Below are positions 1 to 64,000 of a stretch of DNA of 64,000 nt, one piece after another. Position numbers and translations under genes: made by a program. The notes below the pieces were generated by a model. It worked only from the letters and a program-made list of their open reading frames with translations, had not been told where the DNA came from and ran no database searches. Source of the DNA: Fimbriimonas sp. (GTDB taxonomy: Bacteria > Armatimonadota > Fimbriimonadia > Fimbriimonadales > Fimbriimonadaceae). Numbering within the stretch: position 1 is the first letter of the stretch; the number at the start of each line of letters is the position of its first letter. The stretch is from NCBI GenBank assembly GCA_029866005.1, contig JARXAE010000003.1:248001-312000 (forward strand). Direction: 5' to 3'.

Positions 1-1
1 T

Positions 2-319
2 GCTGGACTCCCATCAGGGCTGTTCTATGGATCTTCGACCTTGAGCAAAGATCGGGAAACTCTCTACCTGCACCAGTTCGACATTCCTCGCGAGTATGTC
101 AACGCCCGTGGTATCCGAAACGCCGTGAAGCGGGTAACCGTTCTGGGAACCGGCGAGGAACTTGCGTTCAAAAAGGCAGCGACCATGGAGTGGACTGGGG
201 TCCCCGGAGACCTGGAAATCCAAATCCCCGAGGGCTTCGTACCGGACCCCGACGCAACGGTTTACAAGGTCGAACTGGAAGGTCCGCTCGAGTTGCTCAT
301 GACCAAAGGCCGGAGCTAA
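2..319 (+). CDS. GH29 alpha-L-fucosidase, C-terminal end (partial)
   Basis: The reading frame is open from the window edge, so only about the last 105 residues are present and the true start lies upstream. The remnant begins with a GLFYGSSTLSKD-type segment followed by TLYLHQFDIP and ends in a beta-rich tail (KRVTVLGTGEEL, then DPDATVYKVELEGPLEL). This pattern resembles the C-terminal beta-sandwich of GH29 alpha-L-fucosidases, where a TxYLHxxDWP segment follows the barrel. The catalytic barrel is outside the window, so activity cannot be judged. The stop codon overlaps the stop of the converging carboxypeptidase gene by four bases. The family call rests on the tail motif alone; another beta-sandwich-tailed glycosidase is possible. 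Confidence 0.6.
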   Translation, partial: AGLPSGLFYGSSTLSKDRETLYLHQFDIPREYVNARGIRNAVKRVTVLGTGEELAFKKAATMEWTGVPGDLEIQIPEGFVPDPDATVYKVELEGPLELLMTKGRS

Positions 320-2847
320 TTCCCCGGCATCAGAATGAGTGAGTTGAGCAGAAGCTTGTGGAGACCCGGCCACATCGCTCGCTCGCATGGGTCTTGGGCG
401 AACCAGATGATGTGCCCGCGACCCAGTGGCTCATCATGGAGCCAAACCGTGCCCTTGATCGCCTTCTCGGTCTCCTCGCCCCACATCCAACCAGTGAGGT
501 GCTTGGAGGTGTCGTCGTCGGCAAACTTCACCACTCCGCCGCCTTCTTTTCGAGCTTTAAAGAACGAGTCTCCATCGACCGGGACGGCGATTCGGTCGCC
601 GTCATAGCCGCTGGCAAGCAAAGATCGCTTATCAAGAACCGCCTGGAAAATTGCTCCTGGGATCGCCCGGGTTTCTGAGCTTCCAGTGAAGGAGGCAACT
701 CCGGAAGGGTTCTCACCATAGACGACCAGAACGCCGCCCTCTCGAACCCACTCTTTGACTTTGCTATTACCTAGAGCGCCAGAGCCGGAAGGGGCGATGA
801 TTGCTGTGTAATCACGAATCGCTGGGGTGCCCAGGGCGTTCGTCCCGAGCGAAACGAACGGGAGTTTGAACTCTTGCTCAAGAGTGAACCAGGTTCCACT
901 CACGCCCGTCATGTTCGCCCCGTTGCCGAAGACGACACCGATGTTTGGCGCTCGCAGACCGGCGAGCCGGTTCCCCGGTCCTTCACGTCCGGATTCGGGG
1001 TAGGAAGTTGTCAAAGGAGTGACCTCAGAGCCTCGTGAGAAAGTGGCTTTATTGATCAGCATGGCCGTTTCTTCGGGATTACGAAGGGCAAAGATGACGA
1101 ACGATCCTTTGGTGATTTTTTGATCGCCCAAGTTCATGTCAGCGGTTGCAACCGATACCTTCACGCCATCGGCAAGGAGATCCCGAACCGCCAAAACATC
1201 CTCCGAGTCGCGGTAGGCAATTACCCAGCCGAGGGGATTGTTCTGAACTTGAGGTGTCAAGGTCTGATACGCTTTAGTGGTTGGAACTTTCTCCGAGCCA
1301 TCAGTCCAATATGCCTTTAGGTCGTAAACAAATGGTAGCGCCCAGCCCGTCAGATCGTAGAACTCGGTACCCTCGGGACCTGGGTACTGCTCTCCTTCTG
1401 GAGCAGTCTTCTTTTTATTCATTTGGGCGTCGATAAACTCCTTCTCAAAATCGGAGACGCGCTCAAGGAGTGACTTGGCTACTGGGCCAAACTCCTGGCG
1501 AAGGTCAACGACTAGTGTGTAGGGGTCTAGTTCATACTTGTCCTTCTTATTCGTCCAAAGGTCGTTGGCTTCGAGCCGAGGGAGTTCGACTTTGCCACCA
1601 GAAGTCGGCTGTTGCTGTGCAAAGGCGTACTCGGAGACGACGCCAGTGCGCATGAAGTGCTCGTTCAACCGCTTGAGAACTCGAAGGTCTTTACTGGTGA
1701 TGTAAACCTTTTTCATCTCACTGCCTTCGGCGGTGACTGCGGCTTTCTTGTACTTCGCCCAGTCGGCGATGAGTTCGTCCCGCTTCTCAGCTGCGGTTTT
1801 GATGACGGCGAGGGCCGTGGTTAAATGCTTCGCTGCGCCTTCGCGCAAGGTCGAAATGGAGCCGTCATTACGGCTCTTCGACAAGACTTTGCCACCATCG
1901 GTTTCGTGCGTAATCCCAATCGCTCCGCTGAGTGCGGCGTGGGCATCGAGATAACAGGGAGCATAAAAGTCGAAATCCTCCTTGATAAAGTAACTCCAGC
2001 CTGTCTTGTCGAACGCTTTGGCACAAGCTCGACCGAGAATGTCCGTCCACTTATTGAGCCGGTCGCGGTCAACATTCTTGTTGATCGACATCGGGTTCGG
2101 TGGGAAGAAGTAGTTCTGAACCTGGCCGTGCTGATCGATGTAAATCTGCGGGCGTATCGACTGCATCAACTTGACTTCTGCACGAGTTTCCTTTTGGGAG
2201 AATGAGATGCGGTCGCGGTTCATGTCGAACCGGTAGTGGTTGTACCGTCCCCACAGAAGGTTGATCTCGTACGACTCAAACGCGCCGTCTTGGTAGTTCC
2301 CGCGGGCGTAGGAGTTGTAGCCAACCGCGAATCGCTCGTGACCGTCGGGGTTATAAACCGGATTCAGGATGACAACTGTATTTTCAAGGGCTTTAGCAAA
2401 TTCACCCTTTCCTGCGACGAGGTTGTAAAACAGCTCCATCCCTGACTCAAAAGATGCGGGCTCGTTACCGTGAATCGTCTGGTTGATCCAAACGATGGCA
2501 GGCGTATCCTTCGGCGGTTCAGTCCCGGTGGAACCTGCCTTCTCCATCGCCTTCTGTATCTGGTCCCATCTCGCGATGTTCTTGGGCGATGAAATCGCGT
2601 AGACACGAAGGGGGAAATTCTGGTTCGAGGTTCCGTAGTCAATCCGCTGAACCTTGCCACCTGCTTTTGCCGCGATGGCATCGTACACCCGCTCTTGCTC
2701 GCGGTAGGTCGTAATTCGTGAGCCAATCTTGTATCCCAAAACTGACTCAGGAGTCGGAACGCCTCCACTGAACGGTCCGTTGAGGTGCATATTCGCGTCG
2801 GCTTGGAGGTGACTGAGAAGAACCGTTGCGAGAGCGGCAGAGAACAT
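316..2847 (-). CDS. Secreted M14 zinc carboxypeptidase
   Basis: The 843-residue protein has a short hydrophobic N-terminus typical of a secretion signal (MFSAALATVLLSHLQADA). The M14 metallocarboxypeptidase domain follows, with the zinc motif HGNE at residues 126-129 in the context INQTIHGNEPASFE, then LNPVYNPDGHERF and DMNRDR. A further histidine in YIDQHGQVQNYFFPP is the likely third metal ligand. The domain occupies roughly residues 40-350. The remaining 500 residues contain glutamine-amidotransferase-like segments (DYTAIIAPSGSG, GGVLVVYGENP), as seen in large secreted M14 proteins of environmental bacteria. It probably trims peptides outside the cytoplasm. The ATG start is supported by a -10 hexamer six bases upstream and by the signal peptide. 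Confidence 0.88.
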   Translation of the reverse strand: MFSAALATVLLSHLQADANMHLNGPFSGGVPTPESVLGYKIGSRITTYREQERVYDAIAAKAGGKVQRIDYGTSNQNFPLRVYAISSPKNIARWDQIQKAMEKAGSTGTEPPKDTPAIVWINQTIHGNEPASFESGMELFYNLVAGKGEFAKALENTVVILNPVYNPDGHERFAVGYNSYARGNYQDGAFESYEINLLWGRYNHYRFDMNRDRISFSQKETRAEVKLMQSIRPQIYIDQHGQVQNYFFPPNPMSINKNVDRDRLNKWTDILGRACAKAFDKTGWSYFIKEDFDFYAPCYLDAHAALSGAIGITHETDGGKVLSKSRNDGSISTLREGAAKHLTTALAVIKTAAEKRDELIADWAKYKKAAVTAEGSEMKKVYITSKDLRVLKRLNEHFMRTGVVSEYAFAQQQPTSGGKVELPRLEANDLWTNKKDKYELDPYTLVVDLRQEFGPVAKSLLERVSDFEKEFIDAQMNKKKTAPEGEQYPGPEGTEFYDLTGWALPFVYDLKAYWTDGSEKVPTTKAYQTLTPQVQNNPLGWVIAYRDSEDVLAVRDLLADGVKVSVATADMNLGDQKITKGSFVIFALRNPEETAMLINKATFSRGSEVTPLTTSYPESGREGPGNRLAGLRAPNIGVVFGNGANMTGVSGTWFTLEQEFKLPFVSLGTNALGTPAIRDYTAIIAPSGSGALGNSKVKEWVREGGVLVVYGENPSGVASFTGSSETRAIPGAIFQAVLDKRSLLASGYDGDRIAVPVDGDSFFKARKEGGGVVKFADDDTSKHLTGWMWGEETEKAIKGTVWLHDEPLGRGHIIWFAQDPCERAMWPGLHKLLLNSLILMPGN

Positions 2848-2853
2848 TTCGCT

Positions 2854-2859
2854 AGTCTA
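2854..2859 (-). promoter_or_regulatory. Leaderless-type -10 element of the M14 gene
   Basis: On the minus strand TAGACT is followed by six bases and then the start ATG, which would place the transcription start at the ATG. It matches the TANNNT-N6-ATG pattern found repeatedly in this window. Confidence 0.55.
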
Positions 2860-3033
2860 TCCCAAGGGGAGTTTGCAGTGGTCCGGGAGTGGTGAGCACC
2901 TTGTGGATCCGCCCAACGCTGTAACTCCGAGCCTCAAAACTTGTCAAAGCCCCTGTATATTTGCCAGCAACCAGCCAATACCTCTTCTTGTGAGGCGGAC
3001 AACGCTTCAATTCAACCTGAGAAAGGGCATACG

Positions 3034-3300
3034 ATGAGTGAAAGGCGAAAGTCAGAGGGATTGGTAAGCATTAGCGTTGCCAGCAAGATCACAGCAGTGG
3101 AAATCCACACGCTGCGGTATTGGGAGCGCGAGTTCGAGGAGTTTCTCGAGCCAGTGCGCACAGACGGCGGTCAACGACGCTACCGACCAGAAGATATTCA
3201 AACTGTCTTCACGATCAAGCGACTTGTTCGCGACGAGATGTTTAGCATCGCTGGTGCCCGCAAGTTCCTTGCCAGGCAACGCAGCGAAAGAGCCGCATGA
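3034..3300 (+). CDS. Small MerR-family DNA-binding regulator
   Basis: The 88-residue protein consists almost only of a MerR winged-helix domain. VSISVASKITAVEIHTLRYWERE is the helix-turn-helix (quoted in parts: VSISVASKITAVE, then IHTLRYWERE), GGQRRYRPEDIQTV is the wing, and TIKRLVRDEMFSIAGARKFL follows. There is no effector-binding or dimerisation coiled coil, so it resembles sensor-less MerR proteins. I chose the ATG at 3034 because GAGAAAGGG lies at Shine-Dalgarno distance; a TTG at 2941 in the same frame would add an unconserved stretch. Its last codon overlaps the ATG of the glycosyltransferase gene (ATGA), so the two are translated together. The 186 bases upstream hold no other gene that I can see. 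Confidence 0.8.
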   Translation: MSERRKSEGLVSISVASKITAVEIHTLRYWEREFEEFLEPVRTDGGQRRYRPEDIQTVFTIKRLVRDEMFSIAGARKFLARQRSERAA

Positions 3301-5330
3301 AACCCCATCCGGTTGCCCAACAAGCCCGCGAGAGCCTTCACAAGCACCACTTTCTTGCCGCGCGTGAGCAACTTTCTATGGCTCTTGAAAAAGAGCCAAA
3401 CCACCCCGATTTGCTCTGCGAGCACCTTTTTGTCGAATCCTATTTCGGCCATGAAGAGGTCGCCTCACGGAGATTTGCCGAGACCGTCGGCGCCCCTCGA
3501 CACCATGATCTTGAACTGTTTCTGTCGCGTTACTACTATTGCCGCCAACTGGTGGCACAACGATGTTCCCGTGCCGACGTTTCGGCAGATGGTTGGCTAA
3601 TCTCCCATCCGTACACTCCTGAATCTGGCATCGGGGCTCGCATTAGTGCTTGCCTGATCGTGAAGAATGAGGAGGCAGTACTAGAGAAGTGCCTTGCTTC
3701 CCTGCAAGGGATCGTCGACGAAATCGTCGTCGTCGATACTGGCTCCACCGACCGGACGATGGAGATTGCCCGCCGATTCGGGGCTATCGAAGGGTACTTC
3801 GAGTGGATCAAAGATTTTTCTGCGGCTCGGAACCATGCGCTTTCGCTAGCAACCGGTGAGTGGGCACTTTGGATCGACGCCGACGAGCAACTCGATCCGT
3901 CGTGCCGCGAGGAGTTTGAGAAGGCGGTCTGCCGACCGCACATTGGTGGCTTTAGCATTGAGATTATCAACTACCTCGACGAATCCGGAACGATCACCGA
4001 GTTCGTTCACTCCCCAACGCGACTGTTCCGGCGGATCCCTGGCGTCCAATTCTCTGAGCCGATTCACGAGCAGATCACACCTTCATTAATCTCCCTTGGG
4101 CTCCCCTGGACTCCGCTGCCCGCTGCGAAAATACATCACGACGGCTACCGTGAGGAACTCGTTAAGTCCAAAGACAAAGTCAAGCGCACTCTTGAGATGC
4201 TTGAGAAGGCAGTCGGCGAGAACCCGAACGATCCTTTCCAACTCTTCAACTTGGCGAACACCCAGTTCGTCGCCAAAACCTACCAGCAGGCGGCCGAAAC
4301 TGCGGAGAAGTGCGTGCGAAATCTTGCCGCATCCGGAGCTGATTACGGCTGTTCGGCTTTCCAAATCTGGGCGACTGCCCTTGACATGGACGGACGATCC
4401 GAAGAAGCCGTAAAGGTATGCGAACTCTGTGCGGGCACTGCTTACGCAGGAATCGTTAATGAGTATCTCTGGTCTATCGCCCTCTACAACTTGGGGCGAT
4501 ATGACGAGGCCCATGCCGCTGTTGATCGCTGTCTAGCTCTCAGTTGGCCCGAAAACTTTGTTGGTGACAAAGCCATCGCCGACTTCCGCCGTTACGGTCA
4601 CAAAGCGATGATCTTTGGCGCCCAAGAGAATTGGTCAGATGCCCTCAAGTGGTACGACGAGACTCTTTCGCGACAGCCCGGTTTTCCACCCGCTCTTCTC
4701 GGACGAGGCGAGGCACTCTTGAAGATGGAGCGATTGGATGAGGCAGAACTCACCTACCGCATGGCGCTTTCGAACGCAAGTACTCGATGGGCTGCAGATC
4801 GAGGTCTCGGAATGATCGCCGCCGCAAGAGGAGACTTTTCAACCGCGAGTCGGCACTACAAGGCTGCCTGGGACGCCTCTCCAAGTGATCTCGGTCTATG
4901 GGAGTCGTGGGCGTTTGCGGTGATCAAGCTCGGTGACCCCGTCACGCCGTTCCAAATGCTCGAGAAGTATCAGCCTCTTGACGCCAATCTGCTCATGAAA
5001 TGGGCGGATGCACTCGCATCGGTCGGTCGGCTAGACGAGGCCCTCGGTTGTTTCCGACGGGCGATGACCCTCGCACCTCAAGATTCCAACATCCAGTTTA
5101 GTTGCGGAGACCTTCTGTACAAACTGGGCTACTATCCTCAGGCGGCGGAGATGTATCACGTCGGCCTACAGCTTCGGCCCAAGTTTGCTGAAGGCTGGTT
5201 TGTGCTGGGCAATGCGATGGCTCAAATGAACCTCGATCAGGGCGCCGAAGGGTGCTACCGACAGGCTTTGAACCTTGATCCCAATCACACGAAAGCAAAG
5301 GCAAACCTTAACGTAGTTATCGCGGCGTAG
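3297..5330 (+). CDS. GT2 glycosyltransferase with flanking TPR repeats
   Basis: This 677-residue cytoplasmic protein has three parts. Residues 1-65 are helical and TPR-like. Residues 115-330 form a family 2 glycosyltransferase (RISACLIVKNEEAVLEKCL, EIVVVDTGSTD at 142-152, and the DxD-type WIDADEQL near 192-199). Residues 330-677 are a run of TPR repeats with typical motifs such as DPFQLFNLANTQF and FAEGWFVLGNAMAQMN. GT2-TPR proteins of the SPBc2-like group transfer sugars from nucleotide donors, often to protein or cell-surface acceptors, and the TPR region may hold the acceptor. The start ATG overlaps the MerR stop. The acceptor cannot be deduced from the sequence. Confidence 0.85.
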   Translation: MKPHPVAQQARESLHKHHFLAAREQLSMALEKEPNHPDLLCEHLFVESYFGHEEVASRRFAETVGAPRHHDLELFLSRYYYCRQLVAQRCSRADVSADGWLISHPYTPESGIGARISACLIVKNEEAVLEKCLASLQGIVDEIVVVDTGSTDRTMEIARRFGAIEGYFEWIKDFSAARNHALSLATGEWALWIDADEQLDPSCREEFEKAVCRPHIGGFSIEIINYLDESGTITEFVHSPTRLFRRIPGVQFSEPIHEQITPSLISLGLPWTPLPAAKIHHDGYREELVKSKDKVKRTLEMLEKAVGENPNDPFQLFNLANTQFVAKTYQQAAETAEKCVRNLAASGADYGCSAFQIWATALDMDGRSEEAVKVCELCAGTAYAGIVNEYLWSIALYNLGRYDEAHAAVDRCLALSWPENFVGDKAIADFRRYGHKAMIFGAQENWSDALKWYDETLSRQPGFPPALLGRGEALLKMERLDEAELTYRMALSNASTRWAADRGLGMIAAARGDFSTASRHYKAAWDASPSDLGLWESWAFAVIKLGDPVTPFQMLEKYQPLDANLLMKWADALASVGRLDEALGCFRRAMTLAPQDSNIQFSCGDLLYKLGYYPQAAEMYHVGLQLRPKFAEGWFVLGNAMAQMNLDQGAEGCYRQALNLDPNHTKAKANLNVVIAA

Positions 5331-5337
5331 TTCGGGC

Positions 5338-5343
5338 TAAACT
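5338..5343 (+). promoter_or_regulatory. Leaderless-type -10 element, amidohydrolase operon
   Basis: TAAACT lies seven bases before the ATG at 5351. The same GGCTAAACTG string precedes the gene at 28693. A transcript starting here would have essentially no 5' leader. Confidence 0.45.
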
Positions 5344-5350
5344 GCCCCTC

Positions 5351-6634
5351 ATGCGATTATTCCCGGTACTGTTTTGCATTGCGCCCGTGGTTGTTGTTGC
5401 GCAGTCCACGACAACAGTCATTACCGAAGTCACGGTGAAAGTAGGCGATGGCAAGACTCTCGAAAATCAGGCAGTTCTCATCGCCGACGGCAAGATCCTC
5501 GCCGTTGGAAACCTCCTAGATTTTTCGGGTAACCCCACCAAAGTCTCGGGCAAAGGCAAGTTCCTCTATCCGGGCTTCATCGACGCCTACTCCACAAGGC
5601 TACAAAAGTCTGCGCCGGAACCCAAGCAGGAAGGCCGACCAGAAACGAATACAACCGCACCTCCCTACATGTGGGCAGGTAACCGGAAGGGGATTTACTC
5701 AGATCACTCTACTGCTTCCCTCCTTGACTTTGAAAAGGACTCCAGCTCGTTTGAAAACGGCATCACGAGCGCATTTCTGGTTCCTAACAAAGGCTCCATC
5801 CGAGGAGCCGGAGCAGTCGTCAATCTATTGCCGTCCAGTGCGAAAGATAGAGTTCTAAACCCGGATGGGGCGTTTGGACTCTCCTACCGAGGCGGCGCAG
5901 GAGAGGGCTACCCCTCCAACATCCTCGGTGTCATCGCGCTGATGCGGCAAGTGCTCGCCGACGCGAAAAGTACGGCAGAAGGCGTGGATGTCGGCGCACC
6001 AAAGGATAACCTTAAGGCAATCACCGACCTTGGACCCCTCCTGACCGGTAAGCGTTCTGGCGTCTTTGAGGTCAATTTTGACCGTGAGATCGAGCGATCC
6101 TCACGCATCGCCTCCGAATTCAACTTTCCCTTCATGATTGCCGGAGGGCGAGATGCCTACAAGACGATTCCTCTGCTCACCAAAGCAAAGGCCCCCGTGT
6201 TGCTGATGGTGGATTACAACGACGCCCCCTCAGTCGAGCCGGACAAGGAGACCGTCGCCCCCGCCGATAGAACTCCTGTTGAATACAAACAAGAGCGTCT
6301 TGCTCGTTGGAAGGAGCAGATTTCGGCTCCAACAAAGCTCTTTCAGGCCGGAATTCCCGTCGCATTCAGCTCTGGTACTTCCCCAGGGGACTTCCTCAAA
6401 AATGTGCGAGTTCTCATCAAGAACGGTCTTCCTGCAGATGACGCGCTGAAGGCAATGACGATCAACCCGGCCAAGATTTTTGGCCTTGACTCTCAACTCG
6501 GTACTGTCGAGGTTGGAAAGATGGCAAATCTAGTTCTCATGAGCGGCCCAATGGAAAACGAAACAAGCAAAGTAGAGGGTCTCTGGATCGCCGGAACCCC
6601 AATTGTTGACCCAACCAAAGGAGGTGCGAAATGA
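5351..6634 (+). CDS. Secreted amidohydrolase-like protein lacking the HxH metal motif
   Basis: This 427-residue protein starts with a clear signal peptide (MRLFPVLFCIAPVVVVAQS). It has the amidohydrolase-superfamily frame: an N-terminal beta sandwich (ENQAVLIADGKILAVG), the barrel-entry motif GKGKFLYPGFIDAY near residues 68-80, and the C-terminal signature MTINPAKIFGLDSQLGTVEVGKMANLVLM. At the point where active members have PGxIDxHxH, this protein reads PGFIDAYSTRL, so both first-strand metal ligands are missing. It may be a non-catalytic partner of the next gene, whose ATG overlaps its stop (ATGA). The substrate is unknown. Confidence 0.8.
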   Translation: MRLFPVLFCIAPVVVVAQSTTTVITEVTVKVGDGKTLENQAVLIADGKILAVGNLLDFSGNPTKVSGKGKFLYPGFIDAYSTRLQKSAPEPKQEGRPETNTTAPPYMWAGNRKGIYSDHSTASLLDFEKDSSSFENGITSAFLVPNKGSIRGAGAVVNLLPSSAKDRVLNPDGAFGLSYRGGAGEGYPSNILGVIALMRQVLADAKSTAEGVDVGAPKDNLKAITDLGPLLTGKRSGVFEVNFDREIERSSRIASEFNFPFMIAGGRDAYKTIPLLTKAKAPVLLMVDYNDAPSVEPDKETVAPADRTPVEYKQERLARWKEQISAPTKLFQAGIPVAFSSGTSPGDFLKNVRVLIKNGLPADDALKAMTINPAKIFGLDSQLGTVEVGKMANLVLMSGPMENETSKVEGLWIAGTPIVDPTKGGAK

Positions 6635-9291
6635 AAAACTTCTCGCTGCTCGCACTGATGCTCGGCTCCGTCGCTGGGGCCCAACAATTTCCTTTCGAAC
6701 TCGAAGCTCACCGAAAACCCTCAACCGTCACGAACGGTGACTGTCTGATCAAAGGAGGCCGCGTGATGACGGCGAGCAAAGGGAGTTTCGACAACACCGA
6801 TGTTCTCATCCAGAAGGGGAAAATCGTCCGTATTGGACGTAACCTCACTGCTCCGGCAGGAACAAAAGTGATTGACGCCACCGGAAAGGTCGTCGTCCCC
6901 GGAATCGTAGACGGGCACTCTCACCGTGGCTCGGACGGCACTAACGAAGGGGCCGACAGCATCACGGGTGAAGTTCGCATTGGCGACGTTCTCAACCTGA
7001 GCGGAATCAATGTTTGGACTGCTCTTGCCAGCGGCCATACGTCAGCTATGGTTCTCCACGGTTCAGCCAACAACGTCGGCGGTCAGAGCATGGTGCTGAA
7101 ATACAAGTACGGTCGCTCCGCGACCGAGGCACCTATCCCCGATGCACCGCGGATGATCAAGTTCGCCCTTGGCGAAAATGTGACTCGCAAGTCGTCGACA
7201 AACCCAACCCGCTATCCCAACACGAGAATGGGTCAAGAGCAGGTGTACCGAAACGGCTTTAATGAAGCCAAAAAGTACAAGTCTGCTTGGGCAGACTTTA
7301 ACTCAGGAAAGACGAAAGTCAAGCCACGACGCGACATCCGACTGGAAACCCTGAGCGACATTCTCGACCGCAAGATCTGGATCCAGTGCCACAGCTACCG
7401 CAGTGACGAAATGCTGATGATGGTCCGCCTCTCGCAGGAGTTCGGTTTCAAGATCGGAGCGATGCAGCACGCGCTTGAGGCCTACAAGATTGCTCCTGAA
7501 CTGGCGAAAGCCAAAGTCGGAATCTCAATCTTTAGTGACGAGTGGAGCTTCAAACAAGAAGGTTACGATTGCATCCCCTGGAACGCCTGGATTTGTCAAA
7601 AGGCGGGAGTGAACGTCTCGATCAACACCGACGGTCTTTCCGGCACGACCTCGCTCAACGTTGACGCGGGCAAAACTATCCGCTTCGGTGGACTCACTGA
7701 AGAGCAAGCCCTTCAAACGATCACGATCAACCCCGCGAAGGAACTCGGAATCGACCACCGAACTGGCTCACTCGAACCAGGAAAGGACGCCGACATCGCG
7801 ATTTGGGATGGCACCCCGCTGAGCACTCAAGCCAAGTGCGTCATGACCATGATCGAGGGCGAAGTGTTCTTCGAGCGTCGAGACGCTTTCGGTATCGATA
7901 AGGCATCGACGGCAAAGCAACACCTGGACCGAAAGATGAACAACTGGGAAGGGACGACTCTTCCTCGGAAGTCGAATTCGTATGTGATCCAAGGCGCAAC
8001 AATCCACACGATCAGTGGTGAAGATATCACCGACGGTTCGGTTGTGATTGAAAATGGCAAGATCACTGGGGTTGGCAAGTCGGTAAAGATTCCGGCCGGA
8101 GCGAGCATTGTCAACGCCCGCGGTCAACACGTCTTCCCCGGATTCTTCGATGCGAACTCTTCCATCGGCTTGGCGGAAATCGGCCCGATTCCTGTGATGA
8201 ACGACAATCGGGAGTTTGGAATCTTTAACCCCGAGCTTGATTCGCTGACCAACATCTGGTGTGAAAGTGCGCACTTCGGACCAGCTAAGTTTAACGGAGT
8301 GACGAACTGCTTCTCGGCTCCGAGTGGCGGTTCGTTCTCGGGTCAGGGCGCAGTGGTTAACACTGATGGGTACACGACAGAGGAGTTTGGTGTGCAGCGC
8401 AAAGCCGCGCTGATCGTCAACTTCTCTGCCGGACGCTCACAGATGGAGTTCGATCTCTGCGACCAAATCGACTCATCCGCGCTGTTCGGAGGAGCGGCAC
8501 ACCAGGGAGATGCACACCTGACGAGAAACCAACTTGAGCAGTGGTACGAATTCCTCGGTGGAGCCGTACAGGGCACTTCGGCGGGTAACGCCCAGATTGA
8601 TCGGGCGGTGGAAGGCCAGTTTGATAAGGCGATCTCCTACATGCGTGAGCGACGAATCGAGCCCACTACTCCGCTGAACCTAAAATACGAAGCGATGCTC
8701 CCTTACATTCTCGGTCAGAAGCCAGTCGTACTTGCCGCGTCAAGTGCATCGGCGATTCGGTCAGCGGTCGCGTTCGCTCAAAAGTACCGCCTCAAAGCGG
8801 TTCTGACGGGCGCCACCGAGGCATGGAAAGAGACTGCGATCCTTAAAGAAAGCGGAATCCCAGTAATCCTTCCCGTTGCCGGCAAGAGCACGTTGGGTGC
8901 TAACTCGGTCAGCAACGCTTGGGACCCGTACGACACCCCTTATGTCCGTGCAGCGATGCTCGCTAAGGTTGGAGTCAAATTCGCTTTCTCAAGCGGAGAA
9001 GGAGCGAATGTCATGATGCTCCCACTTCGGGTAGGCATGCACATGGCATACGGACTTTCTCGACAGGATGCCCTCAAGTCGCTAACCCTTTGGCCGGCCG
9101 AAATGTTTGGAGTCTCTGACCGCCTGGGTTCTGTTGAAAAGGGCAAGATCGCAAATTTGATCATCACCGATGGCGATCCGCTGGACGTGACGTCGACAAT
9201 GCGCTATGTATTCATCAACGGTCAACCGAGGCCGCTGACTAGCAAGCACACGATGCTTCGCGACAAGTATTCCCAGCGTCTAGGTCAGTAA
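6631..9291 (+). CDS. Secreted tandem amidohydrolase, one active-looking and one degenerate domain
   Basis: The 886-residue protein has a signal peptide (MKNFSLLALMLGSVAGAQ) and two amidohydrolase modules. Module 1 (about residues 35-430) keeps metal-ligand motifs: VVPGIVDGHSHRG with H96 and H98, IQCHS, MQHALEAY, and NTDG; it ends with the ITINPAKELGIDHRTGSLEPGKDADIAIWDG signature (quoted in part: TINPAKELGIDHRTGSLEPG). Module 2 (about 450-870) has the same fold markers, including the C-terminal LWPAEMFGVSDRLGSVEKGK, but its first strand reads FPGFFDANSSIG and lacks HxH. The pairing with the preceding gene gives three barrels with one complete metal site. Related periplasmic proteins are annotated as imidazolonepropionase-like or dipeptidase-like hydrolases; the substrate is not predictable here. 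Confidence 0.82.
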   Translation: MKNFSLLALMLGSVAGAQQFPFELEAHRKPSTVTNGDCLIKGGRVMTASKGSFDNTDVLIQKGKIVRIGRNLTAPAGTKVIDATGKVVVPGIVDGHSHRGSDGTNEGADSITGEVRIGDVLNLSGINVWTALASGHTSAMVLHGSANNVGGQSMVLKYKYGRSATEAPIPDAPRMIKFALGENVTRKSSTNPTRYPNTRMGQEQVYRNGFNEAKKYKSAWADFNSGKTKVKPRRDIRLETLSDILDRKIWIQCHSYRSDEMLMMVRLSQEFGFKIGAMQHALEAYKIAPELAKAKVGISIFSDEWSFKQEGYDCIPWNAWICQKAGVNVSINTDGLSGTTSLNVDAGKTIRFGGLTEEQALQTITINPAKELGIDHRTGSLEPGKDADIAIWDGTPLSTQAKCVMTMIEGEVFFERRDAFGIDKASTAKQHLDRKMNNWEGTTLPRKSNSYVIQGATIHTISGEDITDGSVVIENGKITGVGKSVKIPAGASIVNARGQHVFPGFFDANSSIGLAEIGPIPVMNDNREFGIFNPELDSLTNIWCESAHFGPAKFNGVTNCFSAPSGGSFSGQGAVVNTDGYTTEEFGVQRKAALIVNFSAGRSQMEFDLCDQIDSSALFGGAAHQGDAHLTRNQLEQWYEFLGGAVQGTSAGNAQIDRAVEGQFDKAISYMRERRIEPTTPLNLKYEAMLPYILGQKPVVLAASSASAIRSAVAFAQKYRLKAVLTGATEAWKETAILKESGIPVILPVAGKSTLGANSVSNAWDPYDTPYVRAAMLAKVGVKFAFSSGEGANVMMLPLRVGMHMAYGLSRQDALKSLTLWPAEMFGVSDRLGSVEKGKIANLIITDGDPLDVTSTMRYVFINGQPRPLTSKHTMLRDKYSQRLGQ

Positions 9292-10050
9292 GAATTCACA
9301 CACTCGCTCGGCGACTTCTGCCGAGCGAGTGATGCGAACATGGCCCAAGCCCTGGGTGATGAGCAGTTCTGAATCTGGCCAAGCCTGGTGGATGGCGTGT
9401 GCCTCGCTGACGTTGATGTCTTCGTCCTGTTCGTCGTGAATGATCAACGCTGGTTTTCCTATGCTCGGAGCCAAGAGGCTCGGGGTCGCGGCGACGACGG
9501 AATCCCAGCCGAACTCATCCGCCCAATGTTGGTAAACGGCCTGGTTGAGGGAGGGATCAACACCGGAAAGCCCGAAGAATCGGGTGAGGAAGTCTTGAAG
9601 CTCATTTCGGGCGGAAATAAGAACGTAGCGATCCGCACTTGCTCCGAGAGTGGTGGACTTTGGGATCGCCGTTGCCCCGATTGAATGTGCAACAACTGCG
9701 TGGAGCGGGCCGAATTGCTCGGCGAGCTGATGAAGAGTGTGAGCAAAGAGGAACATGTTGGAGCGCGTTCCCTCGCTATCTCCGTGCCCCGGCGCATCGG
9801 CCGCTATGACGCGAAAGTAAGGCTCCAAAGCCTTGATGAACGCCCACATTGCGGTTCCTCGCGAGCCCCAGCCGTGTTGAACAACCACCGCCTTCCCGCG
9901 CCCCCACGACTGGCCACGAACCGTTTGTCCCTCGACCCGTACTTCAAAAGGCTCGCCTCGTTCCAACAGCTCCTGCTCACGCCTCGCTCTGGCTGCCTGA
10001 GGCGGGGGAGACATGAACATCTCGTAGGCTTCTTTGGAGGTCACCCGCAC
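9280..10050 (-). CDS. Alpha/beta hydrolase
   Basis: This 256-residue protein shows the alpha/beta-hydrolase fold: an oxyanion segment VVVQHGWGSRG, then DAPGHGDSEG, the nucleophile elbow VVAHSIGATA, an acid region IIHDEQDEDI, and the catalytic histidine in QGLGHVRI. There is no signal peptide, so it acts in the cytoplasm, probably as an esterase-like hydrolase. The start is uncertain: GTG at 10050 has TACAAT nine bases upstream, while ATG codons at 10020 and 10014 would trim only N-terminal residues. Its 3' end overlaps the amidohydrolase gene by 12 bases and contains a perfect hairpin. The substrate is unknown. Confidence 0.8.
   Translation of the reverse strand: MRVTSKEAYEMFMSPPPQAARARREQELLERGEPFEVRVEGQTVRGQSWGRGKAVVVQHGWGSRGTAMWAFIKALEPYFRVIAADAPGHGDSEGTRSNMFLFAHTLHQLAEQFGPLHAVVAHSIGATAIPKSTTLGASADRYVLISARNELQDFLTRFFGLSGVDPSLNQAVYQHWADEFGWDSVVAATPSLLAPSIGKPALIIHDEQDEDINVSEAHAIHQAWPDSELLITQGLGHVRITRSAEVAERVCEFLLT
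9301..9331. terminator. Perfect 12-bp hairpin at the convergent gene ends
   Basis: CACTCGCTCGGC and its exact reverse complement GCCGAGCGAGTG are separated by a 7-base loop. The hairpin lies 10 bases after the amidohydrolase stop and inside the last codons of the converging alpha/beta hydrolase. No T-run follows on either strand, so termination is inferred from position. Confidence 0.55.
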
Positions 10051-10065
10051 AGTTTACCGATTGTA

Positions 10066-10096
10066 AATTATTCCCCTGCGCGTGGGGAATTATTCC
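10066..10096. promoter_or_regulatory. Inverted plus direct repeat in the divergent promoter region
   Basis: ATTCCCC (10070-10076) and GGGGAAT (10084-10090) form a 7+7 palindrome with a 7-base spacer. AATTATTCC also occurs twice, at 10066 and 10088, exactly 22 bases (two helical turns) apart. The site lies between the hydrolase and ATPase starts and looks like an operator. No regulator can be assigned. Confidence 0.4.
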
Positions 10097-10099
10097 AGG

Positions 10100-10105
10100 T
10101 ATCAT
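10100..10105 (+). promoter_or_regulatory. Leaderless-type -10 element of the ATPase gene
   Basis: TATCAT is followed by CCATCC and then ATG at 10112. The same CCATCC spacer occurs before the GH116 gene. This supports the ATG at 10112 over an in-frame GTG at 10082. Confidence 0.55.
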
Positions 10106-10111
10106 CCATCC

Positions 10112-11326
10112 ATGTTCCCAAGGATGGCAGAGCAAGTAGTGGCAGAGGCACTTGCGGACACGCCAGTTGTCATTGTGGTCGGGCCCCGGCAGTGCGGCAA
10201 ATCGACTCTCGCCATGAGGTTCGGCGAAGGTCGCGAATATGTCACCCTTGACGATCCAGTTTTCCTGGCCCACGCAACGGAGAACCCCGCAGACTTCTTG
10301 AATGCCCACCCTGCACCACTCATCATTGACGAAATCCAGCGTGCACCCGGGCTGTTCTTGCCCCTCAAGCTGATGGTCGATAGAAATCGAACACCTGGAT
10401 CGTACATTCTCACCGGATCCGCAAACGTCCTTCTCCTTCCCAAAGTCGCAGACTCCCTCGCGGGGAGAATGGAGATCATCGATCTCCAGCCCCTCACCCA
10501 GGGAGAGCTGGAAGGAACCAACGCCCATTGGATTAACTCGGTCTTCTCGAATGATTACTCACCCAAGAGTAGCCGCGATCCTCTCACACTTGAGGAGCGC
10601 ATCGTTCGCGGCGGCTACCCTGAACCTGCGCAACGAGCTTCGAAACGACGCGATCCCTGGTTCCAGTCCTACATCCGAACCCTTCTAGATCGGGATGTAC
10701 GAGATCTTGCCAACATCGACGGCCTGACCCAACTCCCAAAGCTTCTGCGCCTTCTCGCAGCTCGCGCGGGAACTCCGCTCAACCTAAGCGGACTTAGCCG
10801 AGAGACAAACTTGCCGCATACATCTATCACCCGATACGTTGATCTACTGAAGGCTCTTTATCTCATCCGAACCGTTCCCGCCTGGTCGGCGGATGCCGAG
10901 GTGAAGCTCGCTCGAACTCCCAAGGCGTATTTGGTTGACACTGGCCTTGCCTGCCATCTCAATCAAATCGACGAAAAGCAACTCAGCAGACCCGGCGATT
11001 TGCGAACTGCAATGCTGGAGACGTTTCTCGCCAACGAGTTACTGCGTCTCATCCAGACCTCCGGCGTCTACGCCGAACTGTTCCACATGCGGACGGTGAA
11101 AAACAAGGAAATCCCGTTTCTCATTGAAGCCCGTGACGGGCGAGTTGTCGCCATCGACTTCCAAGATCAGTCTGTGCCCAGCCCTCAGTCGATCGAGCGG
11201 TTGACTTACGTTAAGGAAGTCGTCGGAGACAGGTGGCACCGCGGAATCTGGATGCATACAGGAACCGAAACAAAGGCCCTTGCTGGCGACGTCCATGCGG
11301 TGCCGATCAGTTGTTTGTGGAGTTGA
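10112..11326 (+). CDS. AAA-type ATPase with DUF4143 domain
   Basis: The protein (404 residues) has an N-terminal AAA-14 type ATPase domain with Walker A GPRQCGKST, Walker B PLIIDEIQRAPGLF and the sensor-like GSYILTGSANVLLL. A DUF4143 domain follows (RDVRDLANIDGLTQLPKLLRLLAARAG is its winged-helix start, quoted as RDVRDLANIDGLTQLPKLL; then KAYLVDTGLACHL). This is a common and widely exchanged bacterial family of unknown function. Its C-terminus carries a nuclease-like fold in some members, but I see no clear nuclease motif here. The start is set by the -10 element six bases upstream. The 3' end overlaps the converging membrane protein by 20 bases. Confidence 0.88.
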   Translation: MFPRMAEQVVAEALADTPVVIVVGPRQCGKSTLAMRFGEGREYVTLDDPVFLAHATENPADFLNAHPAPLIIDEIQRAPGLFLPLKLMVDRNRTPGSYILTGSANVLLLPKVADSLAGRMEIIDLQPLTQGELEGTNAHWINSVFSNDYSPKSSRDPLTLEERIVRGGYPEPAQRASKRRDPWFQSYIRTLLDRDVRDLANIDGLTQLPKLLRLLAARAGTPLNLSGLSRETNLPHTSITRYVDLLKALYLIRTVPAWSADAEVKLARTPKAYLVDTGLACHLNQIDEKQLSRPGDLRTAMLETFLANELLRLIQTSGVYAELFHMRTVKNKEIPFLIEARDGRVVAIDFQDQSVPSPQSIERLTYVKEVVGDRWHRGIWMHTGTETKALAGDVHAVPISCLWS

Positions 11327-12125
11327 AGTCGCGAAGCTCTTCGTTGGCAATTCGCTCCATACGGAGGTTATCCAGCACGCCATCCATCACGTTTGAGGAC
11401 ACGAGCCGATCAGCCACCGAAGCAGGTTCGGATAGTAGACCCTCCAGATGATCAGCAAGCTCTTTGAGCTTGCCCGATTGCTGACCAACCTGCGCGCTGA
11501 TCGTCCCGTGAGTCTCTGGCGACTTGTCAAGGAGCGAGACCTGGTTCAAAATGCTGATCATCGCTTCGTCGGCAGCTACCCGCATCTGGGGAACGAGTTG
11601 CTTCGACCTCCCGGTTGAGCCGTCGGCGATTTTCAACAAGCCCCACACGCGGTTGTACTCAAAGCAGGCCTTCTCCAGAAGCGCAGCAGCGGGAGCGGCA
11701 ATCACGTTAGAAGCGGTCTTCTGACCAAAGAGACCAGCCAAAAAGTTACCGGTAGGTCCGGTTGCCCAGTCCCAGTCGTGGCTTGTGTCGTGCCAGCCAA
11801 TGTGCTGTCCAATCCGAGTAAGGAGCCCCCGCGCCTGGGAAGAGAGTCTAACTTCGGTGGTGGGAATGTTCTTCGCGCGGCGACCCGCCCAGAAGGAGAC
11901 TCCACCAAAAATCGTCGCTACCACGATATTGGCAATTCCGACCACGAAGGGCATTTTGCCCCCACTCGCGAACGAGATTGCGGTCATCGCAACACCAAGG
12001 CCTAGCGTAGAAATCGACGCAATCAGAAAGCCCAGTGCCATTGGGTTGCGCACGTATCCAAACAGTCCAACTCCACGGCTCCAGAAGAATCGATCAATAC
12101 TCGACGGTTGGCGGCGCTCGTTCAT
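11307..12125 (-). CDS. Membrane protein of unknown function
   Basis: I do not recognise this 272-residue protein. After a short basic N-terminus it has two transmembrane helices near residues 29-53 (ALGFLIASISTLGLGVAMTA) and 59-80 (FVVGIANIVVATIFGGVSF). A soluble, mostly helical C-terminal part of about 190 residues follows, containing repeated alanine- and leucine-rich segments such as VIAAPAAALLEKACFEYNRV. The C-terminal domain would face the cytoplasm if both ends are inside. The ATG start lies 9 bases downstream of the DUF454 gene, so the two are likely cotranscribed. Confidence 0.7.
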   Translation of the reverse strand: MNERRQPSSIDRFFWSRGVGLFGYVRNPMALGFLIASISTLGLGVAMTAISFASGGKMPFVVGIANIVVATIFGGVSFWAGRRAKNIPTTEVRLSSQARGLLTRIGQHIGWHDTSHDWDWATGPTGNFLAGLFGQKTASNVIAAPAAALLEKACFEYNRVWGLLKIADGSTGRSKQLVPQMRVAADEAMISILNQVSLLDKSPETHGTISAQVGQQSGKLKELADHLEGLLSEPASVADRLVSSNVMDGVLDNLRMERIANEELRDFNSTNN

Positions 12126-12134
12126 GTCACAGTT

Positions 12135-12587
12135 TTACAACTTCTCAGGCGGTGAGGTTTCAACAGAGAGAGGAACACGGCGCAAAAAGTCGGTCAGCCA
12201 GATGACAGTTCCGACTAAGATCGTTAGGGGAACCCATTTCGGCAAAGTCCACGCGATCTGCTTGATGAAGATCGGATTAGAGGTCGCGATCTTATAGCAA
12301 GTGACGGAGATCGCGACCCAAATCATACAAAGTGCAACGATCTTCGTTCGCAGCTTCATCGACCGCCCGGCGTCCCAATCACGCAAAGTCTGCCCAACAT
12401 ATCGATTGTCGAGCAACCAGTTCTCCATCTTTGCGCTACTATTACGGAACGCCCAGAGCGCGATTACAAGAAAGACGAAACCCGGCATAACCGGCGTGAC
12501 GATGCCGACGAAGCCAACGGCCACGCAAACCAATCCGAAAGCGCCATAGGCACATCGGACGATCAACGGACGCTCGCGGTGGGGCAT
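12135..12587 (-). CDS. DUF454 (YbaN-type) inner-membrane protein
   Basis: This 150-residue protein matches the DUF454/YbaN layout. An N-terminal hydrophobic pair (FGLVCVAVGFVGIVTPVMPG, FVFLVIALWAFRNSS) is followed by the family signature ENWLLDNRYVGQTLRDWDAGRSM and two more hydrophobic segments. The family is found across bacteria and its function is not established. The ATG at 12587 has TAATCG six bases upstream, a near match to the local leaderless promoter pattern. It heads a two-gene unit with the membrane protein downstream and is divergent from the gene at 12660. Confidence 0.85.
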   Translation of the reverse strand: MPHRERPLIVRCAYGAFGLVCVAVGFVGIVTPVMPGFVFLVIALWAFRNSSAKMENWLLDNRYVGQTLRDWDAGRSMKLRTKIVALCMIWVAISVTCYKIATSNPIFIKQIAWTLPKWVPLTILVGTVIWLTDFLRRVPLSVETSPPEKL

Positions 12588-12659
12588 TAGACCCGATTAT
12601 GGAACCTTTGCAACTCAATTGTAGTCACCAACGCTCTTGTCAGTTAAGGATGTAAAGCA

Positions 12660-13160
12660 ATGGTTACAATCGGTGACTCGTTTTCAATCGTCGCAACGCT
12701 CGCAGGTGTTGCCCTCACTCTCTGGTGCTTCATGCTCGTCTGCGCTCTGCTCTTCCCTGTTCGAGTAGAAGAAGCGCGATCGGCGGTTAGCGGTTCACTC
12801 GGAAAATGCTTCGGGATGGGTCTGGTTGCGTTCCTCCTAGGATTCATTGGGATCGTCGTAGCCCAGGTACCCAATCCACTAGCCAAGCTAGCTGGCCTGC
12901 TCATCGCTTCGGCATACCTCTGCTGCGTAATGGTTGGTGCCGCAGGCGTTGCTAAGCTCGCTGCAGAGCGGCTTCGAGCCCTGACCAACCAGCAGGAGTC
13001 CGAGTTTTCCGCCTTCGGTAAATCCGCCTGGTACATCGTCGTTGCAGGAATGCTGCCCGTAATGGGGTGGTTCCTTTTTGCACCATTGATGATGGTCGTC
13101 GGTGGCGGAGCTGGCTTCAAAGCAGCTCTTAAGAGTCAACCAGTTGGCGAGGTAGTGTAA
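12660..13160 (+). CDS. Four-helix membrane protein of unknown function
   Basis: This 166-residue protein has four predicted membrane segments (near residues 10-30, 52-72, 78-98 and 122-146). The last reads YIVVAGMLPVMGWFLFAPLMM. A charged loop (AERLRALTNQQESEFSAF) sits between helices three and four. AAGGATG lies close upstream at Shine-Dalgarno distance. It ends 4 bases before the DUF1800 gene, so cotranscription is likely, which may suggest a link to that secretion-related pair. I do not recognise the family. Confidence 0.65.
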   Translation: MVTIGDSFSIVATLAGVALTLWCFMLVCALLFPVRVEEARSAVSGSLGKCFGMGLVAFLLGFIGIVVAQVPNPLAKLAGLLIASAYLCCVMVGAAGVAKLAAERLRALTNQQESEFSAFGKSAWYIVVAGMLPVMGWFLFAPLMMVVGGGAGFKAALKSQPVGEVV

Positions 13161-13164
13161 AACC

Positions 13165-14493
13165 ATGATTTCTCGCCGAGATGCCCTTCTGGTTGCGGGT
13201 GGGGCAGCGATTGCCGGTTGCGGTCGTCTTGCCACTGAGGCAAGACGGCGCAAACCTGCGCCGGAATACCGAGCTAAACCGAAAGATCGCTCGGCGAGAA
13301 TGATTGATCGAATGTCGTTCGGCTGGTCGGTTGAAGAAGCGGACCGATTCGCATCACTCGGCGAGGCGGAGTATGTCGAACGTCAGCTCAAGGCAGACTT
13401 CGATGAGCCGCTGGAGCTGACGATTCAACTCCAGTCGCTCGACTGCCTCCGCATGAACGGTTTTGAGTTGATCGAAATCCCTCGGGGTCGAGTGACGCAG
13501 CAACTCCAAAGCGCCGCAATTCTTCGGGCAACCTACTCACCAAATCAACTTCGAGAGCGATTGGTTGATTTTTGGAGCAATCATTTCAACATCTATGCCG
13601 GCAAAGCGGACGGCGCCTTCTTCAAAAGTAACGAGGAGGAGCAGATTATTCGCAAACACGCGTTGGGCAAGTTCCGCGACATGGCGATCGCGATGTCGAA
13701 GTCACCCGCGATGCTCGTCTATCTCGACAATAACCAAAACTTCAAAGGTCACCCGAACGAGAACTATGCGCGGGAGCTGATGGAGCTACACACGCTTGGG
13801 ATTGACGGCGGATACACCCAGAAAGATATCCAAGAGCTCGCGAGATGCTTGACCGGCTGGACAATGGAGGATCGATCTATTTGGGCGAGCCACGCGCTTC
13901 GAGCCCGAGGTTCCTTCTACTTTGATAAGTCCAAACACGATGACGGCGCGAAACATGTCTTCGGTCTTGACCTACCTGCTGGCGGCGGAATTCGCGATGG
14001 TGAGCTCGTTGTGGAGCATCTCGTATCCCATGAAGAGGCTGGAAAGTACTTGGCGAAAAAGCTCGTGAAGTTCTTTACCGGAGCCCAAAACCTTGAGCTT
14101 GAGAAGACTGTTCTGGACCAGTTCCAAAAGACTGGCGGTGATATTCCCTCAATGGTTCGTCCGATTATGACTGCACCTGCGCTGATCGAGGGGCCGCCAA
14201 TCATGCGCAGGCCATTCGAGCTCATGTGTGCCGCTCTAAGAGTCTCCGGAGCGGCGACTGACGGCGGTCCTGCCTTGCAGAACCACCTCAAGAAAATGGG
14301 ACAGCCAATCTATGAATGGCCACTCCCAGATGGGTATCCGGTTGACCAATTGAGTTGGGCAACGAATCTGCTTCCAAGGTGGCAATTCGTGTACGACATG
14401 GCAAACGGCAAGATCCCAAACACGTTCGTGAAGGCCCCCGATGCGGTTGCTCTCGCCAGCCAACTCGCCCACCCTGACTTCCAATACGCCTAA
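13165..14493 (+). CDS. DUF1800 family protein with Tat/lipoprotein signal
   Basis: The 442-residue protein begins with a twin-arginine-type signal followed by a lipobox-like cysteine (SRRDALLVAGGAAIAGCGR), so it is probably exported folded and anchored as a lipoprotein. The body has DUF1800 hallmarks: MIDRMSFGWSVEEADRF, then LRERLVDFWSNHFNIY, and NENYARELMELHTLGIDGGYT (quoted in parts: NENYARELMELHTLG, IDGGYT), ending with WPLPDGYPVDQLSWATNLLP. DUF1800 and DUF1501 genes are nearly always adjacent in environmental bacteria, as here, and probably act together outside the cytoplasmic membrane. Their biochemical role is not established. Confidence 0.92.
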   Translation: MISRRDALLVAGGAAIAGCGRLATEARRRKPAPEYRAKPKDRSARMIDRMSFGWSVEEADRFASLGEAEYVERQLKADFDEPLELTIQLQSLDCLRMNGFELIEIPRGRVTQQLQSAAILRATYSPNQLRERLVDFWSNHFNIYAGKADGAFFKSNEEEQIIRKHALGKFRDMAIAMSKSPAMLVYLDNNQNFKGHPNENYARELMELHTLGIDGGYTQKDIQELARCLTGWTMEDRSIWASHALRARGSFYFDKSKHDDGAKHVFGLDLPAGGGIRDGELVVEHLVSHEEAGKYLAKKLVKFFTGAQNLELEKTVLDQFQKTGGDIPSMVRPIMTAPALIEGPPIMRRPFELMCAALRVSGAATDGGPALQNHLKKMGQPIYEWPLPDGYPVDQLSWATNLLPRWQFVYDMANGKIPNTFVKAPDAVALASQLAHPDFQYA

Positions 14494-14500
14494 TTTTTGT

Positions 14501-15691
14501 ATGAAACACTGTTCGAGTTTTGAGCAAGCAATGAGCCGCCGGACGGCTCTCAAAGTCGGCGCCGCGGGGCTGATTCCGTGGCTCCTGTCGGGTTCTGCGC
14601 TTAGTCAGGTAAAGCTTGGCAATCGAGGACATAATCTCGTCGTCATCTTTCTCCGAGGCGGTTCCGACGGCCTCAATATGATGGTGCCTTACGCAGATGA
14701 CAACTATTACAAGGCTCGCCCATCCGTAGGTATCGCGGCGAACAAAGTTGAAAAGCTAAACGACTATTTTGGGTTGCATCCTTCACTCAAACCGTTCAAG
14801 AGTTGGTACGAAAAGGGAGAACTTTGCTTGACCCCTGCCGTTGGCTCTCAAGATCGAACCCGTTCCCACTTCGAAGCCATGCTCGCCATGGAGCGCGGCA
14901 CAGCAACTGGGCACAGTGGCACCGCTAACGGATGGTTGGCACGGTACCTCACCATGACCCAGAGTGAACAAGACGGTCCCCTACGGTCTGTGGCGTGGGC
15001 CGACACCATGCCGGACTCGCTGCAAGGGGCGCCCGCGCCTTTGGTCGTGCAGTCCGTCACAGATTTCCGTCTCGACGCAGACGCGGAGTTCGTGAGGAAT
15101 CTCGGAACCATGTATAAAAATGGCGACGATTCCCTCGTTCACCGGGCGGGTGAGCTGACGCTGGACGCCCTCAAGAAGATCGAGCAGCTTGATCCCAAGA
15201 ACTACAAGCCAAGCGGCGGTGCCGTGTACGCAGACGACTATTTGGGAAAGGGTCTGAAAGAAGTCTCCGCGCTCATCAAATCCAAACTCGGGCTCGAGAT
15301 CGCCTGCCTTGAAACCACCGGCTGGGATACTCACTTCGCGCAGGGGGCAGATACCGGAATCCACGCCAACAATCTTGCCTCGGTTGCCAACAACGTCAAC
15401 GCCTTCCTCAATGATCTCGGAGAGAGTCGAAAGGAAACGACCGTCGTCATCATGACCGAATTCGGCCGACGTATCGGCGAGAATGCAAGCCTTGGCACCG
15501 ACCACGGCCGCGCCTCAGTGATGATGGTCTTTAACGGCGTGAATGGCGGCAAGATCGACGGCGCCTGGCCGGGAATCGGTAAGGACCAGGTCGACGAGGT
15601 CGGCGACCTAAAGCCAGTCAACGACTATCGGGAGATCCTGACAAAACATCTCAGTCCGAAGATGCCAGAGATCGCCAAGGTCTGGGGTTAA
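14501..15691 (+). CDS. DUF1501 family protein with Tat signal
   Basis: This protein (396 residues) is the partner of the preceding DUF1800 gene, 7 bases downstream. It has a twin-arginine motif in MSRRTALKVGAAGLIPWLLSG, then the alkaline-phosphatase-like DUF1501 core: LVVIFLRGGSDGLNMMVPY at the start, LETTGWDTHFAQG, and VVIMTEFGRRIGENASLGTDHG (quoted in part: IMTEFGRRIGENASLGTDHG). I placed the start at ATG 14501; ATG 14531, immediately before SRR, is equally possible. The fold resembles the alkaline phosphatase/sulfatase superfamily, but the activity of this group is not established. Confidence 0.92.
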   Translation: MKHCSSFEQAMSRRTALKVGAAGLIPWLLSGSALSQVKLGNRGHNLVVIFLRGGSDGLNMMVPYADDNYYKARPSVGIAANKVEKLNDYFGLHPSLKPFKSWYEKGELCLTPAVGSQDRTRSHFEAMLAMERGTATGHSGTANGWLARYLTMTQSEQDGPLRSVAWADTMPDSLQGAPAPLVVQSVTDFRLDADAEFVRNLGTMYKNGDDSLVHRAGELTLDALKKIEQLDPKNYKPSGGAVYADDYLGKGLKEVSALIKSKLGLEIACLETTGWDTHFAQGADTGIHANNLASVANNVNAFLNDLGESRKETTVVIMTEFGRRIGENASLGTDHGRASVMMVFNGVNGGKIDGAWPGIGKDQVDEVGDLKPVNDYREILTKHLSPKMPEIAKVWG

Positions 15692-15694
15692 CTC

Positions 15695-16741
15695 TTATTC
15701 CTCGATCAGGTACTCAGCGATGAGCTGGGCCGTGTCTCGCAGGGCCTCAATGTGCGTCCGCTCGTAGCCGTGCGACGTATCCACGCCTGGACCGATGAGG
15801 GCCACCTCGGCACCGCCGCCGCTGCGCCAGTAGGCGGAGCCGTCGGAGCCGTAGTAAGGGTAGATGTCAGGAATCAGCTCAATTCCTCGGCGGAAGGCGA
15901 GGCCGCGAAGCTTGTCGCTCAGGTTCTTGCTGTAGGGGCCGGAGGAGTCGGCGAGGCAGATCGAAACGTTGTACTCGGAACCAGCTTGACCTTCACCGAC
16001 GCACGCCATGTCGAGAACCAACATCTCGGCGAGATCGGCAGGAAGTGAGTCCATTCCGCCATGACCGACCTCTTCGAAATTGGAGAACAGAATGGTCGTC
16101 TTTTGAACCGGAGTAAGACCGCTCTTCTGGATGCCCTCAAGAGCGGCGAGGAGGCACGCGACGCAGGCCTTATCGTCCAAGAATCGCGAGCGAATGAAAC
16201 CAGACTCGCTGATTTCGGTGCGTGGGTCGAGGTTCACAAAATCGCCAACCGAGATCCCGAGGAATCTGGTCTCCTCGGCTTTGTTGGTGCGTTCGTCAAG
16301 GCGGACTTCGAGAGTATCGGCATTTCGCGCCTTCGTCCCAGCTTCTTTATTGACGTGGGCGGCTCCGTTCTCCAGAACAATCGAGCCGCGAATCTGGCGT
16401 CCGCTTGAGGCGACGATGGTGACCCCCTCGCTCTCAGTCGTTGGCCAGTTTATCCCGTTCAGAGCCTTCAGCTTCAGGCGACCATTGGGCTTGATTTCCT
16501 TCACCATGAAGCCAAGGGTATCAACATGGGCAGTCAGTGCTCGAGGAGCCGTGGAACGGAGGCCGTCAAGGTGTGCGATCAAGGCACCTTTCTTGGTTCG
16601 CTCAGTTGGAATTCCGAGACCCATCAGCTCAGATTCGATGAATCCGATACCGTACTCAGTGTCGCCAGTGGGAGACGGGGTGTTCAGAAGGTCCACCAGG
16701 AACCGCTGAAGGTAGTCGTTGGAAACTTCAAATCTCGCCAT
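15695..16741 (-). CDS. M42-family aminopeptidase
   Basis: This 348-residue cytoplasmic metallopeptidase has the M42 (FrvX/TET) pattern. Zinc ligands are visible in LTAHVDTLGFMV (His and Asp), RFLDDKACVACLL (bridging Asp), SNFEEVGHGG (Glu-Glu), VLDMACVGEG (Asp) and DTSHGYERTH (His). M42 enzymes form large tetrahedral complexes that remove N-terminal residues from peptides. The length is normal for the family. There is no signal peptide. It converges on the DUF1501 gene with only 3 bases between stop codons. A hairpin separates it from the ABC operon upstream. Confidence 0.92.
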   Translation of the reverse strand: MARFEVSNDYLQRFLVDLLNTPSPTGDTEYGIGFIESELMGLGIPTERTKKGALIAHLDGLRSTAPRALTAHVDTLGFMVKEIKPNGRLKLKALNGINWPTTESEGVTIVASSGRQIRGSIVLENGAAHVNKEAGTKARNADTLEVRLDERTNKAEETRFLGISVGDFVNLDPRTEISESGFIRSRFLDDKACVACLLAALEGIQKSGLTPVQKTTILFSNFEEVGHGGMDSLPADLAEMLVLDMACVGEGQAGSEYNVSICLADSSGPYSKNLSDKLRGLAFRRGIELIPDIYPYYGSDGSAYWRSGGGAEVALIGPGVDTSHGYERTHIEALRDTAQLIAEYLIEE

Positions 16742-16776
16742 GTTCGCGCCTGCTGAAAGGTTTACCCGGTTTTAGG

Positions 16777-16802
16777 ACGGAGCGCGGAGGTCCGCACTCC
16801 GT
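16777..16802 (-). terminator. Hairpin at the end of the ABC-2 operon
   Basis: ACGGAG (16777-16782) pairs with CTCCGT (16797-16802), extended by GCGG/CCGC after one mismatch, with a 4-base loop. It begins at the last base of the permease stop codon. No U-run follows, so its role as a terminator is inferred from position. Confidence 0.4.
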
Positions 16803-17560
16803 TATTCAGAATCTTCGCGAGGGATGAACTCGTGGGTACTGAACCAGTAGGCCGAGAGTCCAACCATCACCACCGAAAACACCACGAGCCCGAATCCTGA
16901 AGTGAGGGGGTTCATGTCCGTCTTTCCGAGAAGTCCCGCGATCAGGTCCAGCACCTGGCCACCGCTCTCGCCGCCGTCAGGGTGCTTAGCAATGGCCTGC
17001 ATATGAGACAAAATCGAAAGTCCCTGTAGCCCCGTCGGCAAGTTCGGAACCGAACTTTCCCAGCCGAAGGCGAACAAGACGCAGATGATCAGTGCGCGAT
17101 TGAACAGAAGCGTGATGAACATGAACAGCGACGTGTAAGCCGCCGCGCCAAGAGCAACCGCCAGCAAGTCGCGAGCAAAGAACGCCGAGCCACCCCGAGA
17201 GCCCATCTGAGCCGCGATCATCCCGATCACCGAAATGATCACGACCGTGGTCGCCGTCGCCGCCCAGCGGCCGATGATCAGCTGCCAACGCGGAATCGGG
17301 CGAGTGAGCAGATACACAATCGTCTTTTGCTCAATCTCCTGAGCCACGATCATCGTCGAATAGATCGCCGCTGACAACGGCAAGAGCCGGAAAATCAGTA
17401 GGTTGATGACGTTGACATACTTGTCCGCCGGAGTTGCGTCAGAAGCAAATCGCCCCCAGAACATCGCAAAGAGGAAAGCAACGAAAGCCAACATGAGCCA
17501 AGGCAGCATCTTCCGAAGCCGAAGCCCTTCGCGGAGCAGATATCGATAAGCAACTAGCAC
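16802..17560 (-). CDS. ABC-2 type transporter permease
   Basis: This 252-residue integral membrane protein has six hydrophobic segments and the ABC-2 pattern in IAQEIEQKTIVYLLTRPIPRWQ (quoted in part: QEIEQKTIVYLLTRPIPRWQ), which is typical of the cytoplasmic loop of these permeases. It starts with GTG directly after the stop of the ATPase at 17561-18478, its likely partner. The last residues (STHEFIPREDSE) are cytoplasmic. It is the final gene of a four-gene operon with two ATPase-permease pairs. Such transporters export diverse substrates; nothing here fixes the cargo. Confidence 0.85.
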   Translation of the reverse strand: MLVAYRYLLREGLRLRKMLPWLMLAFVAFLFAMFWGRFASDATPADKYVNVINLLIFRLLPLSAAIYSTMIVAQEIEQKTIVYLLTRPIPRWQLIIGRWAATATTVVIISVIGMIAAQMGSRGGSAFFARDLLAVALGAAAYTSLFMFITLLFNRALIICVLFAFGWESSVPNLPTGLQGLSILSHMQAIAKHPDGGESGGQVLDLIAGLLGKTDMNPLTSGFGLVVFSVVMVGLSAYWFSTHEFIPREDSE

Positions 17561-18478
17561 TTAGCCCTCCACCAGGTATTGGAACACTGATTCCAGGTTG
17601 TTGTCGGGGCTGGTAAAGCTGAGGATGGGCAAGCCATCCTCGAGCACCAGTCGGCTGAGGATTTCATAGAATTCGTTGGGGTTGTTCACTTCTAGGTTGA
17701 TAACTTCGTTTCGGTCATCGATTTTCGCACTCACGACTCCGGTGAGCTGGGTGAGTTTGCCGGCGACCTCGCGGGGCTTCGGAGTCTCGATACGCACCTT
17801 GTGCGGGTACTTGTCGATCAGATCGCGGATGACTCGCAGGTCACCTGTAGCGAGTAGCCGTCCCCGATGGAGAAGAAGAATTGATCGAGTCATCTGCTCC
17901 ACTTCGTACAAGATGTGCGATGAAACGATGATCGTTTTGCCCAATTCAGACAAATGACCAAGAACGCTCAGAAACTCGTGGCGGCCAACTGGATCAAGGC
18001 CATTGAGCGGCTCGTCGAGAAGGATGATCTCGGGATCATGCACCATCGCCTGGGCGAGCTTAATGCGTTGGCGCATACCCTTGGAATAGCCCTTGATCGG
18101 CTTCTTCACTCGGTCCGCCATGCCGACCATCTCGATCTTCTCCATCGCACGCTTCTTGGCTTCAGCCCGGCCATAGCCGGCCATCTCCGCCATGTACGTC
18201 ACGAACTCGAGGCCGTTCATGTACTCATAAAAGTTGTCGATTTCGGGGCAATAGCCCAGCTTCCGGAAGACATTCGGGTTATCAAACGGCTCTTCGCCGA
18301 AGACCTTCACCGAGCCTGTCGTCGGGTGCATCTGACCCGTGATGAGGCGCATCAGCGTGCTCTTTCCCGCGCCGTTCATCCCGAGCAGCGCTGTAATCCC
18401 GGGCCCGATCTCACAAGTGACATCATTGACGCCAATAATCTGCCCGTACCATCGGGAGGCATTTGTAATCTGGATCAT
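17561..18478 (-). CDS. ABC transporter ATP-binding protein
   Basis: This 305-residue ATPase has Walker A GMNGAGKS, the signature GYSKGMRQRIKLAQAM, Walker B IILLDEPLNGLDP and the switch histidine in VSSHI. The C-terminal 90 residues (MTRSILLLHRGRLLATGDLR and following) form the extra domain found in CcmA-type/ABC-2 ATPases. Its stop abuts the permease GTG and its ATG overlaps the stop of the upstream permease, which argues for tight coupling of the operon. Confidence 0.92.
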   Translation of the reverse strand: MIQITNASRWYGQIIGVNDVTCEIGPGITALLGMNGAGKSTLMRLITGQMHPTTGSVKVFGEEPFDNPNVFRKLGYCPEIDNFYEYMNGLEFVTYMAEMAGYGRAEAKKRAMEKIEMVGMADRVKKPIKGYSKGMRQRIKLAQAMVHDPEIILLDEPLNGLDPVGRHEFLSVLGHLSELGKTIIVSSHILYEVEQMTRSILLLHRGRLLATGDLRVIRDLIDKYPHKVRIETPKPREVAGKLTQLTGVVSAKIDDRNEVINLEVNNPNEFYEILSRLVLEDGLPILSFTSPDNNLESVFQYLVEG

Positions 18479-19470
18479 CCGACCACCTCAACTGCCTTGA
18501 TTCGGGAATATGCGACGGCGAATCCGCCCACAACTAGCAAAACGAAAACTGGAACAATCCACGCTGCGTTCGGCGCACCAATGATGAACTGGCCCATGTC
18601 GATCTCCGGTCGCCCACCTCGACGTCCACCATTCGGTCCCATCCCCGGAAAGAGTGGGGAGCCATCGGTTCCCACAATGATCTTTGCAAGACCGATCTGC
18701 ATGCCATCGATGGAGCCATAGAACAACTGCCTTACAATCGCCGGAGTAGGCGTTCGTTGGAAGGTCGACGCCGAATTGAACCCGTTCATCACCTGGGTAA
18801 AGATGTAGGACATGAAGTAGATTCCCGCGTACGTTGCTCCGGCGAGCCTTCCCTGGTTGAACAACGAACTCACTGCCAGCCCAAGTGAGGCATGTAGCGC
18901 TCCGGAACAAACTGACACCAACGCCAAGCGCAAGAACAGCCATGGTGCATCCTTCCAGAAGCCGTACGGCTGAAAGCTCATGTAGCCGTAGAGCCAAAAG
19001 ACCATCATCGGCACAAAAGAGACCAGGCTAATCAGAATGAAAACCCCGAGCCACTTTCCGAAAACATAGTCAAATCGGGAGCACGGCTTACTCAGATACA
19101 CCAGCAGAGCGTTGGCTCGATTATCATTCGCAATCGAACCGACTCCGATCATCAAGTTCACCACCAGCAGGATCATCTGGCTGTAACTGAAGCCGTGGAT
19201 GAACTGATCCTTCCACTTAATCTGTTGAAGGAAAGCGTTCGCGCCTTGCTGGAAGCCACCCAGGTTTCCGAGCACGTTGTCCGCGAACCAGAAAACGGCT
19301 AACAGAATAAAGAACCACCAAGCCGAGAACAGGCTCCATCCCCAGAAGCCGCGCCGCTTGGTTGCAACCTGCATCGTCATCTTCGCGATGCTCCACCATC
19401 GCTTGCCGACGCCACTCAGGGGACCGTCGTAATGGCGATAGCTGAGATCGGCGATGGGAGAATTGCTCAT
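18475..19470 (-). CDS. ABC-2 type transporter permease
   Basis: This 331-residue membrane protein has about six transmembrane helices. The long N-terminal cytoplasmic stretch ends in KRRGFWGWSLFSAWWFFILL. The ABC-2 permease motif is IANDNRANALLVYLSKPCSRFDY (quoted in part: NDNRANALLVYLSKPCSRFD). A periplasmic loop carries GGRRGGRPEIDM. The gene overlaps both neighbours with ATGA junctions and pairs with the ATPase at 19467-20396. The cargo is unknown. Confidence 0.85.
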   Translation of the reverse strand: MSNSPIADLSYRHYDGPLSGVGKRWWSIAKMTMQVATKRRGFWGWSLFSAWWFFILLAVFWFADNVLGNLGGFQQGANAFLQQIKWKDQFIHGFSYSQMILLVVNLMIGVGSIANDNRANALLVYLSKPCSRFDYVFGKWLGVFILISLVSFVPMMVFWLYGYMSFQPYGFWKDAPWLFLRLALVSVCSGALHASLGLAVSSLFNQGRLAGATYAGIYFMSYIFTQVMNGFNSASTFQRTPTPAIVRQLFYGSIDGMQIGLAKIIVGTDGSPLFPGMGPNGGRRGGRPEIDMGQFIIGAPNAAWIVPVFVLLVVGGFAVAYSRIKAVEVVG

Positions 19471-20396
19471 GCTTGCACCGCCGAGAGGAAGGCCTCTTCG
19501 AGAGATCGTTCCGCGAGCTTTACGCCACGAACCTGCGCCCTCGAGTCCTTTGCTGTTTGAAGAATCGTGTTCATCGCATGCTCCCGCGTTCCAGCTATCT
19601 GTACTCGCACTGTTGTGTATGTTGTGGGAGCTGCGTACCCGCCATTCGCCTTGATTTTGGTAACAAAGGCCTCATTTGTTTCTCGCAAGTCAACATCGAG
19701 TGGTTGACCCTCAATCTTCTTTAAGTCTCGAATCGTGCCCTGACTGACCAGCTTCCCTCGCAACACTACGACCACACGATCACAAACTCGCTCAATGTCC
19801 GGCAGGAGGTGGCTGCTAATCAGGACGTTGACACCTTTGTTGTGGGAAATGTCTTTGATCAGATCCAGCATCTCCTCACGACCCTTGGGGTCAAGGCCGT
19901 TTGTCGGCTCGTCCAGGAGGAGAAGTTTAGGACCGTGAATCATCGCCTGGGCCAGCTTGATCCGCTGCTTCATTCCCGTGCTGTAAGTCTCAACGTTCCG
20001 GTACCGTGCCTCACCCAGGCCGCAGTATTCAAGCACCTCGTGAGCGCGCCGCAACGCCTGGTCCGCGGGCATCCCCGCTAGCTCCCCGGCATACGCAACA
20101 AAGCCAACCGCCGAGAGCCCTGGGATATGACAATCTTGCTCAGGCATCAATCCGATTTTTTGCCGAATCTCTTTGTTTCCATTGTATAGATCCAACCCGA
20201 GCACGTTTCCGCCGCCCGCAGTTGGAGTGATGAACCCGAGCAGGGTCTTCAGAAGAGTCGTCTTACCAGCTCCGTTGGGACCGAGCAGACCGGTACAACC
20301 TTCTTCGATCTGACAAGAAAAGTCATCTAATGCGGTGAATGCCCCGTACCGCACGGTGAGATTATTGATTGAAACCAGTGCCACGTTCGGATTCAT
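19467..20396 (-). CDS. ABC transporter ATP-binding protein
   Basis: This 309-residue ATPase has Walker A GPNGAGKTT, the signature YSTGMKQRIKLAQAM, Walker B LLLLDEPTNGLDP and VLISSHLLPDIE with the H-loop. A C-terminal regulatory segment of about 85 residues is present. It heads the four-gene ABC-2 operon reading down to 16802. The start ATG has GAGTAAG at Shine-Dalgarno distance and no -10 hexamer six bases away, so unlike many genes here it seems to have a leader. The promoter probably lies in the 53 bases before it. Confidence 0.92.
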   Translation of the reverse strand: MNPNVALVSINNLTVRYGAFTALDDFSCQIEEGCTGLLGPNGAGKTTLLKTLLGFITPTAGGGNVLGLDLYNGNKEIRQKIGLMPEQDCHIPGLSAVGFVAYAGELAGMPADQALRRAHEVLEYCGLGEARYRNVETYSTGMKQRIKLAQAMIHGPKLLLLDEPTNGLDPKGREEMLDLIKDISHNKGVNVLISSHLLPDIERVCDRVVVVLRGKLVSQGTIRDLKKIEGQPLDVDLRETNEAFVTKIKANGGYAAPTTYTTVRVQIAGTREHAMNTILQTAKDSRAQVRGVKLAERSLEEAFLSAVQA

Positions 20397-20449
20397 CTTA
20401 CTCAGGAACGGGTTTTGAGAGTTCGGGGTTCCAGATTAGGACGTTTGGG

Positions 20450-21469
20450 TCAGGAACTCATTGAGGTTCCGCGTTGATCCGAGTTCCGGTAGGCCGACTC
20501 AACAAGGCGCATAGTCTTCAGAGCATCATGAACTTCCGTCGAAGGGGCGGGTCCACCTTCTGACCAAATCATCATCGCCGCCATTGGGCCGATGAAGGCA
20601 TCCGGGAACCAGCTACCTTGTAGATCCAGCTTGGTCCACTCTGAATTCCCTTGGACCCAATATTCGAACCGATCCTCCTCACCCTCTGGATAGTTCATAT
20701 TGAGGCCCATCTGAACCCAAGCTACTCCCTTGGTGCCCTCGAAGTGTAGATAAGAATCTTGATGACCAGGCGGAGCAACATGACCATGATAGGTCTGTAC
20801 CACTGCCCGCTTCATGTCACCGTAATCCAGGATCACAGTGCTCCGGGAAGATTCCAACTTCGGCGAGCTTGGGTCTTTGATCGAGTGAGCCTTCACCGAT
20901 CGAGGCTCGCCCCATAGGTGGCGAATGAAGTCAAGGTAATGAATTGAGTGGTAGACCATCTCCATCCGCGGAGCCTTCTCAAGGAAGCTCCATTCCGCCC
21001 AAGGAGTGTGAACATTGATTTTGAACTCAAGCTCGTGAGTCTCGCCCAGCGCGCTCTGAGAGATAAGTTCTTTGAGGGCAAGCATGTAGGGTGCCCAGCG
21101 GAGTTGAAAATTGACGGCGGCTTTCAGCCCCTTTTCGTCGCAAAGCTCAACGATTTGTTCGGCTTGTTCGAGCGTTTCGCCTAGCGGTTTTTGGATGAGA
21201 ACAAAAGCTCCATCGGGAAGTTGGCGAAGGGTTTCGAGGATTGCCGAGCCCGGCACTGCTAGGTCGTAGATTGCGCCCAAAAGCCAAGCTTCCGAGACTG
21301 AATCGCACACCGTGGAATCCACCATCGCGGCGGCCTTTTCGGCAGAGTCTCGATTGAGATCGTAAGTCTTTGCAACCGCAAATCCAGCCTTTTGATACGC
21401 CGGGTAGTGAGCGTTTTGGACGATTCCGCCCGCCCCGATGCTCACGATCGGAGAAAGCTGAGACGGCAT
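20450..21469 (-). CDS. Gfo/Idh/MocA-family oxidoreductase
   Basis: This 339-residue protein has the Gfo/Idh/MocA layout. An N-terminal Rossmann domain starts with IVSIGAGGIVQNAHYPAYQK. The nicotinamide-site motif VLIQKPLGE replaces the usual EKP by QKP. The C-terminal alpha/beta domain carries VYHSIHYLDFIRHLWGEP with histidines in the usual catalytic area. These enzymes use NAD(P) to oxidise or reduce sugars and cyclitols. It is the last gene of the seven-gene GH116/E1 operon, 14 bases after the binding-protein gene, so a carbohydrate-derived substrate is likely. The exact one is unknown. Confidence 0.85.
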   Translation of the reverse strand: MPSQLSPIVSIGAGGIVQNAHYPAYQKAGFAVAKTYDLNRDSAEKAAAMVDSTVCDSVSEAWLLGAIYDLAVPGSAILETLRQLPDGAFVLIQKPLGETLEQAEQIVELCDEKGLKAAVNFQLRWAPYMLALKELISQSALGETHELEFKINVHTPWAEWSFLEKAPRMEMVYHSIHYLDFIRHLWGEPRSVKAHSIKDPSSPKLESSRSTVILDYGDMKRAVVQTYHGHVAPPGHQDSYLHFEGTKGVAWVQMGLNMNYPEGEEDRFEYWVQGNSEWTKLDLQGSWFPDAFIGPMAAMMIWSEGGPAPSTEVHDALKTMRLVESAYRNSDQRGTSMSS

Positions 21470-21483
21470 CGGCGGACTCTGGT

Positions 21484-22710
21484 TTAGTTCCGTTGTAGCC
21501 TCCCCGACATTTCCAAATGAATCGTCGCGGCATCGGCGGCGGCTTGTAAAGCTTCCGCCGGATCGGCTCCTCGGTGCAGAACTGCGTCCACAGCCCCCGA
21601 AATGCAGTCGTTGACCAATGTGTATTCAGGAATCGCGGGCAAGGTAAGCGTCTGTCCATGAATCTGCTCAATGATTTCGTAATGCGGATACTTCGCCCGG
21701 ACTTCAGGATCGCGCCAAGTACTGAGGCGGGTTCCGTTTGCGCCCATCATGCTCGTTACTTTGTCGCAGTGCGGCTGGCTGATGTGCTTGATAAACGCCC
21801 ACGCAGCCTCCTTATCTGCGCAACCCGAAGTGATTGTCAACGCCCAATAGATGTTCAGAGAGACCGATTCGGTACCTGCTGGAAGCGGCGCAAGACCAAT
21901 CTTCCCAACTACGTTGCTATACTCCGGCATTTCGCAGACCGCCGCGAACCCACACCAGTTCCACATCATCGCCACTTTGCCCTTCGCAAAGTAATCTCCG
22001 GCTTCCACGCTTCCTAACTGCAACGCCGCCGCAGGCATAAAGTCGCGGTACAGGTCGCGTAAAAAAGTCAACCCATCGACTCCAGCCGGCCCGTGAAACT
22101 GCGGTTGAGACTGATTATCCAAGAGCACCCCGCCTCGACTCCAAAGCTGAATCAGGAAGTCGTAAACATTGTTGTGTCCATCCGTGTATCCCGCACAGAT
22201 GCACCCCCACTCGTCGTTTTCGGGGTGGGTAAAGAACTCCGCGACCTGTCGAAACTGTTCCCAAGTCTTGGGAACATCCAGTCGCCAGCCGTACCGAGCT
22301 TCAAATTGTGCGATATGACCGGGGTCCTCAAAAATGTGCTTCAGATAGATAAACATCTGGGGGCCGTCATGCCAAGGAATCCCAATCAGATCTCCTTCCT
22401 GATAGACGAGCTTTTGCATCGCCGGGTGCCAACCATCTGGCCAATCATCGGGCAGATCAAACCCATCCAAAGGCACAATCAAACCCTTCGCATACGCCTC
22501 CGGGAGCCAGTCGGTACAGCAAAGAAAAAGGTCCCCTTCTCCCTTCTTTGCCCCTTCTTGAACAACCATTTCAAGCTGATGCGCACTGATCGGCTTGGCC
22601 ACTACTTCAATCTCAATATCCGGTCGAATCTTTCGGAAATCCTCGATCTGCCACGCCAATGTGTTCTCAAACGTGTCCTGCTCCCGAGTGCGCAGAACTA
22701 GCTTCGTCAT
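21484..22710 (-). CDS. Extracellular-type solute-binding protein without a signal peptide
   Basis: The sequence (408 residues) matches family 1 sugar-binding proteins: KLVLRTREQDTFENTLAWQI at the start of domain 1, FAKGKVAMMWNWCGFAAVC in the hinge region, and YWALTITSGCADKEAAWAFI near the second domain. It begins at the first strand of the mature fold; there is no signal peptide or lipobox. I place the start at ATG 22710, which overlaps the VOC gene stop (ATGA). No permease genes are nearby. It may therefore bind a sugar or oligosaccharide in the cytoplasm as a sensor or carrier. A non-canonical export route cannot be excluded. Confidence 0.78.
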   Translation of the reverse strand: MTKLVLRTREQDTFENTLAWQIEDFRKIRPDIEIEVVAKPISAHQLEMVVQEGAKKGEGDLFLCCTDWLPEAYAKGLIVPLDGFDLPDDWPDGWHPAMQKLVYQEGDLIGIPWHDGPQMFIYLKHIFEDPGHIAQFEARYGWRLDVPKTWEQFRQVAEFFTHPENDEWGCICAGYTDGHNNVYDFLIQLWSRGGVLLDNQSQPQFHGPAGVDGLTFLRDLYRDFMPAAALQLGSVEAGDYFAKGKVAMMWNWCGFAAVCEMPEYSNVVGKIGLAPLPAGTESVSLNIYWALTITSGCADKEAAWAFIKHISQPHCDKVTSMMGANGTRLSTWRDPEVRAKYPHYEIIEQIHGQTLTLPAIPEYTLVNDCISGAVDAVLHRGADPAEALQAAADAATIHLEMSGRLQRN

Positions 22711-23216
22711 GGCTTTGTGAGCTCCACTCCATTCACCGAGCCCCACGGCCGACCTGCGGGAGGCTGAAGCATTTCCAGCGTAATGTCATCAGGATCAAGG
22801 AAATACACCGTAAACCCGCCCTTGTTCACGCCCTCTTCAATAGCGACCGGCTCCGGAGCCTTAAATCGAACTCCCGCCGCGGACAGGCGAGCATAATCGG
22901 CATGAATGTCGTCGGTAATGAATGCCAAATGCGGCGCGCCAGGACGATTTGTCGTAACGTCTGTCTTTTCCCCGCGCGGGTGAACATACTCAACGAGCTC
23001 CAAGTGGTGGTTCGACGGACCCACAAACGAGTTCGGAATCCGCAACATCGCGACCTTGAGGTCAGCATTGGGGAAGCCCACCAGCTTCGATGTGTACTCG
23101 TTGCACTGCACCTGCTGGTGATGCAACTCCATCCCCAGCAACCTGCAGTAAAACTCGAGTGAAGCCTCCATATCGGAGACCGTAAAACTCGCATGCCAAA
23201 GTCCGTTAAATGCCAT
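22707..23216 (-). CDS. VOC-superfamily (glyoxalase/dioxygenase-like) protein
   Basis: This 169-residue protein has the paired beta-alpha-beta-beta-beta units of the vicinal-oxygen-chelate fold. Unit 1 begins LWHASFTVSDMEASLEFYCR, with HHQQVQ and LELVEYVHP contributing metal-site positions. Unit 2 reads GAPHLAFITDDIHADYARL, ending in VYFLDPDDITLEMLQPP. Likely metal ligands are His in LWHAS and PHLAF and Glu in TLEML. Activities in this superfamily range from glyoxalase to isomerase and dioxygenase. Its place between an SDR and a binding protein suggests a step on the same catabolic intermediate. There are 3 bases between it and the SDR stop. Confidence 0.82.
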   Translation of the reverse strand: MAFNGLWHASFTVSDMEASLEFYCRLLGMELHHQQVQCNEYTSKLVGFPNADLKVAMLRIPNSFVGPSNHHLELVEYVHPRGEKTDVTTNRPGAPHLAFITDDIHADYARLSAAGVRFKAPEPVAIEEGVNKGGFTVYFLDPDDITLEMLQPPAGRPWGSVNGVELTKP

Positions 23217-23219
23217 CTC

Positions 23220-23927
23220 TTATCTCATCCATTGCCCGCCGTCGACGACGTAAGTTTGACCGGTGACATAGCTTGCCGCGTCGGAGGCAAGGAAAGCGAC
23301 CACTTGGGCGATCTCATCGGGCTCCGCCATTCGCTTCAGCGGGAGCGCGTTGACCACAGGAGCCAGGGTTTCTTCAGGGGAGACGCCCCGGATTTCGGCG
23401 CGTTGCTTTGCGATACCCTGGGTCAAAGGAGTGTTTGTGATCCCTGGGGCGACGGCGTTCACCCGGATGCCATGCGGTCCCAGGCTAAGAGCGGCGGACT
23501 TAGTAATCGAAATGAGGGCAGCCTTGGTCGCGGCGTAGTCAAGCTGCTCGAGCTTAGGCATGAAAGCGGAGTTACTCGTGATGTTAACGAACGAGCCAGT
23601 TTTTCCCTCACGAATCAGTCTCGCTGCAATCGCCTGCATCAGTACGAGTGGAGCCTGGACATTGATGGTGTGCATCCGGGAAAACCCTGGCTGTTCAACA
23701 TCGAAGAATGGTCTGGTGAGACATATTCCCGCCGCGTTCACAAGCACCTGCGGTGCCCCATCAAGTTCCTCGATGAAGGCAGGAATGGCCTCCAGGTCCA
23801 TTAAGTCTAGCTGTGCCTCAACTCCCGCTTGCCGATCGACTCCAATCACCTGGTGACCTTCCGAACGAAGCTGGTCGGCAATCGCCTTTCCAATCCCCTG
23901 GGCTGCCCCCGTCACCAAGGCGACCAT
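23220..23927 (-). CDS. Short-chain dehydrogenase/reductase
   Basis: This 235-residue classical SDR has the cofactor motif VTGAAQGIGKA at residues 5-15, VNAAG for the NAG motif, a catalytic serine in NITSNSAF, and YAATK as the YxxxK motif, followed by VNAVAPG. The C-terminus SYVTGQTYVVDGGQWMR is typical. The start ATG shares one base with the E1 beta stop codon (TAATG). It probably oxidises or reduces a hydroxyl group of the substrate handled by this operon. The specific substrate cannot be read from the sequence. Confidence 0.9.
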   Translation of the reverse strand: MVALVTGAAQGIGKAIADQLRSEGHQVIGVDRQAGVEAQLDLMDLEAIPAFIEELDGAPQVLVNAAGICLTRPFFDVEQPGFSRMHTINVQAPLVLMQAIAARLIREGKTGSFVNITSNSAFMPKLEQLDYAATKAALISITKSAALSLGPHGIRVNAVAPGITNTPLTQGIAKQRAEIRGVSPEETLAPVVNALPLKRMAEPDEIAQVVAFLASDAASYVTGQTYVVDGGQWMR

Positions 23928-24892
23928 TAAGTAAGCATCTCCCGCAACTTCGCCTCGATTCTCGCGGCAGTGGGAAGCACTTCGTTCTCCAACTCCACCG
24001 CAAAAGGAATCGGGGCATCCAGCGCCGCGACGATCTCGACAGGAGCGTCTAGTTCATCAAAAAGCCGCTGTTGCACCTGGAAACCAAGATCTGAGGCGAC
24101 CGAACACCGTCCATGAGCTTCGTGTGCCACGATCACTCGGTGAGTCTTTCTCACCGAAGATTCAATCGTTGCCCAGTCGAGAGGGTTCAGGGTTCGTAGA
24201 TCAACAATCTCGACCTTTCCGGGAAAAGCCTCGGCGGCCTTCATCGCCAAATCAACGGTGAACGAGTAGGTCAAGATGGTCACCTCGGACCCTTCCTGGA
24301 CAACAGAAGATGTACCAAGTGGTATGAAGTGCTCGCCATCCGGAACCTCGCCCTGCTTTCCAAAAAGCTGCTTGTGACCAATGAAGACAACTGGATTATC
24401 ATCCCGAATTGACGCCGCCATCAGCCCCTTCGCATCTGCTGGAGTCGAGGGCAAAACCACCTTGATTCCCGGCAGGTGAAGGAACAGAGCTTCGAGCATT
24501 TGGCTATGCTGCGCTGCTGCGCCGCGATACCCACCACCCTGCGTAATGATCGTCATTGGCACTGGACACCTTCCCCCGCTCATATAGTGAGTCTTGGCGA
24601 TGTTGTTCAAAATCTGGTCCATTGCGACCAGGCCAAAATCGATGAACATCAGCTCCGCAACCGGGCGCTTACCAGCCAGAGCCGCTCCGAGCGCCATGCC
24701 CATAAATCCGCTCTCGCTGATCGGAGTGTCGATCACCCGGTTCTCGCCGAAAGTCTCAAGAAGCCCTTCGGTGACGCGGAACATGCCGCCGTAATGGGCG
24801 ATGTCCTCTCCCATCAGGAACACATTTGAATCGCGCTCGAGCTCCTGTCGGAGTCCAGCGTTACATGCCTGCACGAACGACATCTTGCTCAT
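23927..24892 (-). CDS. 2-oxoacid dehydrogenase-type E1 beta subunit
   Basis: This 321-residue subunit has the E1 beta pattern: FLMGEDIAHYGGMFRVTEGL with the cofactor-activating Glu, GENRVIDTPISESGFMGMAL, AQHSQMLEALFLHLPGIKVV and DAPIPFAVE. Where many E1 beta proteins have VFLE before the HK pair, this one reads VFIGHKQLFG. With the alpha subunit it forms a thiamine-diphosphate enzyme that decarboxylates a 2-oxo acid or cleaves an acyloin. No lipoyl E2 or E3 gene is in the window, so an AcoAB-like acyloin-cleaving or stand-alone role is possible. The start overlaps the alpha stop (ATGA). Confidence 0.88.
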   Translation of the reverse strand: MSKMSFVQACNAGLRQELERDSNVFLMGEDIAHYGGMFRVTEGLLETFGENRVIDTPISESGFMGMALGAALAGKRPVAELMFIDFGLVAMDQILNNIAKTHYMSGGRCPVPMTIITQGGGYRGAAAQHSQMLEALFLHLPGIKVVLPSTPADAKGLMAASIRDDNPVVFIGHKQLFGKQGEVPDGEHFIPLGTSSVVQEGSEVTILTYSFTVDLAMKAAEAFPGKVEIVDLRTLNPLDWATIESSVRKTHRVIVAHEAHGRCSVASDLGFQVQQRLFDELDAPVEIVAALDAPIPFAVELENEVLPTAARIEAKLREMLT

Positions 24893-25830
24893 GCGAACAC
24901 CTCCGTGGTGGATTCGCTCACAGCAGGCACCGAATCGGCGAGAGCCTTTTCAACCGACGCCTGAACCACGGCGAGTTCCTCAGCCTCAATCTCATCCGCT
25001 TTCGCACCAATCCGCTGACGAAGCAACAAGATCGGCGACCGAGAACGCCAATCCTCAACCTCTTCCTTGGTGCGGTAAGCAGTGCCAGAATCCGCTTGGT
25101 AGTGGCCAGTTGTTCGGTAAGTCATCGCCTCCACAAAAGTCGGACCCTGACCACTCCGTCCGCGATCTGCCGCCTTTGACACCACTTCAAAAACCGCATG
25201 AGGGTCGTTTCCGTTCACCGACTCAGTGTGCAGACCGAATCCACGGGCACGCTCCGAAAGATTCACGTTTCCGTGCGAGCGCGACAGTGGCGTCATCTCC
25301 GAGTACAAGTTGTTTTCGCAGAAGAAGATGACCGGTAGTTTGTATAAGACCGCCATGTTCCAGCACTCCATGAGGTGACCTTGGTTGTTCGCACCGTCTC
25401 CAAAAACCGTGAGTGCAACCCGACCCGTTCCGTCCAGCTTAGAAGCAAGAGCCGCCCCGCAGGCGGTGCCGACTCCGGCCCCAACAATTCCATTCGTTCC
25501 CAGAACCCCAAACTCTTGATCAAATAAGTGCATCTTTCCGCCCTTACCCTTGCACAAACCTGTTGCTCTTCCCAGCACTTCGGCGATGACTTGATTGAGA
25601 GATGTCCCCTTGGCCAACACGTATCCATGTCCTCGGTAAGTTGCCGTCACATAGTCTTCCTTGAGCAGGGCCGCACAAGCCCCCGCTGGACAAGCCTCTT
25701 GTCCTTCACAAAGGTGCAAAGACCCCCTCAACTGTCCACCAGCCGAGAGCTCAGTCAGTGCCTTCTCGACGTGCCGCAACCGAATCATCGTGCGAAAAAA
25801 CTGCTCATCGGTCGGTCGTACATGTCCCAT
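24889..25830 (-). CDS. 2-oxoacid dehydrogenase-type E1 alpha subunit
   Basis: This 313-residue subunit carries the thiamine-diphosphate motif GDGANNQG (residues 144-151) through VIFFCENN. Also present are SLHLCEGQEACPAGACAALL near the N-terminus and the phosphorylation-loop-like YRTTGHYQADSGTAYRTKEE (TYR-GH-SD region). The organisation as separate alpha and beta subunits matches AcoA/AcoB and branched-chain/pyruvate dehydrogenase E1. It is 24 bases downstream of the GH116 gene and translationally coupled to beta. The substrate is unknown; acetoin-type or sugar-derived 2-oxo acids are both compatible. Confidence 0.88.
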   Translation of the reverse strand: MGHVRPTDEQFFRTMIRLRHVEKALTELSAGGQLRGSLHLCEGQEACPAGACAALLKEDYVTATYRGHGYVLAKGTSLNQVIAEVLGRATGLCKGKGGKMHLFDQEFGVLGTNGIVGAGVGTACGAALASKLDGTGRVALTVFGDGANNQGHLMECWNMAVLYKLPVIFFCENNLYSEMTPLSRSHGNVNLSERARGFGLHTESVNGNDPHAVFEVVSKAADRGRSGQGPTFVEAMTYRTTGHYQADSGTAYRTKEEVEDWRSRSPILLLRQRIGAKADEIEAEELAVVQASVEKALADSVPAVSESTTEVFA

Positions 25831-25854
25831 GCGTGCGCTGAGATTACCGGGTTA

Positions 25855-28659
25855 TCAAACCCTGTGGACGTATTCGCGAGTCGTTTTTCCGTCGGCGTAG
25901 GTTGCGGTTCCCCACCCAATCGCATCGACAAATGCGCAGGTCATTCGGCCCTTCGATTTTGGGTTCAGACTGAACTCGCGAGCCGGCGAGTTAATCCGCA
26001 TGCCAGTGAGCGCCAGGTAGCAACCAAACGACGCCATCGCCCGGCCGTAGTGGTCGCTGCACTCCACTTCGTTGTAAGGGTTTCTCAGGGAAGGATGGTA
26101 GCGGTCGTGAATGGCCCGAACAACGGTCAAACCTTCGTTGACGAGTCCTTCATGAATCATGTTTGCGGCTGCCTGATACTCAAACCCACTCATGCATTCG
26201 TTGAAATACGCAGCCGCCCAGCTGTCGCCGCCCTTTCCAGTAGCGCGCTCTGCTCCACCTCGGGGGAAGGTGCACATGATTAGCCCCCCTTCACCGGGCA
26301 TTGCGTACCAGCGCCCGCCCGTGATGCCCCGAACCTTCCGCCGATATTCCCACACGTCCGTCTGGAAGCTGTGTTTGAACAGCGCCGCCATCGCCCGTTT
26401 CCCTTCATTCTGGGGAACTACCCGTGGAAGCCCCAGCTGATGCGCCCAGAACTGACCGTATAGCTGGTCGATGTGACACCCATCGTTGGTGTTGTTTGCC
26501 TCGGGGTGAGTTGGGTCGGGCTTGTGGATGAAGTATTCGCCGTTAAAGAGCTCTATGACCATGTTCGCCGAGCCCTTCTCTGCGATCTCTCGGCACTTCA
26601 CCTCAAAAGCAGTGTCTCCCATCTCCTTCGCCATCGCTTCTCCAGCTCTCAGCGCTGCAATGTAGAGAGAACTGATCCAGGCCATCTTGCCATACCAAGC
26701 AGCATCGAGCGTGTTGTACTGGGCACCCTCCAGCAGCCCATCCTGATCTTTATCCTCTCGAATCAGGAACTCCAGAGCCGATTTGACTTCCTTGTATCGA
26801 CTTTTCAGGAATTTGTTATCCGGCGACATCTGATGTTCTCGGTAGAAGCGCAGGACACAAGATGCCTGCCCGTCGTGTGCGACTGAAGCCGCGTACTCGC
26901 CTCGATAATCAATCGCACCATTCGAGCGCACGAAACGACCAAAATCGATCTCCGATCGGAGGAAGCGCTCGACTTGGGGGAAGATGTATGCGATCGCCTG
27001 CGCGTACCCCCAAACGTGCGTACATGTCCCGGCGCAACAGCCAACGCCCTCGCTGAAATAGAACCGACCTTCTTTGTCGAATCGGTAGCAGGTGGTCGTT
27101 GCCAATGTGGACAAATTTACGAATGTCCGATCAAGGAACCAATGAGGCAACGTTGAGTTGTACCAAGTTCGGTTCCAGAGCCGTGTCTTCTCCCTCAAGT
27201 CGGAAAAGTTGCGGCGGATGTCGGCAAGAGTCTCGGACGCGTTTTGCCAACGCGATGCGTACCAGTGGCGCACTCCAGGCAGACCGTCAGGCCTGCTGGG
27301 GAAGTTCCAACCGATAAGAAACGTCACTTCTCGCGACTCGCCCGGCGCAAGCGTGAAGGACTTCTCGACACGAATATCGTCGCCTTGGACGATGCTCTTT
27401 GCGCCATCCAGGACTTCAACCGCAAACGATCCAAAGTCTTGTAATCCCTCGAGAGACCGCCCGCCGCGGACTGAATCCGACTGATAGATTTCTCCGACTC
27501 CGATCTGCCCCCAACCACCTCGAACGTTGTCTTCAATGACCAGCTGGATACTCTTTCCTCGAAGCTTGGCGATAGGAATAGCCTTCCACACCATTCGATT
27601 CGAGTTATCGCCAGAGATCGCGAGCTCAGGGTGACCCAATACGAAAACTCTGCACCCAGAGCCCCCTCCAATACGAATGTTGATGCAGCTATGGGTCGCT
27701 GTAAAAGCGGGGGATGTCAGCGTGCCGACGTGTTGGTCGGCGACAACCACGTCCTCTCCATTGCGGTTCTGGTGACTGTTCACCACGAACTCGGTTCCCG
27801 CGTCGACAGACCCCATGTACGAAGGAAGATCACTGACACGACGGGGCTTATCGCCAAACGCCGTACCAGTTGCTACCCAGCTGCCATAGGTTCCTGATGA
27901 CCAATCCTCGACCAGCACATCCGGGCGAACGGGGGAAGCACTCGTCTTCTTCGTCGCCAACGCAATCACACCATTTTCATGAACTTTGGCGTCAAGATTG
28001 AAGTCATTGCGACTTCGTTTTGAGTAAGCCAGAACGGGATTTTCGAAGGCGTAAACCAGCCGATAGGACTCTTTTTTCGCTCCGGTGTTCTTGACCGTGT
28101 AGGTCATGGTCGTTGCGGGATAGGAAGATCGGTCAATGTCGAGGGGAATGAATGGGGAAAATGCCTCCAAATCCATTTCGACCTCGTGGTCAGCACCGCG
28201 AAATTTCACTTTGCCAATGGGATATTCACCACGGAAAGACACATCTCCAAACTTGACTCCCAAACCGGTTGGGATGGCTCGATTGGGTTGCTTGTCATCT
28301 TCGACAAACAGATCAAAGCGCTGACGGAACGGACTCTGCTGATGCGGAGGGCGAACATAGTTCGCCCCGTCTTGCTCACGCAAGTTGTCGCCCATGAACA
28401 CAACCCCACTCTGGGACACAGTGCCGACTTGCCCTCGATTAAAGATGTCCCAGTTCCAAAGCTGTCCGTCGCCCCCCAAGTACACGGTTCCCGCAAAGCA
28501 ACCTCCAATCGGCATTCCAATGAAGTCCAACTCGCGGCCGGTATAGATTTCTGCCCGGGCACGCCTCGTCAACGACTGTTTTGGACCCGAGTTTCTGGCC
28601 GTAAGCATGGGGGCTAGTCCGGCAGCCCCAATCAGCTCCCTTCGAGACAACTTTGTCAT
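25855..28659 (-). CDS. GH116-family glycosidase with Tat signal
   Basis: This 934-residue protein starts with a twin-arginine-like signal (KLSRRELIGAAGLAPMLTA). The N-terminal domain opens with the GH116 pattern DFIGMPIGGCFAGTVYLGGD. The C-terminal (alpha/alpha)6 barrel contains GTCTHVWGYAQAIAYIFPQ and GCHIDQLYGQFWAHQLGLP, where the Asp is the probable acid/base. Between them (about residues 250-400) is an inserted beta domain resembling a carbohydrate-binding module. GH116 members hydrolyse beta-glucosides or beta-xylosides, including glucosylceramide. It heads the seven-gene operon and is preceded by a leaderless-type -10 element. Export suggests that it supplies the monosaccharide used by the downstream enzymes. 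Confidence 0.88.
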   Translation of the reverse strand: MTKLSRRELIGAAGLAPMLTARNSGPKQSLTRRARAEIYTGRELDFIGMPIGGCFAGTVYLGGDGQLWNWDIFNRGQVGTVSQSGVVFMGDNLREQDGANYVRPPHQQSPFRQRFDLFVEDDKQPNRAIPTGLGVKFGDVSFRGEYPIGKVKFRGADHEVEMDLEAFSPFIPLDIDRSSYPATTMTYTVKNTGAKKESYRLVYAFENPVLAYSKRSRNDFNLDAKVHENGVIALATKKTSASPVRPDVLVEDWSSGTYGSWVATGTAFGDKPRRVSDLPSYMGSVDAGTEFVVNSHQNRNGEDVVVADQHVGTLTSPAFTATHSCINIRIGGGSGCRVFVLGHPELAISGDNSNRMVWKAIPIAKLRGKSIQLVIEDNVRGGWGQIGVGEIYQSDSVRGGRSLEGLQDFGSFAVEVLDGAKSIVQGDDIRVEKSFTLAPGESREVTFLIGWNFPSRPDGLPGVRHWYASRWQNASETLADIRRNFSDLREKTRLWNRTWYNSTLPHWFLDRTFVNLSTLATTTCYRFDKEGRFYFSEGVGCCAGTCTHVWGYAQAIAYIFPQVERFLRSEIDFGRFVRSNGAIDYRGEYAASVAHDGQASCVLRFYREHQMSPDNKFLKSRYKEVKSALEFLIREDKDQDGLLEGAQYNTLDAAWYGKMAWISSLYIAALRAGEAMAKEMGDTAFEVKCREIAEKGSANMVIELFNGEYFIHKPDPTHPEANNTNDGCHIDQLYGQFWAHQLGLPRVVPQNEGKRAMAALFKHSFQTDVWEYRRKVRGITGGRWYAMPGEGGLIMCTFPRGGAERATGKGGDSWAAAYFNECMSGFEYQAAANMIHEGLVNEGLTVVRAIHDRYHPSLRNPYNEVECSDHYGRAMASFGCYLALTGMRINSPAREFSLNPKSKGRMTCAFVDAIGWGTATYADGKTTREYVHRV

Positions 28660-28665
28660 GGATGG

Positions 28666-28671
28666 ATGCTA
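28666..28671 (-). promoter_or_regulatory. Leaderless-type -10 element of the GH116/E1 operon
   Basis: Minus-strand TAGCAT is followed by CCATCC and the ATG at 28659. It lies back to back with the -10 of the divergent gene at 28693, only 9 bases away. Confidence 0.55.
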
Positions 28672-28680
28672 CCCAGAGGC

Positions 28681-28686
28681 TAAACT
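28681..28686 (+). promoter_or_regulatory. Leaderless-type -10 element of the gene at 28693
   Basis: TAAACT, six bases (GATCAC), then ATG. Both divergent promoters are packed into the 33 bases between the two start codons. Confidence 0.55.
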
Positions 28687-28692
28687 GATCAC

Positions 28693-29976
28693 ATGCTAGT
28701 CAGCGCGCTTCTGGCCCTGTTTGTGCAAGAACCTATCAGACCCGTCCGGGTTGAGACAATCACTCCCATCCGCAATGCCACGTTTAACAAAAGCGGCAAA
28801 GCTCAGAAGCGCGTCCAAGGCGGAAACCCTCGAACCGCAGGTTCGGTGCTGATGTTTGATGGCTCGATGGACGGCAACCGACAAGTCGATCCTCAAGTTG
28901 CCGTTGGCGGCGGCTATGTCCTTCACGGAACCAACAGCGGGATCGTCATCTACGACAAAAAAGGCAATTATGTCGACGGTGTTCCTCAAAAGGAGTTCAA
29001 CGATGGCATAGATCCAAAGATGTTTTACGATCACCATAACCGCTACTTCTGCTTCGACTTGTGGGTTTATTGGGACAAGGAGAAGGTCAAGCCGGTCAAC
29101 ATTTCGGCAAGCGAGACAGCTGATCCGCGCGGAGCCTGGAACACCTACCCCGTCCCCGCTCCGAACGGCGTCGATGGCGGCGGTATCGGGTTTAGTCGAA
29201 AGTGGATCGGCTACTCATTCCCGGGCGGTGAAGAACGAAACTTCGTCCTGAAAGCCGCCGATGTCAAGAAGGGCAAACCCGCCAAAGTGTGGCATTTCAA
29301 GGGCTCCATCGGACATCCGGTGAACACCACCGACTCCTTGGCCGACCTTCTCTTCGTGGACCTAACCGACAAAGACATTATCATTTCTCGCGTTGCCGAA
29401 GACGAAAATGGTGACCCGATGGTCACATCGCAGACCCGCAAGCCTCATGGCTTTAAGTACTTCGGCTGGCCCCCGGCATCGCCGATGAAAGGGACCGACA
29501 AAAAGACTGCCTCCGGTGACCGAAACCCCAAGAATCTCCAACTCATTGGCGGGCATATCTACTTCTCGCAAGCCGTCAACATTAACGGCCGAGCTGGCGT
29601 CCAGTTCAACAAGTTTGCCCTCGACGGAACTCGGGTCCAAACCGGCTGGCTCAGCCATCCGACCAACAGCTACATCGAAACCACGATGGCAGTCAACAAA
29701 TCAGGTGATGTGCTAGTTGGGTTCCAGGAAACCGGGCCCGACATGAGCATCAGTGCTCGTGCAGGACTATTTTCACGTAATGATCCGACCTGGCTGAATC
29801 CAAAAATCTTCAAATTCGCAGAAGGTATCGCGCCCACCGAAGGCGGAGCCTGGGGCGACTACAGCGGAACGGTGGTCGATGGTGACAACCTCAACGACTT
29901 CTGGACGATCCAGAGCTACGCGAACGACAAAGGTCGGGGGTCAACGATCATCGCTAAAGTTCCGCCTAAGAGTTGA
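28693..29976 (+). CDS. Secreted beta-propeller-like protein of unknown function
   Basis: I do not recognise the family of this 427-residue protein. A short hydrophobic start (MLVSALLALFVQEP) suggests export. The rest is rich in beta-strand repeats of propeller type: VAVGGGYVLHGTNSGIVIYD, then ADPRGAWNTYPVPAPNGVDG, and GDYSGTVVDGDNLNDFWTIQ near the end. The last motif resembles those in secreted proteins of soil bacteria that carry WGDYSG. A six- or seven-bladed propeller is plausible. Convergent with the LacI gene, 5 bases apart. No catalytic motif is visible. Confidence 0.75.
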   Translation: MLVSALLALFVQEPIRPVRVETITPIRNATFNKSGKAQKRVQGGNPRTAGSVLMFDGSMDGNRQVDPQVAVGGGYVLHGTNSGIVIYDKKGNYVDGVPQKEFNDGIDPKMFYDHHNRYFCFDLWVYWDKEKVKPVNISASETADPRGAWNTYPVPAPNGVDGGGIGFSRKWIGYSFPGGEERNFVLKAADVKKGKPAKVWHFKGSIGHPVNTTDSLADLLFVDLTDKDIIISRVAEDENGDPMVTSQTRKPHGFKYFGWPPASPMKGTDKKTASGDRNPKNLQLIGGHIYFSQAVNINGRAGVQFNKFALDGTRVQTGWLSHPTNSYIETTMAVNKSGDVLVGFQETGPDMSISARAGLFSRNDPTWLNPKIFKFAEGIAPTEGGAWGDYSGTVVDGDNLNDFWTIQSYANDKGRGSTIIAKVPPKS

Positions 29977-29981
29977 GCCGT

Positions 29982-31004
29982 CTACGAGGTAGGCGGCCCG
30001 GTGGATTCTCTGATGTCCAAGTGACAGTCGTAGAGCGAAGTGACGGCACCGGATTCGCGCCAAGTGGATTCGGCGTCGTTGACCATCGTAAGAAGGTAGT
30101 TCGTGGCATCCCGAGCCATCTGTTCCACGGGTTGAAACACGGAAGTTAACTTCGGTTGTGTGCGCTCACAGAAGCTCGAGGAGTCGAAGCCGACAACCGA
30201 TAGTTCCCCTGGGACTCGAATACCCGCTGCTTCTGCTGCCTTTAAAATGGCACCCGCTTGGGTGTCGCTGTAAGCCACGATTGCGGTGTGTGGTCGATCC
30301 TGAGAAACATACGCAGAAAGATCAGGATCTGACTGGTCGCTTAGAATGACATCAAACTGAATTTCACGATCTTTCGCATACCGGCAAAAAGCGTTCTTCC
30401 GCGACACGCCTTCTGCGGTCAATGCAGGTATCGGATCGATAACGAACGCAATTTTCTTGTGTCCCAGACTCGCCAAGTGGTCAACCACTCGCTCCATTGC
30501 CAAGTCATTGTTTGCGCAAAACGCAGGGATTCCCTCTGCCGAGCCAGGAGGAGCATGCAGCATAACAACCGGAACTCCGCAGTAGCGGAAGCTATCAACC
30601 GAAGCCTGCGAAAAGTCAGGACGAGTCCACAAAATCCCGTCGAATCGACCATCGGCAATCGCGGGTGCACTTCCGTCCAACACAAGTTTGGGGCAAATCC
30701 CCATCGTGTATCCAGCCGGGAACAGTGCCGCCATAACGCCGTTCAGCATCTGCGGCAGGTAGGGATTATCCTCGGTCAAGCCCTCAAAGTGCTGAAAGAC
30801 GACACCGATCAGATTCGTCTTTTGGTTCCGAAAATTTCTTGCGTTTTGGTTGGGGCGATAATGGAGCTCACGAGCGACTTTTCGAATCAACTCCGACTTA
30901 GCGTCGCTGACCCGAACGTTCGTTCCCCTGCCGTGGAGCACCTTCGAAACGGCCATCGCCGAAACTCCAGCTGCCTCCGCCACATCGCGAATGGTTGCCC
31001 GCAT
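29982..31004 (-). CDS. LacI-family transcriptional regulator of the glucuronate cluster
   Basis: This 340-residue regulator has an N-terminal LacI helix-turn-helix (TIRDVAEAAGVSAMAVSKVL, residues 4-23) with the hinge HYRPNQNARNFRNQKTNLIG. A periplasmic-binding-protein-like effector domain follows, ending near ELSVVGFDSSSFCERTQPKL. It lies 9 bases downstream of the KDPG aldolase gene in the uronate operon, so a uronate or its catabolite is the probable inducer. The start ATG has TAATGA six bases upstream on its strand, which may be a second, internal promoter. I could not find a convincing LacI-type palindrome in the uxaC-uxuA intergenic region. Confidence 0.92.
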   Translation of the reverse strand: MRATIRDVAEAAGVSAMAVSKVLHGRGTNVRVSDAKSELIRKVARELHYRPNQNARNFRNQKTNLIGVVFQHFEGLTEDNPYLPQMLNGVMAALFPAGYTMGICPKLVLDGSAPAIADGRFDGILWTRPDFSQASVDSFRYCGVPVVMLHAPPGSAEGIPAFCANNDLAMERVVDHLASLGHKKIAFVIDPIPALTAEGVSRKNAFCRYAKDREIQFDVILSDQSDPDLSAYVSQDRPHTAIVAYSDTQAGAILKAAEAAGIRVPGELSVVGFDSSSFCERTQPKLTSVFQPVEQMARDATNYLLTMVNDAESTWRESGAVTSLYDCHLDIRESTGPPTS

Positions 31005-31013
31005 GACATATCA

Positions 31014-31625
31014 TTATGCCGCTTTTACGAACTCTCTCGTGAGGATCGCAATCTCTTCTGAGTTCAATTTTGGGTTAACGAGGTTAGAACCAACCCCAAC
31101 GGCAACTGCTCCAGCTTCAAAAAAGCCTTTGATAGTCGCTAAGTTCACCCCGCCCGTCGGCATGAACTCGATATGCGGGAAAGGACCTTTCAGGGCCTTG
31201 ATGTAACTCGCTCCTCCGACAGCATCAGCCGGAAAGATTTTGATGAGATCGGCTCCCGCCTGGTGCGCCGTCAGAATTTCGGTGGGCGTGAGGCAGCCGG
31301 GAGCACACGCAATGCCTTCGGCCTTGCACCACTCAACGGTTGCAATGTTAAGCGCCGGAGACACGATAAATTTTGCGCCCGCATCCCTGCATTTTTCGGC
31401 AGTTTCAGGGTCAAGAACAGTTCCCGCCCCGATGAGGATGTCCTCGGACAAACTCTGACTGAGTTGAGCAATCAAGTCAATCGCCCCCGGCACCGTCATC
31501 GTAACTTCAAGAACCTTGACCCCACCACTCACCAACGCATGCGCCATCCTCAAGCCTTCTTCCTGCGAGGGTGCTCGAAGCACCGGGACTAGCTTTGACT
31601 CTTTCAGTTTTTCGATCACGTTCAT
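31014..31625 (-). CDS. eda: KDPG aldolase
   Basis: This 203-residue class I aldolase has the KDPG/KHG aldolase motifs: VKVLEVTMTVPGAI with the catalytic Glu40, GAGTVLDPETA, FIVSPALN, and the Schiff-base Lys129 in DLIKIFPADAVGG, with PTGGV as the phosphate site. It splits 2-keto-3-deoxy-6-phosphogluconate into pyruvate and glyceraldehyde 3-phosphate, the last step of hexuronate breakdown. Its ATG overlaps the kinase stop (ATGA), and the kinase makes its substrate. Confidence 0.93.
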   Translation of the reverse strand: MNVIEKLKESKLVPVLRAPSQEEGLRMAHALVSGGVKVLEVTMTVPGAIDLIAQLSQSLSEDILIGAGTVLDPETAEKCRDAGAKFIVSPALNIATVEWCKAEGIACAPGCLTPTEILTAHQAGADLIKIFPADAVGGASYIKALKGPFPHIEFMPTGGVNLATIKGFFEAGAVAVGVGSNLVNPKLNSEEIAILTREFVKAA

Positions 31626-32716
31626 CGTTCAATCCTTGCGGTGCCCTGCTTCATCGCGCGCTCTACTTCTCCCAAAGTCACCATTGTCGTATCTCCTGGC
31701 GTTGTCATGGCAAGCGCTCCATGAGCCGCACCGCATGTCACCGCCCACTGCGGATCTTTGCCCTTCATCAGCCCGAAGATCAAGCCCGACGCAAAGGAAT
31801 CCCCTCCACCGACTCGGTCGAAAATCTCCAAATCTGTCCATTTTGGAGCTTCATAAAGCTGACCTTCGGCAACGCAGATCGCGCTCCAGTCATTTTGGCT
31901 CGCCGTCTTGGCGGTGCGAAGCGTCGTCGCAACGACGCTTGTGTTCGGAAAATCGGCGCGGTAGCGATCGATCATCTTTCGGAAACTCTCGATCGCGAGG
32001 TTGGAGTGATCGGCGCCCGCTCCTTCAACTTCGTATCCCAGCGAAGCAGTGAAGTCCTCTTCGTTACCGATCATCACGTCAACATACTTCGCAAGTTCCC
32101 GATTGACCTCCTGCGCGCGCTTCTGCCCTCCGATTGATTTCCAAAGGGATGGCCGGTAGTTGAGATCGTAAGAAATCATCGCGCCGCCCGCCTTCGCCGC
32201 CTGCATCGCCTCGATCGCAACTTGTGGTGTGCTATCCGAGAGCGCCGCGAAGATTCCGCCGGTGTGGAACCAACGCGACTTTCGTTTTCCAAAGATATCG
32301 TCCCAGTCAACATCTCCTCGCTTCATTTGGCTGGCTGCGGTGTGCCCGCGATCCGAGCAGCCCAAAGCCGCACGAACCCCAAACCCTCGCTCCGTGAAAT
32401 TCAAGCCGTTTCGAACATCTCTTCCGATACCATCGAATGGAACCCATTTCATCAGGCTCTGGTCAACGCCGCCCTGGTAGATCAGGTCACGGAGCAGATC
32501 GCCGACCGGATTCTCAGCAAACTGGGTGACGTGAGCGGTTCTGAGCCCAAAGCACCTTTTCAAGCCTCGAGCGACGTTGTACTCCCCACCCCCTTCCCAA
32601 GCTTGGAAAGTCCGAGTTGTCGAGATTCGTCCATCACCTGGATCCAGCCGAAGCATCACCTCACCCAGCGAAACCAAGTCCCACTGACACTCGGATGCAG
32701 GCAGAAGCGAGATCAT
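31622..32716 (-). CDS. kdgK: PfkB-family 2-keto-3-deoxygluconate kinase
   Basis: The 364-residue kinase begins LVSLGEVMLRLDPGDGRIST, has GGEYNVARGL for the first PfkB signature, MISYDLNYRPSLW in the middle, and DRVGGGDSFASGLIFGLM as the C-terminal signature with the catalytic Asp. KDG kinase is the expected member because the gene sits directly before KDPG aldolase and after uronate genes. I set the start at ATG 32716, which overlaps the SDR stop; the frame stays open upstream to 32962, but that stretch is antisense-like and unconserved in composition. Confidence 0.88.
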   Translation of the reverse strand: MISLLPASECQWDLVSLGEVMLRLDPGDGRISTTRTFQAWEGGGEYNVARGLKRCFGLRTAHVTQFAENPVGDLLRDLIYQGGVDQSLMKWVPFDGIGRDVRNGLNFTERGFGVRAALGCSDRGHTAASQMKRGDVDWDDIFGKRKSRWFHTGGIFAALSDSTPQVAIEAMQAAKAGGAMISYDLNYRPSLWKSIGGQKRAQEVNRELAKYVDVMIGNEEDFTASLGYEVEGAGADHSNLAIESFRKMIDRYRADFPNTSVVATTLRTAKTASQNDWSAICVAEGQLYEAPKWTDLEIFDRVGGGDSFASGLIFGLMKGKDPQWAVTCGAAHGALAMTTPGDTTMVTLGEVERAMKQGTARIER

Positions 32717-33489
32717 TGGTTCACCCCACTGGCGAGGAATCCACCATCGACGACGATATGCGATCCCGTGATGAAGGCACTCGCATCGCTGGCCAAAAAG
32801 AGAGCGGTCCCCACCAGCTCTGATATGTCGCCAAACCGCCCAAGCGGCGTCCTTGTCAAAAGCTCGCGACCCCGTTCCGTTCCGTTCAATAGCTCCCGAT
32901 TCAGATCGGTGACAAACACTCCCGGAACAATGGCATTCGTTCGAATCCCATCTTTTGCCCACTCACAACCTAGGTTCCTCGTCAGGCTCAGCAACGCCGA
33001 TTTCGAAGCTCCATAGGCTGCAACCTCGTGGAACGCCCGGAAGGAGCTGAGAGAGCATATGTTGATGATTCGCGCTGACTTGCTCTTTTTCAACGGTTCG
33101 AAAAAGGCTTGAGACACGCGGAGTGCGCCCGCAACATTGACATCAAAATTCTGATTCCAGACCTCCAGATCAAAAGTCGCAGTGGGAGCCCGTTTGGTCA
33201 CCCCTGCAGCATAAACAACGATATCGACTCCACCAAGGTTGTCGACAACTTGAGAGACAAATTCTTGTACAGATTCGGCAGAGGAGACATCGCAACTTGC
33301 ACCCAGCGACCGAACTCCAAACCCTTCAATTTCCTGCTGAACGGAATGAACCAATTCCTGCCGTCGCCCAGTTGCCACCGTGTTTGCCCCTGCCTCGGCA
33401 AAGCCAAGCGCAAGTGTCCGACCGATTCCACTGGTGCCACCAATGACCACGGCCGTTCGTCCGGTCAGATCAAAAAGCTTATGAGACAC
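32713..33489 (-). CDS. SDR oxidoreductase, probable fructuronate reductase or KduD-type
   Basis: This 258-residue SDR has VIGGTSGIGRT as the cofactor loop, VYAAG, a serine in NICSLSSF, YGASK as YxxxK, and the C-terminal VDGGFLASGVNQ, which is common in gluconate 5-dehydrogenase/KduD-like enzymes. In this cluster UxaC would give fructuronate and UxuA needs mannonate, and no UxuB-type gene is present, so this SDR is the candidate fructuronate reductase. The start is GTG: a strong GGAGGAG (33497-33503, minus strand) precedes it by 7 bases and lies inside uxaC, so translation is coupled. Confidence 0.85.
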   Translation of the reverse strand: MSHKLFDLTGRTAVVIGGTSGIGRTLALGFAEAGANTVATGRRQELVHSVQQEIEGFGVRSLGASCDVSSAESVQEFVSQVVDNLGGVDIVVYAAGVTKRAPTATFDLEVWNQNFDVNVAGALRVSQAFFEPLKKSKSARIINICSLSSFRAFHEVAAYGASKSALLSLTRNLGCEWAKDGIRTNAIVPGVFVTDLNRELLNGTERGRELLTRTPLGRFGDISELVGTALFLASDASAFITGSHIVVDGGFLASGVNQ

Positions 33490-34663
33490 CTAAAAACTCC
33501 TCCGCATTGCGGTGCAAAAGCCGGGCGAGATCGTCGCGAATCTGGTCATCGGTCACAGCATATCCCGATATATCAAGCGCTTCATACCTCTTTGCAAGTC
33601 TCTTAGAAATGATTCGGCGACTGTGATCCCACTTGTAAATCAGATGCTCGAGTACGCGGGCATCCGAGTGCTGAGGGATAAAGGATGTACCTAGCATCTC
33701 TAGCCTAAAGTCTGTAATCTCGGCAATGATCGAAGGGTTGTTTACAAACCACCAGCAACCGAACGGCATCAGGTTCGAGAACTTTCGTGCCATCACAGCG
33801 AGCGTGTGGGCATTCTCCTTCGCCAGAGTTGTCACCAAGAACTTGTTAGCTAGATGCTCCTGAAGAAGCAATTCGAGCTGGGTTAAGTCAGCCAAGCCGC
33901 TGCCATCTCCTGCCCCCCGAAGTGAAGGATTCACCCCTCGCCGAACCCCGATCATCATTGCAAAGGGGAGATCGTGCTCCCGGCAAGCAGGTAAGACCGC
34001 CTCGCGGATCAGCGTCGCTTCCGCAAAAGTCCAAGTCTCAGGCAGCGAAATCGCCACATAGACGGGCTTCATCCGCTCGATCCAAACGCCCAAATAGCTA
34101 CGAATCGCCTCAACCGAGCGATCTCCCTGGTCGTTTCCGGTCGCCAAAATCTGATCCAGCCGAAGAACGGTCAAGAACCGGGGATCAGCAACGTAACCGC
34201 CATCCCAAATCGCTCGCTCAACCGGATCCTTGGGATCGTTCGTCATGACGACCTTTGAAACTCCCGAGATCTGCAGAACTCGATCAATCTGCTCCTCTGG
34301 AGTCAACCCGCGAAAGTGCGCCCGAAGCTCCTCCAACGTCACCGCTTCAGGATCAAAGCCAAGCTGATGAATGATCGTAACAACTCCCGCCTGGGCCTCG
34401 CTCACCGGAGTTCGTTCAACAAAAAGCGCCACCCAGATCTCGTCCGCCTGTTTCGACTTCGACCAGGAGTAAAAATCATCACCAGAAACATCCGGACGAA
34501 CCCGCAAAAACTCGGCGATCAAGTAGTGATAGGTCAGAATCTCGTCGATCCCCCACAAGTTCAGCGTCCCAAAGCAAGGCGCAACCAAATGGGTGTGAAG
34601 ATCAAAAACCGGTATTTCGCAAGCGATTTTGTACGTCCGTTCACGCAGGTTGCTGGGGGGCAT
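33479..34663 (-). CDS. uxaC: Glucuronate isomerase, divergent short form
   Basis: This 394-residue protein belongs to the UxaC branch of the amidohydrolase superfamily. It starts PVFDLHTHLVAP with the HxH metal motif, then LNLWGIDEILTYHYLIAEFL, KVVMTNDPKDPVERAIW, and SFIPQHSDARVLEHLIYKWD near the C-terminus. Typical UxaC has about 470 residues, so this is a shortened, divergent version. It should convert glucuronate to fructuronate. I chose ATG 34663 because TATCCT lies six bases upstream and because a longer TTG start at 34723 would run into uxuA. It heads the uxaC-SDR-kdgK-eda-lacI operon. Confidence 0.78.
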   Translation of the reverse strand: MPPSNLRERTYKIACEIPVFDLHTHLVAPCFGTLNLWGIDEILTYHYLIAEFLRVRPDVSGDDFYSWSKSKQADEIWVALFVERTPVSEAQAGVVTIIHQLGFDPEAVTLEELRAHFRGLTPEEQIDRVLQISGVSKVVMTNDPKDPVERAIWDGGYVADPRFLTVLRLDQILATGNDQGDRSVEAIRSYLGVWIERMKPVYVAISLPETWTFAEATLIREAVLPACREHDLPFAMMIGVRRGVNPSLRGAGDGSGLADLTQLELLLQEHLANKFLVTTLAKENAHTLAVMARKFSNLMPFGCWWFVNNPSIIAEITDFRLEMLGTSFIPQHSDARVLEHLIYKWDHSRRIISKRLAKRYEALDISGYAVTDDQIRDDLARLLHRNAEEFLGVS

Positions 34664-34669
34664 GGGTTG

Positions 34670-34675
34670 AGGATA
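34670..34675 (-). promoter_or_regulatory. Leaderless-type -10 element of uxaC
   Basis: Minus-strand TATCCT, six bases, then ATG 34663. Any -35 region would lie inside the first codons of uxuA on the other strand. Confidence 0.5.
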
Positions 34676-34678
34676 CTG

Positions 34679-34684
34679 TATGCT
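34679..34684 (+). promoter_or_regulatory. Possible -10 element of uxuA
   Basis: TATGCT lies eight bases before the uxuA ATG and only 3 bases from the opposing uxaC -10. The spacing is longer than the local six-base norm, so confidence is lower. Confidence 0.3.
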
Positions 34685-34692
34685 TTCCGGCG

Positions 34693-35859
34693 ATGCAACG
34701 ACCCGGATGGCTCGAACAAACAATGCGATGGTACGGGCCGAACGACGGAGTCTCGCTTCGTGATATTCGCCAAGCTGGTTGTACAGGAGTGGTCACCGCC
34801 TTGCATCAGATTCCAGTCGGTGATGTTTGGCCAGAAGAAGAGATCGCCGCGCGGCGAAAGCAGATCGAAACTGCTGGCATGACCTGGACGGTCATCGAAA
34901 GCCTGCCCGTTCACGACTCAATCAAAAAGGGTGATGCGTCGCGAGATGAGCTGATCGAAAAGTATCAACAGTCAATTCGGAATGTCGCAAAAGAAGGTCT
35001 TAAGGTCATTACCTACAACTTTATGCCGGTTTTGGATTGGCTTCGTACGGACCTTGAGTATCCAATGCCCGACGGCTCGCTCGCACTGCGTTTCGAAAGA
35101 GCAGCGTTCATCGCCTTTGATGTCTTCCAACTGCGCCGACCCCAAGCAGCAAACGACTACACACCCGAGGAACTTCTGGTGGCCGATGCCTGGTTCGACT
35201 CGGCCTCTGAGAACCAGCGCGAAAAGCTCCGGTTCTCCTGCATGCAAGGCCTCCCCGGCAGCACAAAGATGTTCACCCGCGAAGAGGTACTCGAAGCTCT
35301 CACGGAGTACGGAGACATGTCCGCAGAGACTCTGCGCGAGAACTTGCTCTACTTCCTCAACGCGGTCTGCCCCGTGGCGGAGGAAGAGGGTGTGGTCATG
35401 GCGGTTCACCCGGATGATCCTCCCATGCCAGTATTGGGATTGCCCCGAATCGTCTCAACCGCGAACGATTTGCGCGAGCTCATCAAAGGTTGTCCAAGTC
35501 CTGCAAACGGTCTTTGCTTCTGCACGGGTTCGCTCGGAGCTTCACTCTCGAACGATGTCCCGGCCATGCTCCAGGAGTTCATGGATCGCGTCTATTTCCT
35601 TCACCTTCGCAACACCGCACGGGATGCCCAAGGCAACTTCTTTGAAGCTGATCACCTGGAAGGCGACACCGACATGGCTTCGGTCATGAAGATTCTTGTG
35701 AAGGAGAATCGATCAATCCCGATGCGTCCAGACCATGGTCACCTGATGATGGACGACCTAACGAAGTCTGGGCTGTATCCCGGTTACGGAGCCATTGGGC
35801 GACTGCGTGGATTGGCCGAATTACGCGGTCTCGAAGCCGGGATTCGGGCAATGATTTAA
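34693..35859 (+). CDS. uxuA: Mannonate dehydratase
   Basis: This 388-residue TIM-barrel enzyme matches UxuA: MRWYGPNDGVSLRDIRQAG, then GVVTALHQIPVGDVWP near the N-terminus, YNFMPVLDWLRTDL, VVMAVHPDDPP, LCFCTGSLGAS and MRPDHGHLMMDD near the C-terminus. The His, Cys and Asp residues in the last motifs are the likely metal ligands. It dehydrates D-mannonate to 2-keto-3-deoxygluconate. A second ATG at 34723 is also possible. It is 18 bases upstream of the GH52 gene in the same direction and divergent from uxaC. Confidence 0.93.
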   Translation: MQRPGWLEQTMRWYGPNDGVSLRDIRQAGCTGVVTALHQIPVGDVWPEEEIAARRKQIETAGMTWTVIESLPVHDSIKKGDASRDELIEKYQQSIRNVAKEGLKVITYNFMPVLDWLRTDLEYPMPDGSLALRFERAAFIAFDVFQLRRPQAANDYTPEELLVADAWFDSASENQREKLRFSCMQGLPGSTKMFTREEVLEALTEYGDMSAETLRENLLYFLNAVCPVAEEEGVVMAVHPDDPPMPVLGLPRIVSTANDLRELIKGCPSPANGLCFCTGSLGASLSNDVPAMLQEFMDRVYFLHLRNTARDAQGNFFEADHLEGDTDMASVMKILVKENRSIPMRPDHGHLMMDDLTKSGLYPGYGAIGRLRGLAELRGLEAGIRAMI

Positions 35860-35877
35860 CGGTAAGCTCGTCGGTAA

Positions 35878-37950
35878 ATGAAGTCGATTCAGTTCAACGC
35901 CCACCACTCCCCGGTAGGAGCCTTTGCCTCGCTCACCCTGGGTTTCCCGGGCGCAAAGGGTGGACTCGGGCATGAACTGAAGGGACCCGCTGACGAGCCA
36001 TTTTATGTCGGTTTGGAAGAAATAGATCGAGAAGGCTACTACCAAGCCCTGCCCTTTTTTGAAGCTTCCGATGACAAGTCTGCCGACTATGATGTCGAGG
36101 GTCACAACGCTGAGTTTTCCTATCCGAACCGCATCAGTCATTTCTCTTGGGAGTCCATCACTCGGCAGTTTGCCGCATGCACCGATGAGTGGTCGGCTGG
36201 GGATCTCAAGTTTCGAGTCATCACGCCCTATCCAACAGTTCCAGATCCCGGTCTAGGCGATGCGGAGGCCCTTAAGAATGCTGTTTGTCCTGGAGTTCTG
36301 CTCGAAGTCGAAGTCGACAACTCCTCAAGCCAAAGAGCCCGTAAGGTCTTCCTCGGCTACGCAGGGTCAGATCGCTATGACGGCGTTAGAGTTATTGGTC
36401 AGGACGGACTCATCGGAGTCGGTCAGGGCGTTGCCACCGCCATCGCAACGAAGGAGCCGGGATTCAAAGCCGGAGTTGCCTGGCAGCCCGAAATGGTTGT
36501 CAACTCTCGACAGCCTGACAATGAGCCGTTCCTCATCGGAAGCACCGGCATCCTCTGGACGACCGTCCCCGCTGGCGAAAAAAGAACCTTCCGATTTGCC
36601 GTCGGCTTCTTCCGCGAAGGCACCGCCACAACCGGTATCAAGACCCGCTACTACTACCGCCGATTCTTCAACTCGATCGAAGAGGTTCTGAACCACACTC
36701 TGAGCCGAGCCGATCAGCTGATCGCCGAGGCAAAAATCCAAGACGCAAGTTTTGCAAACGGTCTTACCGAGGACCGAGCCTTCATGCACGCCCACGCCGT
36801 CCGAAGCTACTACGGCGCAACCGAGCTTCTCGAGCGGGAAGACGGAACCCCGCTCTGGGTCGTCAATGAGGGCGAGTATCGAATGATGAACACCCTCGAC
36901 TTGACCATCGATCAGCTCTTCTTCGAGCTCAAGATGAACCCTTGGACGGTTCGAAACGAGCTTGACCTCTTCGTCGAGCGTTACGCCTACGAGGACACAA
37001 TCCAGTTCCCTGGAGACGACACCAAACACCCCGGCGGACTCTCGTTCAGCCACGACATGGGCGTCTCCAACAACTTCTCCTCCCCCGGAAACTCGAGCTA
37101 CGAGCAAGGTGGCCTCAAAGGCTGCTTCAGCTATATGACCGCCGAGCAACTCCTCAACTGGTCGATCTGCTCATCTGTTTATGGTCTCAAAACAGCCGAC
37201 CACTCTTGGATCAAAGGAAAGCAGGAGACTCTCAAGGCTTGCCTCGCCAGCATGCTCAACCGCGACAACCCGAACCCTGCCGAGCGCAACGGCGTCATCA
37301 GCCTAGACTCCAGCCGCTGCTTCGGCGGAGCCGAGATCACGACCTACGACAGCCTCGACGTCTCCCTCGGCCAAGCCCGAAACAACCTCTATCTCGCCGT
37401 CAAAGGCTGGGCTGCGTACAAGCTCATCGCCAAGGTCTTCGCCGACCTTGGACTCACCCAAGAATCTCAAACAGCTAATGCCCAGGCAAAGAAAGCCGAA
37501 GCAACCATCCTCGCCGCCGTCGAACCCGACGGAACCATGCCCGCCATCATCGGGGAAGGCGTCCCCGCTCGCCTGATCCCCGCCATCGAGGGCCTGGTCT
37601 ATCTCGATTACATCGGATTCGATCTTTCTGAATCAAAGCCTCTGGTGGAAGCCTTGAAAACCCACCTCGAAACCGTTCTCAAGAAGGGCGTTTGTAAGTT
37701 CGAAGACGGTGGCTGGAAGCTCAGCTCGACCAGCGACAACTCTTGGCTGAGTAAAATCTACCTCTGCCAAGCCATCGCCGAAAAGATCCTCGGGTTCGCT
37801 CCCGACCACGAAGCCGACAAAGCCCACGTCGCCTGGCTGCTTGACCCCGCCAACGCCTACTTCGCATGGAGCGATCAGATGTTGGCGGGCAAAGCCTGCG
37901 GCAGCCGCTACTACCCTCGGGGTGTGACGTCAACCCTGTGGCTGGATTGA
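35878..37950 (+). CDS. GH52 beta-xylosidase
   Basis: This 690-residue protein is very close in motif to GH52 beta-xylosidases of Geobacillus. FNAHHSPVGAFASLTLGFPG opens the protein, WVVNEGEYRMMNTLDLTIDQ (about 327-346) carries the nucleophile glutamate, and AEITTYDSLDVSLGQARNN (about 485-503) carries the acid/base aspartate; WLSKIYLCQAIAEKILG follows near the end. The length is normal. There is no signal peptide, so it works on xylo-oligosaccharides in the cytoplasm. Together with uxuA and the divergent uronate genes it supports use of glucuronoxylan fragments. Confidence 0.95.
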   Translation: MKSIQFNAHHSPVGAFASLTLGFPGAKGGLGHELKGPADEPFYVGLEEIDREGYYQALPFFEASDDKSADYDVEGHNAEFSYPNRISHFSWESITRQFAACTDEWSAGDLKFRVITPYPTVPDPGLGDAEALKNAVCPGVLLEVEVDNSSSQRARKVFLGYAGSDRYDGVRVIGQDGLIGVGQGVATAIATKEPGFKAGVAWQPEMVVNSRQPDNEPFLIGSTGILWTTVPAGEKRTFRFAVGFFREGTATTGIKTRYYYRRFFNSIEEVLNHTLSRADQLIAEAKIQDASFANGLTEDRAFMHAHAVRSYYGATELLEREDGTPLWVVNEGEYRMMNTLDLTIDQLFFELKMNPWTVRNELDLFVERYAYEDTIQFPGDDTKHPGGLSFSHDMGVSNNFSSPGNSSYEQGGLKGCFSYMTAEQLLNWSICSSVYGLKTADHSWIKGKQETLKACLASMLNRDNPNPAERNGVISLDSSRCFGGAEITTYDSLDVSLGQARNNLYLAVKGWAAYKLIAKVFADLGLTQESQTANAQAKKAEATILAAVEPDGTMPAIIGEGVPARLIPAIEGLVYLDYIGFDLSESKPLVEALKTHLETVLKKGVCKFEDGGWKLSSTSDNSWLSKIYLCQAIAEKILGFAPDHEADKAHVAWLLDPANAYFAWSDQMLAGKACGSRYYPRGVTSTLWLD

Positions 37951-37981
37951 TCAGGGCAAAACGGTAAGCCCCACGAGAAAA

Positions 37982-38227
37982 CTATCGCAGTTGGGACAGC
38001 AAGGCTGCAAGCATAAGTAGGCTACCCATGACAATGACAATAAGTCGTCCCGCATTCTGTATGGCACCAGCCCTTGGCATTGATCCTGGTCCTGCGACGA
38101 AGCTGGCATAACTTGTCGGTGAATTTCTTCCCTCAAACTGAGCGGGCCGAACGGTCATGCATTTGGGGCAAGCATCTCCCGAGAATGCAGTTCCGCAGAC
38201 TCCGCAAATCCATGCTGACATACACAT
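37982..38227 (-). CDS. Small zinc-ribbon protein with a C-terminal membrane anchor
   Basis: The 81-residue product starts MCMSAWICGVCGTAFSGDAC, where CxxC...CxxC (CGVC, CPKC) forms a zinc ribbon. It ends with one transmembrane helix (LIVIVMGSLLMLAALLSQLR). The frame is open further upstream to 38437, but that part overlaps the M28 gene and has no conserved features, so the ATG at 38227 is chosen. There is no Shine-Dalgarno sequence or -10 at the usual distance. Similar small ribbon-plus-helix proteins are common and uncharacterised. Confidence 0.5.
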   Translation of the reverse strand: MCMSAWICGVCGTAFSGDACPKCMTVRPAQFEGRNSPTSYASFVAGPGSMPRAGAIQNAGRLIVIVMGSLLMLAALLSQLR

Positions 38228-38288
38228 TGTTACGTTCTGAAGGCTTAAAAGGATGCAAGAACAGGAACTGTTAAGGTTCTTAACTCGG

Positions 38289-38294
38289 TAAATT
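38289..38294 (+). promoter_or_regulatory. Leaderless-type -10 element of the M28 peptidase gene
   Basis: TAAATT, six bases (AGCGTC), then the ATG at 38301. Confidence 0.5.
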
Positions 38295-38300
38295 AGCGTC

Positions 38301-39764
38301 ATGCGTTCGCGTTTCGCCGTCCCCGTCTTTGCCTGCTCCCTTGCATTCGTTGCCAATGCCCAATTCAGGCCCGGTCTCGCCGAGGTTCCATCTTTGCTGA
38401 AAACGGGCTTCGAATCCATCTCAACCAAGGATGGCAAAGAGTATCTGGGATACCTTGCAGGTCCGGAGTGCGAAGGCCGTGGAACCGGTGAGCCTGGTTT
38501 CGAGAAAGCAGCAAACTACGTCGCGGCCCACTTCAAGAAGCTCGGACTCAAGTCGGTCATGCCCGATGGTAGCTACTTCCAATACAACGATTTCTGGCGC
38601 GTTCGCACCGATCCGAAGAGCCTTGCGATGACCATCGGATCGAAGACAGTCGCCGCCGGCGACATCGGTGTCCTCTCCAGCGGAAAAGTGGATAAGTCCG
38701 CCGAAGCTGTGCTCCTCGTCCTCGGAAAGGAAGCTCCCGAAAAGCTGGATGATGCGGTCGCCGCCCAACTCAAGGGCAAGATCGTTTTCGTCGTTGGCAC
38801 CGCCAACCGGGGTGTCCGACTCGCTTTGATCGACGCAGAAGCGACCGTCACTGTCTCCGAAAAAGTCGCGACCCCAGGCTGGACCGGACGAGCATCAGAT
38901 CCTGGCACTGGCGGAGGAAACGGGCGGCTGAGTATCCGACGAGAAGCCCTGTCTAATGCCGTTGGACGAGCAATTTATCAACCCAACGCGATTCCAGCGA
39001 TGGTCACAGAGTTAGGAAAGGTGACGTTGAAAGCATCTACCCAGAGCGAGAAAATTAAAGTGATGAACGTGGTCGCCAAGCTTGAAGGCTCCGATCCGAC
39101 TCTGAAGGAAGAGTACATCGGGATTGGTGCACACCTCGACCACCTTGGCAACCGGAACGGCACGATCTATTGGGGAGCCGATGACGACGGATCAGGTTCG
39201 ACGGGCGTGATGCAAGTCGCGAAAGCGCTTGCCACAAACCCAGTTAAACCCAAGCGCAGTGTGCTCTTCATGGCGTTCTACGGCGAAGAAATGGGTCTCC
39301 TCGGCTCCGCCTACCTCGCCAATAACTCGCCGGTCAACCTCGATAATATGGTCGCAGAACTCCAAATGGACATGATCGGTCGAGACAGCTATGGTGCCCA
39401 AAACGGTGACCCCAAGCGAATTGATAAGCTTGAAGAAAACGCCGACACCATGCGGCTCGTCGGCTCGAAGCGCATTTCGACCGAGCTGGATCGCATCCTG
39501 TTGGAGGCTAACAATGCTGTCGGATTCAAGTTCAAATACGACGGAGAAGATGTTTACACGCGAAGCGATCACTACAACTTCGCCCGCAAAGGAATCCCAA
39601 TCGCGTTCTTCTTCTGCGGATTCACCCCCGACTACCACCAGCCGACGGACACCGTTGATAAGATCAACTTCGACAAGATTGCCAACACTGCAAAGCTGGT
39701 CTACCTAACGACCCACGCTCTCGGCGATTACAAAGGACGCCTTCCAAAAGACGTCAAAAACTAA
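38301..39764 (+). CDS. Secreted M28-family metallopeptidase
   Basis: This 487-residue protein has a signal peptide (MRSRFAVPVFACSLAFVANA), a protease-associated-like insertion (about residues 130-210), and the M28 di-zinc core: GAHLDHLG, WGADDDGSGSTG, YGEEMGLLGS, ELQMDMIGRD and DYHQPTDTVDKI. These contain the expected His, Asp, Glu-Glu, Asp and His ligands. M28 enzymes are amino- or carboxypeptidases; the N-terminal LGYLAGPECEGRGTGEPGFE is typical of periplasmic members. It converges on the HIT gene, with 8 bases between stop codons. Confidence 0.92.
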   Translation: MRSRFAVPVFACSLAFVANAQFRPGLAEVPSLLKTGFESISTKDGKEYLGYLAGPECEGRGTGEPGFEKAANYVAAHFKKLGLKSVMPDGSYFQYNDFWRVRTDPKSLAMTIGSKTVAAGDIGVLSSGKVDKSAEAVLLVLGKEAPEKLDDAVAAQLKGKIVFVVGTANRGVRLALIDAEATVTVSEKVATPGWTGRASDPGTGGGNGRLSIRREALSNAVGRAIYQPNAIPAMVTELGKVTLKASTQSEKIKVMNVVAKLEGSDPTLKEEYIGIGAHLDHLGNRNGTIYWGADDDGSGSTGVMQVAKALATNPVKPKRSVLFMAFYGEEMGLLGSAYLANNSPVNLDNMVAELQMDMIGRDSYGAQNGDPKRIDKLEENADTMRLVGSKRISTELDRILLEANNAVGFKFKYDGEDVYTRSDHYNFARKGIPIAFFFCGFTPDYHQPTDTVDKINFDKIANTAKLVYLTTHALGDYKGRLPKDVKN

Positions 39765-39772
39765 CCCAACAA

Positions 39773-40105
39773 CTAACCTGGCGGCCAGGAGAGCTTCCGA
39801 CCGCCGATCAAGTGAGCATGAAGATGCGGGACCGTTTGTCCCGCATCTTCACCCTGGTTGATGACGAGACGGTAGCCGCCCGTCAGCCCTTCCTGCTCTG
39901 CGATCTTCTTCGCTGCATTGAGGATATGCAAGTGATCGCCTTCCTCGGGCAGCTCGGCCAGTCCCGGAATTTCAGCCCGCGGAACGATCAAGATGTGAGT
40001 TGGAGCGACGGGCGTAATATCCCGAAACGCAACCACAAACTCGTCTTGGTAGACGACCTCACCCGGAATCTCGCCGTTGATGATTTTCGTGAATAGCGTA
40101 GCCAT
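39773..40105 (-). CDS. HIT-family nucleotide-binding protein
   Basis: This 110-residue protein is a complete histidine-triad hydrolase: FTKIINGEIPGEVVYQDEFV at the start, AFRDITPVAPTHILIVPR in the middle, and the triad QTVPHLHAHLIGGRKL at the end. HIT (HinT) proteins hydrolyse AMP linked to amines or acyl groups. The gene follows ftsY by 2 bases and is probably cotranscribed with it. It has no export signal. Confidence 0.95.
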   Translation of the reverse strand: MATLFTKIINGEIPGEVVYQDEFVVAFRDITPVAPTHILIVPRAEIPGLAELPEEGDHLHILNAAKKIAEQEGLTGGYRLVINQGEDAGQTVPHLHAHLIGGRKLSWPPG

Positions 40106-40107
40106 GG

Positions 40108-40983
40108 TTAGTCAAAGATTTGCGCTGCAAATTGGTCAGGGATGAAGTCCTTTAGATCGGTCACTTTTTCGCCAACGCCGATGAACTTGATGGGAATCCT
40201 AAGCCTCTCGTTGATCCCAATGAGTGCCCCACCCTTCGCTGTACCATCGAGTTTTGTGAGAATAAGACCGGTAATCCCGGCCGCCTTCGTAAATTCCTCG
40301 GCTTGCCGAATGGCGTTTTGACCAGTATTAGCATCCAGAATCAGAAGCACTTCATCCGGGTCGTGACCAAGAGCTTTTTGGGTGACCTTCCGAACCTTCT
40401 CGAGTTCCGCCATCAGGTTCGCCTTACTATGCTGGCGACCCGCAGTGTCGCACAAAACAAACTCCGCGCCTCGGGCCTTCGCCGCCGTAATCGCATCGAA
40501 CAAAACCGTCGCAGAATCTGATCCCGGCTGAGATTTGACAATGTCACAGCCGATTCGTTGTGCCCAAGTATCCAACTGCTCGATTGCCGCCGCCCGGAAC
40601 GTATCCCCTGCCGCTAGCAAAACTTTGGCTTGGTACTTCGTCTTCAACAGATAAGCCAGTTTGGCGATCGTGGTCGTCTTCCCAACGCCATTCACCCCAA
40701 CAAACAGATAAACCGTCGGTCCTTCGTCCGCAACCGCCAGACCTGCCTCATCCTGAACCCGAAAACGGTCTGCAATAAATCTCTGCAACCGTTCCTTGAT
40801 CGCCTCCGGAGAGATTACTTTCTCGTCGCGAATCGTCTGCCGCAGTTGATCCAAAATCTCGCCGACAACATTGATGTGCGTATCCGCCTGAAGCAGAGCT
40901 TCCTCAAGCTCCTCGTAGAACTCTTCGTCAATCACGCCCCGCCCGAGCATCCGATCAACTCGCTCCATCAACCGCTTGAACAT
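40108..40983 (-). CDS. ftsY: Signal recognition particle receptor FtsY
   Basis: The 291-residue protein has the N domain (about 1-85) and the G domain with the P-loop GVNGVGKTTTIAKLA, DTFRAAAIEQL, DTAGRQHSK, ILDANTGQNA and LTKLDGTAKGG, ending in the FtsY-type KFIGVGEKVTDLKDFIPDQF. The long acidic A domain of E. coli FtsY is missing, as in many phyla. It brings the SRP-ribosome complex to the membrane. The ATG at 40983 is preferred over TTG 40986; TACCCT lies seven bases upstream of it. Confidence 0.95.
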   Translation of the reverse strand: MFKRLMERVDRMLGRGVIDEEFYEELEEALLQADTHINVVGEILDQLRQTIRDEKVISPEAIKERLQRFIADRFRVQDEAGLAVADEGPTVYLFVGVNGVGKTTTIAKLAYLLKTKYQAKVLLAAGDTFRAAAIEQLDTWAQRIGCDIVKSQPGSDSATVLFDAITAAKARGAEFVLCDTAGRQHSKANLMAELEKVRKVTQKALGHDPDEVLLILDANTGQNAIRQAEEFTKAAGITGLILTKLDGTAKGGALIGINERLRIPIKFIGVGEKVTDLKDFIPDQFAAQIFD

Positions 40984-40990
40984 CAATCAG

Positions 40991-40996
40991 AGGGTA
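40991..40996 (-). promoter_or_regulatory. Leaderless-type -10 element of ftsY
   Basis: Minus-strand TACCCT, seven bases, then ATG 40983. Confidence 0.35.
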
Positions 40997-41035
40997 CCTG
41001 GAGCGTCAATCCAACTCAATCTCCCCTTAACTTGG

Positions 41036-41041
41036 TATGAT
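41036..41041 (+). promoter_or_regulatory. Leaderless-type -10 element of the sugar ABC operon
   Basis: TATGAT, six bases (TCCGAA), then ATG 41048. This fixes the start of the binding-protein gene, whose frame is open further upstream. Confidence 0.6.
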
Positions 41042-41047
41042 TCCGAA

Positions 41048-42058
41048 ATGCTCAAGCAACTCATAGCCACTGTCGTCTTTGGATGTCTCCTTGCCGGGTG
41101 CGGTTCGTCTTCGAGTTCAACGGACGCATCATCTCCTGCCCCGTCAACTCCGACAGGAGCCGCAAAATCTGGCGCCGGACTCAAGATCGCCTTCATTCCC
41201 AAGGGCTCACTCCACGAATTCTGGAAAACGATGCAGGCAGGAGCAGAAAAAGCCGCCGCCGAAACCGGTGTTGAGCTCATCTGGAAGGCTCCCGTTAAGG
41301 AGGACGACAGAGCCGAGCAAGTCAAGGTCGTCGAGAACTTCACCAACGAAAAGGTCAGCGGAATCGTACTGTGCCCACTCGATAAAGACGCCCTCGCCGC
41401 CCCGGCCAAAGAGGCCGTCGAAGCGGGAATCCCCGTTTTGGTCGTGGATAGCGCAATCAATGGCATGAAGCCATCCTCCTTCATCGCCACCGACAACTAT
41501 GGCGCTGGCAAAACCTCAGCTGAGCAGATGGCGAAGGCTCTTGGTGGGAAGGGCAAGGTCATCGTCCTTCGCTACCAAGAAGGCTCTGCGAGCACGATGG
41601 ATCGGGAGGCAGGGTTCATTGACGGCGCGACCGCAGCGGGTCTCGAAATCGTGAGCAAGGAGCAGTACGGCGGAGCGACCCGAGAAACCGCCCAAACCGC
41701 TTCCGAAAACCTGATTCAGAGGTTCAAGAGCGGTGAGAAACTGAGCATCGACGGTGTCTTCACGCCGAACGAATCCACCACCTTTGGCATGATGCGCGCC
41801 CTCGACGGTGCCGGACTTCTCGGCTCCGTCAAACTCGTAGGATTCGATTCCTCCAAAGAGCTGATCGAAGCAGTCAAGACTGGAAAGATCACTGGACTTC
41901 TTCTCCAAGACCCGTTCAAGATGGGCTACCTCGGCGTCACCAAGATGGTCGCTCAACTGAAAGGTGAAAAAATCGAAGAAAAGATCGACTCCGGCGCGGT
42001 CTTCGTCACCAAGGACAACCTCGAGACCGAAGCCGTCAAGAACGTTCTTCCGAAGTAA
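41048..42058 (+). CDS. Ribose-type sugar ABC transporter binding lipoprotein
   Basis: The 336-residue protein has a lipoprotein signal with the lipobox LLAGC (Cys18), then a serine/proline-rich linker. A periplasmic-binding-protein type 1 fold of the RbsB family follows: LKIAFIPKGSLHEFWKTMQA, then IVLCPLDKDALAAPAKEAVE, FTPNESTTFGMM and KLVGFDSSKELIEAVKTGKI. It is the first gene of an operon with an RbsA-like ATPase, an RbsC-like permease and a GH76 enzyme. The ligand is probably a monosaccharide; the type cannot be told from motifs. Confidence 0.92.
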   Translation: MLKQLIATVVFGCLLAGCGSSSSSTDASSPAPSTPTGAAKSGAGLKIAFIPKGSLHEFWKTMQAGAEKAAAETGVELIWKAPVKEDDRAEQVKVVENFTNEKVSGIVLCPLDKDALAAPAKEAVEAGIPVLVVDSAINGMKPSSFIATDNYGAGKTSAEQMAKALGGKGKVIVLRYQEGSASTMDREAGFIDGATAAGLEIVSKEQYGGATRETAQTASENLIQRFKSGEKLSIDGVFTPNESTTFGMMRALDGAGLLGSVKLVGFDSSKELIEAVKTGKITGLLLQDPFKMGYLGVTKMVAQLKGEKIEEKIDSGAVFVTKDNLETEAVKNVLPK

Positions 42059-42060
42059 AC

Positions 42061-43449
42061 ATGCTGCGAGTCGAGGGTCTCAGCAAGGCGTTCGGCACGA
42101 CACGGGCTGTCGACCAGGTTTCGTTTGAAGCGAAACCTGGTCGCGTTTTGGCTCTTATCGGCGAGAACGGAAGCGGAAAGAGCACGCTCATGCGGCTACT
42201 TGCCGGTGAAACTCAGCCCGATTCTTGCCAAACCGGAATCAACCCCCAAGACGTCCACCTGGTCCACCAAGAGCTCCTGCTTTGCCCCCACCTCACCGTG
42301 GCCGAGAATCTCTACCTGGGGTCAAGCACGGGCATCAAGTTTTCCCCCCGACGTTTGGAAGCCCGGGCTCAAGCGATTCTGATCGACCTCGGGTTCCCCG
42401 AGGTCGATGTCCGCCAGCAAACGAGCGATCTGCCAATATCGCAGCGGCAGGTTATCGAGATCGCACGGGCGTTAACCAAAAACCGCCCGATCATCCTTCT
42501 GGACGAGCCGACGAGCAGTCTCACGGAGGCAGATAAGTCCAAGTTTTATGGCCTAGTTCGTAAGCTCACAGCTGCAGATAAGACGGTCATTTTCATCTCT
42601 CACTTCCTGGAAGAAGTCCGCGCCGTTTCGGACGACTGTGTGATTCTTCGTGACGGACAGGTGGTCGCCTCGGGCCCACTCGAAGACTTTTCTGACCAAG
42701 AGATTGTTCGCCATATGGTCGGGCGCGAGGTTACAGACCTTTTTCCCCGCTCTGATCGCGAGCCAGGTGAAGTTGTACTGAAGGTTGAGAACCTTACGGG
42801 CGAGGCTGACAAGCCGAAGAATGTCTCCTTTGAGCTCCGCGCTGGCGAAGTGCTTGGTCTTGCGGGCCTCAACGGGGCCGGAAAGACCGAACTTCTCCGC
42901 ACCGTTTTCGGACTAAGACGAACAGTTTCCGGATCGAACGGAGGGCGCGGTCAGTGGCGCGATAGCGTCGGTTTCATCAGCGAAGACCGCAAGCTCGACG
43001 GGATCACCTTGCCCTTGAGCATCGCTGAGAACACGACGATGCCCACAAGGCGAGGACTTATAAACTCCCCCAAAAAAGTCTCCCAAACTGGGTCCAATTG
43101 GATCGATAAAGTCGGCATTTCAGCTCAGTCCCCCGACCAGCCCGTCGGGAGTCTCAGCGGAGGCAATCAGCAAAAAGTGGCATTCGCTCGCCTATTGCAC
43201 TCGGAATGCAAGCTTTTCATCCTTGACGAACCAACACGAGGAGTCGACGTGGGCAGTAAGGCAGAAATCTACCGACTGATTGATGAGGCTGCCAAGAACG
43301 GGGCCGCCGTTCTCCTGGCGAGCTCCTATCTGCCCGAACTGTTAGGAGTTTGTGACAGAATAGGCGTGATGAATCGGGGGCGATTAGTTGGCATCTTCGA
43401 TGCAAAATCAACGACCTCCGAAGAGCTTGTTGCGGAGTGTGTTCGATGA
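42061..43449 (+). CDS. Sugar ABC transporter ATPase, RbsA-like, two nucleotide-binding domains
   Basis: This 462-residue protein contains two ATPase domains. Domain 1 has Walker A GENGSGKST, a degenerate signature LPISQRQVIEIARAL and Walker B IILLDEPTSSLTE. Domain 2 has GLNGAGKTE, the canonical signature SLSGGNQQKVAFARLL and Walker B LFILDEPTRGVDVG. RbsA proteins normally have about 500 residues; domain 1 is shorter between Walker A and the Q-loop (TQPDSCQTGINPQDVHLVHQ). It starts 2 bases after the binding protein and overlaps the permease (ATGA). Confidence 0.92.
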   Translation: MLRVEGLSKAFGTTRAVDQVSFEAKPGRVLALIGENGSGKSTLMRLLAGETQPDSCQTGINPQDVHLVHQELLLCPHLTVAENLYLGSSTGIKFSPRRLEARAQAILIDLGFPEVDVRQQTSDLPISQRQVIEIARALTKNRPIILLDEPTSSLTEADKSKFYGLVRKLTAADKTVIFISHFLEEVRAVSDDCVILRDGQVVASGPLEDFSDQEIVRHMVGREVTDLFPRSDREPGEVVLKVENLTGEADKPKNVSFELRAGEVLGLAGLNGAGKTELLRTVFGLRRTVSGSNGGRGQWRDSVGFISEDRKLDGITLPLSIAENTTMPTRRGLINSPKKVSQTGSNWIDKVGISAQSPDQPVGSLSGGNQQKVAFARLLHSECKLFILDEPTRGVDVGSKAEIYRLIDEAAKNGAAVLLASSYLPELLGVCDRIGVMNRGRLVGIFDAKSTTSEELVAECVR

Positions 43450-44396
43450 AAAAGAAGCCCAATCAGATCATCGGAGTTCTCATTGCCTGGCTGCTGATCT
43501 ATGCATTTTTTGCGATCAACAAGCCCCAGACATTCCTGAGCATTTCCAACGTCGAACTCCTCCTCCGGCAGTCGACCATGATCGGAATCGGAGCCGTCGG
43601 AATGACCTATGTCATTGTCGCGGGTGGCATCGACCTGAGTGCGGGAAGCGTCATCGCCCTGTCATCGGTCGTCGGTGGGCTCGTTTTTAACCGAACCCAG
43701 AGTCCGTGGGCGGCGGTGTTCGCTTGTGCTCTCACCGGAGTCTTATGCGGCACGTTGAACGGAGTTCTCACCTCCAAGCTCAAAGCAGGGCCTTTCATCG
43801 TCACCCTCGGTTCAATGCTCGCCATCCGAGGGATCGCCAAGGGCCTCGCCGACGAGAAAACCGTCTCCACCGGCGGCGAAGGCTGGCTCTTTGAGTTCAT
43901 CTCCAAAACCAAATCCTGGTTCGTTTTCCCCATCGGAACGTGGATGTGGATCTTCTTTCTCGGGCTTATGGCGTGGGCAATGATCTACACCAACTTCGGC
44001 CGGAACGTCGTCGCTGTTGGCTCCAACGAGAGCGCAGCCAAGCTCTGCGGCATCGCGGTAGACCGGGTCAAGACGGGCGCATACGCCGTCGCTGGATTCT
44101 TCTTCGGCCTCGCCGGATTAATGTCGCTTTCCAGAACATCTCTCGGCGATCCCACATCCGCAAACGGGGACGAACTCCGAATTATCGCCGCCGTGGTCAT
44201 CGGCGGCGCGAGCCTATCAGGCGGAGAAGGTAGCGTGATCGGAGCCGCGATCGGAGCCCTCATCATGGCAACTATCAGCATGGGCGGAACCCAAATGGGT
44301 GTCGCCAACTGGAAGCAAGAGATCTTCACCGGCATCATCATCCTTGCCGCCGTCGCCATCGACCGCTGGCGAATCTCCCGGCGGCAGACAAACTAA
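43446..44396 (+). CDS. Sugar ABC transporter permease, RbsC-like
   Basis: The 316-residue membrane protein has about nine hydrophobic helices and the RbsC motifs MTYVIVAGGIDLSAGSVIAL near residue 55, GPFIVTLGSMLAIRGIAKGL, and VAVGSNESAAKLCGIAVDRV. The last is followed by VVIGGASLSGGEGSVIGAAI, the usual C-terminal signature. The start at ATG 43446 overlaps the ATPase stop. It forms the channel of the importer encoded by 41048-44396. Confidence 0.93.
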   Translation: MKKKPNQIIGVLIAWLLIYAFFAINKPQTFLSISNVELLLRQSTMIGIGAVGMTYVIVAGGIDLSAGSVIALSSVVGGLVFNRTQSPWAAVFACALTGVLCGTLNGVLTSKLKAGPFIVTLGSMLAIRGIAKGLADEKTVSTGGEGWLFEFISKTKSWFVFPIGTWMWIFFLGLMAWAMIYTNFGRNVVAVGSNESAAKLCGIAVDRVKTGAYAVAGFFFGLAGLMSLSRTSLGDPTSANGDELRIIAAVVIGGASLSGGEGSVIGAAIGALIMATISMGGTQMGVANWKQEIFTGIIILAAVAIDRWRISRRQTN

Positions 44397-44397
44397 A

Positions 44398-45417
44398 GTG
44401 CTTTTGCTCGCTGCGATGATAGTGGCTTCTCAGGATGGCCCCAATGTATCCACCCTGCTTGGAAAACTGGACGAGCTGTACTTGAACTCGCGCACGGGCT
44501 ACTACCAGGAATCTGATCAAGAGAAATTTCCCTGCTACAACTGGGGAGTCGGAGTGACGCTTTCGGCTCTCAACTCAGCCGCACGCGTTGATCCAGCTAA
44601 CATGCAACGCCTGAAGGCGTATCTCGAGAAAGTCGACACCTACTGGAACCCAGAAGGCCCCGTTCCTGGCTATGATGTCCAGCCAAACAAGACCCACGAC
44701 CAAGACCGCTACTACGACGACAACGCCTGGATGGTCATGGCCATGATCGAGAGTTATGAGATCACCAGTAACCCAAAATGGCTCAAAAGAGCTGAAGAAG
44801 CTCTAACCTACGTTCTTAGCGGCGAAGACGAAAAGCTAGGCGGTGGAATTTTCTGGAAAGAACGCGAGAAGACCTCGAAGAACACCTGTTCCAACGGTCC
44901 CTCCGCGGTCGCCTGTCTCGCGGTTTACGCCAAGAATCAGCACCCAAACTTACTCAAAAAAGCCGAACAGGTCTACGCATGGACGAAGAAGAATCTCCAA
45001 GCCCCGGATGGTCTCTACTGGGATAACATCAAGCTCGATGGTACGGTCGAGAAGACCAAATGGAGCTACAACTCCGCACTGATGCTCCGCACTGCAAAGG
45101 AACTCTCCCGGTTCACCAAACAGCCCACCTACCAACAAGACGCTGCCCGACTCGAAGCCGCCTGCATCAAGCGATGGGTCATGTCCGATGGAACGATCGA
45201 CGACGAACTCCAGTTCGCACACCTGCTTTTTGAGAATCTGGATCCGAAAAAGTTCGACGCCCAGCAGTGCATCGAGAAGTTGCTTCAGGGCAGAGATTCC
45301 GAGGGCTTCTTTGGCAACCGATGGGGCAAGCCATCCAAAGGCAAGCACCAACTCCTGCACCAAGCCTCCGCCGTCCGGGCTATCGCAACCTACGAACTTC
45401 TTCGCCGCCGTAGATAA
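44398..45417 (+). CDS. GH76-family glycosidase (alpha-1,6-mannanase type)
   Basis: The product, about 339 residues long, starts at GTG 44398, one base after the permease stop, and has a short hydrophobic start (VLLLAAMIVAS), so it is probably exported. The GH76 pattern is clear: NWGVGVTLSALNSAARVDP, the catalytic Asp pair in DRYYDDNAWMVMAMIE (107-108), GGIFWKEREKTSKNTCSNGP and LLHQASAVRAIATYELL. GH76 enzymes cleave alpha-1,6-mannose backbones. Its place behind a sugar importer suggests that it releases the imported sugar. ATG 44416 is an alternative start. The 3' end overlaps the PEP-CTERM gene by 28 bases. Confidence 0.85.
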   Translation: MLLLAAMIVASQDGPNVSTLLGKLDELYLNSRTGYYQESDQEKFPCYNWGVGVTLSALNSAARVDPANMQRLKAYLEKVDTYWNPEGPVPGYDVQPNKTHDQDRYYDDNAWMVMAMIESYEITSNPKWLKRAEEALTYVLSGEDEKLGGGIFWKEREKTSKNTCSNGPSAVACLAVYAKNQHPNLLKKAEQVYAWTKKNLQAPDGLYWDNIKLDGTVEKTKWSYNSALMLRTAKELSRFTKQPTYQQDAARLEAACIKRWVMSDGTIDDELQFAHLLFENLDPKKFDAQQCIEKLLQGRDSEGFFGNRWGKPSKGKHQLLHQASAVRAIATYELLRRRR

Positions 45418-46169
45418 GCAGCCAGCCCAACGCCCACACCAGCAATCGTCCCTGGCTCGGGAACCGCGGAGGGGTTGAGCGCCATCGCATAGACATCTCG
45501 GTGGGGACCCGCACTGATAAAGCTGGTGGTGGCCGTCGAGACGTTCACCGAATAGAAATCGCGATGGTAGAACGACATCGCATAAAGCGTCCCTGCCGGG
45601 TCAAAGTCAATGTCTGCGACATAGCTAAAGGCATCGGTGATCGGCATCATTCCGACCAGATTGGCCGTCGAAGATGAAGCCGGAACATGAAACAAGAAGT
45701 CATTATTCAGCCCTTGGCGAGCACTCAAAAAGATTGAAGAGTCCGAAGGGCGGAAAGCTACGCCAGTCACGATCAGGGCTGAAAGAGACGGAATCGAGTA
45801 ACTAGCGGTGATCGCCGAGGAGCCAAGATCATAAAAGAATAGCGACTGGTTTGCATTGCTGAATCCCCAGAGCCCATTGTTTGCCCAATCGAGATCACCA
45901 ATCTGTCCGAAACCCAGCGACCCTGCCGGAATCGAGCCGCTCGAAGTCGGCGTCCAGAGATTTCCGACGGGATCAGCGAAATAGTGAGTCCCTCCAATTG
46001 ACACTGCGAGGCTCTCTGAAGGCATGCCGGTGGTGAACACCAGCGGCTCAGTTTGAGTCGTCATGTCAACATTCCGAATCTGTTGGTTTGCAGAAAGAAC
46101 CTTTGCAAACGGAATCGAAAACGCAAGAGAGGAAGCACAGCCAAACAACGCAACCAAAGCAAATCGCAT
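45390..46169 (-). CDS. PEP-CTERM sorted secreted protein
   Basis: The protein (259 residues) has a signal peptide (MRFALVALFGCASSLAFS). A beta-propeller-like body repeats short strands such as GLWGFSNANQSLFFYDLGSS. The C-terminal sorting tag is VPEPGT, a hydrophobic stretch and RRRRSS. PEP-CTERM tags are recognised by an exosortase, so the protein is probably processed at the membrane and released to the surface or matrix. No exosortase gene is in the window. The start at ATG 46169 is chosen because TATAAC lies six bases upstream; ATG 46184 is an alternative. Confidence 0.88.
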   Translation of the reverse strand: MRFALVALFGCASSLAFSIPFAKVLSANQQIRNVDMTTQTEPLVFTTGMPSESLAVSIGGTHYFADPVGNLWTPTSSGSIPAGSLGFGQIGDLDWANNGLWGFSNANQSLFFYDLGSSAITASYSIPSLSALIVTGVAFRPSDSSIFLSARQGLNNDFLFHVPASSSTANLVGMMPITDAFSYVADIDFDPAGTLYAMSFYHRDFYSVNVSTATTSFISAGPHRDVYAMALNPSAVPEPGTIAGVGVGLAAYLRRRRSS

Positions 46170-46175
46170 GCTCAC

Positions 46176-46181
46176 GTTATA
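46176..46181 (-). promoter_or_regulatory. Leaderless-type -10 element of the PEP-CTERM gene
   Basis: Minus-strand TATAAC, six bases (GTGAGC), then ATG 46169. It differs from TATAAT at one base. Confidence 0.5.
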
Positions 46182-46200
46182 CATCTTCTGCCCAGATAGG

Positions 46201-47559
46201 TCAAACAGGTTCGAACCAAGCTGTGAAGTGTCGCAAGATCGGAGCTTGTTTCACAATCTTCAATCCTCTGGCCTCATGCCGCTTTGCTGCCAACCGAGCA
46301 AACACTTCGCCGACATAGTTCACATGCGCCTGAGTGTAAACCCGGCGAGGCATTGCCAACCGCACCAGCTCGCGATCCGCTGGAACTTCAACACCATCCA
46401 CGCACCTTCCAAACATTCCCGACCCAATCTCTACTCCACGAATTCCCCCTTCCAGGTACAAGTCGCACACCAACGCCTGCGCGGGGAACTGGCTTTGAGG
46501 GATGTGATCGTAAAACGATCGTGCGTCAACGTAAACCGCATGTCCTCCAGGGGGTTGGACGATGTTCACATCGCTGTCCGCCAGCCGCGACGCTAGATAC
46601 CGAATTGTCGCCAGGCGATACTCTAAGTAATCCTCGTCCAGCACCTCGTTCAAACCGATCGCCAGTGCCTCCAAATCTCGCCCGGCGAGGCCACCGTAGG
46701 TTGGAAATCCTTCGGTAAGGATCAAGAGATTCCGCGCCTGTTCCGCTATGGCGTCATCGTTCAGCGCAAGGAAGCCGCCGATATTTCCGAAGCCATCCTT
46801 CTTCAGACTCATCGTCGCCCCATCGGCGTAACTGAAAATCTCTTTTGCGATTTCGCGAGGAGTCTTGTCTGCAAATCCTGCTTCACGTTCTTTGATGAAG
46901 TACGCATTCTCAGCAAACCGGCAAGCGTCAATGATAAACGGCACTCCGTATTGGCGGTACAGTGCGGAGACCGCGCGGATATTCGCCATCGAGACCGGCT
47001 GCCCGCCGCCCGTGTTGTTGGTGATCGTGATCATTCCAATCGGACAGTGACCCTCTTTCAGCGTCGCCTCCAACGCCTCAAGGTCAATATCACCTTTAAA
47101 GGGGTGCATTGACGCCGGATCTCGACCCTCGGCGATCACCAGATCACGCGCTTCCGCACCCGAAAACTCGACGTTTGCCCGAGTGGTGTCGAAGTGGTTG
47201 TTGTTCGGAATCACCTTTCCGGCACCTCCGACGATGGACATCAGAATCTTCTCCGCTGCCCGCCCTTGGTGGGTCGGAATCACGTGCTTGAACCCAAAAA
47301 TCTCCTGAATCGTCGATTCAAACCGCTTGAACGACCGCGAGCCCGCGTAGCTCTCATCCCCGATCATGATTCCGCCCCACTGAGCCGCCGACATCGCGCT
47401 GGTTCCGCTGTCAGTGAGCAGGTCAATCAGGACATCATCAGCGTCGATGAGGAATGTGTTGTAATGGGCTTTGCGAAGGCTTTCCGCCCGCTCCTCGGGC
47501 GTGGTTCGTCGAATGGGCTCGACAACCTTAATGCGAAACGGTTCAATAATCTCCGACAT
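46201..47559 (-). CDS. tnaA: Tryptophanase (beta-eliminating PLP lyase)
   Basis: This 452-residue PLP enzyme belongs to the tryptophanase/tyrosine phenol-lyase family: EPFRIKVVEPIRRTTPEER, DLLTDSGTSAMS, PTHQGRAAEKIL, ACRFAENAYFIKEREAGF and the PLP lysine in MSLKKDGFGNIGG (Lys254). Residues that separate the two activities point to tryptophanase. Asp124 in NHFDTT corresponds to Asp137 of E. coli TnaA, where tyrosine phenol-lyase has Thr. IGS replaces the ERG of tyrosine phenol-lyase. His444 in LRHFTAWF matches His463 of TnaA, where the lyase has Phe. It should cleave tryptophan to indole, pyruvate and ammonia. No TnaC-like leader or TnaB permease is visible. Confidence 0.85.
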   Translation of the reverse strand: MSEIIEPFRIKVVEPIRRTTPEERAESLRKAHYNTFLIDADDVLIDLLTDSGTSAMSAAQWGGIMIGDESYAGSRSFKRFESTIQEIFGFKHVIPTHQGRAAEKILMSIVGGAGKVIPNNNHFDTTRANVEFSGAEARDLVIAEGRDPASMHPFKGDIDLEALEATLKEGHCPIGMITITNNTGGGQPVSMANIRAVSALYRQYGVPFIIDACRFAENAYFIKEREAGFADKTPREIAKEIFSYADGATMSLKKDGFGNIGGFLALNDDAIAEQARNLLILTEGFPTYGGLAGRDLEALAIGLNEVLDEDYLEYRLATIRYLASRLADSDVNIVQPPGGHAVYVDARSFYDHIPQSQFPAQALVCDLYLEGGIRGVEIGSGMFGRCVDGVEVPADRELVRLAMPRRVYTQAHVNYVGEVFARLAAKRHEARGLKIVKQAPILRHFTAWFEPV

Positions 47560-47614
47560 GGTGTGGGGAAAGGACGATCTACGCCCGTCCGAAGCGTCTC
47601 AATCAAGCTGAAGT

Positions 47615-49336
47615 CTAGAACAATCGGATTTCGTGGATGCGAGCGATGGAGGCTGGGTACTGGGTCGAAGAACTTACATCTAGTCGGACCCGCCGCACTC
47701 CACGTTCGCGGAATTCGAATCCCTCTCCATTTGAGTCAAGAACTCCCGATCGTTCTGACGAATCCCCAACCTGCTCCCAGGGACCTGTTTCAGACTGCAC
47801 ACTGACTTTGTAGCGAGTGCGGTCTCCCGAGGCCCAAAAAGGTACGACTTCAACCCGGTTTGCGACCTGAGCCCGGTCGAGTTCGACCGTGACAGTTGCA
47901 GGATTCGGATATCCCAACCAAAATCCGCCGACCCGATCCGCAACTCCGTCGGTCAAGCACGACAGAGGAAACTGCGGGTCCTCGACGGTGGTCGCGCGGA
48001 CAGTTGCGCCAAAAGCCAGGTTTCGCTTTTCAGAGACCTTTGAAAACTGCTTGAACATCGTCTCCCCAAGTGCTCGTCCATTCTTGAAGGCTTGTATCGC
48101 AATGACAGTTGTCTTGTTCAATGTGACAGTTCGAGCCAGGTCACCGATCGTTGGAACTTCCCCATCGGTCCTCATCGCGATCTGTACTTTGGGGTCCAAA
48201 GGTGAAACTTCGAGTGAAAGCGACTTCGTGAAGCAGTCAGGCGCCAACTCGCACTTACCTTGAGAGGTCACATTGAATGGAAACACTTCCCGATCCAATT
48301 TTGAAAGCCTTGCCATGCTCGTTTTCAAAAAGGAGCCGTATTCAGCTCTCGCTCCCGAGTGACCAAACGCCATGATCCGAAGCGGCAAGTACCGCTGCGC
48401 GTTCCACTCCCAACCTTCCCACCAGCAGAGCATCGAACCTCTACTCGTCGTCAATGGCACCTTGTTAGCCCGAAAGGTCCCGAACTTGTGTCGATCTGCG
48501 CCAAAGAGTATGGGGAGTGGAGCAAGAGTGTAGGAGTCGTAGGGGTAGTGATTAACAACGTAAAACGGATCCCATCCTGCGTTGATCACGCTGAAGCCGT
48601 CTCGTACCAGCTGCTCCGCCGGGTAGTAGTCTCCTTCCCAAGCAACCACGACTGCTTTCTTCGGAATTCTAGATTTTGCGTATTCCGAAGGCGCAAAGCC
48701 CTCCCACAAGAGTGGGGTCTTCCTGCACTGGATAACCGTCTCGCACAGGGAGCTGACAAAGTCGACAAATGATTGACCCGTCGTCCAAGAATCTCCTTGT
48801 TTTGCTTTCTGGTGGCTAAAGGCAGGGTCTAGGGTCAGCTCGGAATAATTGGCCTCATCTCCACCAATGTGGATGTAAGGAGAATCGATAAAGACCTCGG
48901 AAACCTCCTTGAGCAGAGCCTTTGAAAACTCACGAACCTCTGGAGAGGCGAAATTGATGCAGTTTCCCCTTCCGTTGATCCCAAACATTTTCGGATCAAA
49001 TCGCACCAAAATCGACGAGTGCCCCGGAAGATCAATCTCCGGAATCAGCGTGACACCACGCTTCCTACCAAAACTTTGAAGTTCGCGGAGCTCACTTACC
49101 GAGTACGCCGGTTTCCGATGCTGATTCAGCTTCTCAACGCCCAGGACGAGCTTGGAAGGAAACATCCAGTTCTGATCGTCGGTCAGGTGTAGTTGCAGAT
49201 ACGGAACCTTGGCCAACTCACAACATCGAATAAGATAGCGAAGCGTTGAAAGGGAGTGGAAGCGACGGGCGACATCAAGCGTTACGATATTGAGCGGCTT
49301 TGCGAGAGCGGTCGCCAGTACTGCGGCTCCTATCAA
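47615..49336 (-). CDS. GH20-family beta-N-acetylhexosaminidase
   Basis: This 573-residue protein has the GH20 barrel: LDVARRFHSLSTLRYLIRCC, then LQLHLTDDQNWMF, IPEIDLPGHSSI and the catalytic Asp-Glu in YIHIGGDEANY (160-161). After the barrel, from about residue 420, there is a galactose-binding-like C-terminal domain (LTDGVADRVGGFWLGYPNPA). The N-terminal GH20b domain of most family members is absent; the protein begins with a short hydrophobic segment and then the barrel. The start is TTG, overlapping the dioxygenase stop (TTGA). It probably releases N-acetylhexosamine from glycans. Confidence 0.85.
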   Translation of the reverse strand: MIGAAVLATALAKPLNIVTLDVARRFHSLSTLRYLIRCCELAKVPYLQLHLTDDQNWMFPSKLVLGVEKLNQHRKPAYSVSELRELQSFGRKRGVTLIPEIDLPGHSSILVRFDPKMFGINGRGNCINFASPEVREFSKALLKEVSEVFIDSPYIHIGGDEANYSELTLDPAFSHQKAKQGDSWTTGQSFVDFVSSLCETVIQCRKTPLLWEGFAPSEYAKSRIPKKAVVVAWEGDYYPAEQLVRDGFSVINAGWDPFYVVNHYPYDSYTLAPLPILFGADRHKFGTFRANKVPLTTSRGSMLCWWEGWEWNAQRYLPLRIMAFGHSGARAEYGSFLKTSMARLSKLDREVFPFNVTSQGKCELAPDCFTKSLSLEVSPLDPKVQIAMRTDGEVPTIGDLARTVTLNKTTVIAIQAFKNGRALGETMFKQFSKVSEKRNLAFGATVRATTVEDPQFPLSCLTDGVADRVGGFWLGYPNPATVTVELDRAQVANRVEVVPFWASGDRTRYKVSVQSETGPWEQVGDSSERSGVLDSNGEGFEFRERGVRRVRLDVSSSTQYPASIARIHEIRLF

Positions 49337-50100
49337 TCGTTCACCGAGCTTCGTTTCGACTGGTGATTAAAGCCCCGAAGCGCCCATCGCTCGTAAGGAT
49401 GCGATACTCCTTCCTCGTGCACATCGTCCCCGGCATGCAGCTGAACCAACACCGTCTTCCGAGTTTCGTTCGAGCGGTTCGGCATCGATCCATGGATCGT
49501 GTAGTAGTGGAAGAACAAGACATCCCCCGGTTCTGCCTCAACGGGAATGGCGTTTTCGAGCGGATACTTGGCAAGAATCTCACTATCCTGACTCCGATAC
49601 GAAATGGGAAGGCGACCAAGTTTGTGAGTCCCAGGATAAACCCGTAAGCAACCCATCGCGTCGGTCGCCCTCGAGACATGGATGATTCCTGCGATCATCG
49701 TATCCTTAATCGTCGGAAAATGATCCCAATCCTGGTGCATCGGGAACGGCGCTCCGTTCTCGGCGGGTTTCTGAAACAGCTTGCTGTGGTGAAGAACAAT
49801 GTCCGGCCCAAGAATCGCCTCGGCAACATCCAAAAAGCCCTCGTGAAACAACGCCCGCGCCCAAGTTGCCGAGTATTTCTGGACGTTGTGAGTATGAGTC
49901 ACCACCGCGTTCTGAACCCCCATCCGCTCCATCTCGGGCCCGCCCCATTTCGCATTCGTCTCTTCACCAGAAGAAGTGATTTGTGCAACTATACTGTCAA
50001 AATCTTTCTCTAAACATTCAACTTCTTCGGACGAGAACACCCCCTTCGCCAAGTAATATCCGTCTCGCTCAAAAGCCTCTCTAATCTCCGCAAAATCCAT
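49333..50100 (-). CDS. PhyH-family Fe(II)/2-oxoglutarate-dependent dioxygenase
   Basis: The protein has 255 residues and the phytanoyl-CoA dioxygenase fold: an N-terminal EIREAFERDGYYLAKGVFSS, the iron-binding PFPMHQDWDHFP (His-x-Asp), VYPGTHKLGRLP, and the distal His in YYTIHGSMPNRSNETRKTVL with the 2-oxoglutarate Arg. Substrates in this family are very diverse. It is translationally coupled to the GH20 gene downstream, which suggests a link to a glycan or its aglycone. I chose ATG 50100 because TATTCT lies six bases upstream; a longer frame to 50184 lacks support. Confidence 0.88.
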   Translation of the reverse strand: MDFAEIREAFERDGYYLAKGVFSSEEVECLEKDFDSIVAQITSSGEETNAKWGGPEMERMGVQNAVVTHTHNVQKYSATWARALFHEGFLDVAEAILGPDIVLHHSKLFQKPAENGAPFPMHQDWDHFPTIKDTMIAGIIHVSRATDAMGCLRVYPGTHKLGRLPISYRSQDSEILAKYPLENAIPVEAEPGDVLFFHYYTIHGSMPNRSNETRKTVLVQLHAGDDVHEEGVSHPYERWALRGFNHQSKRSSVND

Positions 50101-50106
50101 GATGCG

Positions 50107-50112
50107 AGAATA
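50107..50112 (-). promoter_or_regulatory. Leaderless-type -10 element of the PhyH-GH20 unit
   Basis: Minus-strand TATTCT, six bases (CGCATC), then ATG 50100. Confidence 0.5.
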
Positions 50113-50134
50113 CACCCGCAAGCCGGGCAAAGAG

Positions 50135-50140
50135 TAAAGT
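50135..50140 (+). promoter_or_regulatory. Leaderless-type -10 element of the DUF1460 gene
   Basis: TAAAGT, seven bases (GAGTCAA), then ATG 50148. It is 22 bases from the divergent -10 of the PhyH gene. Confidence 0.35.
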
Positions 50141-50147
50141 GAGTCAA

Positions 50148-50984
50148 ATGTTGTCACTCTTGATGCTCCTCCTTCCCAAACCATTAGCGGTCTCTCTTAC
50201 CGAATTGGCGGCGGATGCAAAGCAAGCAAACATCTACAGACAGACCATGGGCAAACGAATGGAGTTCTTCGCCCGCAAGTTCATCGACACCCCCTACGTC
50301 GGCGCGACCCTCGACCAAAACCCTACCGAGGAAAAGTGCACGGTCCTCCTCGGCGGCCTTGATTGCGTCACCTTCATGGAAACTGTCTTCGCCCTGGCCC
50401 GAACACCGAACCCCACGGAAGAGAAGCTCAAAGCTGCGGTCACCAAGACCCGCTACTGGGGTGGCAACGTCGATGGCTACCTCTCAAGGCTCCACTACAC
50501 CACTGACTGGTTCTTCGATAACGCCCGAAAAGGCACCATCACCGACCTCAGCGCAAAGCTCCCCGGAGCCATGCCGTTCACACGAAAAGTCGGCTACATG
50601 TCCGCCCACCCCGACCGTTACGCGGCTCTTAAGGCAAACCCTTCGCTACTTCCCAAGCTGAAGGAACAAGAAGCTGAAAACAACGCGAGGGCCAAGTGGT
50701 ACATCCCCATCTCAGCCCTCCCTCAAGCCGAAAAACAACTAAAAACCGGCGATATCATCGGCCTCGTCGGCGGCGTTGATGGAATCGACATCAGCCACGT
50801 TGGCCTCATCATCGTCGAAGATCAAGTCCCCCACTTCGTCCACGCCAGCAGCGTCCGAAAGCTCGTCACCTTCGACAAACGCCTCAGCGATTACCTCGCT
50901 GGCTCAAAAACCGAAGGCATCATCATTGCAAGACCGCGCTTACCTTCGCCAGATGGGTCTGTGAGTCATATGCGACGAACTTGA
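50148..50984 (+). CDS. DUF1460 N-acetylmuramoyl-L-alanine amidase-like protein
   Basis: The 278-residue protein has a short export signal (MLSLLMLLLPKPLAVS). It has the DUF1460 pattern: FIDTPYVGATLDQNPTEEKC, then GGLDCVTFMETVFALAR with the likely nucleophilic cysteine, and KTGDIIGLVGGVDGIDISHV with the likely catalytic histidine. The family has an NlpC/P60-like fold, and characterised members are cell-wall amidases. The chosen ATG at 50148 fits the upstream -10. The last 62 bases overlap the converging metalloprotease gene, the longest overlap in the window. Confidence 0.85.
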   Translation: MLSLLMLLLPKPLAVSLTELAADAKQANIYRQTMGKRMEFFARKFIDTPYVGATLDQNPTEEKCTVLLGGLDCVTFMETVFALARTPNPTEEKLKAAVTKTRYWGGNVDGYLSRLHYTTDWFFDNARKGTITDLSAKLPGAMPFTRKVGYMSAHPDRYAALKANPSLLPKLKEQEAENNARAKWYIPISALPQAEKQLKTGDIIGLVGGVDGIDISHVGLIIVEDQVPHFVHASSVRKLVTFDKRLSDYLAGSKTEGIIIARPRLPSPDGSVSHMRRT

Positions 50985-52176
50985 CCACTACCACCTTCCC
51001 GTCTTTCATCTTGATCGTGCCCGACTGCCCGGGGAGCAAACCTTTGCCTGCCATCTGCTCCCGCCGGTTCCTCGCCGGAGCAGGTTTGAGATCAAGGCTG
51101 ACGGTGGTGAACGCTTTCCCCGCGCCCTTGGCCGGCGGGACAAGCGAGGACAGATGCGCCAGCAACAATGGACGCGGCAGGTCAGCCATGTCTCCTTTCG
51201 TCAAGTTCCCCCGCGAGATCACCGAGAACCAAAGCCGCTGAGGACCAGGAGTCTCCGTCGATGGAACGTCTCCACCGTTGTCGGCACCATCCCGCTTAGA
51301 AACAAGCTCCTTGATCTCAACCCCGAACTCGCCGTTGATGTACCCTCCCACGCACCCTTTTGCGTCCGGACGGTCGTAAGCGAGGAAGCTCATTTCACCC
51401 GGATCAAATCGTTTTATGAACCGAGTATCTGACTCACTATTGCCGATCCAACCCATTCGATACTTTTCGATGAGAGAGTAAGAATTACTCCCTTTACCCA
51501 TGGGAGTCGTCGGATCTCCATATTCGATAAAGTTCCGATCCGATGACAGTGTCTGCGCGCCATTCTTGTCCAGTACTGACCACGCATGAGGGAAGCCCAT
51601 GTTATGCCCAATCTCATGCGCATACACTCGCCACTGGTGCTTAGCTCCAAAAAAGATTGAGGTCTGCGGACCTGTGGCCAGCGCGGCGACCCCGGGCGGG
51701 GCAATCTTTCCGCCAGTAGGAGATGCATTGAGCATCACGCAGATCATGTCAAACTCCTGCTTCAGGTCCCGACCCAACTGCCGTTGAGCAGCTGCTACCG
51801 CATCGCTTATCGCGTTGCGTCGTTGCTTGGCGGGAAGCTCCTTCCCATCCTTATCCGTCCGCTCATAGAGTTCACTCTTGCCAAGTCGCAAAACGGGAGA
51901 GACCTCAAACTTGCTCACCGTCATTGATCCGTACGATTGAATCTTAAAGAAGCTCGTCAAAGCCTCGCCAACTTCGGTCATCTCCGCCTCAGAGTGTCGA
52001 GAGACCATCGGATCAGAATCGTTGGCAAAGGATGTTCTCACAAACACAATGCGCATCGCCTTGTCCCCCGCGATTCGGTTTTTGGGACGCGCATACCCTT
52101 GCTCAGGCACTGGGAGCGCAACTTTAGGTTCCTGAGGCAACCAAACGGTGAGGGCAAGAAGTGCAGACGAAATCAT
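50923..52176 (-). CDS. Secreted metzincin-like metalloprotease
   Basis: This 417-residue protein starts with a short signal-like segment (MISSALLALTVWLPQEP). It has the zinc-binding motif HEIGHNMGFPH at residues 187-197, matching the M6/M11 pattern HExxHxxGxxH. SYGSMTVSKFEVSP upstream and GKGSNSYSLIEKYRMGWIG downstream of the motif also fit M6/M11 (gametolysin-like) proteases. The C-terminal 100 residues are basic. A methionine turn is suggested by TPMGKG. The ATG has TAGGAT six bases upstream. Its 3' end overlaps the DUF1460 gene by 62 bases. Confidence 0.82.
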   Translation of the reverse strand: MISSALLALTVWLPQEPKVALPVPEQGYARPKNRIAGDKAMRIVFVRTSFANDSDPMVSRHSEAEMTEVGEALTSFFKIQSYGSMTVSKFEVSPVLRLGKSELYERTDKDGKELPAKQRRNAISDAVAAAQRQLGRDLKQEFDMICVMLNASPTGGKIAPPGVAALATGPQTSIFFGAKHQWRVYAHEIGHNMGFPHAWSVLDKNGAQTLSSDRNFIEYGDPTTPMGKGSNSYSLIEKYRMGWIGNSESDTRFIKRFDPGEMSFLAYDRPDAKGCVGGYINGEFGVEIKELVSKRDGADNGGDVPSTETPGPQRLWFSVISRGNLTKGDMADLPRPLLLAHLSSLVPPAKGAGKAFTTVSLDLKPAPARNRREQMAGKGLLPGQSGTIKMKDGKVVVVKFVAYDSQTHLAKVSAVLQ

Positions 52177-52182
52177 TTATCC

Positions 52183-52188
52183 ATCCTA
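52183..52188 (-). promoter_or_regulatory. Leaderless-type -10 element of the metalloprotease gene
   Basis: Minus-strand TAGGAT, six bases (GGATAA), then ATG 52176. Confidence 0.5.
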
Positions 52189-52267
52189 ACGTCGATAGCC
52201 TCGATATGTTTAGTTTTCCCGGTTTTGCGCGCAGTCCAATGATGTTCCCGGTAACCTAAAACCCGCC

Positions 52268-54616
52268 GTGGAAGGTCAACCTAACCGACTCGAATCGCTC
52301 CGCACGCTCCGTGCGGCGAATCTTGATGGTGCCTTCGCAACCGCCTTTATCACCCTCGTTGGCGGAAGTTTCATCGTCGGCTATCTCAAAGAGATCAATG
52401 CGGCCGACATTTGGCTGGGACTGCTCACCGCAATTCCCGCGATCTGCGGGCTTGCCCAAATCCCCGGTTCTGTCTGGGGGCGAAGCTTCGTTAGCTTCAA
52501 AAAGTACGTCGCCCCCGGCGGCCTGATCTGGCGGCTCCTGCACATCCCTCTGTGTCTGCTCCCACTGATCGCGCTCAACGCAAACTCCAAGCTGACGATC
52601 ATTCTGATCTTCAGTGGCATCGCCTCGCTCGTCGTCAACATGGTCAACCCGATCTACGGCGACTGGCTTGCTCGTCTGGTTCCCGACTCTCAGCGAGGCG
52701 CCTTCTATGGCAAGCGCAACTCGCTCAACGCCGCCATCGGAACCGGCACTGGACTCCTCGGGGGTCTCCTTGTCGATACTCTCAAGCGAGCAAATCTGGG
52801 CGAAAAAAGCTACTCCGCCGTCTTCGTCCTCGGTCTCATTCTCAGCTTCGTCAGCATGCACTTCTTCATGCAAATGGCCGACGTCCAGCGTGAAGAGCCG
52901 ATCAAAGCGAACGTTCAGGAAACCGTCAACGCCCTCGTTTCGCCGTTCAAAAACAAGCAGTTTGTTCGGGTCATCTTGTTCCTGTTCGTCTTCATTGCCG
53001 GACAGTCCTTCGCCGGAAACCTCTGGGCGGCCTATGCCTTCGAAACCCTCAAATTTGACCAAACTCAGGTTCAATTCCTCGGTCTGTTCCATGCCGTCGG
53101 AAACATTTCGATGTCCAAGTTCTGGGGCTTTCTCTCGGATAAGTACGGCAACAAACCGATCCTCGGCTTGGTCGGAATGGGCATGCTCCTCACCCCAACC
53201 GCCTGGCTCTTCACCCAACCGGGTGCTGAGAACATGAACTTCAATATGGGTTTGCTCTACAGCACCCACATCCTGATGGGTGGGGTGTTCAGCGGGGTAG
53301 CCCTGTGCCAGTACAACATCATCTTCTCGACCTCTCCACCTGCCGAGCGCTCGACCTACCTAGGCTCGGCAATGGCGATCCAGTCGATTGCCGGCGCGGT
53401 CCCGCCACTTCTCGGTGCGGCCATGCTCAGCTTCTTCCGCACGGGACACGATGCTGATCTTGCATACAAATTCACGTTCATCTGCGCGGTTGCGATCCGG
53501 TTTGTAGCCCTCCTGCTTCTCATTCCTGTTCGCGAGGAAGGTAGCCGTTCCTTCCGCGAGACGATGGGCAATCTTAAGAGCGTCACTCCGAAGGGGCTGC
53601 GGGCGATGAAGAGATTCACCCAAAGTGGTGATGCCGAAGAGCGCGAACATGCCATCCAGAAAATCGCCGGTCACGGTTTCGCACTCGCTTCCGATGAACT
53701 CATCAAGGCATTGCATGATCCATCCCCGAGAGTTCGCCGTCAAGCCGCCTCAGCTCTCGGGCGCCTCGGAGATCAAGCAGCCGTAGAAGACCTCATCCAC
53801 CAACTTCGAGATCACCCCGACCTTGTTGAGGAGGAAACCGTCGAGGCACTTGGCGACCTTGGTGACCCCGCTGCAATTCCCGAGCTCATCAAACTGCTTG
53901 ACGCGCCTCGGTCGGTACTTCGACGCGCCTCGGCTCGCGCCATCGCCCAACTCCCCGGTGCTGGCGAGGATCGTGCTGCTGTGGATGCCCTTATCCAAGC
54001 CGCCGAAAACCCCTCTGATCCCGACCTTCGCCGCTCGGCTCTTCAGGCACTCCGTAACCTCGAAGCCCCCGGCATCGCCGCTACGATCAGCCACGCTCTC
54101 ACCGACAAGCACCCCTCCGTCCGCATCGCCGCCGCCGAGGCCGCCGGAGAACTTGAACTCAAGCAAACCGCCGACGCTTGCCGCGCTTCGCTTGTCCTCT
54201 ACGACGACGAAGGCTGCGCCGAAGTCGCCTACGCCCTCGGCGTCAACGGAACCCTTGAGGATGTGCCGAGGATCTTAGAAGTCGCCAAAAGCTGCGTCTC
54301 GATGACCACCCGCCGCCGCTGCCTGCTGGGCGTCGCGCGCGCGTATGGAGTCGAAAGCCAGACCTACCGCGCTCTGATGAGCACCGGAATGGAGCGTGAT
54401 CAGCTCATGATCACCCTCCTCACTATCGGCGGCAAACGCTCTAAGCACGCAAACCAGGCACTCGAGGCGCACGGAAATGGCGACGAAGTAGCCGCAATCC
54501 AAGCACTCTCCTTAGGCAAAGACGCCGCAATCCTAGCCGACTTCGACCTTCCTGAACTTTTTGTCGTCGCAGCGGTGGTGTATTCCGAGCGTATGTCGAA
54601 CCGAACAGGCAGATGA
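52268..54616 (+). CDS. MFS transporter fused to a HEAT-repeat domain
   Basis: This 782-residue protein has two parts. Residues 1-430 have about twelve hydrophobic segments of a major-facilitator transporter (FITLVGGSFIVGYLKEINAA, then YGDWLARLVPDSQRGAFYGK and GFLSDKYGNKPILGLVGMGM). Residues 450-700 are HEAT/PBS-lyase repeats with regular helices: PSPRVRRQAASALGRLGDQA, then GDLGDPAAIPELIKLL and HPSVRIAAAEAAGELELKQT. The repeats would face the cytoplasm and could bind a partner or regulate transport. The start is GTG 52268 with no clear Shine-Dalgarno or -10, so it is uncertain. The MmcQ gene overlaps its stop. Confidence 0.85.
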   Translation: MEGQPNRLESLRTLRAANLDGAFATAFITLVGGSFIVGYLKEINAADIWLGLLTAIPAICGLAQIPGSVWGRSFVSFKKYVAPGGLIWRLLHIPLCLLPLIALNANSKLTIILIFSGIASLVVNMVNPIYGDWLARLVPDSQRGAFYGKRNSLNAAIGTGTGLLGGLLVDTLKRANLGEKSYSAVFVLGLILSFVSMHFFMQMADVQREEPIKANVQETVNALVSPFKNKQFVRVILFLFVFIAGQSFAGNLWAAYAFETLKFDQTQVQFLGLFHAVGNISMSKFWGFLSDKYGNKPILGLVGMGMLLTPTAWLFTQPGAENMNFNMGLLYSTHILMGGVFSGVALCQYNIIFSTSPPAERSTYLGSAMAIQSIAGAVPPLLGAAMLSFFRTGHDADLAYKFTFICAVAIRFVALLLLIPVREEGSRSFRETMGNLKSVTPKGLRAMKRFTQSGDAEEREHAIQKIAGHGFALASDELIKALHDPSPRVRRQAASALGRLGDQAAVEDLIHQLRDHPDLVEEETVEALGDLGDPAAIPELIKLLDAPRSVLRRASARAIAQLPGAGEDRAAVDALIQAAENPSDPDLRRSALQALRNLEAPGIAATISHALTDKHPSVRIAAAEAAGELELKQTADACRASLVLYDDEGCAEVAYALGVNGTLEDVPRILEVAKSCVSMTTRRRCLLGVARAYGVESQTYRALMSTGMERDQLMITLLTIGGKRSKHANQALEAHGNGDEVAAIQALSLGKDAAILADFDLPELFVVAAVVYSERMSNRTGR

Positions 54617-54933
54617 CCTACGACGAATTTGCCGCCATCGCGCTTGCCCTTCCTAATGTCGAAGAGAAAGTCGGACGGTACGAGATTGACCTGACTCGAA
54701 ACGGTCGACACATCGCGCGGCTCCGCGACAAAGGCACCACCCTCGCCATCCGCGTCCCTTGGGAACTACATGATGAGCTACTGGCGATGGAGGGAACGAA
54801 GTTCTTCAAGACCGACCACTACAAACGGTATCCGTACGTTCTGATCAAAGTGGAGGATCTGATCGAACCCCGAGCCCGACAGCTCGTCGATGCATCATTT
54901 GAAATTGCACAGAGCCCGCTACCGCTTCGTTAA
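54613..54933 (+). CDS. MmcQ/YjbR-family small protein
   Basis: This 106-residue protein has the MmcQ/YjbR fold pattern: a start like YDEFAAIALALPNVEEKVGR, strands ending in IARLRDKGTTLAIRVP, and KTDHYKRYPYVLIKVEDL near the end. These proteins are DNA-binding-like (CyaY-related fold) and have no agreed function. The ATG overlaps the stop of the MFS-HEAT gene, so the two form one unit. The stop overlaps the stop of the converging DUF3817 gene by four bases. Confidence 0.8.
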   Translation: MTYDEFAAIALALPNVEEKVGRYEIDLTRNGRHIARLRDKGTTLAIRVPWELHDELLAMEGTKFFKTDHYKRYPYVLIKVEDLIEPRARQLVDASFEIAQSPLPLR

Positions 54934-55202
54934 GCTTCCTCGTTGCGAAGTCGCCGCTCGAACCAGAACGCTCCAAACGGCACATTCCCCGCCACGAAAC
55001 CGAGGATCAGCTTGCTCAAAGGCCACTTGTCGGCAATCCAAACCCGAACCAAAGCAAGCAAGAAGACTAAGAACAGAATCCCATGAGCCATCCCGACCGG
55101 CTTAATCAGCACCGGATTCCCCACCAAATACTTCATCGGCATCGCGACCAAAAACAGCAAGAGTGCCGAGCACCCTTCCGCCAACGAAACCTTCCGAAAC
55201 AT
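54930..55202 (-). CDS. DUF3817 membrane protein
   Basis: The 90-residue protein has three hydrophobic segments and the DUF3817 pattern: FRKVSLAEGCSALLLFLVAM, PMKYLVGNPVLIKPVGMAHG and ILGFVAGNVPFGAFWFERRL. The function of this family is unknown. ATG 55202 is chosen because family members start close to this point and GAG precedes it; an in-frame TTG at 55220 is weaker. Confidence 0.82.
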   Translation of the reverse strand: MFRKVSLAEGCSALLLFLVAMPMKYLVGNPVLIKPVGMAHGILFLVFLLALVRVWIADKWPLSKLILGFVAGNVPFGAFWFERRLRNEEA

Positions 55203-55279
55203 CTCTAAAGCCGACACCAAACCAGTTTACTGGAACCGAAAACCGGAAACCGAGAACCCCAGCCCCCAAACGAGCGTCA

Positions 55280-55285
55280 TACTAT
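55280..55285 (+). promoter_or_regulatory. Probable -10 element of the tmRNA gene
   Basis: TACTAT lies about 10 bases before the mature tmRNA 5' end. No clear -35 was found. Confidence 0.35.
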
Positions 55286-55295
55286 GTAGACAACT

Positions 55296-55648
55296 GGGGG
55301 CGTCAGGGTTCGACAGGACCGAAGCGACTCATCGTTGCGAGCCGTGGATTCTCGTTGGCCACGTAAAAAACGAGTAAAAAATAACTGCAAACAATAACTT
55401 TGCATTCGCAGCCTAAGTGCCGCGCATGAGCCAGTTCTGAGCCAGTAAGAACTGATCCTCGTGTAGCCAAATCTGGATCGCTAGGGCGAGCTTCTGTTCG
55501 TAGTAGACCCGGCTAAAAATAATCGGACTAAGGGTGCGCTAGGCGGTCTCGGCAGAGGCGCATCTCGAAAATTCAAACTGAGAAGACGCTCGTGGTAATG
55601 CTGGGAAGGCGGTTTTGGAAGGGAGTTCAATTCTCCCCGCCTCCACCA
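55296..55648 (+). ncRNA. ssrA: tmRNA with tag peptide ANNNFAFAA
   Basis: The 353-base RNA has GGGGGCG at its 5' end pairing with CGCCTCC (55638-55644), followed by A and CCA, which gives a seven-pair acceptor stem with one G-U. The T arm is GGGAG, TTCAATT and CTCCC (55621-55637). The conserved GTTCGACAGG follows the 5' end. The tag frame runs from GCA at 55387 to TAA at 55414-55416 and encodes ANNNFAFAA, ending in the Ala-Ala expected for proteolysis by ClpXP-like proteases. With SmpB it rescues stalled ribosomes. The encoded CCA and the single-piece order are the standard form. Confidence 0.95.
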
Positions 55649-55967
55649 GTCTCATTTGTTAGGTCTTTCGCCGAATCACGAACTTCTCCGCCAGACACGG
55701 CGTTGGAACTAATGTGAAACAAACCGCCAAGCGTGTTCGAGTGTCATTGGATTCTCCTTCTGCTCGGAAGGAAATGATTCTGCCTTTTTTCGTGGTTCCC
55801 GAAGCCGGAGATGACATCATCCTGTTCGGCTCGCACTGGGACGTGCAAGCGCGAGACACCACCAAAACCCCTGACGATCAGGGCTGCAGCCACACTATCA
55901 AGCTACGGTCCGCGAGCTGATCAAGCTCACGTCTTCCTCAGTTCTCTTCTGAATCTGGGGCCGCTGC
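55649..55967. other. 319-bp stretch without a recognisable gene
   Basis: Two short frames lie here on opposite strands (55714-55920 plus, 55659-55865 minus, 68 codons each). Neither has a recognisable motif, a Shine-Dalgarno sequence or a -10 at the usual distance. I also looked for a repeat of the tmRNA 3' end that would mark an integrated element and found none. Confidence 0.6.
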
Positions 55968-57041
55968 TTACAGCAATGCGAGAAGCTTCTGATGCTCTTC
56001 AGCCGTGTGCATTGGGAAGTTCGCTACTCGGATGTTATGGTCCTTCAACTCGCCGTAACATGCCCCGGTATATATCCCGTGCTCTCTCTCCAGCCGAGCC
56101 CGAAGCTCGTTCGCATCTTCCTGAACGTTGACCGCGAACAGAGTTGGTGACTTGTATCGATCACTCGTGACCATGCGCTTCGCACTCGTCTTCTCAAGAG
56201 CCGCATAAAACGCCGCCGCCCGCTCTTCAATCCCCGCTCGGAGAACATCGAGCCCAATCGACTGGTACTTCGCCGCGCACTTGTTCAGCAAGTAAATCGC
56301 CAAAACGTTCGGCGTCTCCGCCGTCATCGACTTCTCCGCAAACGTTTGAACCCGAGAGAACGCGTGGAACGAGCCAATGCTTTGGGTCTTCTCAAGCTGC
56401 CGCGATCGCTCCATCGCCCGCTCACTCACCACCACAACGCTCAAACCAGCCGTCGAGTGGAAGCCCTTCTGGACCGAGAACATACAAACATCAACCAAAC
56501 TCCAATCGAGTTGGCAGTGAGGCATCGCCGACACACAATCCACCATCAAGAGTTTCTCCGGGTACTTGCGACCAAGAGCATGAATCTGCTCTTCAGGAAT
56601 CCAAAGGCCGATGCTCGTCTCGTTGTTGACAACGCAAATCGCCTCTGCCGTCTCCGGAACTTCAACGGCGGAAAAGTCGCCATCAAACTTGTGATCATAG
56701 TCCCATCGCACCGCATTCCGGCCCAGCCATCCGGTGTACTGGTGCCAGCGCATCGCAAACTCGCCGCCGACCATGTGGAAAGACTCCTTAGCCGTCAAGC
56801 ACTCCATCCCCCGCTCCCACGCCTCGTTGCTCGAGTTCATGAAGATAACGTGGTGGGTGTCCGGAAGCTTCAAAAGATCCCGAATCCGATCCCGAGTCTC
56901 GTCAAAAAGGTTAAAGAACCATTTACTCCGGTGGCTCTGCCAAACCGCGCCTTCGGCAACAGCTTCCTGAAGCCACTGACCCATCTCAGGGTGAACTTTT
57001 GTCGGACCGGGAGCGAGAACGGTTGGAGTCATGGTGATCAT
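55968..57041 (-). CDS. serC: Class V aminotransferase, probable phosphoserine aminotransferase
   Basis: This 357-residue PLP enzyme has the class V pattern: VLAPGPTKVHPEMGQWLQE at the start, VIFMNSSNEAWERGMECLTA, VVNNETSIGLWIP, LLMVDCVSAMPH with the PLP-contacting Asp, and SVQKGFHSTAGLSVVVVSE with the Schiff-base lysine. Alone it could be an alanine-glyoxylate or serine-pyruvate aminotransferase. Adjacency to a SerB-SerA fusion makes the phosphoserine aminotransferase step the most likely role. ATG 57032 is an alternative start. It is 56 bases downstream of serB-serA on the same strand. Confidence 0.75.
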   Translation of the reverse strand: MITMTPTVLAPGPTKVHPEMGQWLQEAVAEGAVWQSHRSKWFFNLFDETRDRIRDLLKLPDTHHVIFMNSSNEAWERGMECLTAKESFHMVGGEFAMRWHQYTGWLGRNAVRWDYDHKFDGDFSAVEVPETAEAICVVNNETSIGLWIPEEQIHALGRKYPEKLLMVDCVSAMPHCQLDWSLVDVCMFSVQKGFHSTAGLSVVVVSERAMERSRQLEKTQSIGSFHAFSRVQTFAEKSMTAETPNVLAIYLLNKCAAKYQSIGLDVLRAGIEERAAAFYAALEKTSAKRMVTSDRYKSPTLFAVNVQEDANELRARLEREHGIYTGACYGELKDHNIRVANFPMHTAEEHQKLLALL

Positions 57042-57097
57042 TTTCTGGTTAAGGCAAGCTCAAGTCTTGCCCCAATCAATTCTACGAAGTATATCTC

Positions 57098-58987
57098 CTA
57101 CGGATTCAAAACCCTGAGTTTGATCGTCTCCGGAACCTCGCGAATCTCCGCCAGCAGCTCGTCCGAAACCTTATCCGCAATATCCGTCACCAGGTATCCC
57201 ACCTGGTCCCGGGTCTTCAGGTTCTGCCCAACAATATTCACTCCGTGACGAGCAAAAATCGCCGACACCGAAGCCACGATCCCTGGCACATTCCGGTGAA
57301 CATGCAGAATCCGCATCCCCTTCTGAATCGGCGGCAGATACAAATCTGGCAGCGAAACCGACCCCAGCGTCTCACCTTGCGCCACAAACTTTCGTAGTCG
57401 TGCAGAGACGTAAGCTGCAATGTTCCGCTGAGCTTCCTCGGTGCTGCCCGCGATATGAGGAGTCAAAATCACGTTTGGCAAGCCGCGCAGGACCGATTCA
57501 AACGGCTCGTCATTCGACTTCGGCTCAGAAGGGAAGACATCGATCCCCGCCCCACCAACTTTTCCAGAGAGCACTGCATCGCGCAGAGCCGAGTAATCCA
57601 CAACTGAGCCCCGCGACAGGTTCAAGAAAATGACCCCATCCTTCATCATTTCGAACTCCTTCTTGCTGATCAAGTTCTTGTTCGTAGCCCGCCCATCAAA
57701 GTGAACGCTGATAACATCCGACTGCTTCAGCAGGTCGTGCAACGACTGAATCCGCTGAGCCTTGCCGTGCGATAGCTTCTCGGCGATGTCGTAATAGATG
57801 ACCTCAAGCCCAACGCTTTCTGCCAGAACGCTCAACTGAGACCCAATATTCCCGTACCCAATGATCCCGAGCTTCTTTCCGCGAATCTCATGAGCACCAA
57901 CCGCCGATTTAGTCCATTTGCCTTCGTGCAAAGCCGTCGAGTGAGCAAACACTCGGCGCATCAAGACCATCGCCTCGCCCAACGCCAGCTCGACTACGCT
58001 CCGAGTGTTACTAAACGGCGCATTGAACACCGCAACTCCGCGAGCCGCTGCCGCCGCCGAATCCACATGATCCGTCCCAACGCTAAAAACGCCAATCGCC
58101 ATCAACCGCTTCCCGGCCTGAATCACCCGCGCTGGAATCTTCGTCCGAGTCCGAACTCCGATGATCGAAACGTCCTTGATCCGCTTGACCAGCTCCTCCT
58201 CGCTCAACTTCTCCTTAACCTGCTCAACCCGGTACCCCTCGGCGGCAAGGCTTTCCGCCGCATCCGAGTCAATCGAATCCAAAAGCAGAATATTGATCTT
58301 CGACCGAGGGAAGCTATACCGAGTCGGCAAATCCGACTCCGCCAACACCTCATCAATTCCGTAAACCACCGAGTCTGCCTTCGCCGCAACCGCCTCCCGA
58401 TAAACTGTCTCCGCGTAGCAGAAGAACCGCGAAGCCGCCCCCGCTTCCCTTATCTGGTAGTCAGTGAAGCCATCTCCCACGACCCACTTCGGACCCTCGT
58501 AAGCAATCGACTCCACCACCGGAATCTTCCCCCCGGCTTGCGACAAAGGATTCTGATCATCAAACCCAATGATCTTCCCGTCCTCATCAAACAAGAATGA
58601 GTTCGCATAAACCCGAGTGTTCGGAATATCCAAAAGTGCCGCAATCGGCGCCACAAACTCTGCGAACCCCCCCGTCACGACATAGAGTCGATCCGCAACC
58701 GCCTTCAATTGCTTCTTATGCGCCGAAAAACTCGGCGAGAGAGACTTCTTGAGCTTCTTGGCCAGCGTCTCTAGATGCCCCTGGTTCGCGTCCAGAAGCC
58801 GAACCCGTTCCGCCAAAGACTCCCGGAAGCCAAGCTTCCCCTCCATCCCTAGCTTCGTCAGCTCCTCAATCCGAGCCAGCCGCTCATCGCGTTCCGTGTG
58901 CTTAGCCAGCGAAATCTCCGCAAGGGCATCGAGCGATTCAACGGTGACAATCGTGCTGTCAAAATCCAAAATTAGGATGGGCTTCAT
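57098..58987 (-). CDS. Phosphoserine phosphatase-phosphoglycerate dehydrogenase fusion
   Basis: This 629-residue protein joins two enzymes of serine synthesis. Residues 1-215 are a HAD-type phosphatase of the SerB kind: DFDSTIV (Asp8, Asp10), LYVVTGGFAEF and WVVGDGFTDYQI. Residues 230-550 are phosphoglycerate dehydrogenase: IIGYGNIGSQL for NAD, Arg459 in NLSRGSVVD, Glu488 in DVFPSEP and His511 in LTPHIAGSTEEAQ. Residues 557-629 are an ACT domain (MRILHVHRNVPGIVASVSAI), which in SerA mediates serine feedback inhibition. With the aminotransferase downstream, the two genes cover the three-step route from 3-phosphoglycerate to serine. Confidence 0.93.
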   Translation of the reverse strand: MKPILILDFDSTIVTVESLDALAEISLAKHTERDERLARIEELTKLGMEGKLGFRESLAERVRLLDANQGHLETLAKKLKKSLSPSFSAHKKQLKAVADRLYVVTGGFAEFVAPIAALLDIPNTRVYANSFLFDEDGKIIGFDDQNPLSQAGGKIPVVESIAYEGPKWVVGDGFTDYQIREAGAASRFFCYAETVYREAVAAKADSVVYGIDEVLAESDLPTRYSFPRSKINILLLDSIDSDAAESLAAEGYRVEQVKEKLSEEELVKRIKDVSIIGVRTRTKIPARVIQAGKRLMAIGVFSVGTDHVDSAAAAARGVAVFNAPFSNTRSVVELALGEAMVLMRRVFAHSTALHEGKWTKSAVGAHEIRGKKLGIIGYGNIGSQLSVLAESVGLEVIYYDIAEKLSHGKAQRIQSLHDLLKQSDVISVHFDGRATNKNLISKKEFEMMKDGVIFLNLSRGSVVDYSALRDAVLSGKVGGAGIDVFPSEPKSNDEPFESVLRGLPNVILTPHIAGSTEEAQRNIAAYVSARLRKFVAQGETLGSVSLPDLYLPPIQKGMRILHVHRNVPGIVASVSAIFARHGVNIVGQNLKTRDQVGYLVTDIADKVSDELLAEIREVPETIKLRVLNP

Positions 58988-59064
58988 GGGTCATGTCGAC
59001 GCCCAGCCCCATTGCTTTTCGTCTGGCTCTCAGGTTACCGGAACCAGTCAAACCCAACATAGGT

Positions 59065-59070
59065 TAGGAT
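59065..59070 (+). promoter_or_regulatory. Leaderless-type -10 element of the PIG-L gene
   Basis: TAGGAT, six bases (AGAGCA), then ATG 59077. Confidence 0.5.
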
Positions 59071-59076
59071 AGAGCA

Positions 59077-59892
59077 ATGAAGCGCAAGGTGCCCATTTGG
59101 AAGCGGATCGTCCGATCCAGCCTCATGTTATTAGGCATCGTCGGCGGACTCTATGCCTGGAACCCCCAGCGCCTCCACTACTTCGCCAAGCCCGTCACCC
59201 TCCCGAAAACCGACCCCGAATCCGCAAACCTCTTTAAGAAGGGAAACCGAGTCACCGTAGTCGTCGGTCACCCAGATGACGCCGAATTCTTCATCTCCGG
59301 CACCTTGCTCAAACTCCACCAAGCCGGAGCTGCAATCACCCTCATCGTCGTCACCGACGGCGACAAAAGCTACTACCCCTGGTTCCTCACCAACGCCGAA
59401 GAGAACCGAAAAGTCCGCCGCGCCGAACAAGAAGAAGCCTCCAAAGCCTATGGCGGAAAAGTCGTCTTCCTAGGTGGCCCCGATGGCCGCTACGACCCTG
59501 ACGAAAAAGAACTCCGGGCCAAACTCCTTGCTGCCATAAAGGAGTCCAAACCTGACTACCTGCTCTCATTCGACGACGAGTACGTCCTCAAAGTCCAACA
59601 CCGCGACCACGAAAACTCCGGCCGCGCCACGCGCGAACTCGCCCCCCAAACCGGCACCAAATGGCTCCTCCTCTTCGCCACCTACGCCCCCACTTACTGG
59701 GTCGACACCAGCGGAACCTGGGACAAACGCGCCCAGCTCCTCGCTGTCCACAAAAGCCAGTTTTACGGCGAAAAGCTCAGCCTCATCCAAGGCACCGTCC
59801 TCGACAAAGCCCTCAGCGAAGGCGAGAGGATCGGCAAAGAGACCGCCGAAAGCTTCCGCGCTATTCCGCTGGATCGGTCACCCGCTCGATAA
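59077..59892 (+). CDS. PIG-L-family deacetylase with N-terminal membrane anchor
   Basis: This 271-residue protein has one N-terminal hydrophobic helix (about residues 12-27) after a basic start (MKRKVPIWKR), then the LmbE/PIG-L domain: TVVVGHPDDAEFF with the zinc ligands His65 and Asp68, RRAEQEEASKAYG, FLGGPDGRY, and VQHRDHENSGRATREL with the third ligand. The family removes acetyl groups from N-acetylglucosaminyl compounds. The membrane anchor suggests action at the outer face of the membrane. It converges on the photolyase gene with a 32-base overlap. Confidence 0.9.
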   Translation: MKRKVPIWKRIVRSSLMLLGIVGGLYAWNPQRLHYFAKPVTLPKTDPESANLFKKGNRVTVVVGHPDDAEFFISGTLLKLHQAGAAITLIVVTDGDKSYYPWFLTNAEENRKVRRAEQEEASKAYGGKVVFLGGPDGRYDPDEKELRAKLLAAIKESKPDYLLSFDDEYVLKVQHRDHENSGRATRELAPQTGTKWLLLFATYAPTYWVDTSGTWDKRAQLLAVHKSQFYGEKLSLIQGTVLDKALSEGERIGKETAESFRAIPLDRSPAR

Positions 59893-61324
59893 ACCGATCC
59901 GCCGCCCCAAAAATCCGCTCCCGTCGCGCAGGCTCCAGCCGACCCAACCCGCCTACCATCATGCTCATCCGGTGGTTCGACGCAAAGAAGTCCAAGTGCC
60001 GATCAATGAACCGCCAATACAGCCCATCCCAAACGTCGCACCACTCGCCCTTCGGGTAGTCCGACATCTTCAGAATATACGCCGACCCACTCAGATAAGG
60101 CTTTGTCGCAAAAATGCCCCCATCCGCAAACTGGCTCATCCCCAGCACGTTCGGCGCCATCACCCAATCCGCCGAGTCGATGAACATCTCCATGAACCAC
60201 CGATAGCTCTCTTGCGGGTCCACCTCGCACATCAGCATCGCCGACCCCAGCACCATCAGCCGCTCGATGTGGTGGCAATAAGCATGCTTCGCCGTCCGCT
60301 TGATCACCGTATCCAAAGGCAAAAGCCCGGTCGTCCCGTCGTACCAGCACGCCTTCAACTTCCGCCGATGCTCAAAAAAATTCGGCTCCGCGTCGTACCG
60401 AACCTGATTCTCCCGCCCGATCCAAAAGATGAATTCGCGCCACCCAACCACCTGCCGCACAAACCCCTCAAGCGAGTTCAAAGGAATCCCCTTACAATGA
60501 AGAGCCTCCGAAACAACCTGAGCCGGAGTCAACAATCCCGTGTTCAAATACGGCGTCAAAACGCTATGAAAAAGCGTCCGCTCGCGCTGCGGAATCGCGT
60601 CCTCATAATCCCCAAACCTCTCCAGCCGCTCCGCCAAAAACTCCGCCAAAGCCGCCCGAGTATCCCCATGGGTCACCCCATACCGAAACTCCGAAGCCTT
60701 CCCCGGATGCGAACCGAACAACCCAGAAACCTCCGAAATCACCTGCCGAGTGACCGAATCCGGCTCAAATCCACCCACTGACGGCGGCAAAACCGACTTC
60801 GGCAACGCCTTCCGGTTCTCCTCGTCAAAGCTCCACTTCCCGCCCGTCGGCTGGCCGTCCTCCATCAAAATCCCCAATCGCCGCCGCTGTGCCTGATAGA
60901 AATCACCCATCAACCGCCGCTTCGATCGACCCGCATACGCTTCCCAATCCGACAAAGAAGTCAAGAACATCGGGTTCGGAACCACCACCAACTCCACACC
61001 ACTAGCCGCCGCCCAAGGCCGCAAAACGTCCCGCAAAAAGAACGCATCCGCGGGCTCATAAACCCAAACCTTCTGCGGAGCCAACCCAGAAAGCCGCTCC
61101 ATCATCGACCCGTTCTGCTCGGTGATCGTCGAATACAAAACCTCCCGATCAACCGAAGCCGCAAAGTGCCGCATCGCCGAGAAAAACAGCACCAACTTCT
61201 GCTGATGATGCCGCCACCGAGTCGCCAGCCCCACATCCTCGTGCATCACCACCGGAACCCCCAAAGGCATCCCCGGAAGCCCATCAAAGAGCTGATCCCC
61301 CAGCACCAAAATCAACTCTTTCAT
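59861..61324 (-). CDS. Photolyase/cryptochrome family protein, FeS-BCP branch lacking cluster cysteines
   Basis: This 487-residue protein belongs to the bacterial (6-4) photolyase (PhrB, FeS-BCP) branch: LILVLGDQLFDGLPG at the start, GWREFIFWIGRENQV, KHAYCHHIERLMVLGSAM and NVLGMSQFADGGIFATKPYL. In PhrB four cysteines hold a 4Fe-4S cluster. Here the segment after KMSDY is shortened and has only Cys429 (PKGEWCDVWDGLYW), and the position of the first cluster cysteine appears to be Thr339. A cluster is therefore unlikely. The FAD- and DNA-facing motifs remain. I prefer ATG 61324 to a TTG at 61345. It is cotranscribed with the Y-family polymerase, 27 bases upstream. Confidence 0.87.
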   Translation of the reverse strand: MKELILVLGDQLFDGLPGMPLGVPVVMHEDVGLATRWRHHQQKLVLFFSAMRHFAASVDREVLYSTITEQNGSMMERLSGLAPQKVWVYEPADAFFLRDVLRPWAAASGVELVVVPNPMFLTSLSDWEAYAGRSKRRLMGDFYQAQRRRLGILMEDGQPTGGKWSFDEENRKALPKSVLPPSVGGFEPDSVTRQVISEVSGLFGSHPGKASEFRYGVTHGDTRAALAEFLAERLERFGDYEDAIPQRERTLFHSVLTPYLNTGLLTPAQVVSEALHCKGIPLNSLEGFVRQVVGWREFIFWIGRENQVRYDAEPNFFEHRRKLKACWYDGTTGLLPLDTVIKRTAKHAYCHHIERLMVLGSAMLMCEVDPQESYRWFMEMFIDSADWVMAPNVLGMSQFADGGIFATKPYLSGSAYILKMSDYPKGEWCDVWDGLYWRFIDRHLDFFASNHRMSMMVGGLGRLEPARRERIFGAADRFIERVTDPAE

Positions 61325-61351
61325 CGAACCTGTACTACGAGTCAAGCAAAA

Positions 61352-62665
61352 CTATCGTGCCACCCCGCGCCAAGTATCCAGCCGCTCCCCACCCATATAA
61401 CTCTCAATGTCAAAAGCGTGGTCATCCGCCCCCTCCACAAAAAGCTCCACTTTCTGAAACGCAATCCTTTCCTCCGCTGAATGCCGCCCCTGCCCCATCC
61501 CGCCCACAAAAACCGAATGCTTCCCAAACCGGTGGTTCATCTTGTCCACCGCATGGCTAAACTCCGCCCGCTCCGGAGTCTGGTCGAAAAGCGAAGGAGT
61601 CACATATTCCGGCCGCAACAGCCCCGTAAACACAATCCCCACCTGCAACGGCCGCTCAAAATCCGCCGACGGCCACTCCGAAGCAATCAGCGAAGTCACC
61701 GTCACCGAGTCCTGACAAGGCGGCACCGGCACGGTCACCTTCCAAGAGCGACGCATCCCCTTCACATATATCCCCATGTGCGTCGCCCAAAGGTTCGACT
61801 GCCGCAATCGCGCACAAGCCTTATGCGCCAACCGCATCATCACTTCCCGAGCGCCTTCCTCGGTTCGTAAGTCCGGCGGCAAAACGTGCGAATGCGACAA
61901 CGACTGATCCTGTCGGGTCTCGTAATCCACCTCGTACCCATGCAAATTGAACCAGTACCGCTCCCCACAAACCGACCCAAACGCCCGCCGCATCTCTTCC
62001 GGCGATAGCGCCAACAATTGCCGCGAAGAAAACACCCCGGCCGCATTCAGCCGCGCCTTCATCCGCTTGTTAATCCCGCAAAAATCGGTCAGCTTCAGCT
62101 CATACAGCCGTGAGGGAATATCGTCGGCGGTCAAAATCACCAGCCCGTCCGGCTTCATCATGTCCGTCGCCGTCTTCGCCAAAAAGTGGTTCGTCGCAAT
62201 CCCAAACGAAGCCGTCATGCACTCGCCGACGTTCTCCCGAATCGCCTTCTTCATCTTCAGCGCAAGCTCCCGCGCCACCGCCGGAGGAGCCTCGGTCTCC
62301 AACAACCGAAACCGCATCTCATCGATCGAACACACCTTGTCCACCGGCAGAACCGACTCGCAAACCTCGACAATCCGCTTGTGAAACGCCGTGTAAGCCG
62401 CGTGATTCCCCTTCACAATCACCACGTCCGGGCAAAGCTGTCTCGCCAGCCCAATGTTGGTGCCGGTCTTGATCCCAAACCGTTTCGCCTCATAAGAAGC
62501 CGCAATCGCCGAAGTGTTATCCCCCGCCGTCGGAGCCACAATCAAGGGCCGCCCCCGCAACGACGGATCCAACTGCTGCTCGCACGAGGCAAAGTAAGCA
62601 TTCAGGTCCATAAACATCGACTTAAGCCGACTAGGAGGCGATATAGGTAGATATTGTTCTACCAT
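61352..62665 (-). CDS. Y-family DNA polymerase (DinB-like)
   Basis: This 437-residue protein has the Y-family catalytic residues: MFMDLNAYFASCEQQ with Asp20, and VCSIDEMRF with Asp115-Glu116. It also has the fingers segment IAASYEAKRFGIKTGTNIGL, a helix-hairpin-helix thumb region (LTDFCGINKRMKARLNAAGV) and a C-terminal little-finger domain ending about residue 400. It would copy past damaged bases. A TATAAT box lies six bases before the ATG, and an 18-base palindrome overlaps codons 2-7. The operon with the photolyase links two UV-damage functions. It could also be called Pol IV; I see no beta-clamp motif that decides this. Confidence 0.9.
   Translation of the reverse strand: MVEQYLPISPPSRLKSMFMDLNAYFASCEQQLDPSLRGRPLIVAPTAGDNTSAIAASYEAKRFGIKTGTNIGLARQLCPDVVIVKGNHAAYTAFHKRIVEVCESVLPVDKVCSIDEMRFRLLETEAPPAVARELALKMKKAIRENVGECMTASFGIATNHFLAKTATDMMKPDGLVILTADDIPSRLYELKLTDFCGINKRMKARLNAAGVFSSRQLLALSPEEMRRAFGSVCGERYWFNLHGYEVDYETRQDQSLSHSHVLPPDLRTEEGAREVMMRLAHKACARLRQSNLWATHMGIYVKGMRRSWKVTVPVPPCQDSVTVTSLIASEWPSADFERPLQVGIVFTGLLRPEYVTPSLFDQTPERAEFSHAVDKMNHRFGKHSVFVGGMGQGRHSAEERIAFQKVELFVEGADDHAFDIESYMGGERLDTWRGVAR
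62646..62663. promoter_or_regulatory. Palindrome overlapping the start of the DNA polymerase gene
   Basis: GGTAGA and TCTACC form a perfect 6+6 inverted repeat with a 6-base spacer. If transcription starts at the ATG, the repeat covers about +3 to +20, a classic repressor position. It may be a damage-response operator. It does not match a LexA box that I know. Confidence 0.5.
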
Positions 62666-62671
62666 AAGTTA

Positions 62672-62677
62672 ATTATA
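62672..62677 (-). promoter_or_regulatory. Consensus -10 element of the polymerase-photolyase operon
   Basis: Minus-strand TATAAT, six bases (TAACTT), then ATG 62665. It is the best -10 in the window. No good -35 lies at 16-18 bases. Confidence 0.65.
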
Positions 62678-62693
62678 CGCCCTTTTGGAGTGT

Positions 62694-62744
62694 GATGCCT
62701 CCACAGTGCGTGTCCGGTGTCAAGACACCGGATCTCGTGGCATC
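62694..62744 (-). terminator. Large hairpin downstream of the Cys-rich lipoprotein gene
   Basis: TCCGGTGTC (62713-62721) and GACACCGGA (62724-62732) are a perfect 9+9 repeat, enclosed by GATGCC (62694) and GGCATC (62739-62744), which pair with a small bulge. It starts at the lipoprotein stop. No U-run follows. Its outer arm reaches the -35 zone of the polymerase promoter. Confidence 0.5.
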
Positions 62745-63090
62745 AAAGCTCCATTGGCGTCGGTTCCTCATCTATTGGCTTCTTCGTACAACAAGGAGTG
62801 ACTGAGTCGTAAACAAAGGTGGGATTCTTGTAGCAGTTCACACCCGTTATCGAGTTCGAAAAAAGGTCCGCAGTCACTTTCATTCGCTTCATGGTTCCGT
62901 TCTTGCATGTGTTCATCTTGTCGCAACAGACCCAAGCGATTTCTTTGATACGCTGACCACTTCCAACCGAGCCCTTACACTCGTAGACTGTTTTCTTGCC
63001 TACAGTTGGGTCGCAAGCGGAGATTGCCAGAGAGATGGCTGCGAAGGACACAATTGCTGTTCCTAAGATTCTTTGCTTTTTTGTTTTCAT
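62743..63090 (-). CDS. Small cysteine-rich lipoprotein
   Basis: This 115-residue protein has a lipoprotein-type signal ending in LAISAC at about residue 26. The mature part contains eight more cysteines: VYECKG, WVCCDKMNTCKNG, GVNCYKN and TPCCTKKP. Paired cysteines suggest disulfide bonds in the periplasm. AGGAAATGA precedes the ATG at Shine-Dalgarno distance. It lies 11 bases downstream of the pseudopilin gene, so the two are probably cotranscribed. I do not recognise the family. Confidence 0.8.
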   Translation of the reverse strand: MKTKKQRILGTAIVSFAAISLAISACDPTVGKKTVYECKGSVGSGQRIKEIAWVCCDKMNTCKNGTMKRMKVTADLFSNSITGVNCYKNPTFVYDSVTPCCTKKPIDEEPTPMEL

Positions 63091-63101
63091 GGGTTCATTT
63101 C

Positions 63102-63677
63102 CTAGTAGTTAACGTCGAGAAAATCCGATTCAGCACGAGGGCATGGCCAAAGCGTTGGGAGAGCATTGGTGAGACGGGAATCGATCTGTTCCTTACTCAG
63201 ACTTTCAAACTTGCCGTTTTCTCGCACGATCAAAAGGTAGCTGCCTAGACCTCGATATTGTTGTACCACTGAACGATGATTCCGATCCTGCACGAGCGGG
63301 AAATCGCCCTGCCGTGTCTCACGGCACCTCTCGTAGTAATCAAAGTCATTCTTCATCCCCATTCTTAGGAGTAAATCGTGATAGCCATAAAGAGCGTACT
63401 CTGAATCTTGTTCCGATCCAGACGTGCAAACAGGTTTCGTCCCCCCGAGGTACGAGTCGTAAAGGATCGTCGGATTACTTCGAAGCGGATAAGTTTCAAA
63501 GTCGGCTTGATACAATTTAGCAGCAGCATAGAGTTGCCGCATATTCGAAATGTCAACCGTGGTTTTTGCTTTAGATTTTACTCCGACTAATGCGGGTGAC
63601 AAAAACGCTACCACAATCGAGATAACAACCAGACAGACCAACAATTCGGTCAGCGAAGCTCCTCGTCTGCGACTCAT
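63102..63677 (-). CDS. Type II secretion/type IV pilin-like pseudopilin
   Basis: This 191-residue protein has a prepilin N-terminus: SRRRGASLTELLVCLVVISI, with cleavage expected after Gly6 and the hydrophobic helix that follows, including the Glu at position +5 after the cleavage site (G|ASLTE). SNMRQLYAAAKLYQADFETY and later YPLRSNPT resemble the DUF1559/GspG-like pseudopilins of environmental bacteria. Cysteines appear in KPVCTSGSEQ and LWPCPR. No other pilus or secretion genes are in the window. The ATG overlaps the stop of the upstream membrane protein (ATGA). Confidence 0.85.
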   Translation of the reverse strand: MSRRRGASLTELLVCLVVISIVVAFLSPALVGVKSKAKTTVDISNMRQLYAAAKLYQADFETYPLRSNPTILYDSYLGGTKPVCTSGSEQDSEYALYGYHDLLLRMGMKNDFDYYERCRETRQGDFPLVQDRNHRSVVQQYRGLGSYLLIVRENGKFESLSKEQIDSRLTNALPTLWPCPRAESDFLDVNY

Positions 63678-64000
63678 TGCGAGACGATCTCACTGACTGC
63701 GACAAAAATGCTGAATACTCCCGTGAGTACCAAAAGTGCGAGATGCCGGAGCGGAGCGAACTCGCTCTCGATTGGCACGAGAGAAATACAACCCCACTCA
63801 ACGAGTCCGCATAAGCAGATACAGACCAAGAGCCGAAAGTCGGTTGCCCGACTTGGCAGTAGCTTTGCGGGCGACTGAACCACATGGGCAACGCATCCCA
63901 TGATGGTCCCTAGGAGGTAAGCAATTTTCAGTTCTCCTCCAGGCATATTGAGTAGATCAAAGATTCCAGGCCAGATGTATGTCCCCCTATAATTAGTGAT
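63674..64000 (-). CDS. Membrane protein of unknown function (partial)
   Basis: The frame is open from the window edge, so the N-terminus may be outside; an internal ATG at 63946 gives a 90-residue product. The visible part has three hydrophobic segments (IAYLLGTIMGCVAHVV, FRLLVCICLCGLVEWGCISL, LALLVLTGVFSIFVAV). The region before the ATG (GTYIWPGIFDLLN) reads like coding sequence, which favours a longer protein. It overlaps the pseudopilin start. No family is recognised. Confidence 0.6.
   Translation of the reverse strand: MTNYRGTYIWPGIFDLLNMPGGELKIAYLLGTIMGCVAHVVQSPAKLLPSRATDFRLLVCICLCGLVEWGCISLVPIESEFAPLRHLALLVLTGVFSIFVAVSEIVSQ

Follow-up and report, generated by a model that had tools for sequence, protein, structure and literature searches.

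Candidate G-extended -10 promoters directly before start codons suggest leaderless or nearly leaderless mRNAs in a Fimbriimonas genome

Our analysis of an uncultured Fimbriimonadales bacterium, Fimbriimonas sp., revealed that TANNNT boxes ending six or seven bases ahead of the start codon are strongly enriched at genes that head transcription units. These boxes are very probably sigma-70-type promoters consisting only of a G-extended -10 element, and the corresponding mRNAs would be leaderless or nearly so. Given this distance between the putative -10 box and the start codon, transcription probably initiates at the start codon itself.

An earlier note on the window, by which we mean the whole stretch of 64,000 nucleotides analysed, had placed TANNNT or TATAAC at a spacing of six (N6) or seven (N7) bases before 15 genes. 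All 15 sites read as stated when the sequence was re-examined: 11 are TANNNT-N6-ATG, one is TATAAC-N6-ATG (46169), and three are TANNNT-N7-ATG. Comparison with a genome of the same genus, G158, was possible for 11 of the 15 sites; the other handles denote further sequences compared.

2854..2859, minus strand: TAGACT, N6 to the ATG at 2847; box and spacing the same in G158.
10100..10105, plus strand: TATCAT, N6 to the ATG at 10112, AAA_14/DUF4143 protein; at equal spacing TATAAT in G158 and TAAAAT in G001.
28666..28671, minus strand: TAGCAT, N6 to the ATG at 28659, divergent from the 28693 gene; retained in G158 and G001.
28681..28686, plus strand: TAAACT, N6 to the ATG at 28693; retained in G158.
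34670..34675, minus strand: TATCCT, N6 to the ATG at 34663; retained in G158 and G001.
38289..38294, plus strand: TAAATT, N6 to the ATG at 38301, peptidase-like; retained in G158 and G001, TAAAGT at equal spacing in L030.
41036..41041, plus strand: TATGAT, N6 to the ATG at 41048, substrate-binding protein; start and box retained in G158.
50107..50112, minus strand: TATTCT, N6 to the ATG at 50100, PhyH family; start not retained in G158.
52183..52188, minus strand: TAGGAT, N6 to the ATG at 52176, M6-like metalloprotease; TAAGAT-N6 in G001, TAAAGT-N7 in G006, none in G012.
59065..59070, plus strand: TAGGAT, N6 to the ATG at 59077, BshB-like deacetylase; read in the sequence.
62672..62677, minus strand: TATAAT, N6 to the ATG at 62665, DNA polymerase IV-like; TATAAT-N6 in G109.
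46176..46181, minus strand: TATAAC, N6 to the ATG at 46169, PEP-CTERM protein; TATAAC-N6 retained in G158, which lacks the alternative ATG further upstream (46184).
5338..5343, plus strand: TAAACT, N7 to the ATG at 5351; retained in G158.
40991..40996, minus strand: TACCCT, N7 to the ATG at 40983, ftsY; TANNNT at 4-9 bases in 25 of 43 distinct Fimbriimonadales sequences.
50135..50140, plus strand: TAAAGT, N7 to the ATG at 50148, AmiA-like; retained in G158.

The divergent starts at 28659 and 28693 are separated by 33 bases. The listed genes had been taken as heads of transcription units; this status is doubtful for those at 5351 and 46169, which follow a same-strand gene at 20 and 31 bases, respectively.

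Because starts chosen to fit the motif had to be avoided, genes were called in 462 kb, or 16.4% of the genome, with a codon-pair model that takes no account of the sequence upstream. Unit heads were deduced from gene order alone, and expected numbers were derived from TANNNT counts 15-49 bases upstream. The box was present at 6-7 bases before 42 of 221 called heads, against 5.7 expected (23 at N6 and 19 at N7), and at 5-8 bases before 53, against 11.4. Thus, the count by distance that had been suggested as a check, carried out in 462 kb rather than the whole genome, showed a peak at 6-7. In-frame ATGs within genes, used as a control, carried TANNNT at 6-7 in 41 of 2755 cases. The 21 heads called in the window comprised seven with N6, two with N7, and 12 with neither (binomial p = 6e-9 for N6 and N7 against 2/64), and the 200 heads outside it included 16 with N6 and 17 with N7 (p = 8e-15). 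With the first caller, TANNNT at six and seven bases occupied ranks 1 and 2 among 64 three-base patterns at 50 distances, and the peak persisted at the 28 heads with unambiguous starts (5 against 0.4 at distance 6); at the 12 divergent heads with unambiguous starts, TANNNT was outside the eight best patterns. A raw genome-wide count of TANNNT-N6-ATG was rejected as a test, as it gave no useful excess (497 against 476 for the backward pattern) because most ATGs are not starts; raw counts in this genome and 20 relatives likewise failed to separate starts from other ATGs.

Five of the 15 listed starts were not listed by the better motif-blind caller, which would suit a pattern due to chance or to starts picked to fit it. 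This caller placed the start of 41048 at 41231, that of 50100 at 50184, and that of 46169 at 46184, and its list lacked the genes starting at 52176 and 62665, while the first caller found 52176 and gave 62617 in place of 62665. Orthologues back the starts at 41048 and 46169 (G158), 62665 (G109), and 52176 (G001 and G006, but not G012). The G158 orthologue of 50100 lacks that start; in our reading of the comparison, it begins at an ATG of its own, five codons upstream, preceded by TAGAAT-N7. Chance or start choice is refuted by the motif-blind counts inside and outside the window, the latter 33 of 200 heads at 6-7, and by the footprint intact in 11 of 11 comparable genes of G158; we assign it practically no probability. 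At two genes, 41048 and 46169, codon usage alone had led to starts that disagree with both the box and the G158 orthologue. Start-codon assignment and promoter prediction in these genomes need to take the box into account.

The box is concentrated at the first genes of units, and the contrast between heads and operon-internal genes is a difference of degree. The PWM excess was 22% of heads and 10-11% of internal genes, which agrees in direction with the claim that internal genes lack the box; the claim does not hold strictly, as 9 of 105 internal called genes had it at N6 or N7 (p = 0.006). The box also preceded 10 of 59 genes that follow a same-strand gene at a distance of 16-59 bases. The Shine-Dalgarno core was found in 40 of 105 internal genes (10.8 in control windows) and in 31 of 221 heads (15.0 in control windows), bearing out the proposed use of Shine-Dalgarno sites within operons, and the 16S tail with CACCTCCTT constitutes an intact anti-Shine-Dalgarno. 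For the class Fimbriimonadia, a published table, as we read it, gives 25% Shine-Dalgarno genes (PMC10783764). The box accounts for only about one fifth of called heads; the majority have neither box nor Shine-Dalgarno core, and imprecise start calls are part of this.

An unseeded motif search at the called heads returned gggTAaAaT, with a log-likelihood gain of 147 against 42 for one shuffled set. The EM mixing weights were set aside as an estimate of the leaderless-gene fraction since shuffling the sequence hardly changed them (0.59 vs 0.54). In 53 aligned sites, G occupied position -14 in 51% and -13 in 53%, and T occupied -15 in 13%, indicating a G extension but not TG; this G preference upstream of the box was absent from the earlier note. 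The observation that no consistent -35 is present was confirmed by the aligned sites and by the conservation profile: TTGACA was found at 0 of 16 spacings, TTGAC once (14 bases), and TTGA at the proper -35 spacing of 18-20 bases twice, against about 0.6 expected, and conservation relative to G158 was not raised at -30 to -4 of the box.

Box and spacing were intact in all 11 sites comparable with G158. The first, second, and sixth bases were identical in 33 of 33 cases, counting as a sixth base the C of TATAAC (46169) that is the same in both genomes, and the inner bases in 32 of 33, whereas the spacer (39/69) and the upstream sequence (185/327) have drifted. An eight-base footprint, -2 to +5 relative to the first T, was identical at 87 of 88 positions in the 11 genes, and the motif-blind footprint of 14 called heads with a start common to G158 showed an identity of 0.93-1.00 at -13 to -10. 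Conservation of sequence and spacing is expected of any signal, including a regulator site or another DNA or RNA signal that is no promoter; however, the fixed orientation and position relative to the start codon, the -10-like consensus, the drifted surroundings, and the functionally unrelated genes make such a signal highly improbable. Position, orientation, consensus, occurrence at heads, and conservation support the proposal that the hexamer is a -10 element whose transcript would start from the ATG, within about three bases.

We propose that the G-extended -10 element, roughly gg-TANNNT, is positioned such that transcription would begin from the A of the start codon at N6 and from one to three bases ahead of it at N7-N9. 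The leaderless or near-leaderless mRNAs would be translated without Shine-Dalgarno pairing, while operon-internal genes would use Shine-Dalgarno sites more often. The spacing had been described as exactly six bases; N6 is indeed the largest class, but seven also occurs, and up to nine in ftsY. In the 25 Fimbriimonadales ftsY sequences with a strict box, the spacing was 8 in 11, 7 in 7, 9 in 5, and 6 in 2; the other 18, in a relaxed reading by eye without control, comprised 10 with CATACT, five with other CANNNT at 6-8, and three with TANNNT at 10-11. This distribution, together with an N7 class that nearly matches N6 (19 vs 23 of 221), would fit a -10 box from which most transcripts carry a leader of 1-5 bases tolerated by initiation, strictly leaderless ones being a minority. 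In contrast, six is the largest class in this genome, in other Fimbriimonadales (36 vs 11 at seven), and in a Deinococcus control (10 vs 1). Spacing alone is not decisive here because the RNA polymerase start can move by a base or two, and we consider a predominance of short leaders conceivable but rather unlikely.

The G-extended box is shared by other Fimbriimonadales, with 47 of 342 at 6-7 against 6.6 expected and the motif ggTA.AcT. G158 and G001 were excluded from this pool because they are too close, and the p value of 1.7e-24 is too small because the rows are not independent: the L012 and G006 stretches overlap, with approximately 20 kb double-counted, and several members are close relatives. 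Some records pooled as Fimbriimonadales are labelled Chthonomonas or Chthonomonadaceae, assignment being by kinship. The unseeded search yielded TAaa.T in the G158 sample and mostly other patterns in the single small samples of G008, G089, G001, G006, G109, G018, and G020. The signal was weak at 5-8 in G089 (4 vs 1.0) and G109 (3 vs 0.9), and the pool of family f5 gave 9 of 100 against 2.9 at 6-7. As a positive control, Deinococcus plasmids had the box in 10 of 67 at distance 6 against 0.69, although the unseeded search there returned a Shine-Dalgarno-like motif, not TANNNT; in a Paenibacillus pool, the negative control, the box was found in 3 of 210 at 5-8 against 23.2, and the motif search returned Shine-Dalgarno.

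In a pool of 12 genomes representing 11 further Armatimonadota families, with f16 and f9 kept apart, no box excess was found and the motif search returned Shine-Dalgarno; these two families were separated after an excess was already visible in G031 and G024. With them included (16 genomes), 41 of 737 had the box at 6-7 against 18.6 expected, and therefore absence of the box does not hold uniformly for the rest of the phylum. In f16, 23 of 82 heads of G031 carried the box against 4.7; the G055 sample showed no excess (3 vs 2.5 at 5-8), yet the box is present at ftsY of G055 and, in our reading, in all five f16 genomes. The excess in family f9 was modest (11/99 vs 2.6 at 6-7), and no clear motif emerged there. 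In the FtsY tree, f8 and f24, whose samples showed Shine-Dalgarno and no box, group with Fimbriimonadales and f16 falls outside (93/88). It is conceivable, though less likely than not, that the G-extended -10-only promoter ranks among the main promoter classes in Fimbriimonadales and was gained separately in f16; if so, the phylum would have changed between leadered and leaderless expression on more than one occasion. The contrast among families offers a system in which to study changes between Shine-Dalgarno and leaderless initiation.

Leaderless-type starts are already known in Deinococcus and actinobacteria, and we found no report for Armatimonadota; our results would extend leaderless expression to this little-studied phylum. 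Zheng et al. (2011, PMC3160421) found TANNNT some 12 bp ahead of the translation start and interpreted it as the -10 box of genes that lack a leader; in their table, such TA-led genes peak, among bacteria, in Deinococcus-Thermus, and 86 of the 89 Actinobacteria have them. The place of TANNNT is the same here, and the G preference 5' of the box is a feature of the Fimbriimonas genome. In a study that scanned the bacterial domain, TANNNT right before the ORF in Deinococcus-Thermus functions as a -10 element whose spacing matters, found at about 30% of ORFs (Zhong et al. 2025, PMC12340547); that motif was experimentally tested, whereas the Fimbriimonas box is known from sequence alone. The stem Armatimon is absent from the main texts of these two papers.

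G stands immediately 5' of the box at 46% of Deinococcus sites (a small sample of 13), at 53% of sites in the Fimbriimonas genome, and at 75% in other Fimbriimonadales. The best RpoD-like sigma in the Fimbriimonas genome has His and Glu at what we take to be the positions of H455 and E458 of E. coli sigma-70. Extended -10 promoters of E. coli (TGn-TATAAT) have TG at -15/-14 and barely or not at all need a -35. The G at -14 and, presumably, the little need for a -35 are common to both systems; in contrast, the Fimbriimonas element has a G preference from -15 to -13, no T at -15, and, as we predict, no leader after it.

All 15 sites listed by the earlier note, which placed a TANNNT box (at one site TATAAC) six or seven bases before start codons, are present in the window as described. 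Because a reader may pick starts that fit a motif, gene starts were called by a codon-pair model that took no account of what lies upstream. The analysed DNA was 462 kb, comprising the window (G000:C20:248001-312000) and 20 further stretches (398 kb) of the same genome (2.81 Mb in 38 contigs), and a gene was taken as a transcription-unit head when its upstream neighbour was divergent or at least 60 bases off. FtsY similarity, 96% identity to the protein of an Armatimonadetes MAG, places this genome in Fimbriimonadales, Armatimonadota. Of all combinations of 64 patterns with 50 distances, the two ranked highest under the first caller were TANNNT at six and at seven bases (22/220 and 16/220 heads; expected 3.5 each). 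Twelve start-rule settings gave 22–27 at six bases and 12–20 at seven, over a background of 2.3–2.8. A better caller, with 221 heads, found 3, 23, 19, and 8 boxes at distances 5, 6, 7, and 8 (expected 2.86 each). Among 2755 in-frame ATGs within genes, 19 had the box at six bases and 22 at seven. The peak at six to seven bases upstream of heads appears in motif-blind counts by distance, and the observation is confirmed.

The claim that the box marks heads and is absent inside operons was borne out only for the enrichment in heads. Genes called operon-internal carry it too (7/105 at six bases, 2/105 at seven), as do genes 16–59 bases behind a same-strand neighbour (5/59 at each distance); therefore, the contrast between heads and internal genes is a matter of degree. 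Within the window, the box stands at 6–7 bases in 9 of 21 called heads and is missing there from 12. The gene at 3297-5330, listed as a head by the caller, is operon-internal, since a small ORF (2941-3300) overlaps it by ATGA. This ORF, which we take to be MerR-like, probably starts at 3034, as the same-genus genome G158 has a stop upstream of that position. The window also holds a tmRNA gene (55296-55648; tag peptide ANNNFAFAA), and GC skew drops to about −0.22 at its right end (56001-64000).

When the 45 bases preceding each head were searched for motifs without a seed, gggTAaAaT emerged, centred 6–7 bases from the start. In the 53 heads with TANNNT at 5–8 bases, G fills the three positions directly 5′ of the box in 43, 51, and 53% of cases, compared with 24, 28, and 29% at 121 TANNNT places farther upstream in this genome. 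The fourth box base in these heads is most often A (55%) and seldom T (4%). No consistent −35 element was visible in the alignment of these 53 heads, in agreement with the earlier note. Given this, recognition would depend on the −10 box and G run. The genome encodes three RpoD-like sigma factors, matching at E 2e-68 or better, and has a further two weaker matches; none exceeds the NCBIfam RpoD_Cterm cut-off. Loci L283 to L285 are as follows:

G000:C27:9568-10275, RpoD-like sigma factor (L283)
G000:C24:10925-11605, RpoD-like sigma factor (L284)
G000:C20:220837-221541, RpoD-like sigma factor (L285)

The best match presumably has His and Glu at the positions that read the extended −10 element in E. 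coli sigma-70. A −10 element conventionally spans −12 to −7, so that a six-base spacing would set +1 at the A of ATG. Shine-Dalgarno sequences were commoner in internal genes (40/105; 10.8 in control windows) than in heads (31/221; 15.0 in control windows), and the 16S tail is intact.

Of the 15 listed genes, 11 were compared with G158 from a start that both genomes share. Within the box, bases one, two, and six were identical in 33/33 cases and the inner bases in 32/33, and the two bases just 5′ of it in 22/22, whereas the spacer was identical at 39/69 positions and the upstream region at 185/327 (hexamer versus upstream, Fisher p = 2.5e-13); spacer length was the same in 11/11 genes. In a motif-blind selection of 14 called heads sharing a start with G158, identity was 0.93–1.00 at −13 to −10, 0.86 at −14, −9, and −8, and 0.36–0.79 elsewhere. 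In other comparisons, the counterpart of gene 62665 in genome G109 has TATAAT six bases from the start, gene 52176 has the box in 2/3 relatives, and the start at 50100 is not retained in G158. The divergent called starts at 28659 and 28693 have 33 bases between them, with boxes back to back in the gap, both kept in G158; this gap would leave scarcely any space for ordinary leaders. A second divergent pair, 34663-34693, has 29 bases between called starts. On the minus strand at 16742-16801, upstream of gene 15695-16741, G158 matches at some 40 of the 45 positions preceding the ATG, with no −10 box at the usual place; the reading frame may extend further upstream here, or the stretch may be a leader under conservation.

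Other Fimbriimonadales, in partly overlapping samples, had the box at 6–7 bases in 47/342 heads (6.6 expected; motif ggTA.AcT), and family f5 of this order in 9/100 (2.9 expected), with no such motif. Twelve genomes from 11 other Armatimonadota families, a pool from which f16 and f9 were removed only after a first count showed their excess, gave 13/515 (12.4 expected; motif aaAGGAGg). Family f16 had 17/123 (3.6 expected) and f9 11/99 (2.6 expected); within f16, genome G031 had 23/82 at 5–8 bases (4.7 expected; motif GgTA.AAT) and G055 showed no excess (3/41; 2.5 expected). At 5–8 bases, 20 Paenibacillus loci gave 3/210 (23.2 expected; motif GGAGG). Deinococcus plasmids, the positive control, had 10/67 at distance 6 (0.69 expected), but the unseeded search returned a Shine-Dalgarno-like motif instead.

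Upstream of ftsY, 25 of 43 distinct Fimbriimonadales sequences had TANNNT 4–9 bases from the start (0.8 expected), spaced by 8 (11), 7 (7), 9 (5), or 6 (2) bases; by eye, the remaining 18 had CATACT (10), other CANNNT at 6–8 (5), or TANNNT at 10–11 (3). The box was also read before ftsY in 5/5 fetched f16 genomes (L291-L294, L297), four at six bases and one at nine. The FtsY tree sets f16 as a separate clade (100/100), apart from Fimbriimonadales, and places f8 next to the order (96/86), with weak deeper forks; the f8 sample had no box excess (1/31; 1.4 expected). A second gain of the box in f16 is possible.

The reading of the box as the −10 element of leaderless promoters is supported by sequence comparison. 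A table of PMC10783764, in flattened form, gives 25% Shine-Dalgarno genes for Fimbriimonadia. Judged by title, no paper returned by searches of an open library deals with leaderless genes or mapped starts in Armatimonadota, and the word stem Armatimon is absent from the main texts of Zheng 2011 (PMC3160421) and Zhong 2025 (PMC12340547). These main texts already describe the arrangement of TANNNT before the start. In a lineage without a report found, this is a known kind of gene start, with a G-extended box.

Follow-up and report, generated by a model that had tools for sequence, protein, structure and literature searches.

Near the end of a 64,000-nucleotide stretch of Fimbriimonas DNA (the window), the gene of a translesion DNA polymerase begins with a perfect palindrome, GGTAGA-N6-TCTACC, and the question raised by this locus is which regulator, if any, the palindrome serves. 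On the evidence presented below, it is very probably a LexA operator, with GTAGAC-N4-GTCTAC as the SOS box shared by the class Fimbriimonadia (phylum Armatimonadota).

The Polymerase Promoter and Its Operon

With the A of the polymerase ATG, at position 62665, taken as +1, the palindrome spans +3 to +20. On the minus strand the sequence runs GGCG-TATAAT-TAACTT-ATGGTAGAACAATATCTACC, and the TATAAT ends six bases 5' of the ATG. Because of this short distance, transcription is predicted to start at or beside the ATG, which would make the message leaderless. An earlier reading, made from the sequence only, had described a perfect palindrome at +3 to +20 behind a consensus TATAAT, and the sequence confirms both elements (Table 1).

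Within the window the exact string occurs once; when up to two mismatches are allowed there are two matches, compared to 1.02 expected in shuffled sequence. The 2.81-Mb genome contains two exact copies, the reversed-pattern control giving none, and the second copy opens a truncated, 149-amino-acid paralogue of the polymerase located 2.8 kb away. The end of the window is duplicated just past its last position in the same genome (C20:311980-314997, L002). In addition to the truncated polymerase start, which likewise has a box, the duplicate holds second copies of the 115-amino-acid cysteine-rich, prepilin-like and membrane ORFs of 62743-64000.

The polymerase has the IMS catalytic (PF00817) and little-finger (PF11799) domains of the Y family, with scores under the NCBIfam equivalog cut-offs, and it contains the DLNAYF and SIDE motifs, as in active Y-family polymerases. 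The photolyase-related gene combines the DPRP N-terminal and FAD-binding domains. A gap of 6 bases separates it from the polymerase stop codon, or of 27 if translation begins at the inner ATG, position 61324, and the two genes probably form one operon with the DPRP gene in second place. The domains agree with the earlier description of a translesion polymerase and a photolyase-family protein. The pairing is not general: of the 27 related loci from Fimbriimonadia, just 2 have the DPRP gene beside the polymerase.

Table 1. Genes, promoter elements and motif sites discussed in the text. Positions without a contig label are those of the window; labels beginning with C denote contigs of the same genome (G000).
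Feature	Position	Strand	Basis or remark
Y-family translesion DNA polymerase, DinB/Pol IV-like, 437 aa	61352..62665	minus	PF00817 1.9e-33, PF11799 2e-8
Photolyase-related protein, DPRP/PhrB-like	59861..61345	minus	PF04244 5.5e-54, PF03441 3.3e-6
LexA box (SOS operator), predicted	62646..62663	minus	GGTAGAACAATATCTACC, read 62663 to 62646; family consensus GTAGAC-N4-GTCTAC
-10 box TATAAT	62672..62677	minus	Sequence; the -10-to-box spacing recurs in most orthologues
imuB site	C23:16954		ATG inside site
recA site	C20:184683		TAGACGCTCGTCTA
uvrB site	C37:54327
uvrA site	C33:119251
Half-size UvrA-like ATPase gene site	C33:96315
recQ site	C17:26234
Sigma-like gene site	C18:2855
ArsR-family regulator gene site	C35:8663 (L255)		Core TAGAC-N4-GTCTA directly behind TATAAT, 20 bases before gene
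Polymerase operon and its truncated copy			Also promoter-located sites in this genome

The Motif at Core SOS Genes

The collected sites yield the consensus GTAGAC-N4-GTCTAC, with the core TAGAC-N4-GTCTA. The polymerase site fits this consensus at 10 of the 12 positions, the outermost G/C pair lying outside the core. A genome scan for the exact GGTAGA-N6-TCTACC, as proposed in the sequence-only reading, returns only the polymerase and its truncated copy; as a genome-wide consensus this string is too strict, and it was replaced by GTAGAC-N4-GTCTAC. Further copies near repair genes, whose lack had been named as counterevidence, are found with the relaxed motif. Using the core pattern or one mismatch to the consensus, promoter sites were located at imuB, recA, uvrB, uvrA, recQ and the UvrA-like gene of the same genome, and these repair-gene sites overlap the gene starts or precede them by at most about 60 bases. 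We read the palindrome as a LexA site because the motif recurs throughout the class before recA, imuB, the uvr genes and further repair genes and, in two separated halves, before lexA.

Repair genes account for 8 of the 39 listed sites, which has a binomial probability of about 2e-14 when repair promoters are assumed to make up 0.21% of the genome; with a share of 1%, the chance for seven sites is about 1e-7. Nearly all of the remaining listed matches in this genome fall within coding sequence. For the composition-matched control palindrome GAGTA-N6-TACTC, which has 37 sites, no repair-gene promoter was encountered among the 15 inspected. Genome-wide counts of the motif do not exceed those of the reversed-pattern control and were dropped as evidence; the specificity therefore rests on position and conservation. 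At ruvB, the genome has one half-site only, and a TAGAC-N4-GTCTA match at C36:43305 was not counted because it is inside the apparent ruvC coding sequence. The ArsR-family gene listed in Table 1 is a possible further SOS target.

In the relatives, all imuB promoters from 21 genomes match the consensus at 9-12 of 12 positions, 15 of them at no fewer than 10, and a TATAAT-like box is usually adjacent. Many Fimbriimonadia genomes have an exact or near-exact site at recA, which in family f2 immediately follows a TATAAT-like box. An 11/12 site precedes ruvB in six genomes, the nearest relative having a single half-site like the present genome and many others none; a good recA or ruvB site is absent in many of the genomes compared. 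Sites in single or few genomes were found at uvrA, uvrD, an AlkB-like gene and the gene of a small HHH/OB-fold protein resembling the C-terminus of DnaE. At the polymerase, imuB and the sigma-like gene described next, the dyad-symmetric site overlaps or adjoins the promoter.

Two further candidates for SOS functions were also observed. A protein of about 140 amino acids with a sigma-70 region-4-like helix-turn-helix (PF04545 4e-4, below the cut-off) is present in 21 of the 31 Fimbriimonadia genomes, and 16 of the 21 upstream regions have an 11/12 SOS box (L120:1603-2019; C18:2911-3318 in the present genome; L329-L349). This is probably a new SOS gene. The second is a two-gene cassette (L354:10580-12743 in relative G014 and L355:5984-8169 in G011), in which a protein of 258-262 amino acids precedes a Mu gpT-like major capsid protein (PF10124 1e-55). 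The former has no family match and resembles a phage head protease. The cassette adjoins dxr- and rseP-like genes in both relatives, and its first gene has an SOS box in G014, G011 and G012 (L170). The arrangement suggests a domesticated phage capsid, putatively under LexA control.

LexA and Its Own Promoter

One protein of the genome contains the LexA DNA-binding domain (PF01726) at a score over the cut-off. It further has the S24 peptidase domain (PF00717), an AAG cleavage site, the serine in a GDSM motif and the lysine; on these domains and residues, the genome encodes a LexA with predicted self-cleavage. Among solved structures, the LexA repressor 3k2z is the nearest to it in sequence.

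The sequence of the lexA promoter is TTGACA-a-GTAGAC-N18-GTCTAC, and TATAAT falls within the N18, so that GTAGAC is beside the -35 box and GTCTAC after the -10 box. The standard N4 box was sought in the lexA promoters of the same genus and is absent there, only the N18/19 pair being found. Among 30 lexA promoters, the spacing is N18 in 15 and N19 in 3, while most of the others have only GTAGAC beside the -35 box. With respect to autoregulation, both half-sites are conserved but 18-19 bases apart instead of 4, and several families have one half-site only. It is also observed that families f2 and f5 mostly have just the GTAGAC beside the -35 box, and that a third half-site is often located near the ATG (L045 1440-1475; L061-L089). 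Our guess is that two dimers sit on the split operator, each on one strong half-site.

LexA Types across the Phylum

In the phylum, the palindrome of the lexA promoter follows the type of the LexA recognition helix, SLRGVT going with AGAC-type sites and SSCTVQ with AAAC-N4-GTTT. Genomes outside the class with the S[ST]CTVQ helix have AAAC-N4-GTTT at lexA, exact in 8 and with one mismatch in 4 more. Five SLRGVT-type lexA promoters come from outside Fimbriimonadia: two have GTAGAC, one has a perfect CCAGAC-N4-GTCTGG, and two have no clear site. Because site and recognition helix vary together, LexA is indicated as the binder. Among the Armatimonadota lexA promoters L227-L253, those of genomes where the LexA helix is SSCTVQ[RK]HL have a CAAAC-N4-GTTTG-like palindrome, which is probably a second LexA box in the phylum.

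A check outside the phylum is provided by the polymerase itself. The alphaproteobacterial LexA motif has been published as GTTC-N7-GTTC (PMC8565304), and GAAC-N7-GAAC stands before five proteobacterial polymerase orthologues (L033, L035, L038, L040, L042), at a frequency of 0-0.3% in shuffles; it precedes none of ten other non-Fimbriimonadia orthologues. Because the proteobacterial orthologues carry this motif, the polymerase counts among the SOS genes in lineages whose box is already known. The promoters of planctomycete orthologues (L027, L028, L031, Planctomycetota) have in common a GTGTACATCCGTATGCTATA-like sequence, perhaps the damage box of another lineage.

Light-dependent repair proteins can be under light-responsive regulators in other bacteria. 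The presence of such a protein in the operon, together with a lexA promoter that is split and lacks the standard box, would suit an operator of another damage-responsive regulator (DdrO-like, MerR/LitR-like or some other repressor) acting over the repair genes and lexA, but the targets are the SOS core (recA, imuB, uvrA, uvrB, ruvB, uvrD and, with its separated half-sites, lexA), and LexA was found in all 31 Fimbriimonadia genomes searched. Such a regulator is also at odds with the variation of the lexA-promoter palindrome with the LexA helix and with the known LexA box of the proteobacterial orthologues, and we consider it improbable.

Conservation of the Site at the DNA Level

The palindrome is not missing from orthologous promoters, the other outcome that the sequence-only reading had counted against its proposal. 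The Fimbriimonadia polymerase orthologues have GTAGAC-N5-TCTAC in the corresponding position, and the match to the consensus is at least 10/12 in 22 of 27 and lower in 5, these counts not being independent events since the orthologues are kin. At the same threshold, a match is found at 1 of the 299 remaining ORF starts of these loci and in none of 15 polymerase orthologues from other phyla. The coding part of the site uses GTA and CTA, which make up 5.7% of the Val and 4.3% of the Leu codons in the same genes, and three orthologues (L007, L014, L023) retain the site with ATA where the ATG stood. Conservation of the site at the level of the DNA is indicated by the fixation of these rare codons and by the survival of the site where the ATG became ATA.

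These observations, together with the positions of the sites, led us to reject two further readings. An RNA-level role, in which a 5'-terminal hairpin GGUAGA/UCUACC would govern translation or stability of the leaderless message, is suggested by the location between +3 and +20 in the predicted transcript, but at imuB and the sigma-like gene the motif lies upstream of or over the -10/-35 boxes, often outside any predicted transcript, the recA site can come before or after the -10 box, and it is a fixed sequence that is conserved and not pairing alone, which makes the hairpin very unlikely. That the N-terminus M-V-[DE]-x-x-L-P merely happens to spell the palindrome, as the MVDxxLP encoded in many orthologues might suggest, is next to inconceivable in view of the fixed rare codons, the ATA orthologues and the motif at unrelated genes, outside coding sequence.

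The targets and the conservation at orthologues thus lend support to the earlier idea of a lineage-specific damage box, with the consensus corrected to GTAGAC-N4-GTCTAC. As a separate observation, GTAGACATTGTTCTAC recurs many times in the relative G003 (contigs C8, C10, C18, C30, C44, C54), and the flanking sequences that were read are similar; this is a dispersed repeat, itself containing a box-like palindrome.

Proposed Mechanism

What the sequences show is the motif, the genes at which it stands, the conservation of the site in the DNA itself and its change along with the type of LexA. The mechanism put forward here adds promoter anatomy and established LexA biology to them; LexA binding, repression, the promoter class, the transcription start and induction by damage are predictions of this kind. 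In the undamaged cell, a LexA dimer would occupy +3 to +20, immediately downstream of the -10 box. There it would prevent RNA polymerase from opening the leaderless promoter that serves the polymerase-photolyase operon, or from leaving it. Upon DNA damage, the RecA filament would provoke self-cleavage of LexA and thereby release the operon, which would be expressed together with recA, uvrA, uvrB, imuB, recQ and others.

A wider circuit is conceivable, and we propose it tentatively, as somewhat doubtful. In it, LexA would control lexA via the half-sites 18-19 bases apart around the -10 box and would also repress the sigma-region-4-like protein, a possible second-tier activator of the damage response, while in some members the SOS box would also govern a domesticated Mu-like capsid cassette.

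Comparison with Known SOS Systems

The LexA box of E. coli is CTGT-N8-ACAG. By 2021, 17 LexA motifs had been reported (PMC8565304), and both GTAGAC-N4-GTCTAC and the phylum are absent from the text of that paper. A literature text search for GTAGAC with LexA gave only unrelated papers, and no relevant paper on LexA in Armatimonadetes, Armatimonadota or Fimbriimonas was found; most subscription journals are outside this search, and an earlier description is possible. The present work supplies a concrete and testable SOS box, together with an initial set of targets, for a class whose phylum had no SOS study in the literature searched, and with the box the damage regulons of many uncultured Fimbriimonadia genomes become readable. 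Candidates for new SOS functions are the conserved sigma-like gene and the boxed capsid cassette. The two LexA types in one phylum, with AGAC and AAAC at equal spacing, offer a clean system for the evolution of LexA recognition.

The Armatimonadota with the SSCTVQ[RK]HL LexA share the N4 half-site geometry at the lexA promoter but differ in the recognition helix and in having AAAC in place of AGAC. The alphaproteobacterial GTTC-N7-GTTC box precedes orthologues of the same polymerase, but it is a direct repeat with other letters, compared to the inverted repeat found here. With the known LexA regulons in general, the system has in common the regulator family (PF01726 and PF00717), a predicted palindromic operator overlapping the promoter and the targets recA, Y-family polymerase, imuB, uvrA, uvrB and ruvB, with lexA as a possible further one, whereas the motif GTAGAC-N4-GTCTAC and the split half-sites at lexA set it apart. 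What would be new is the box; the kind of system, a LexA-controlled SOS regulon, is known.
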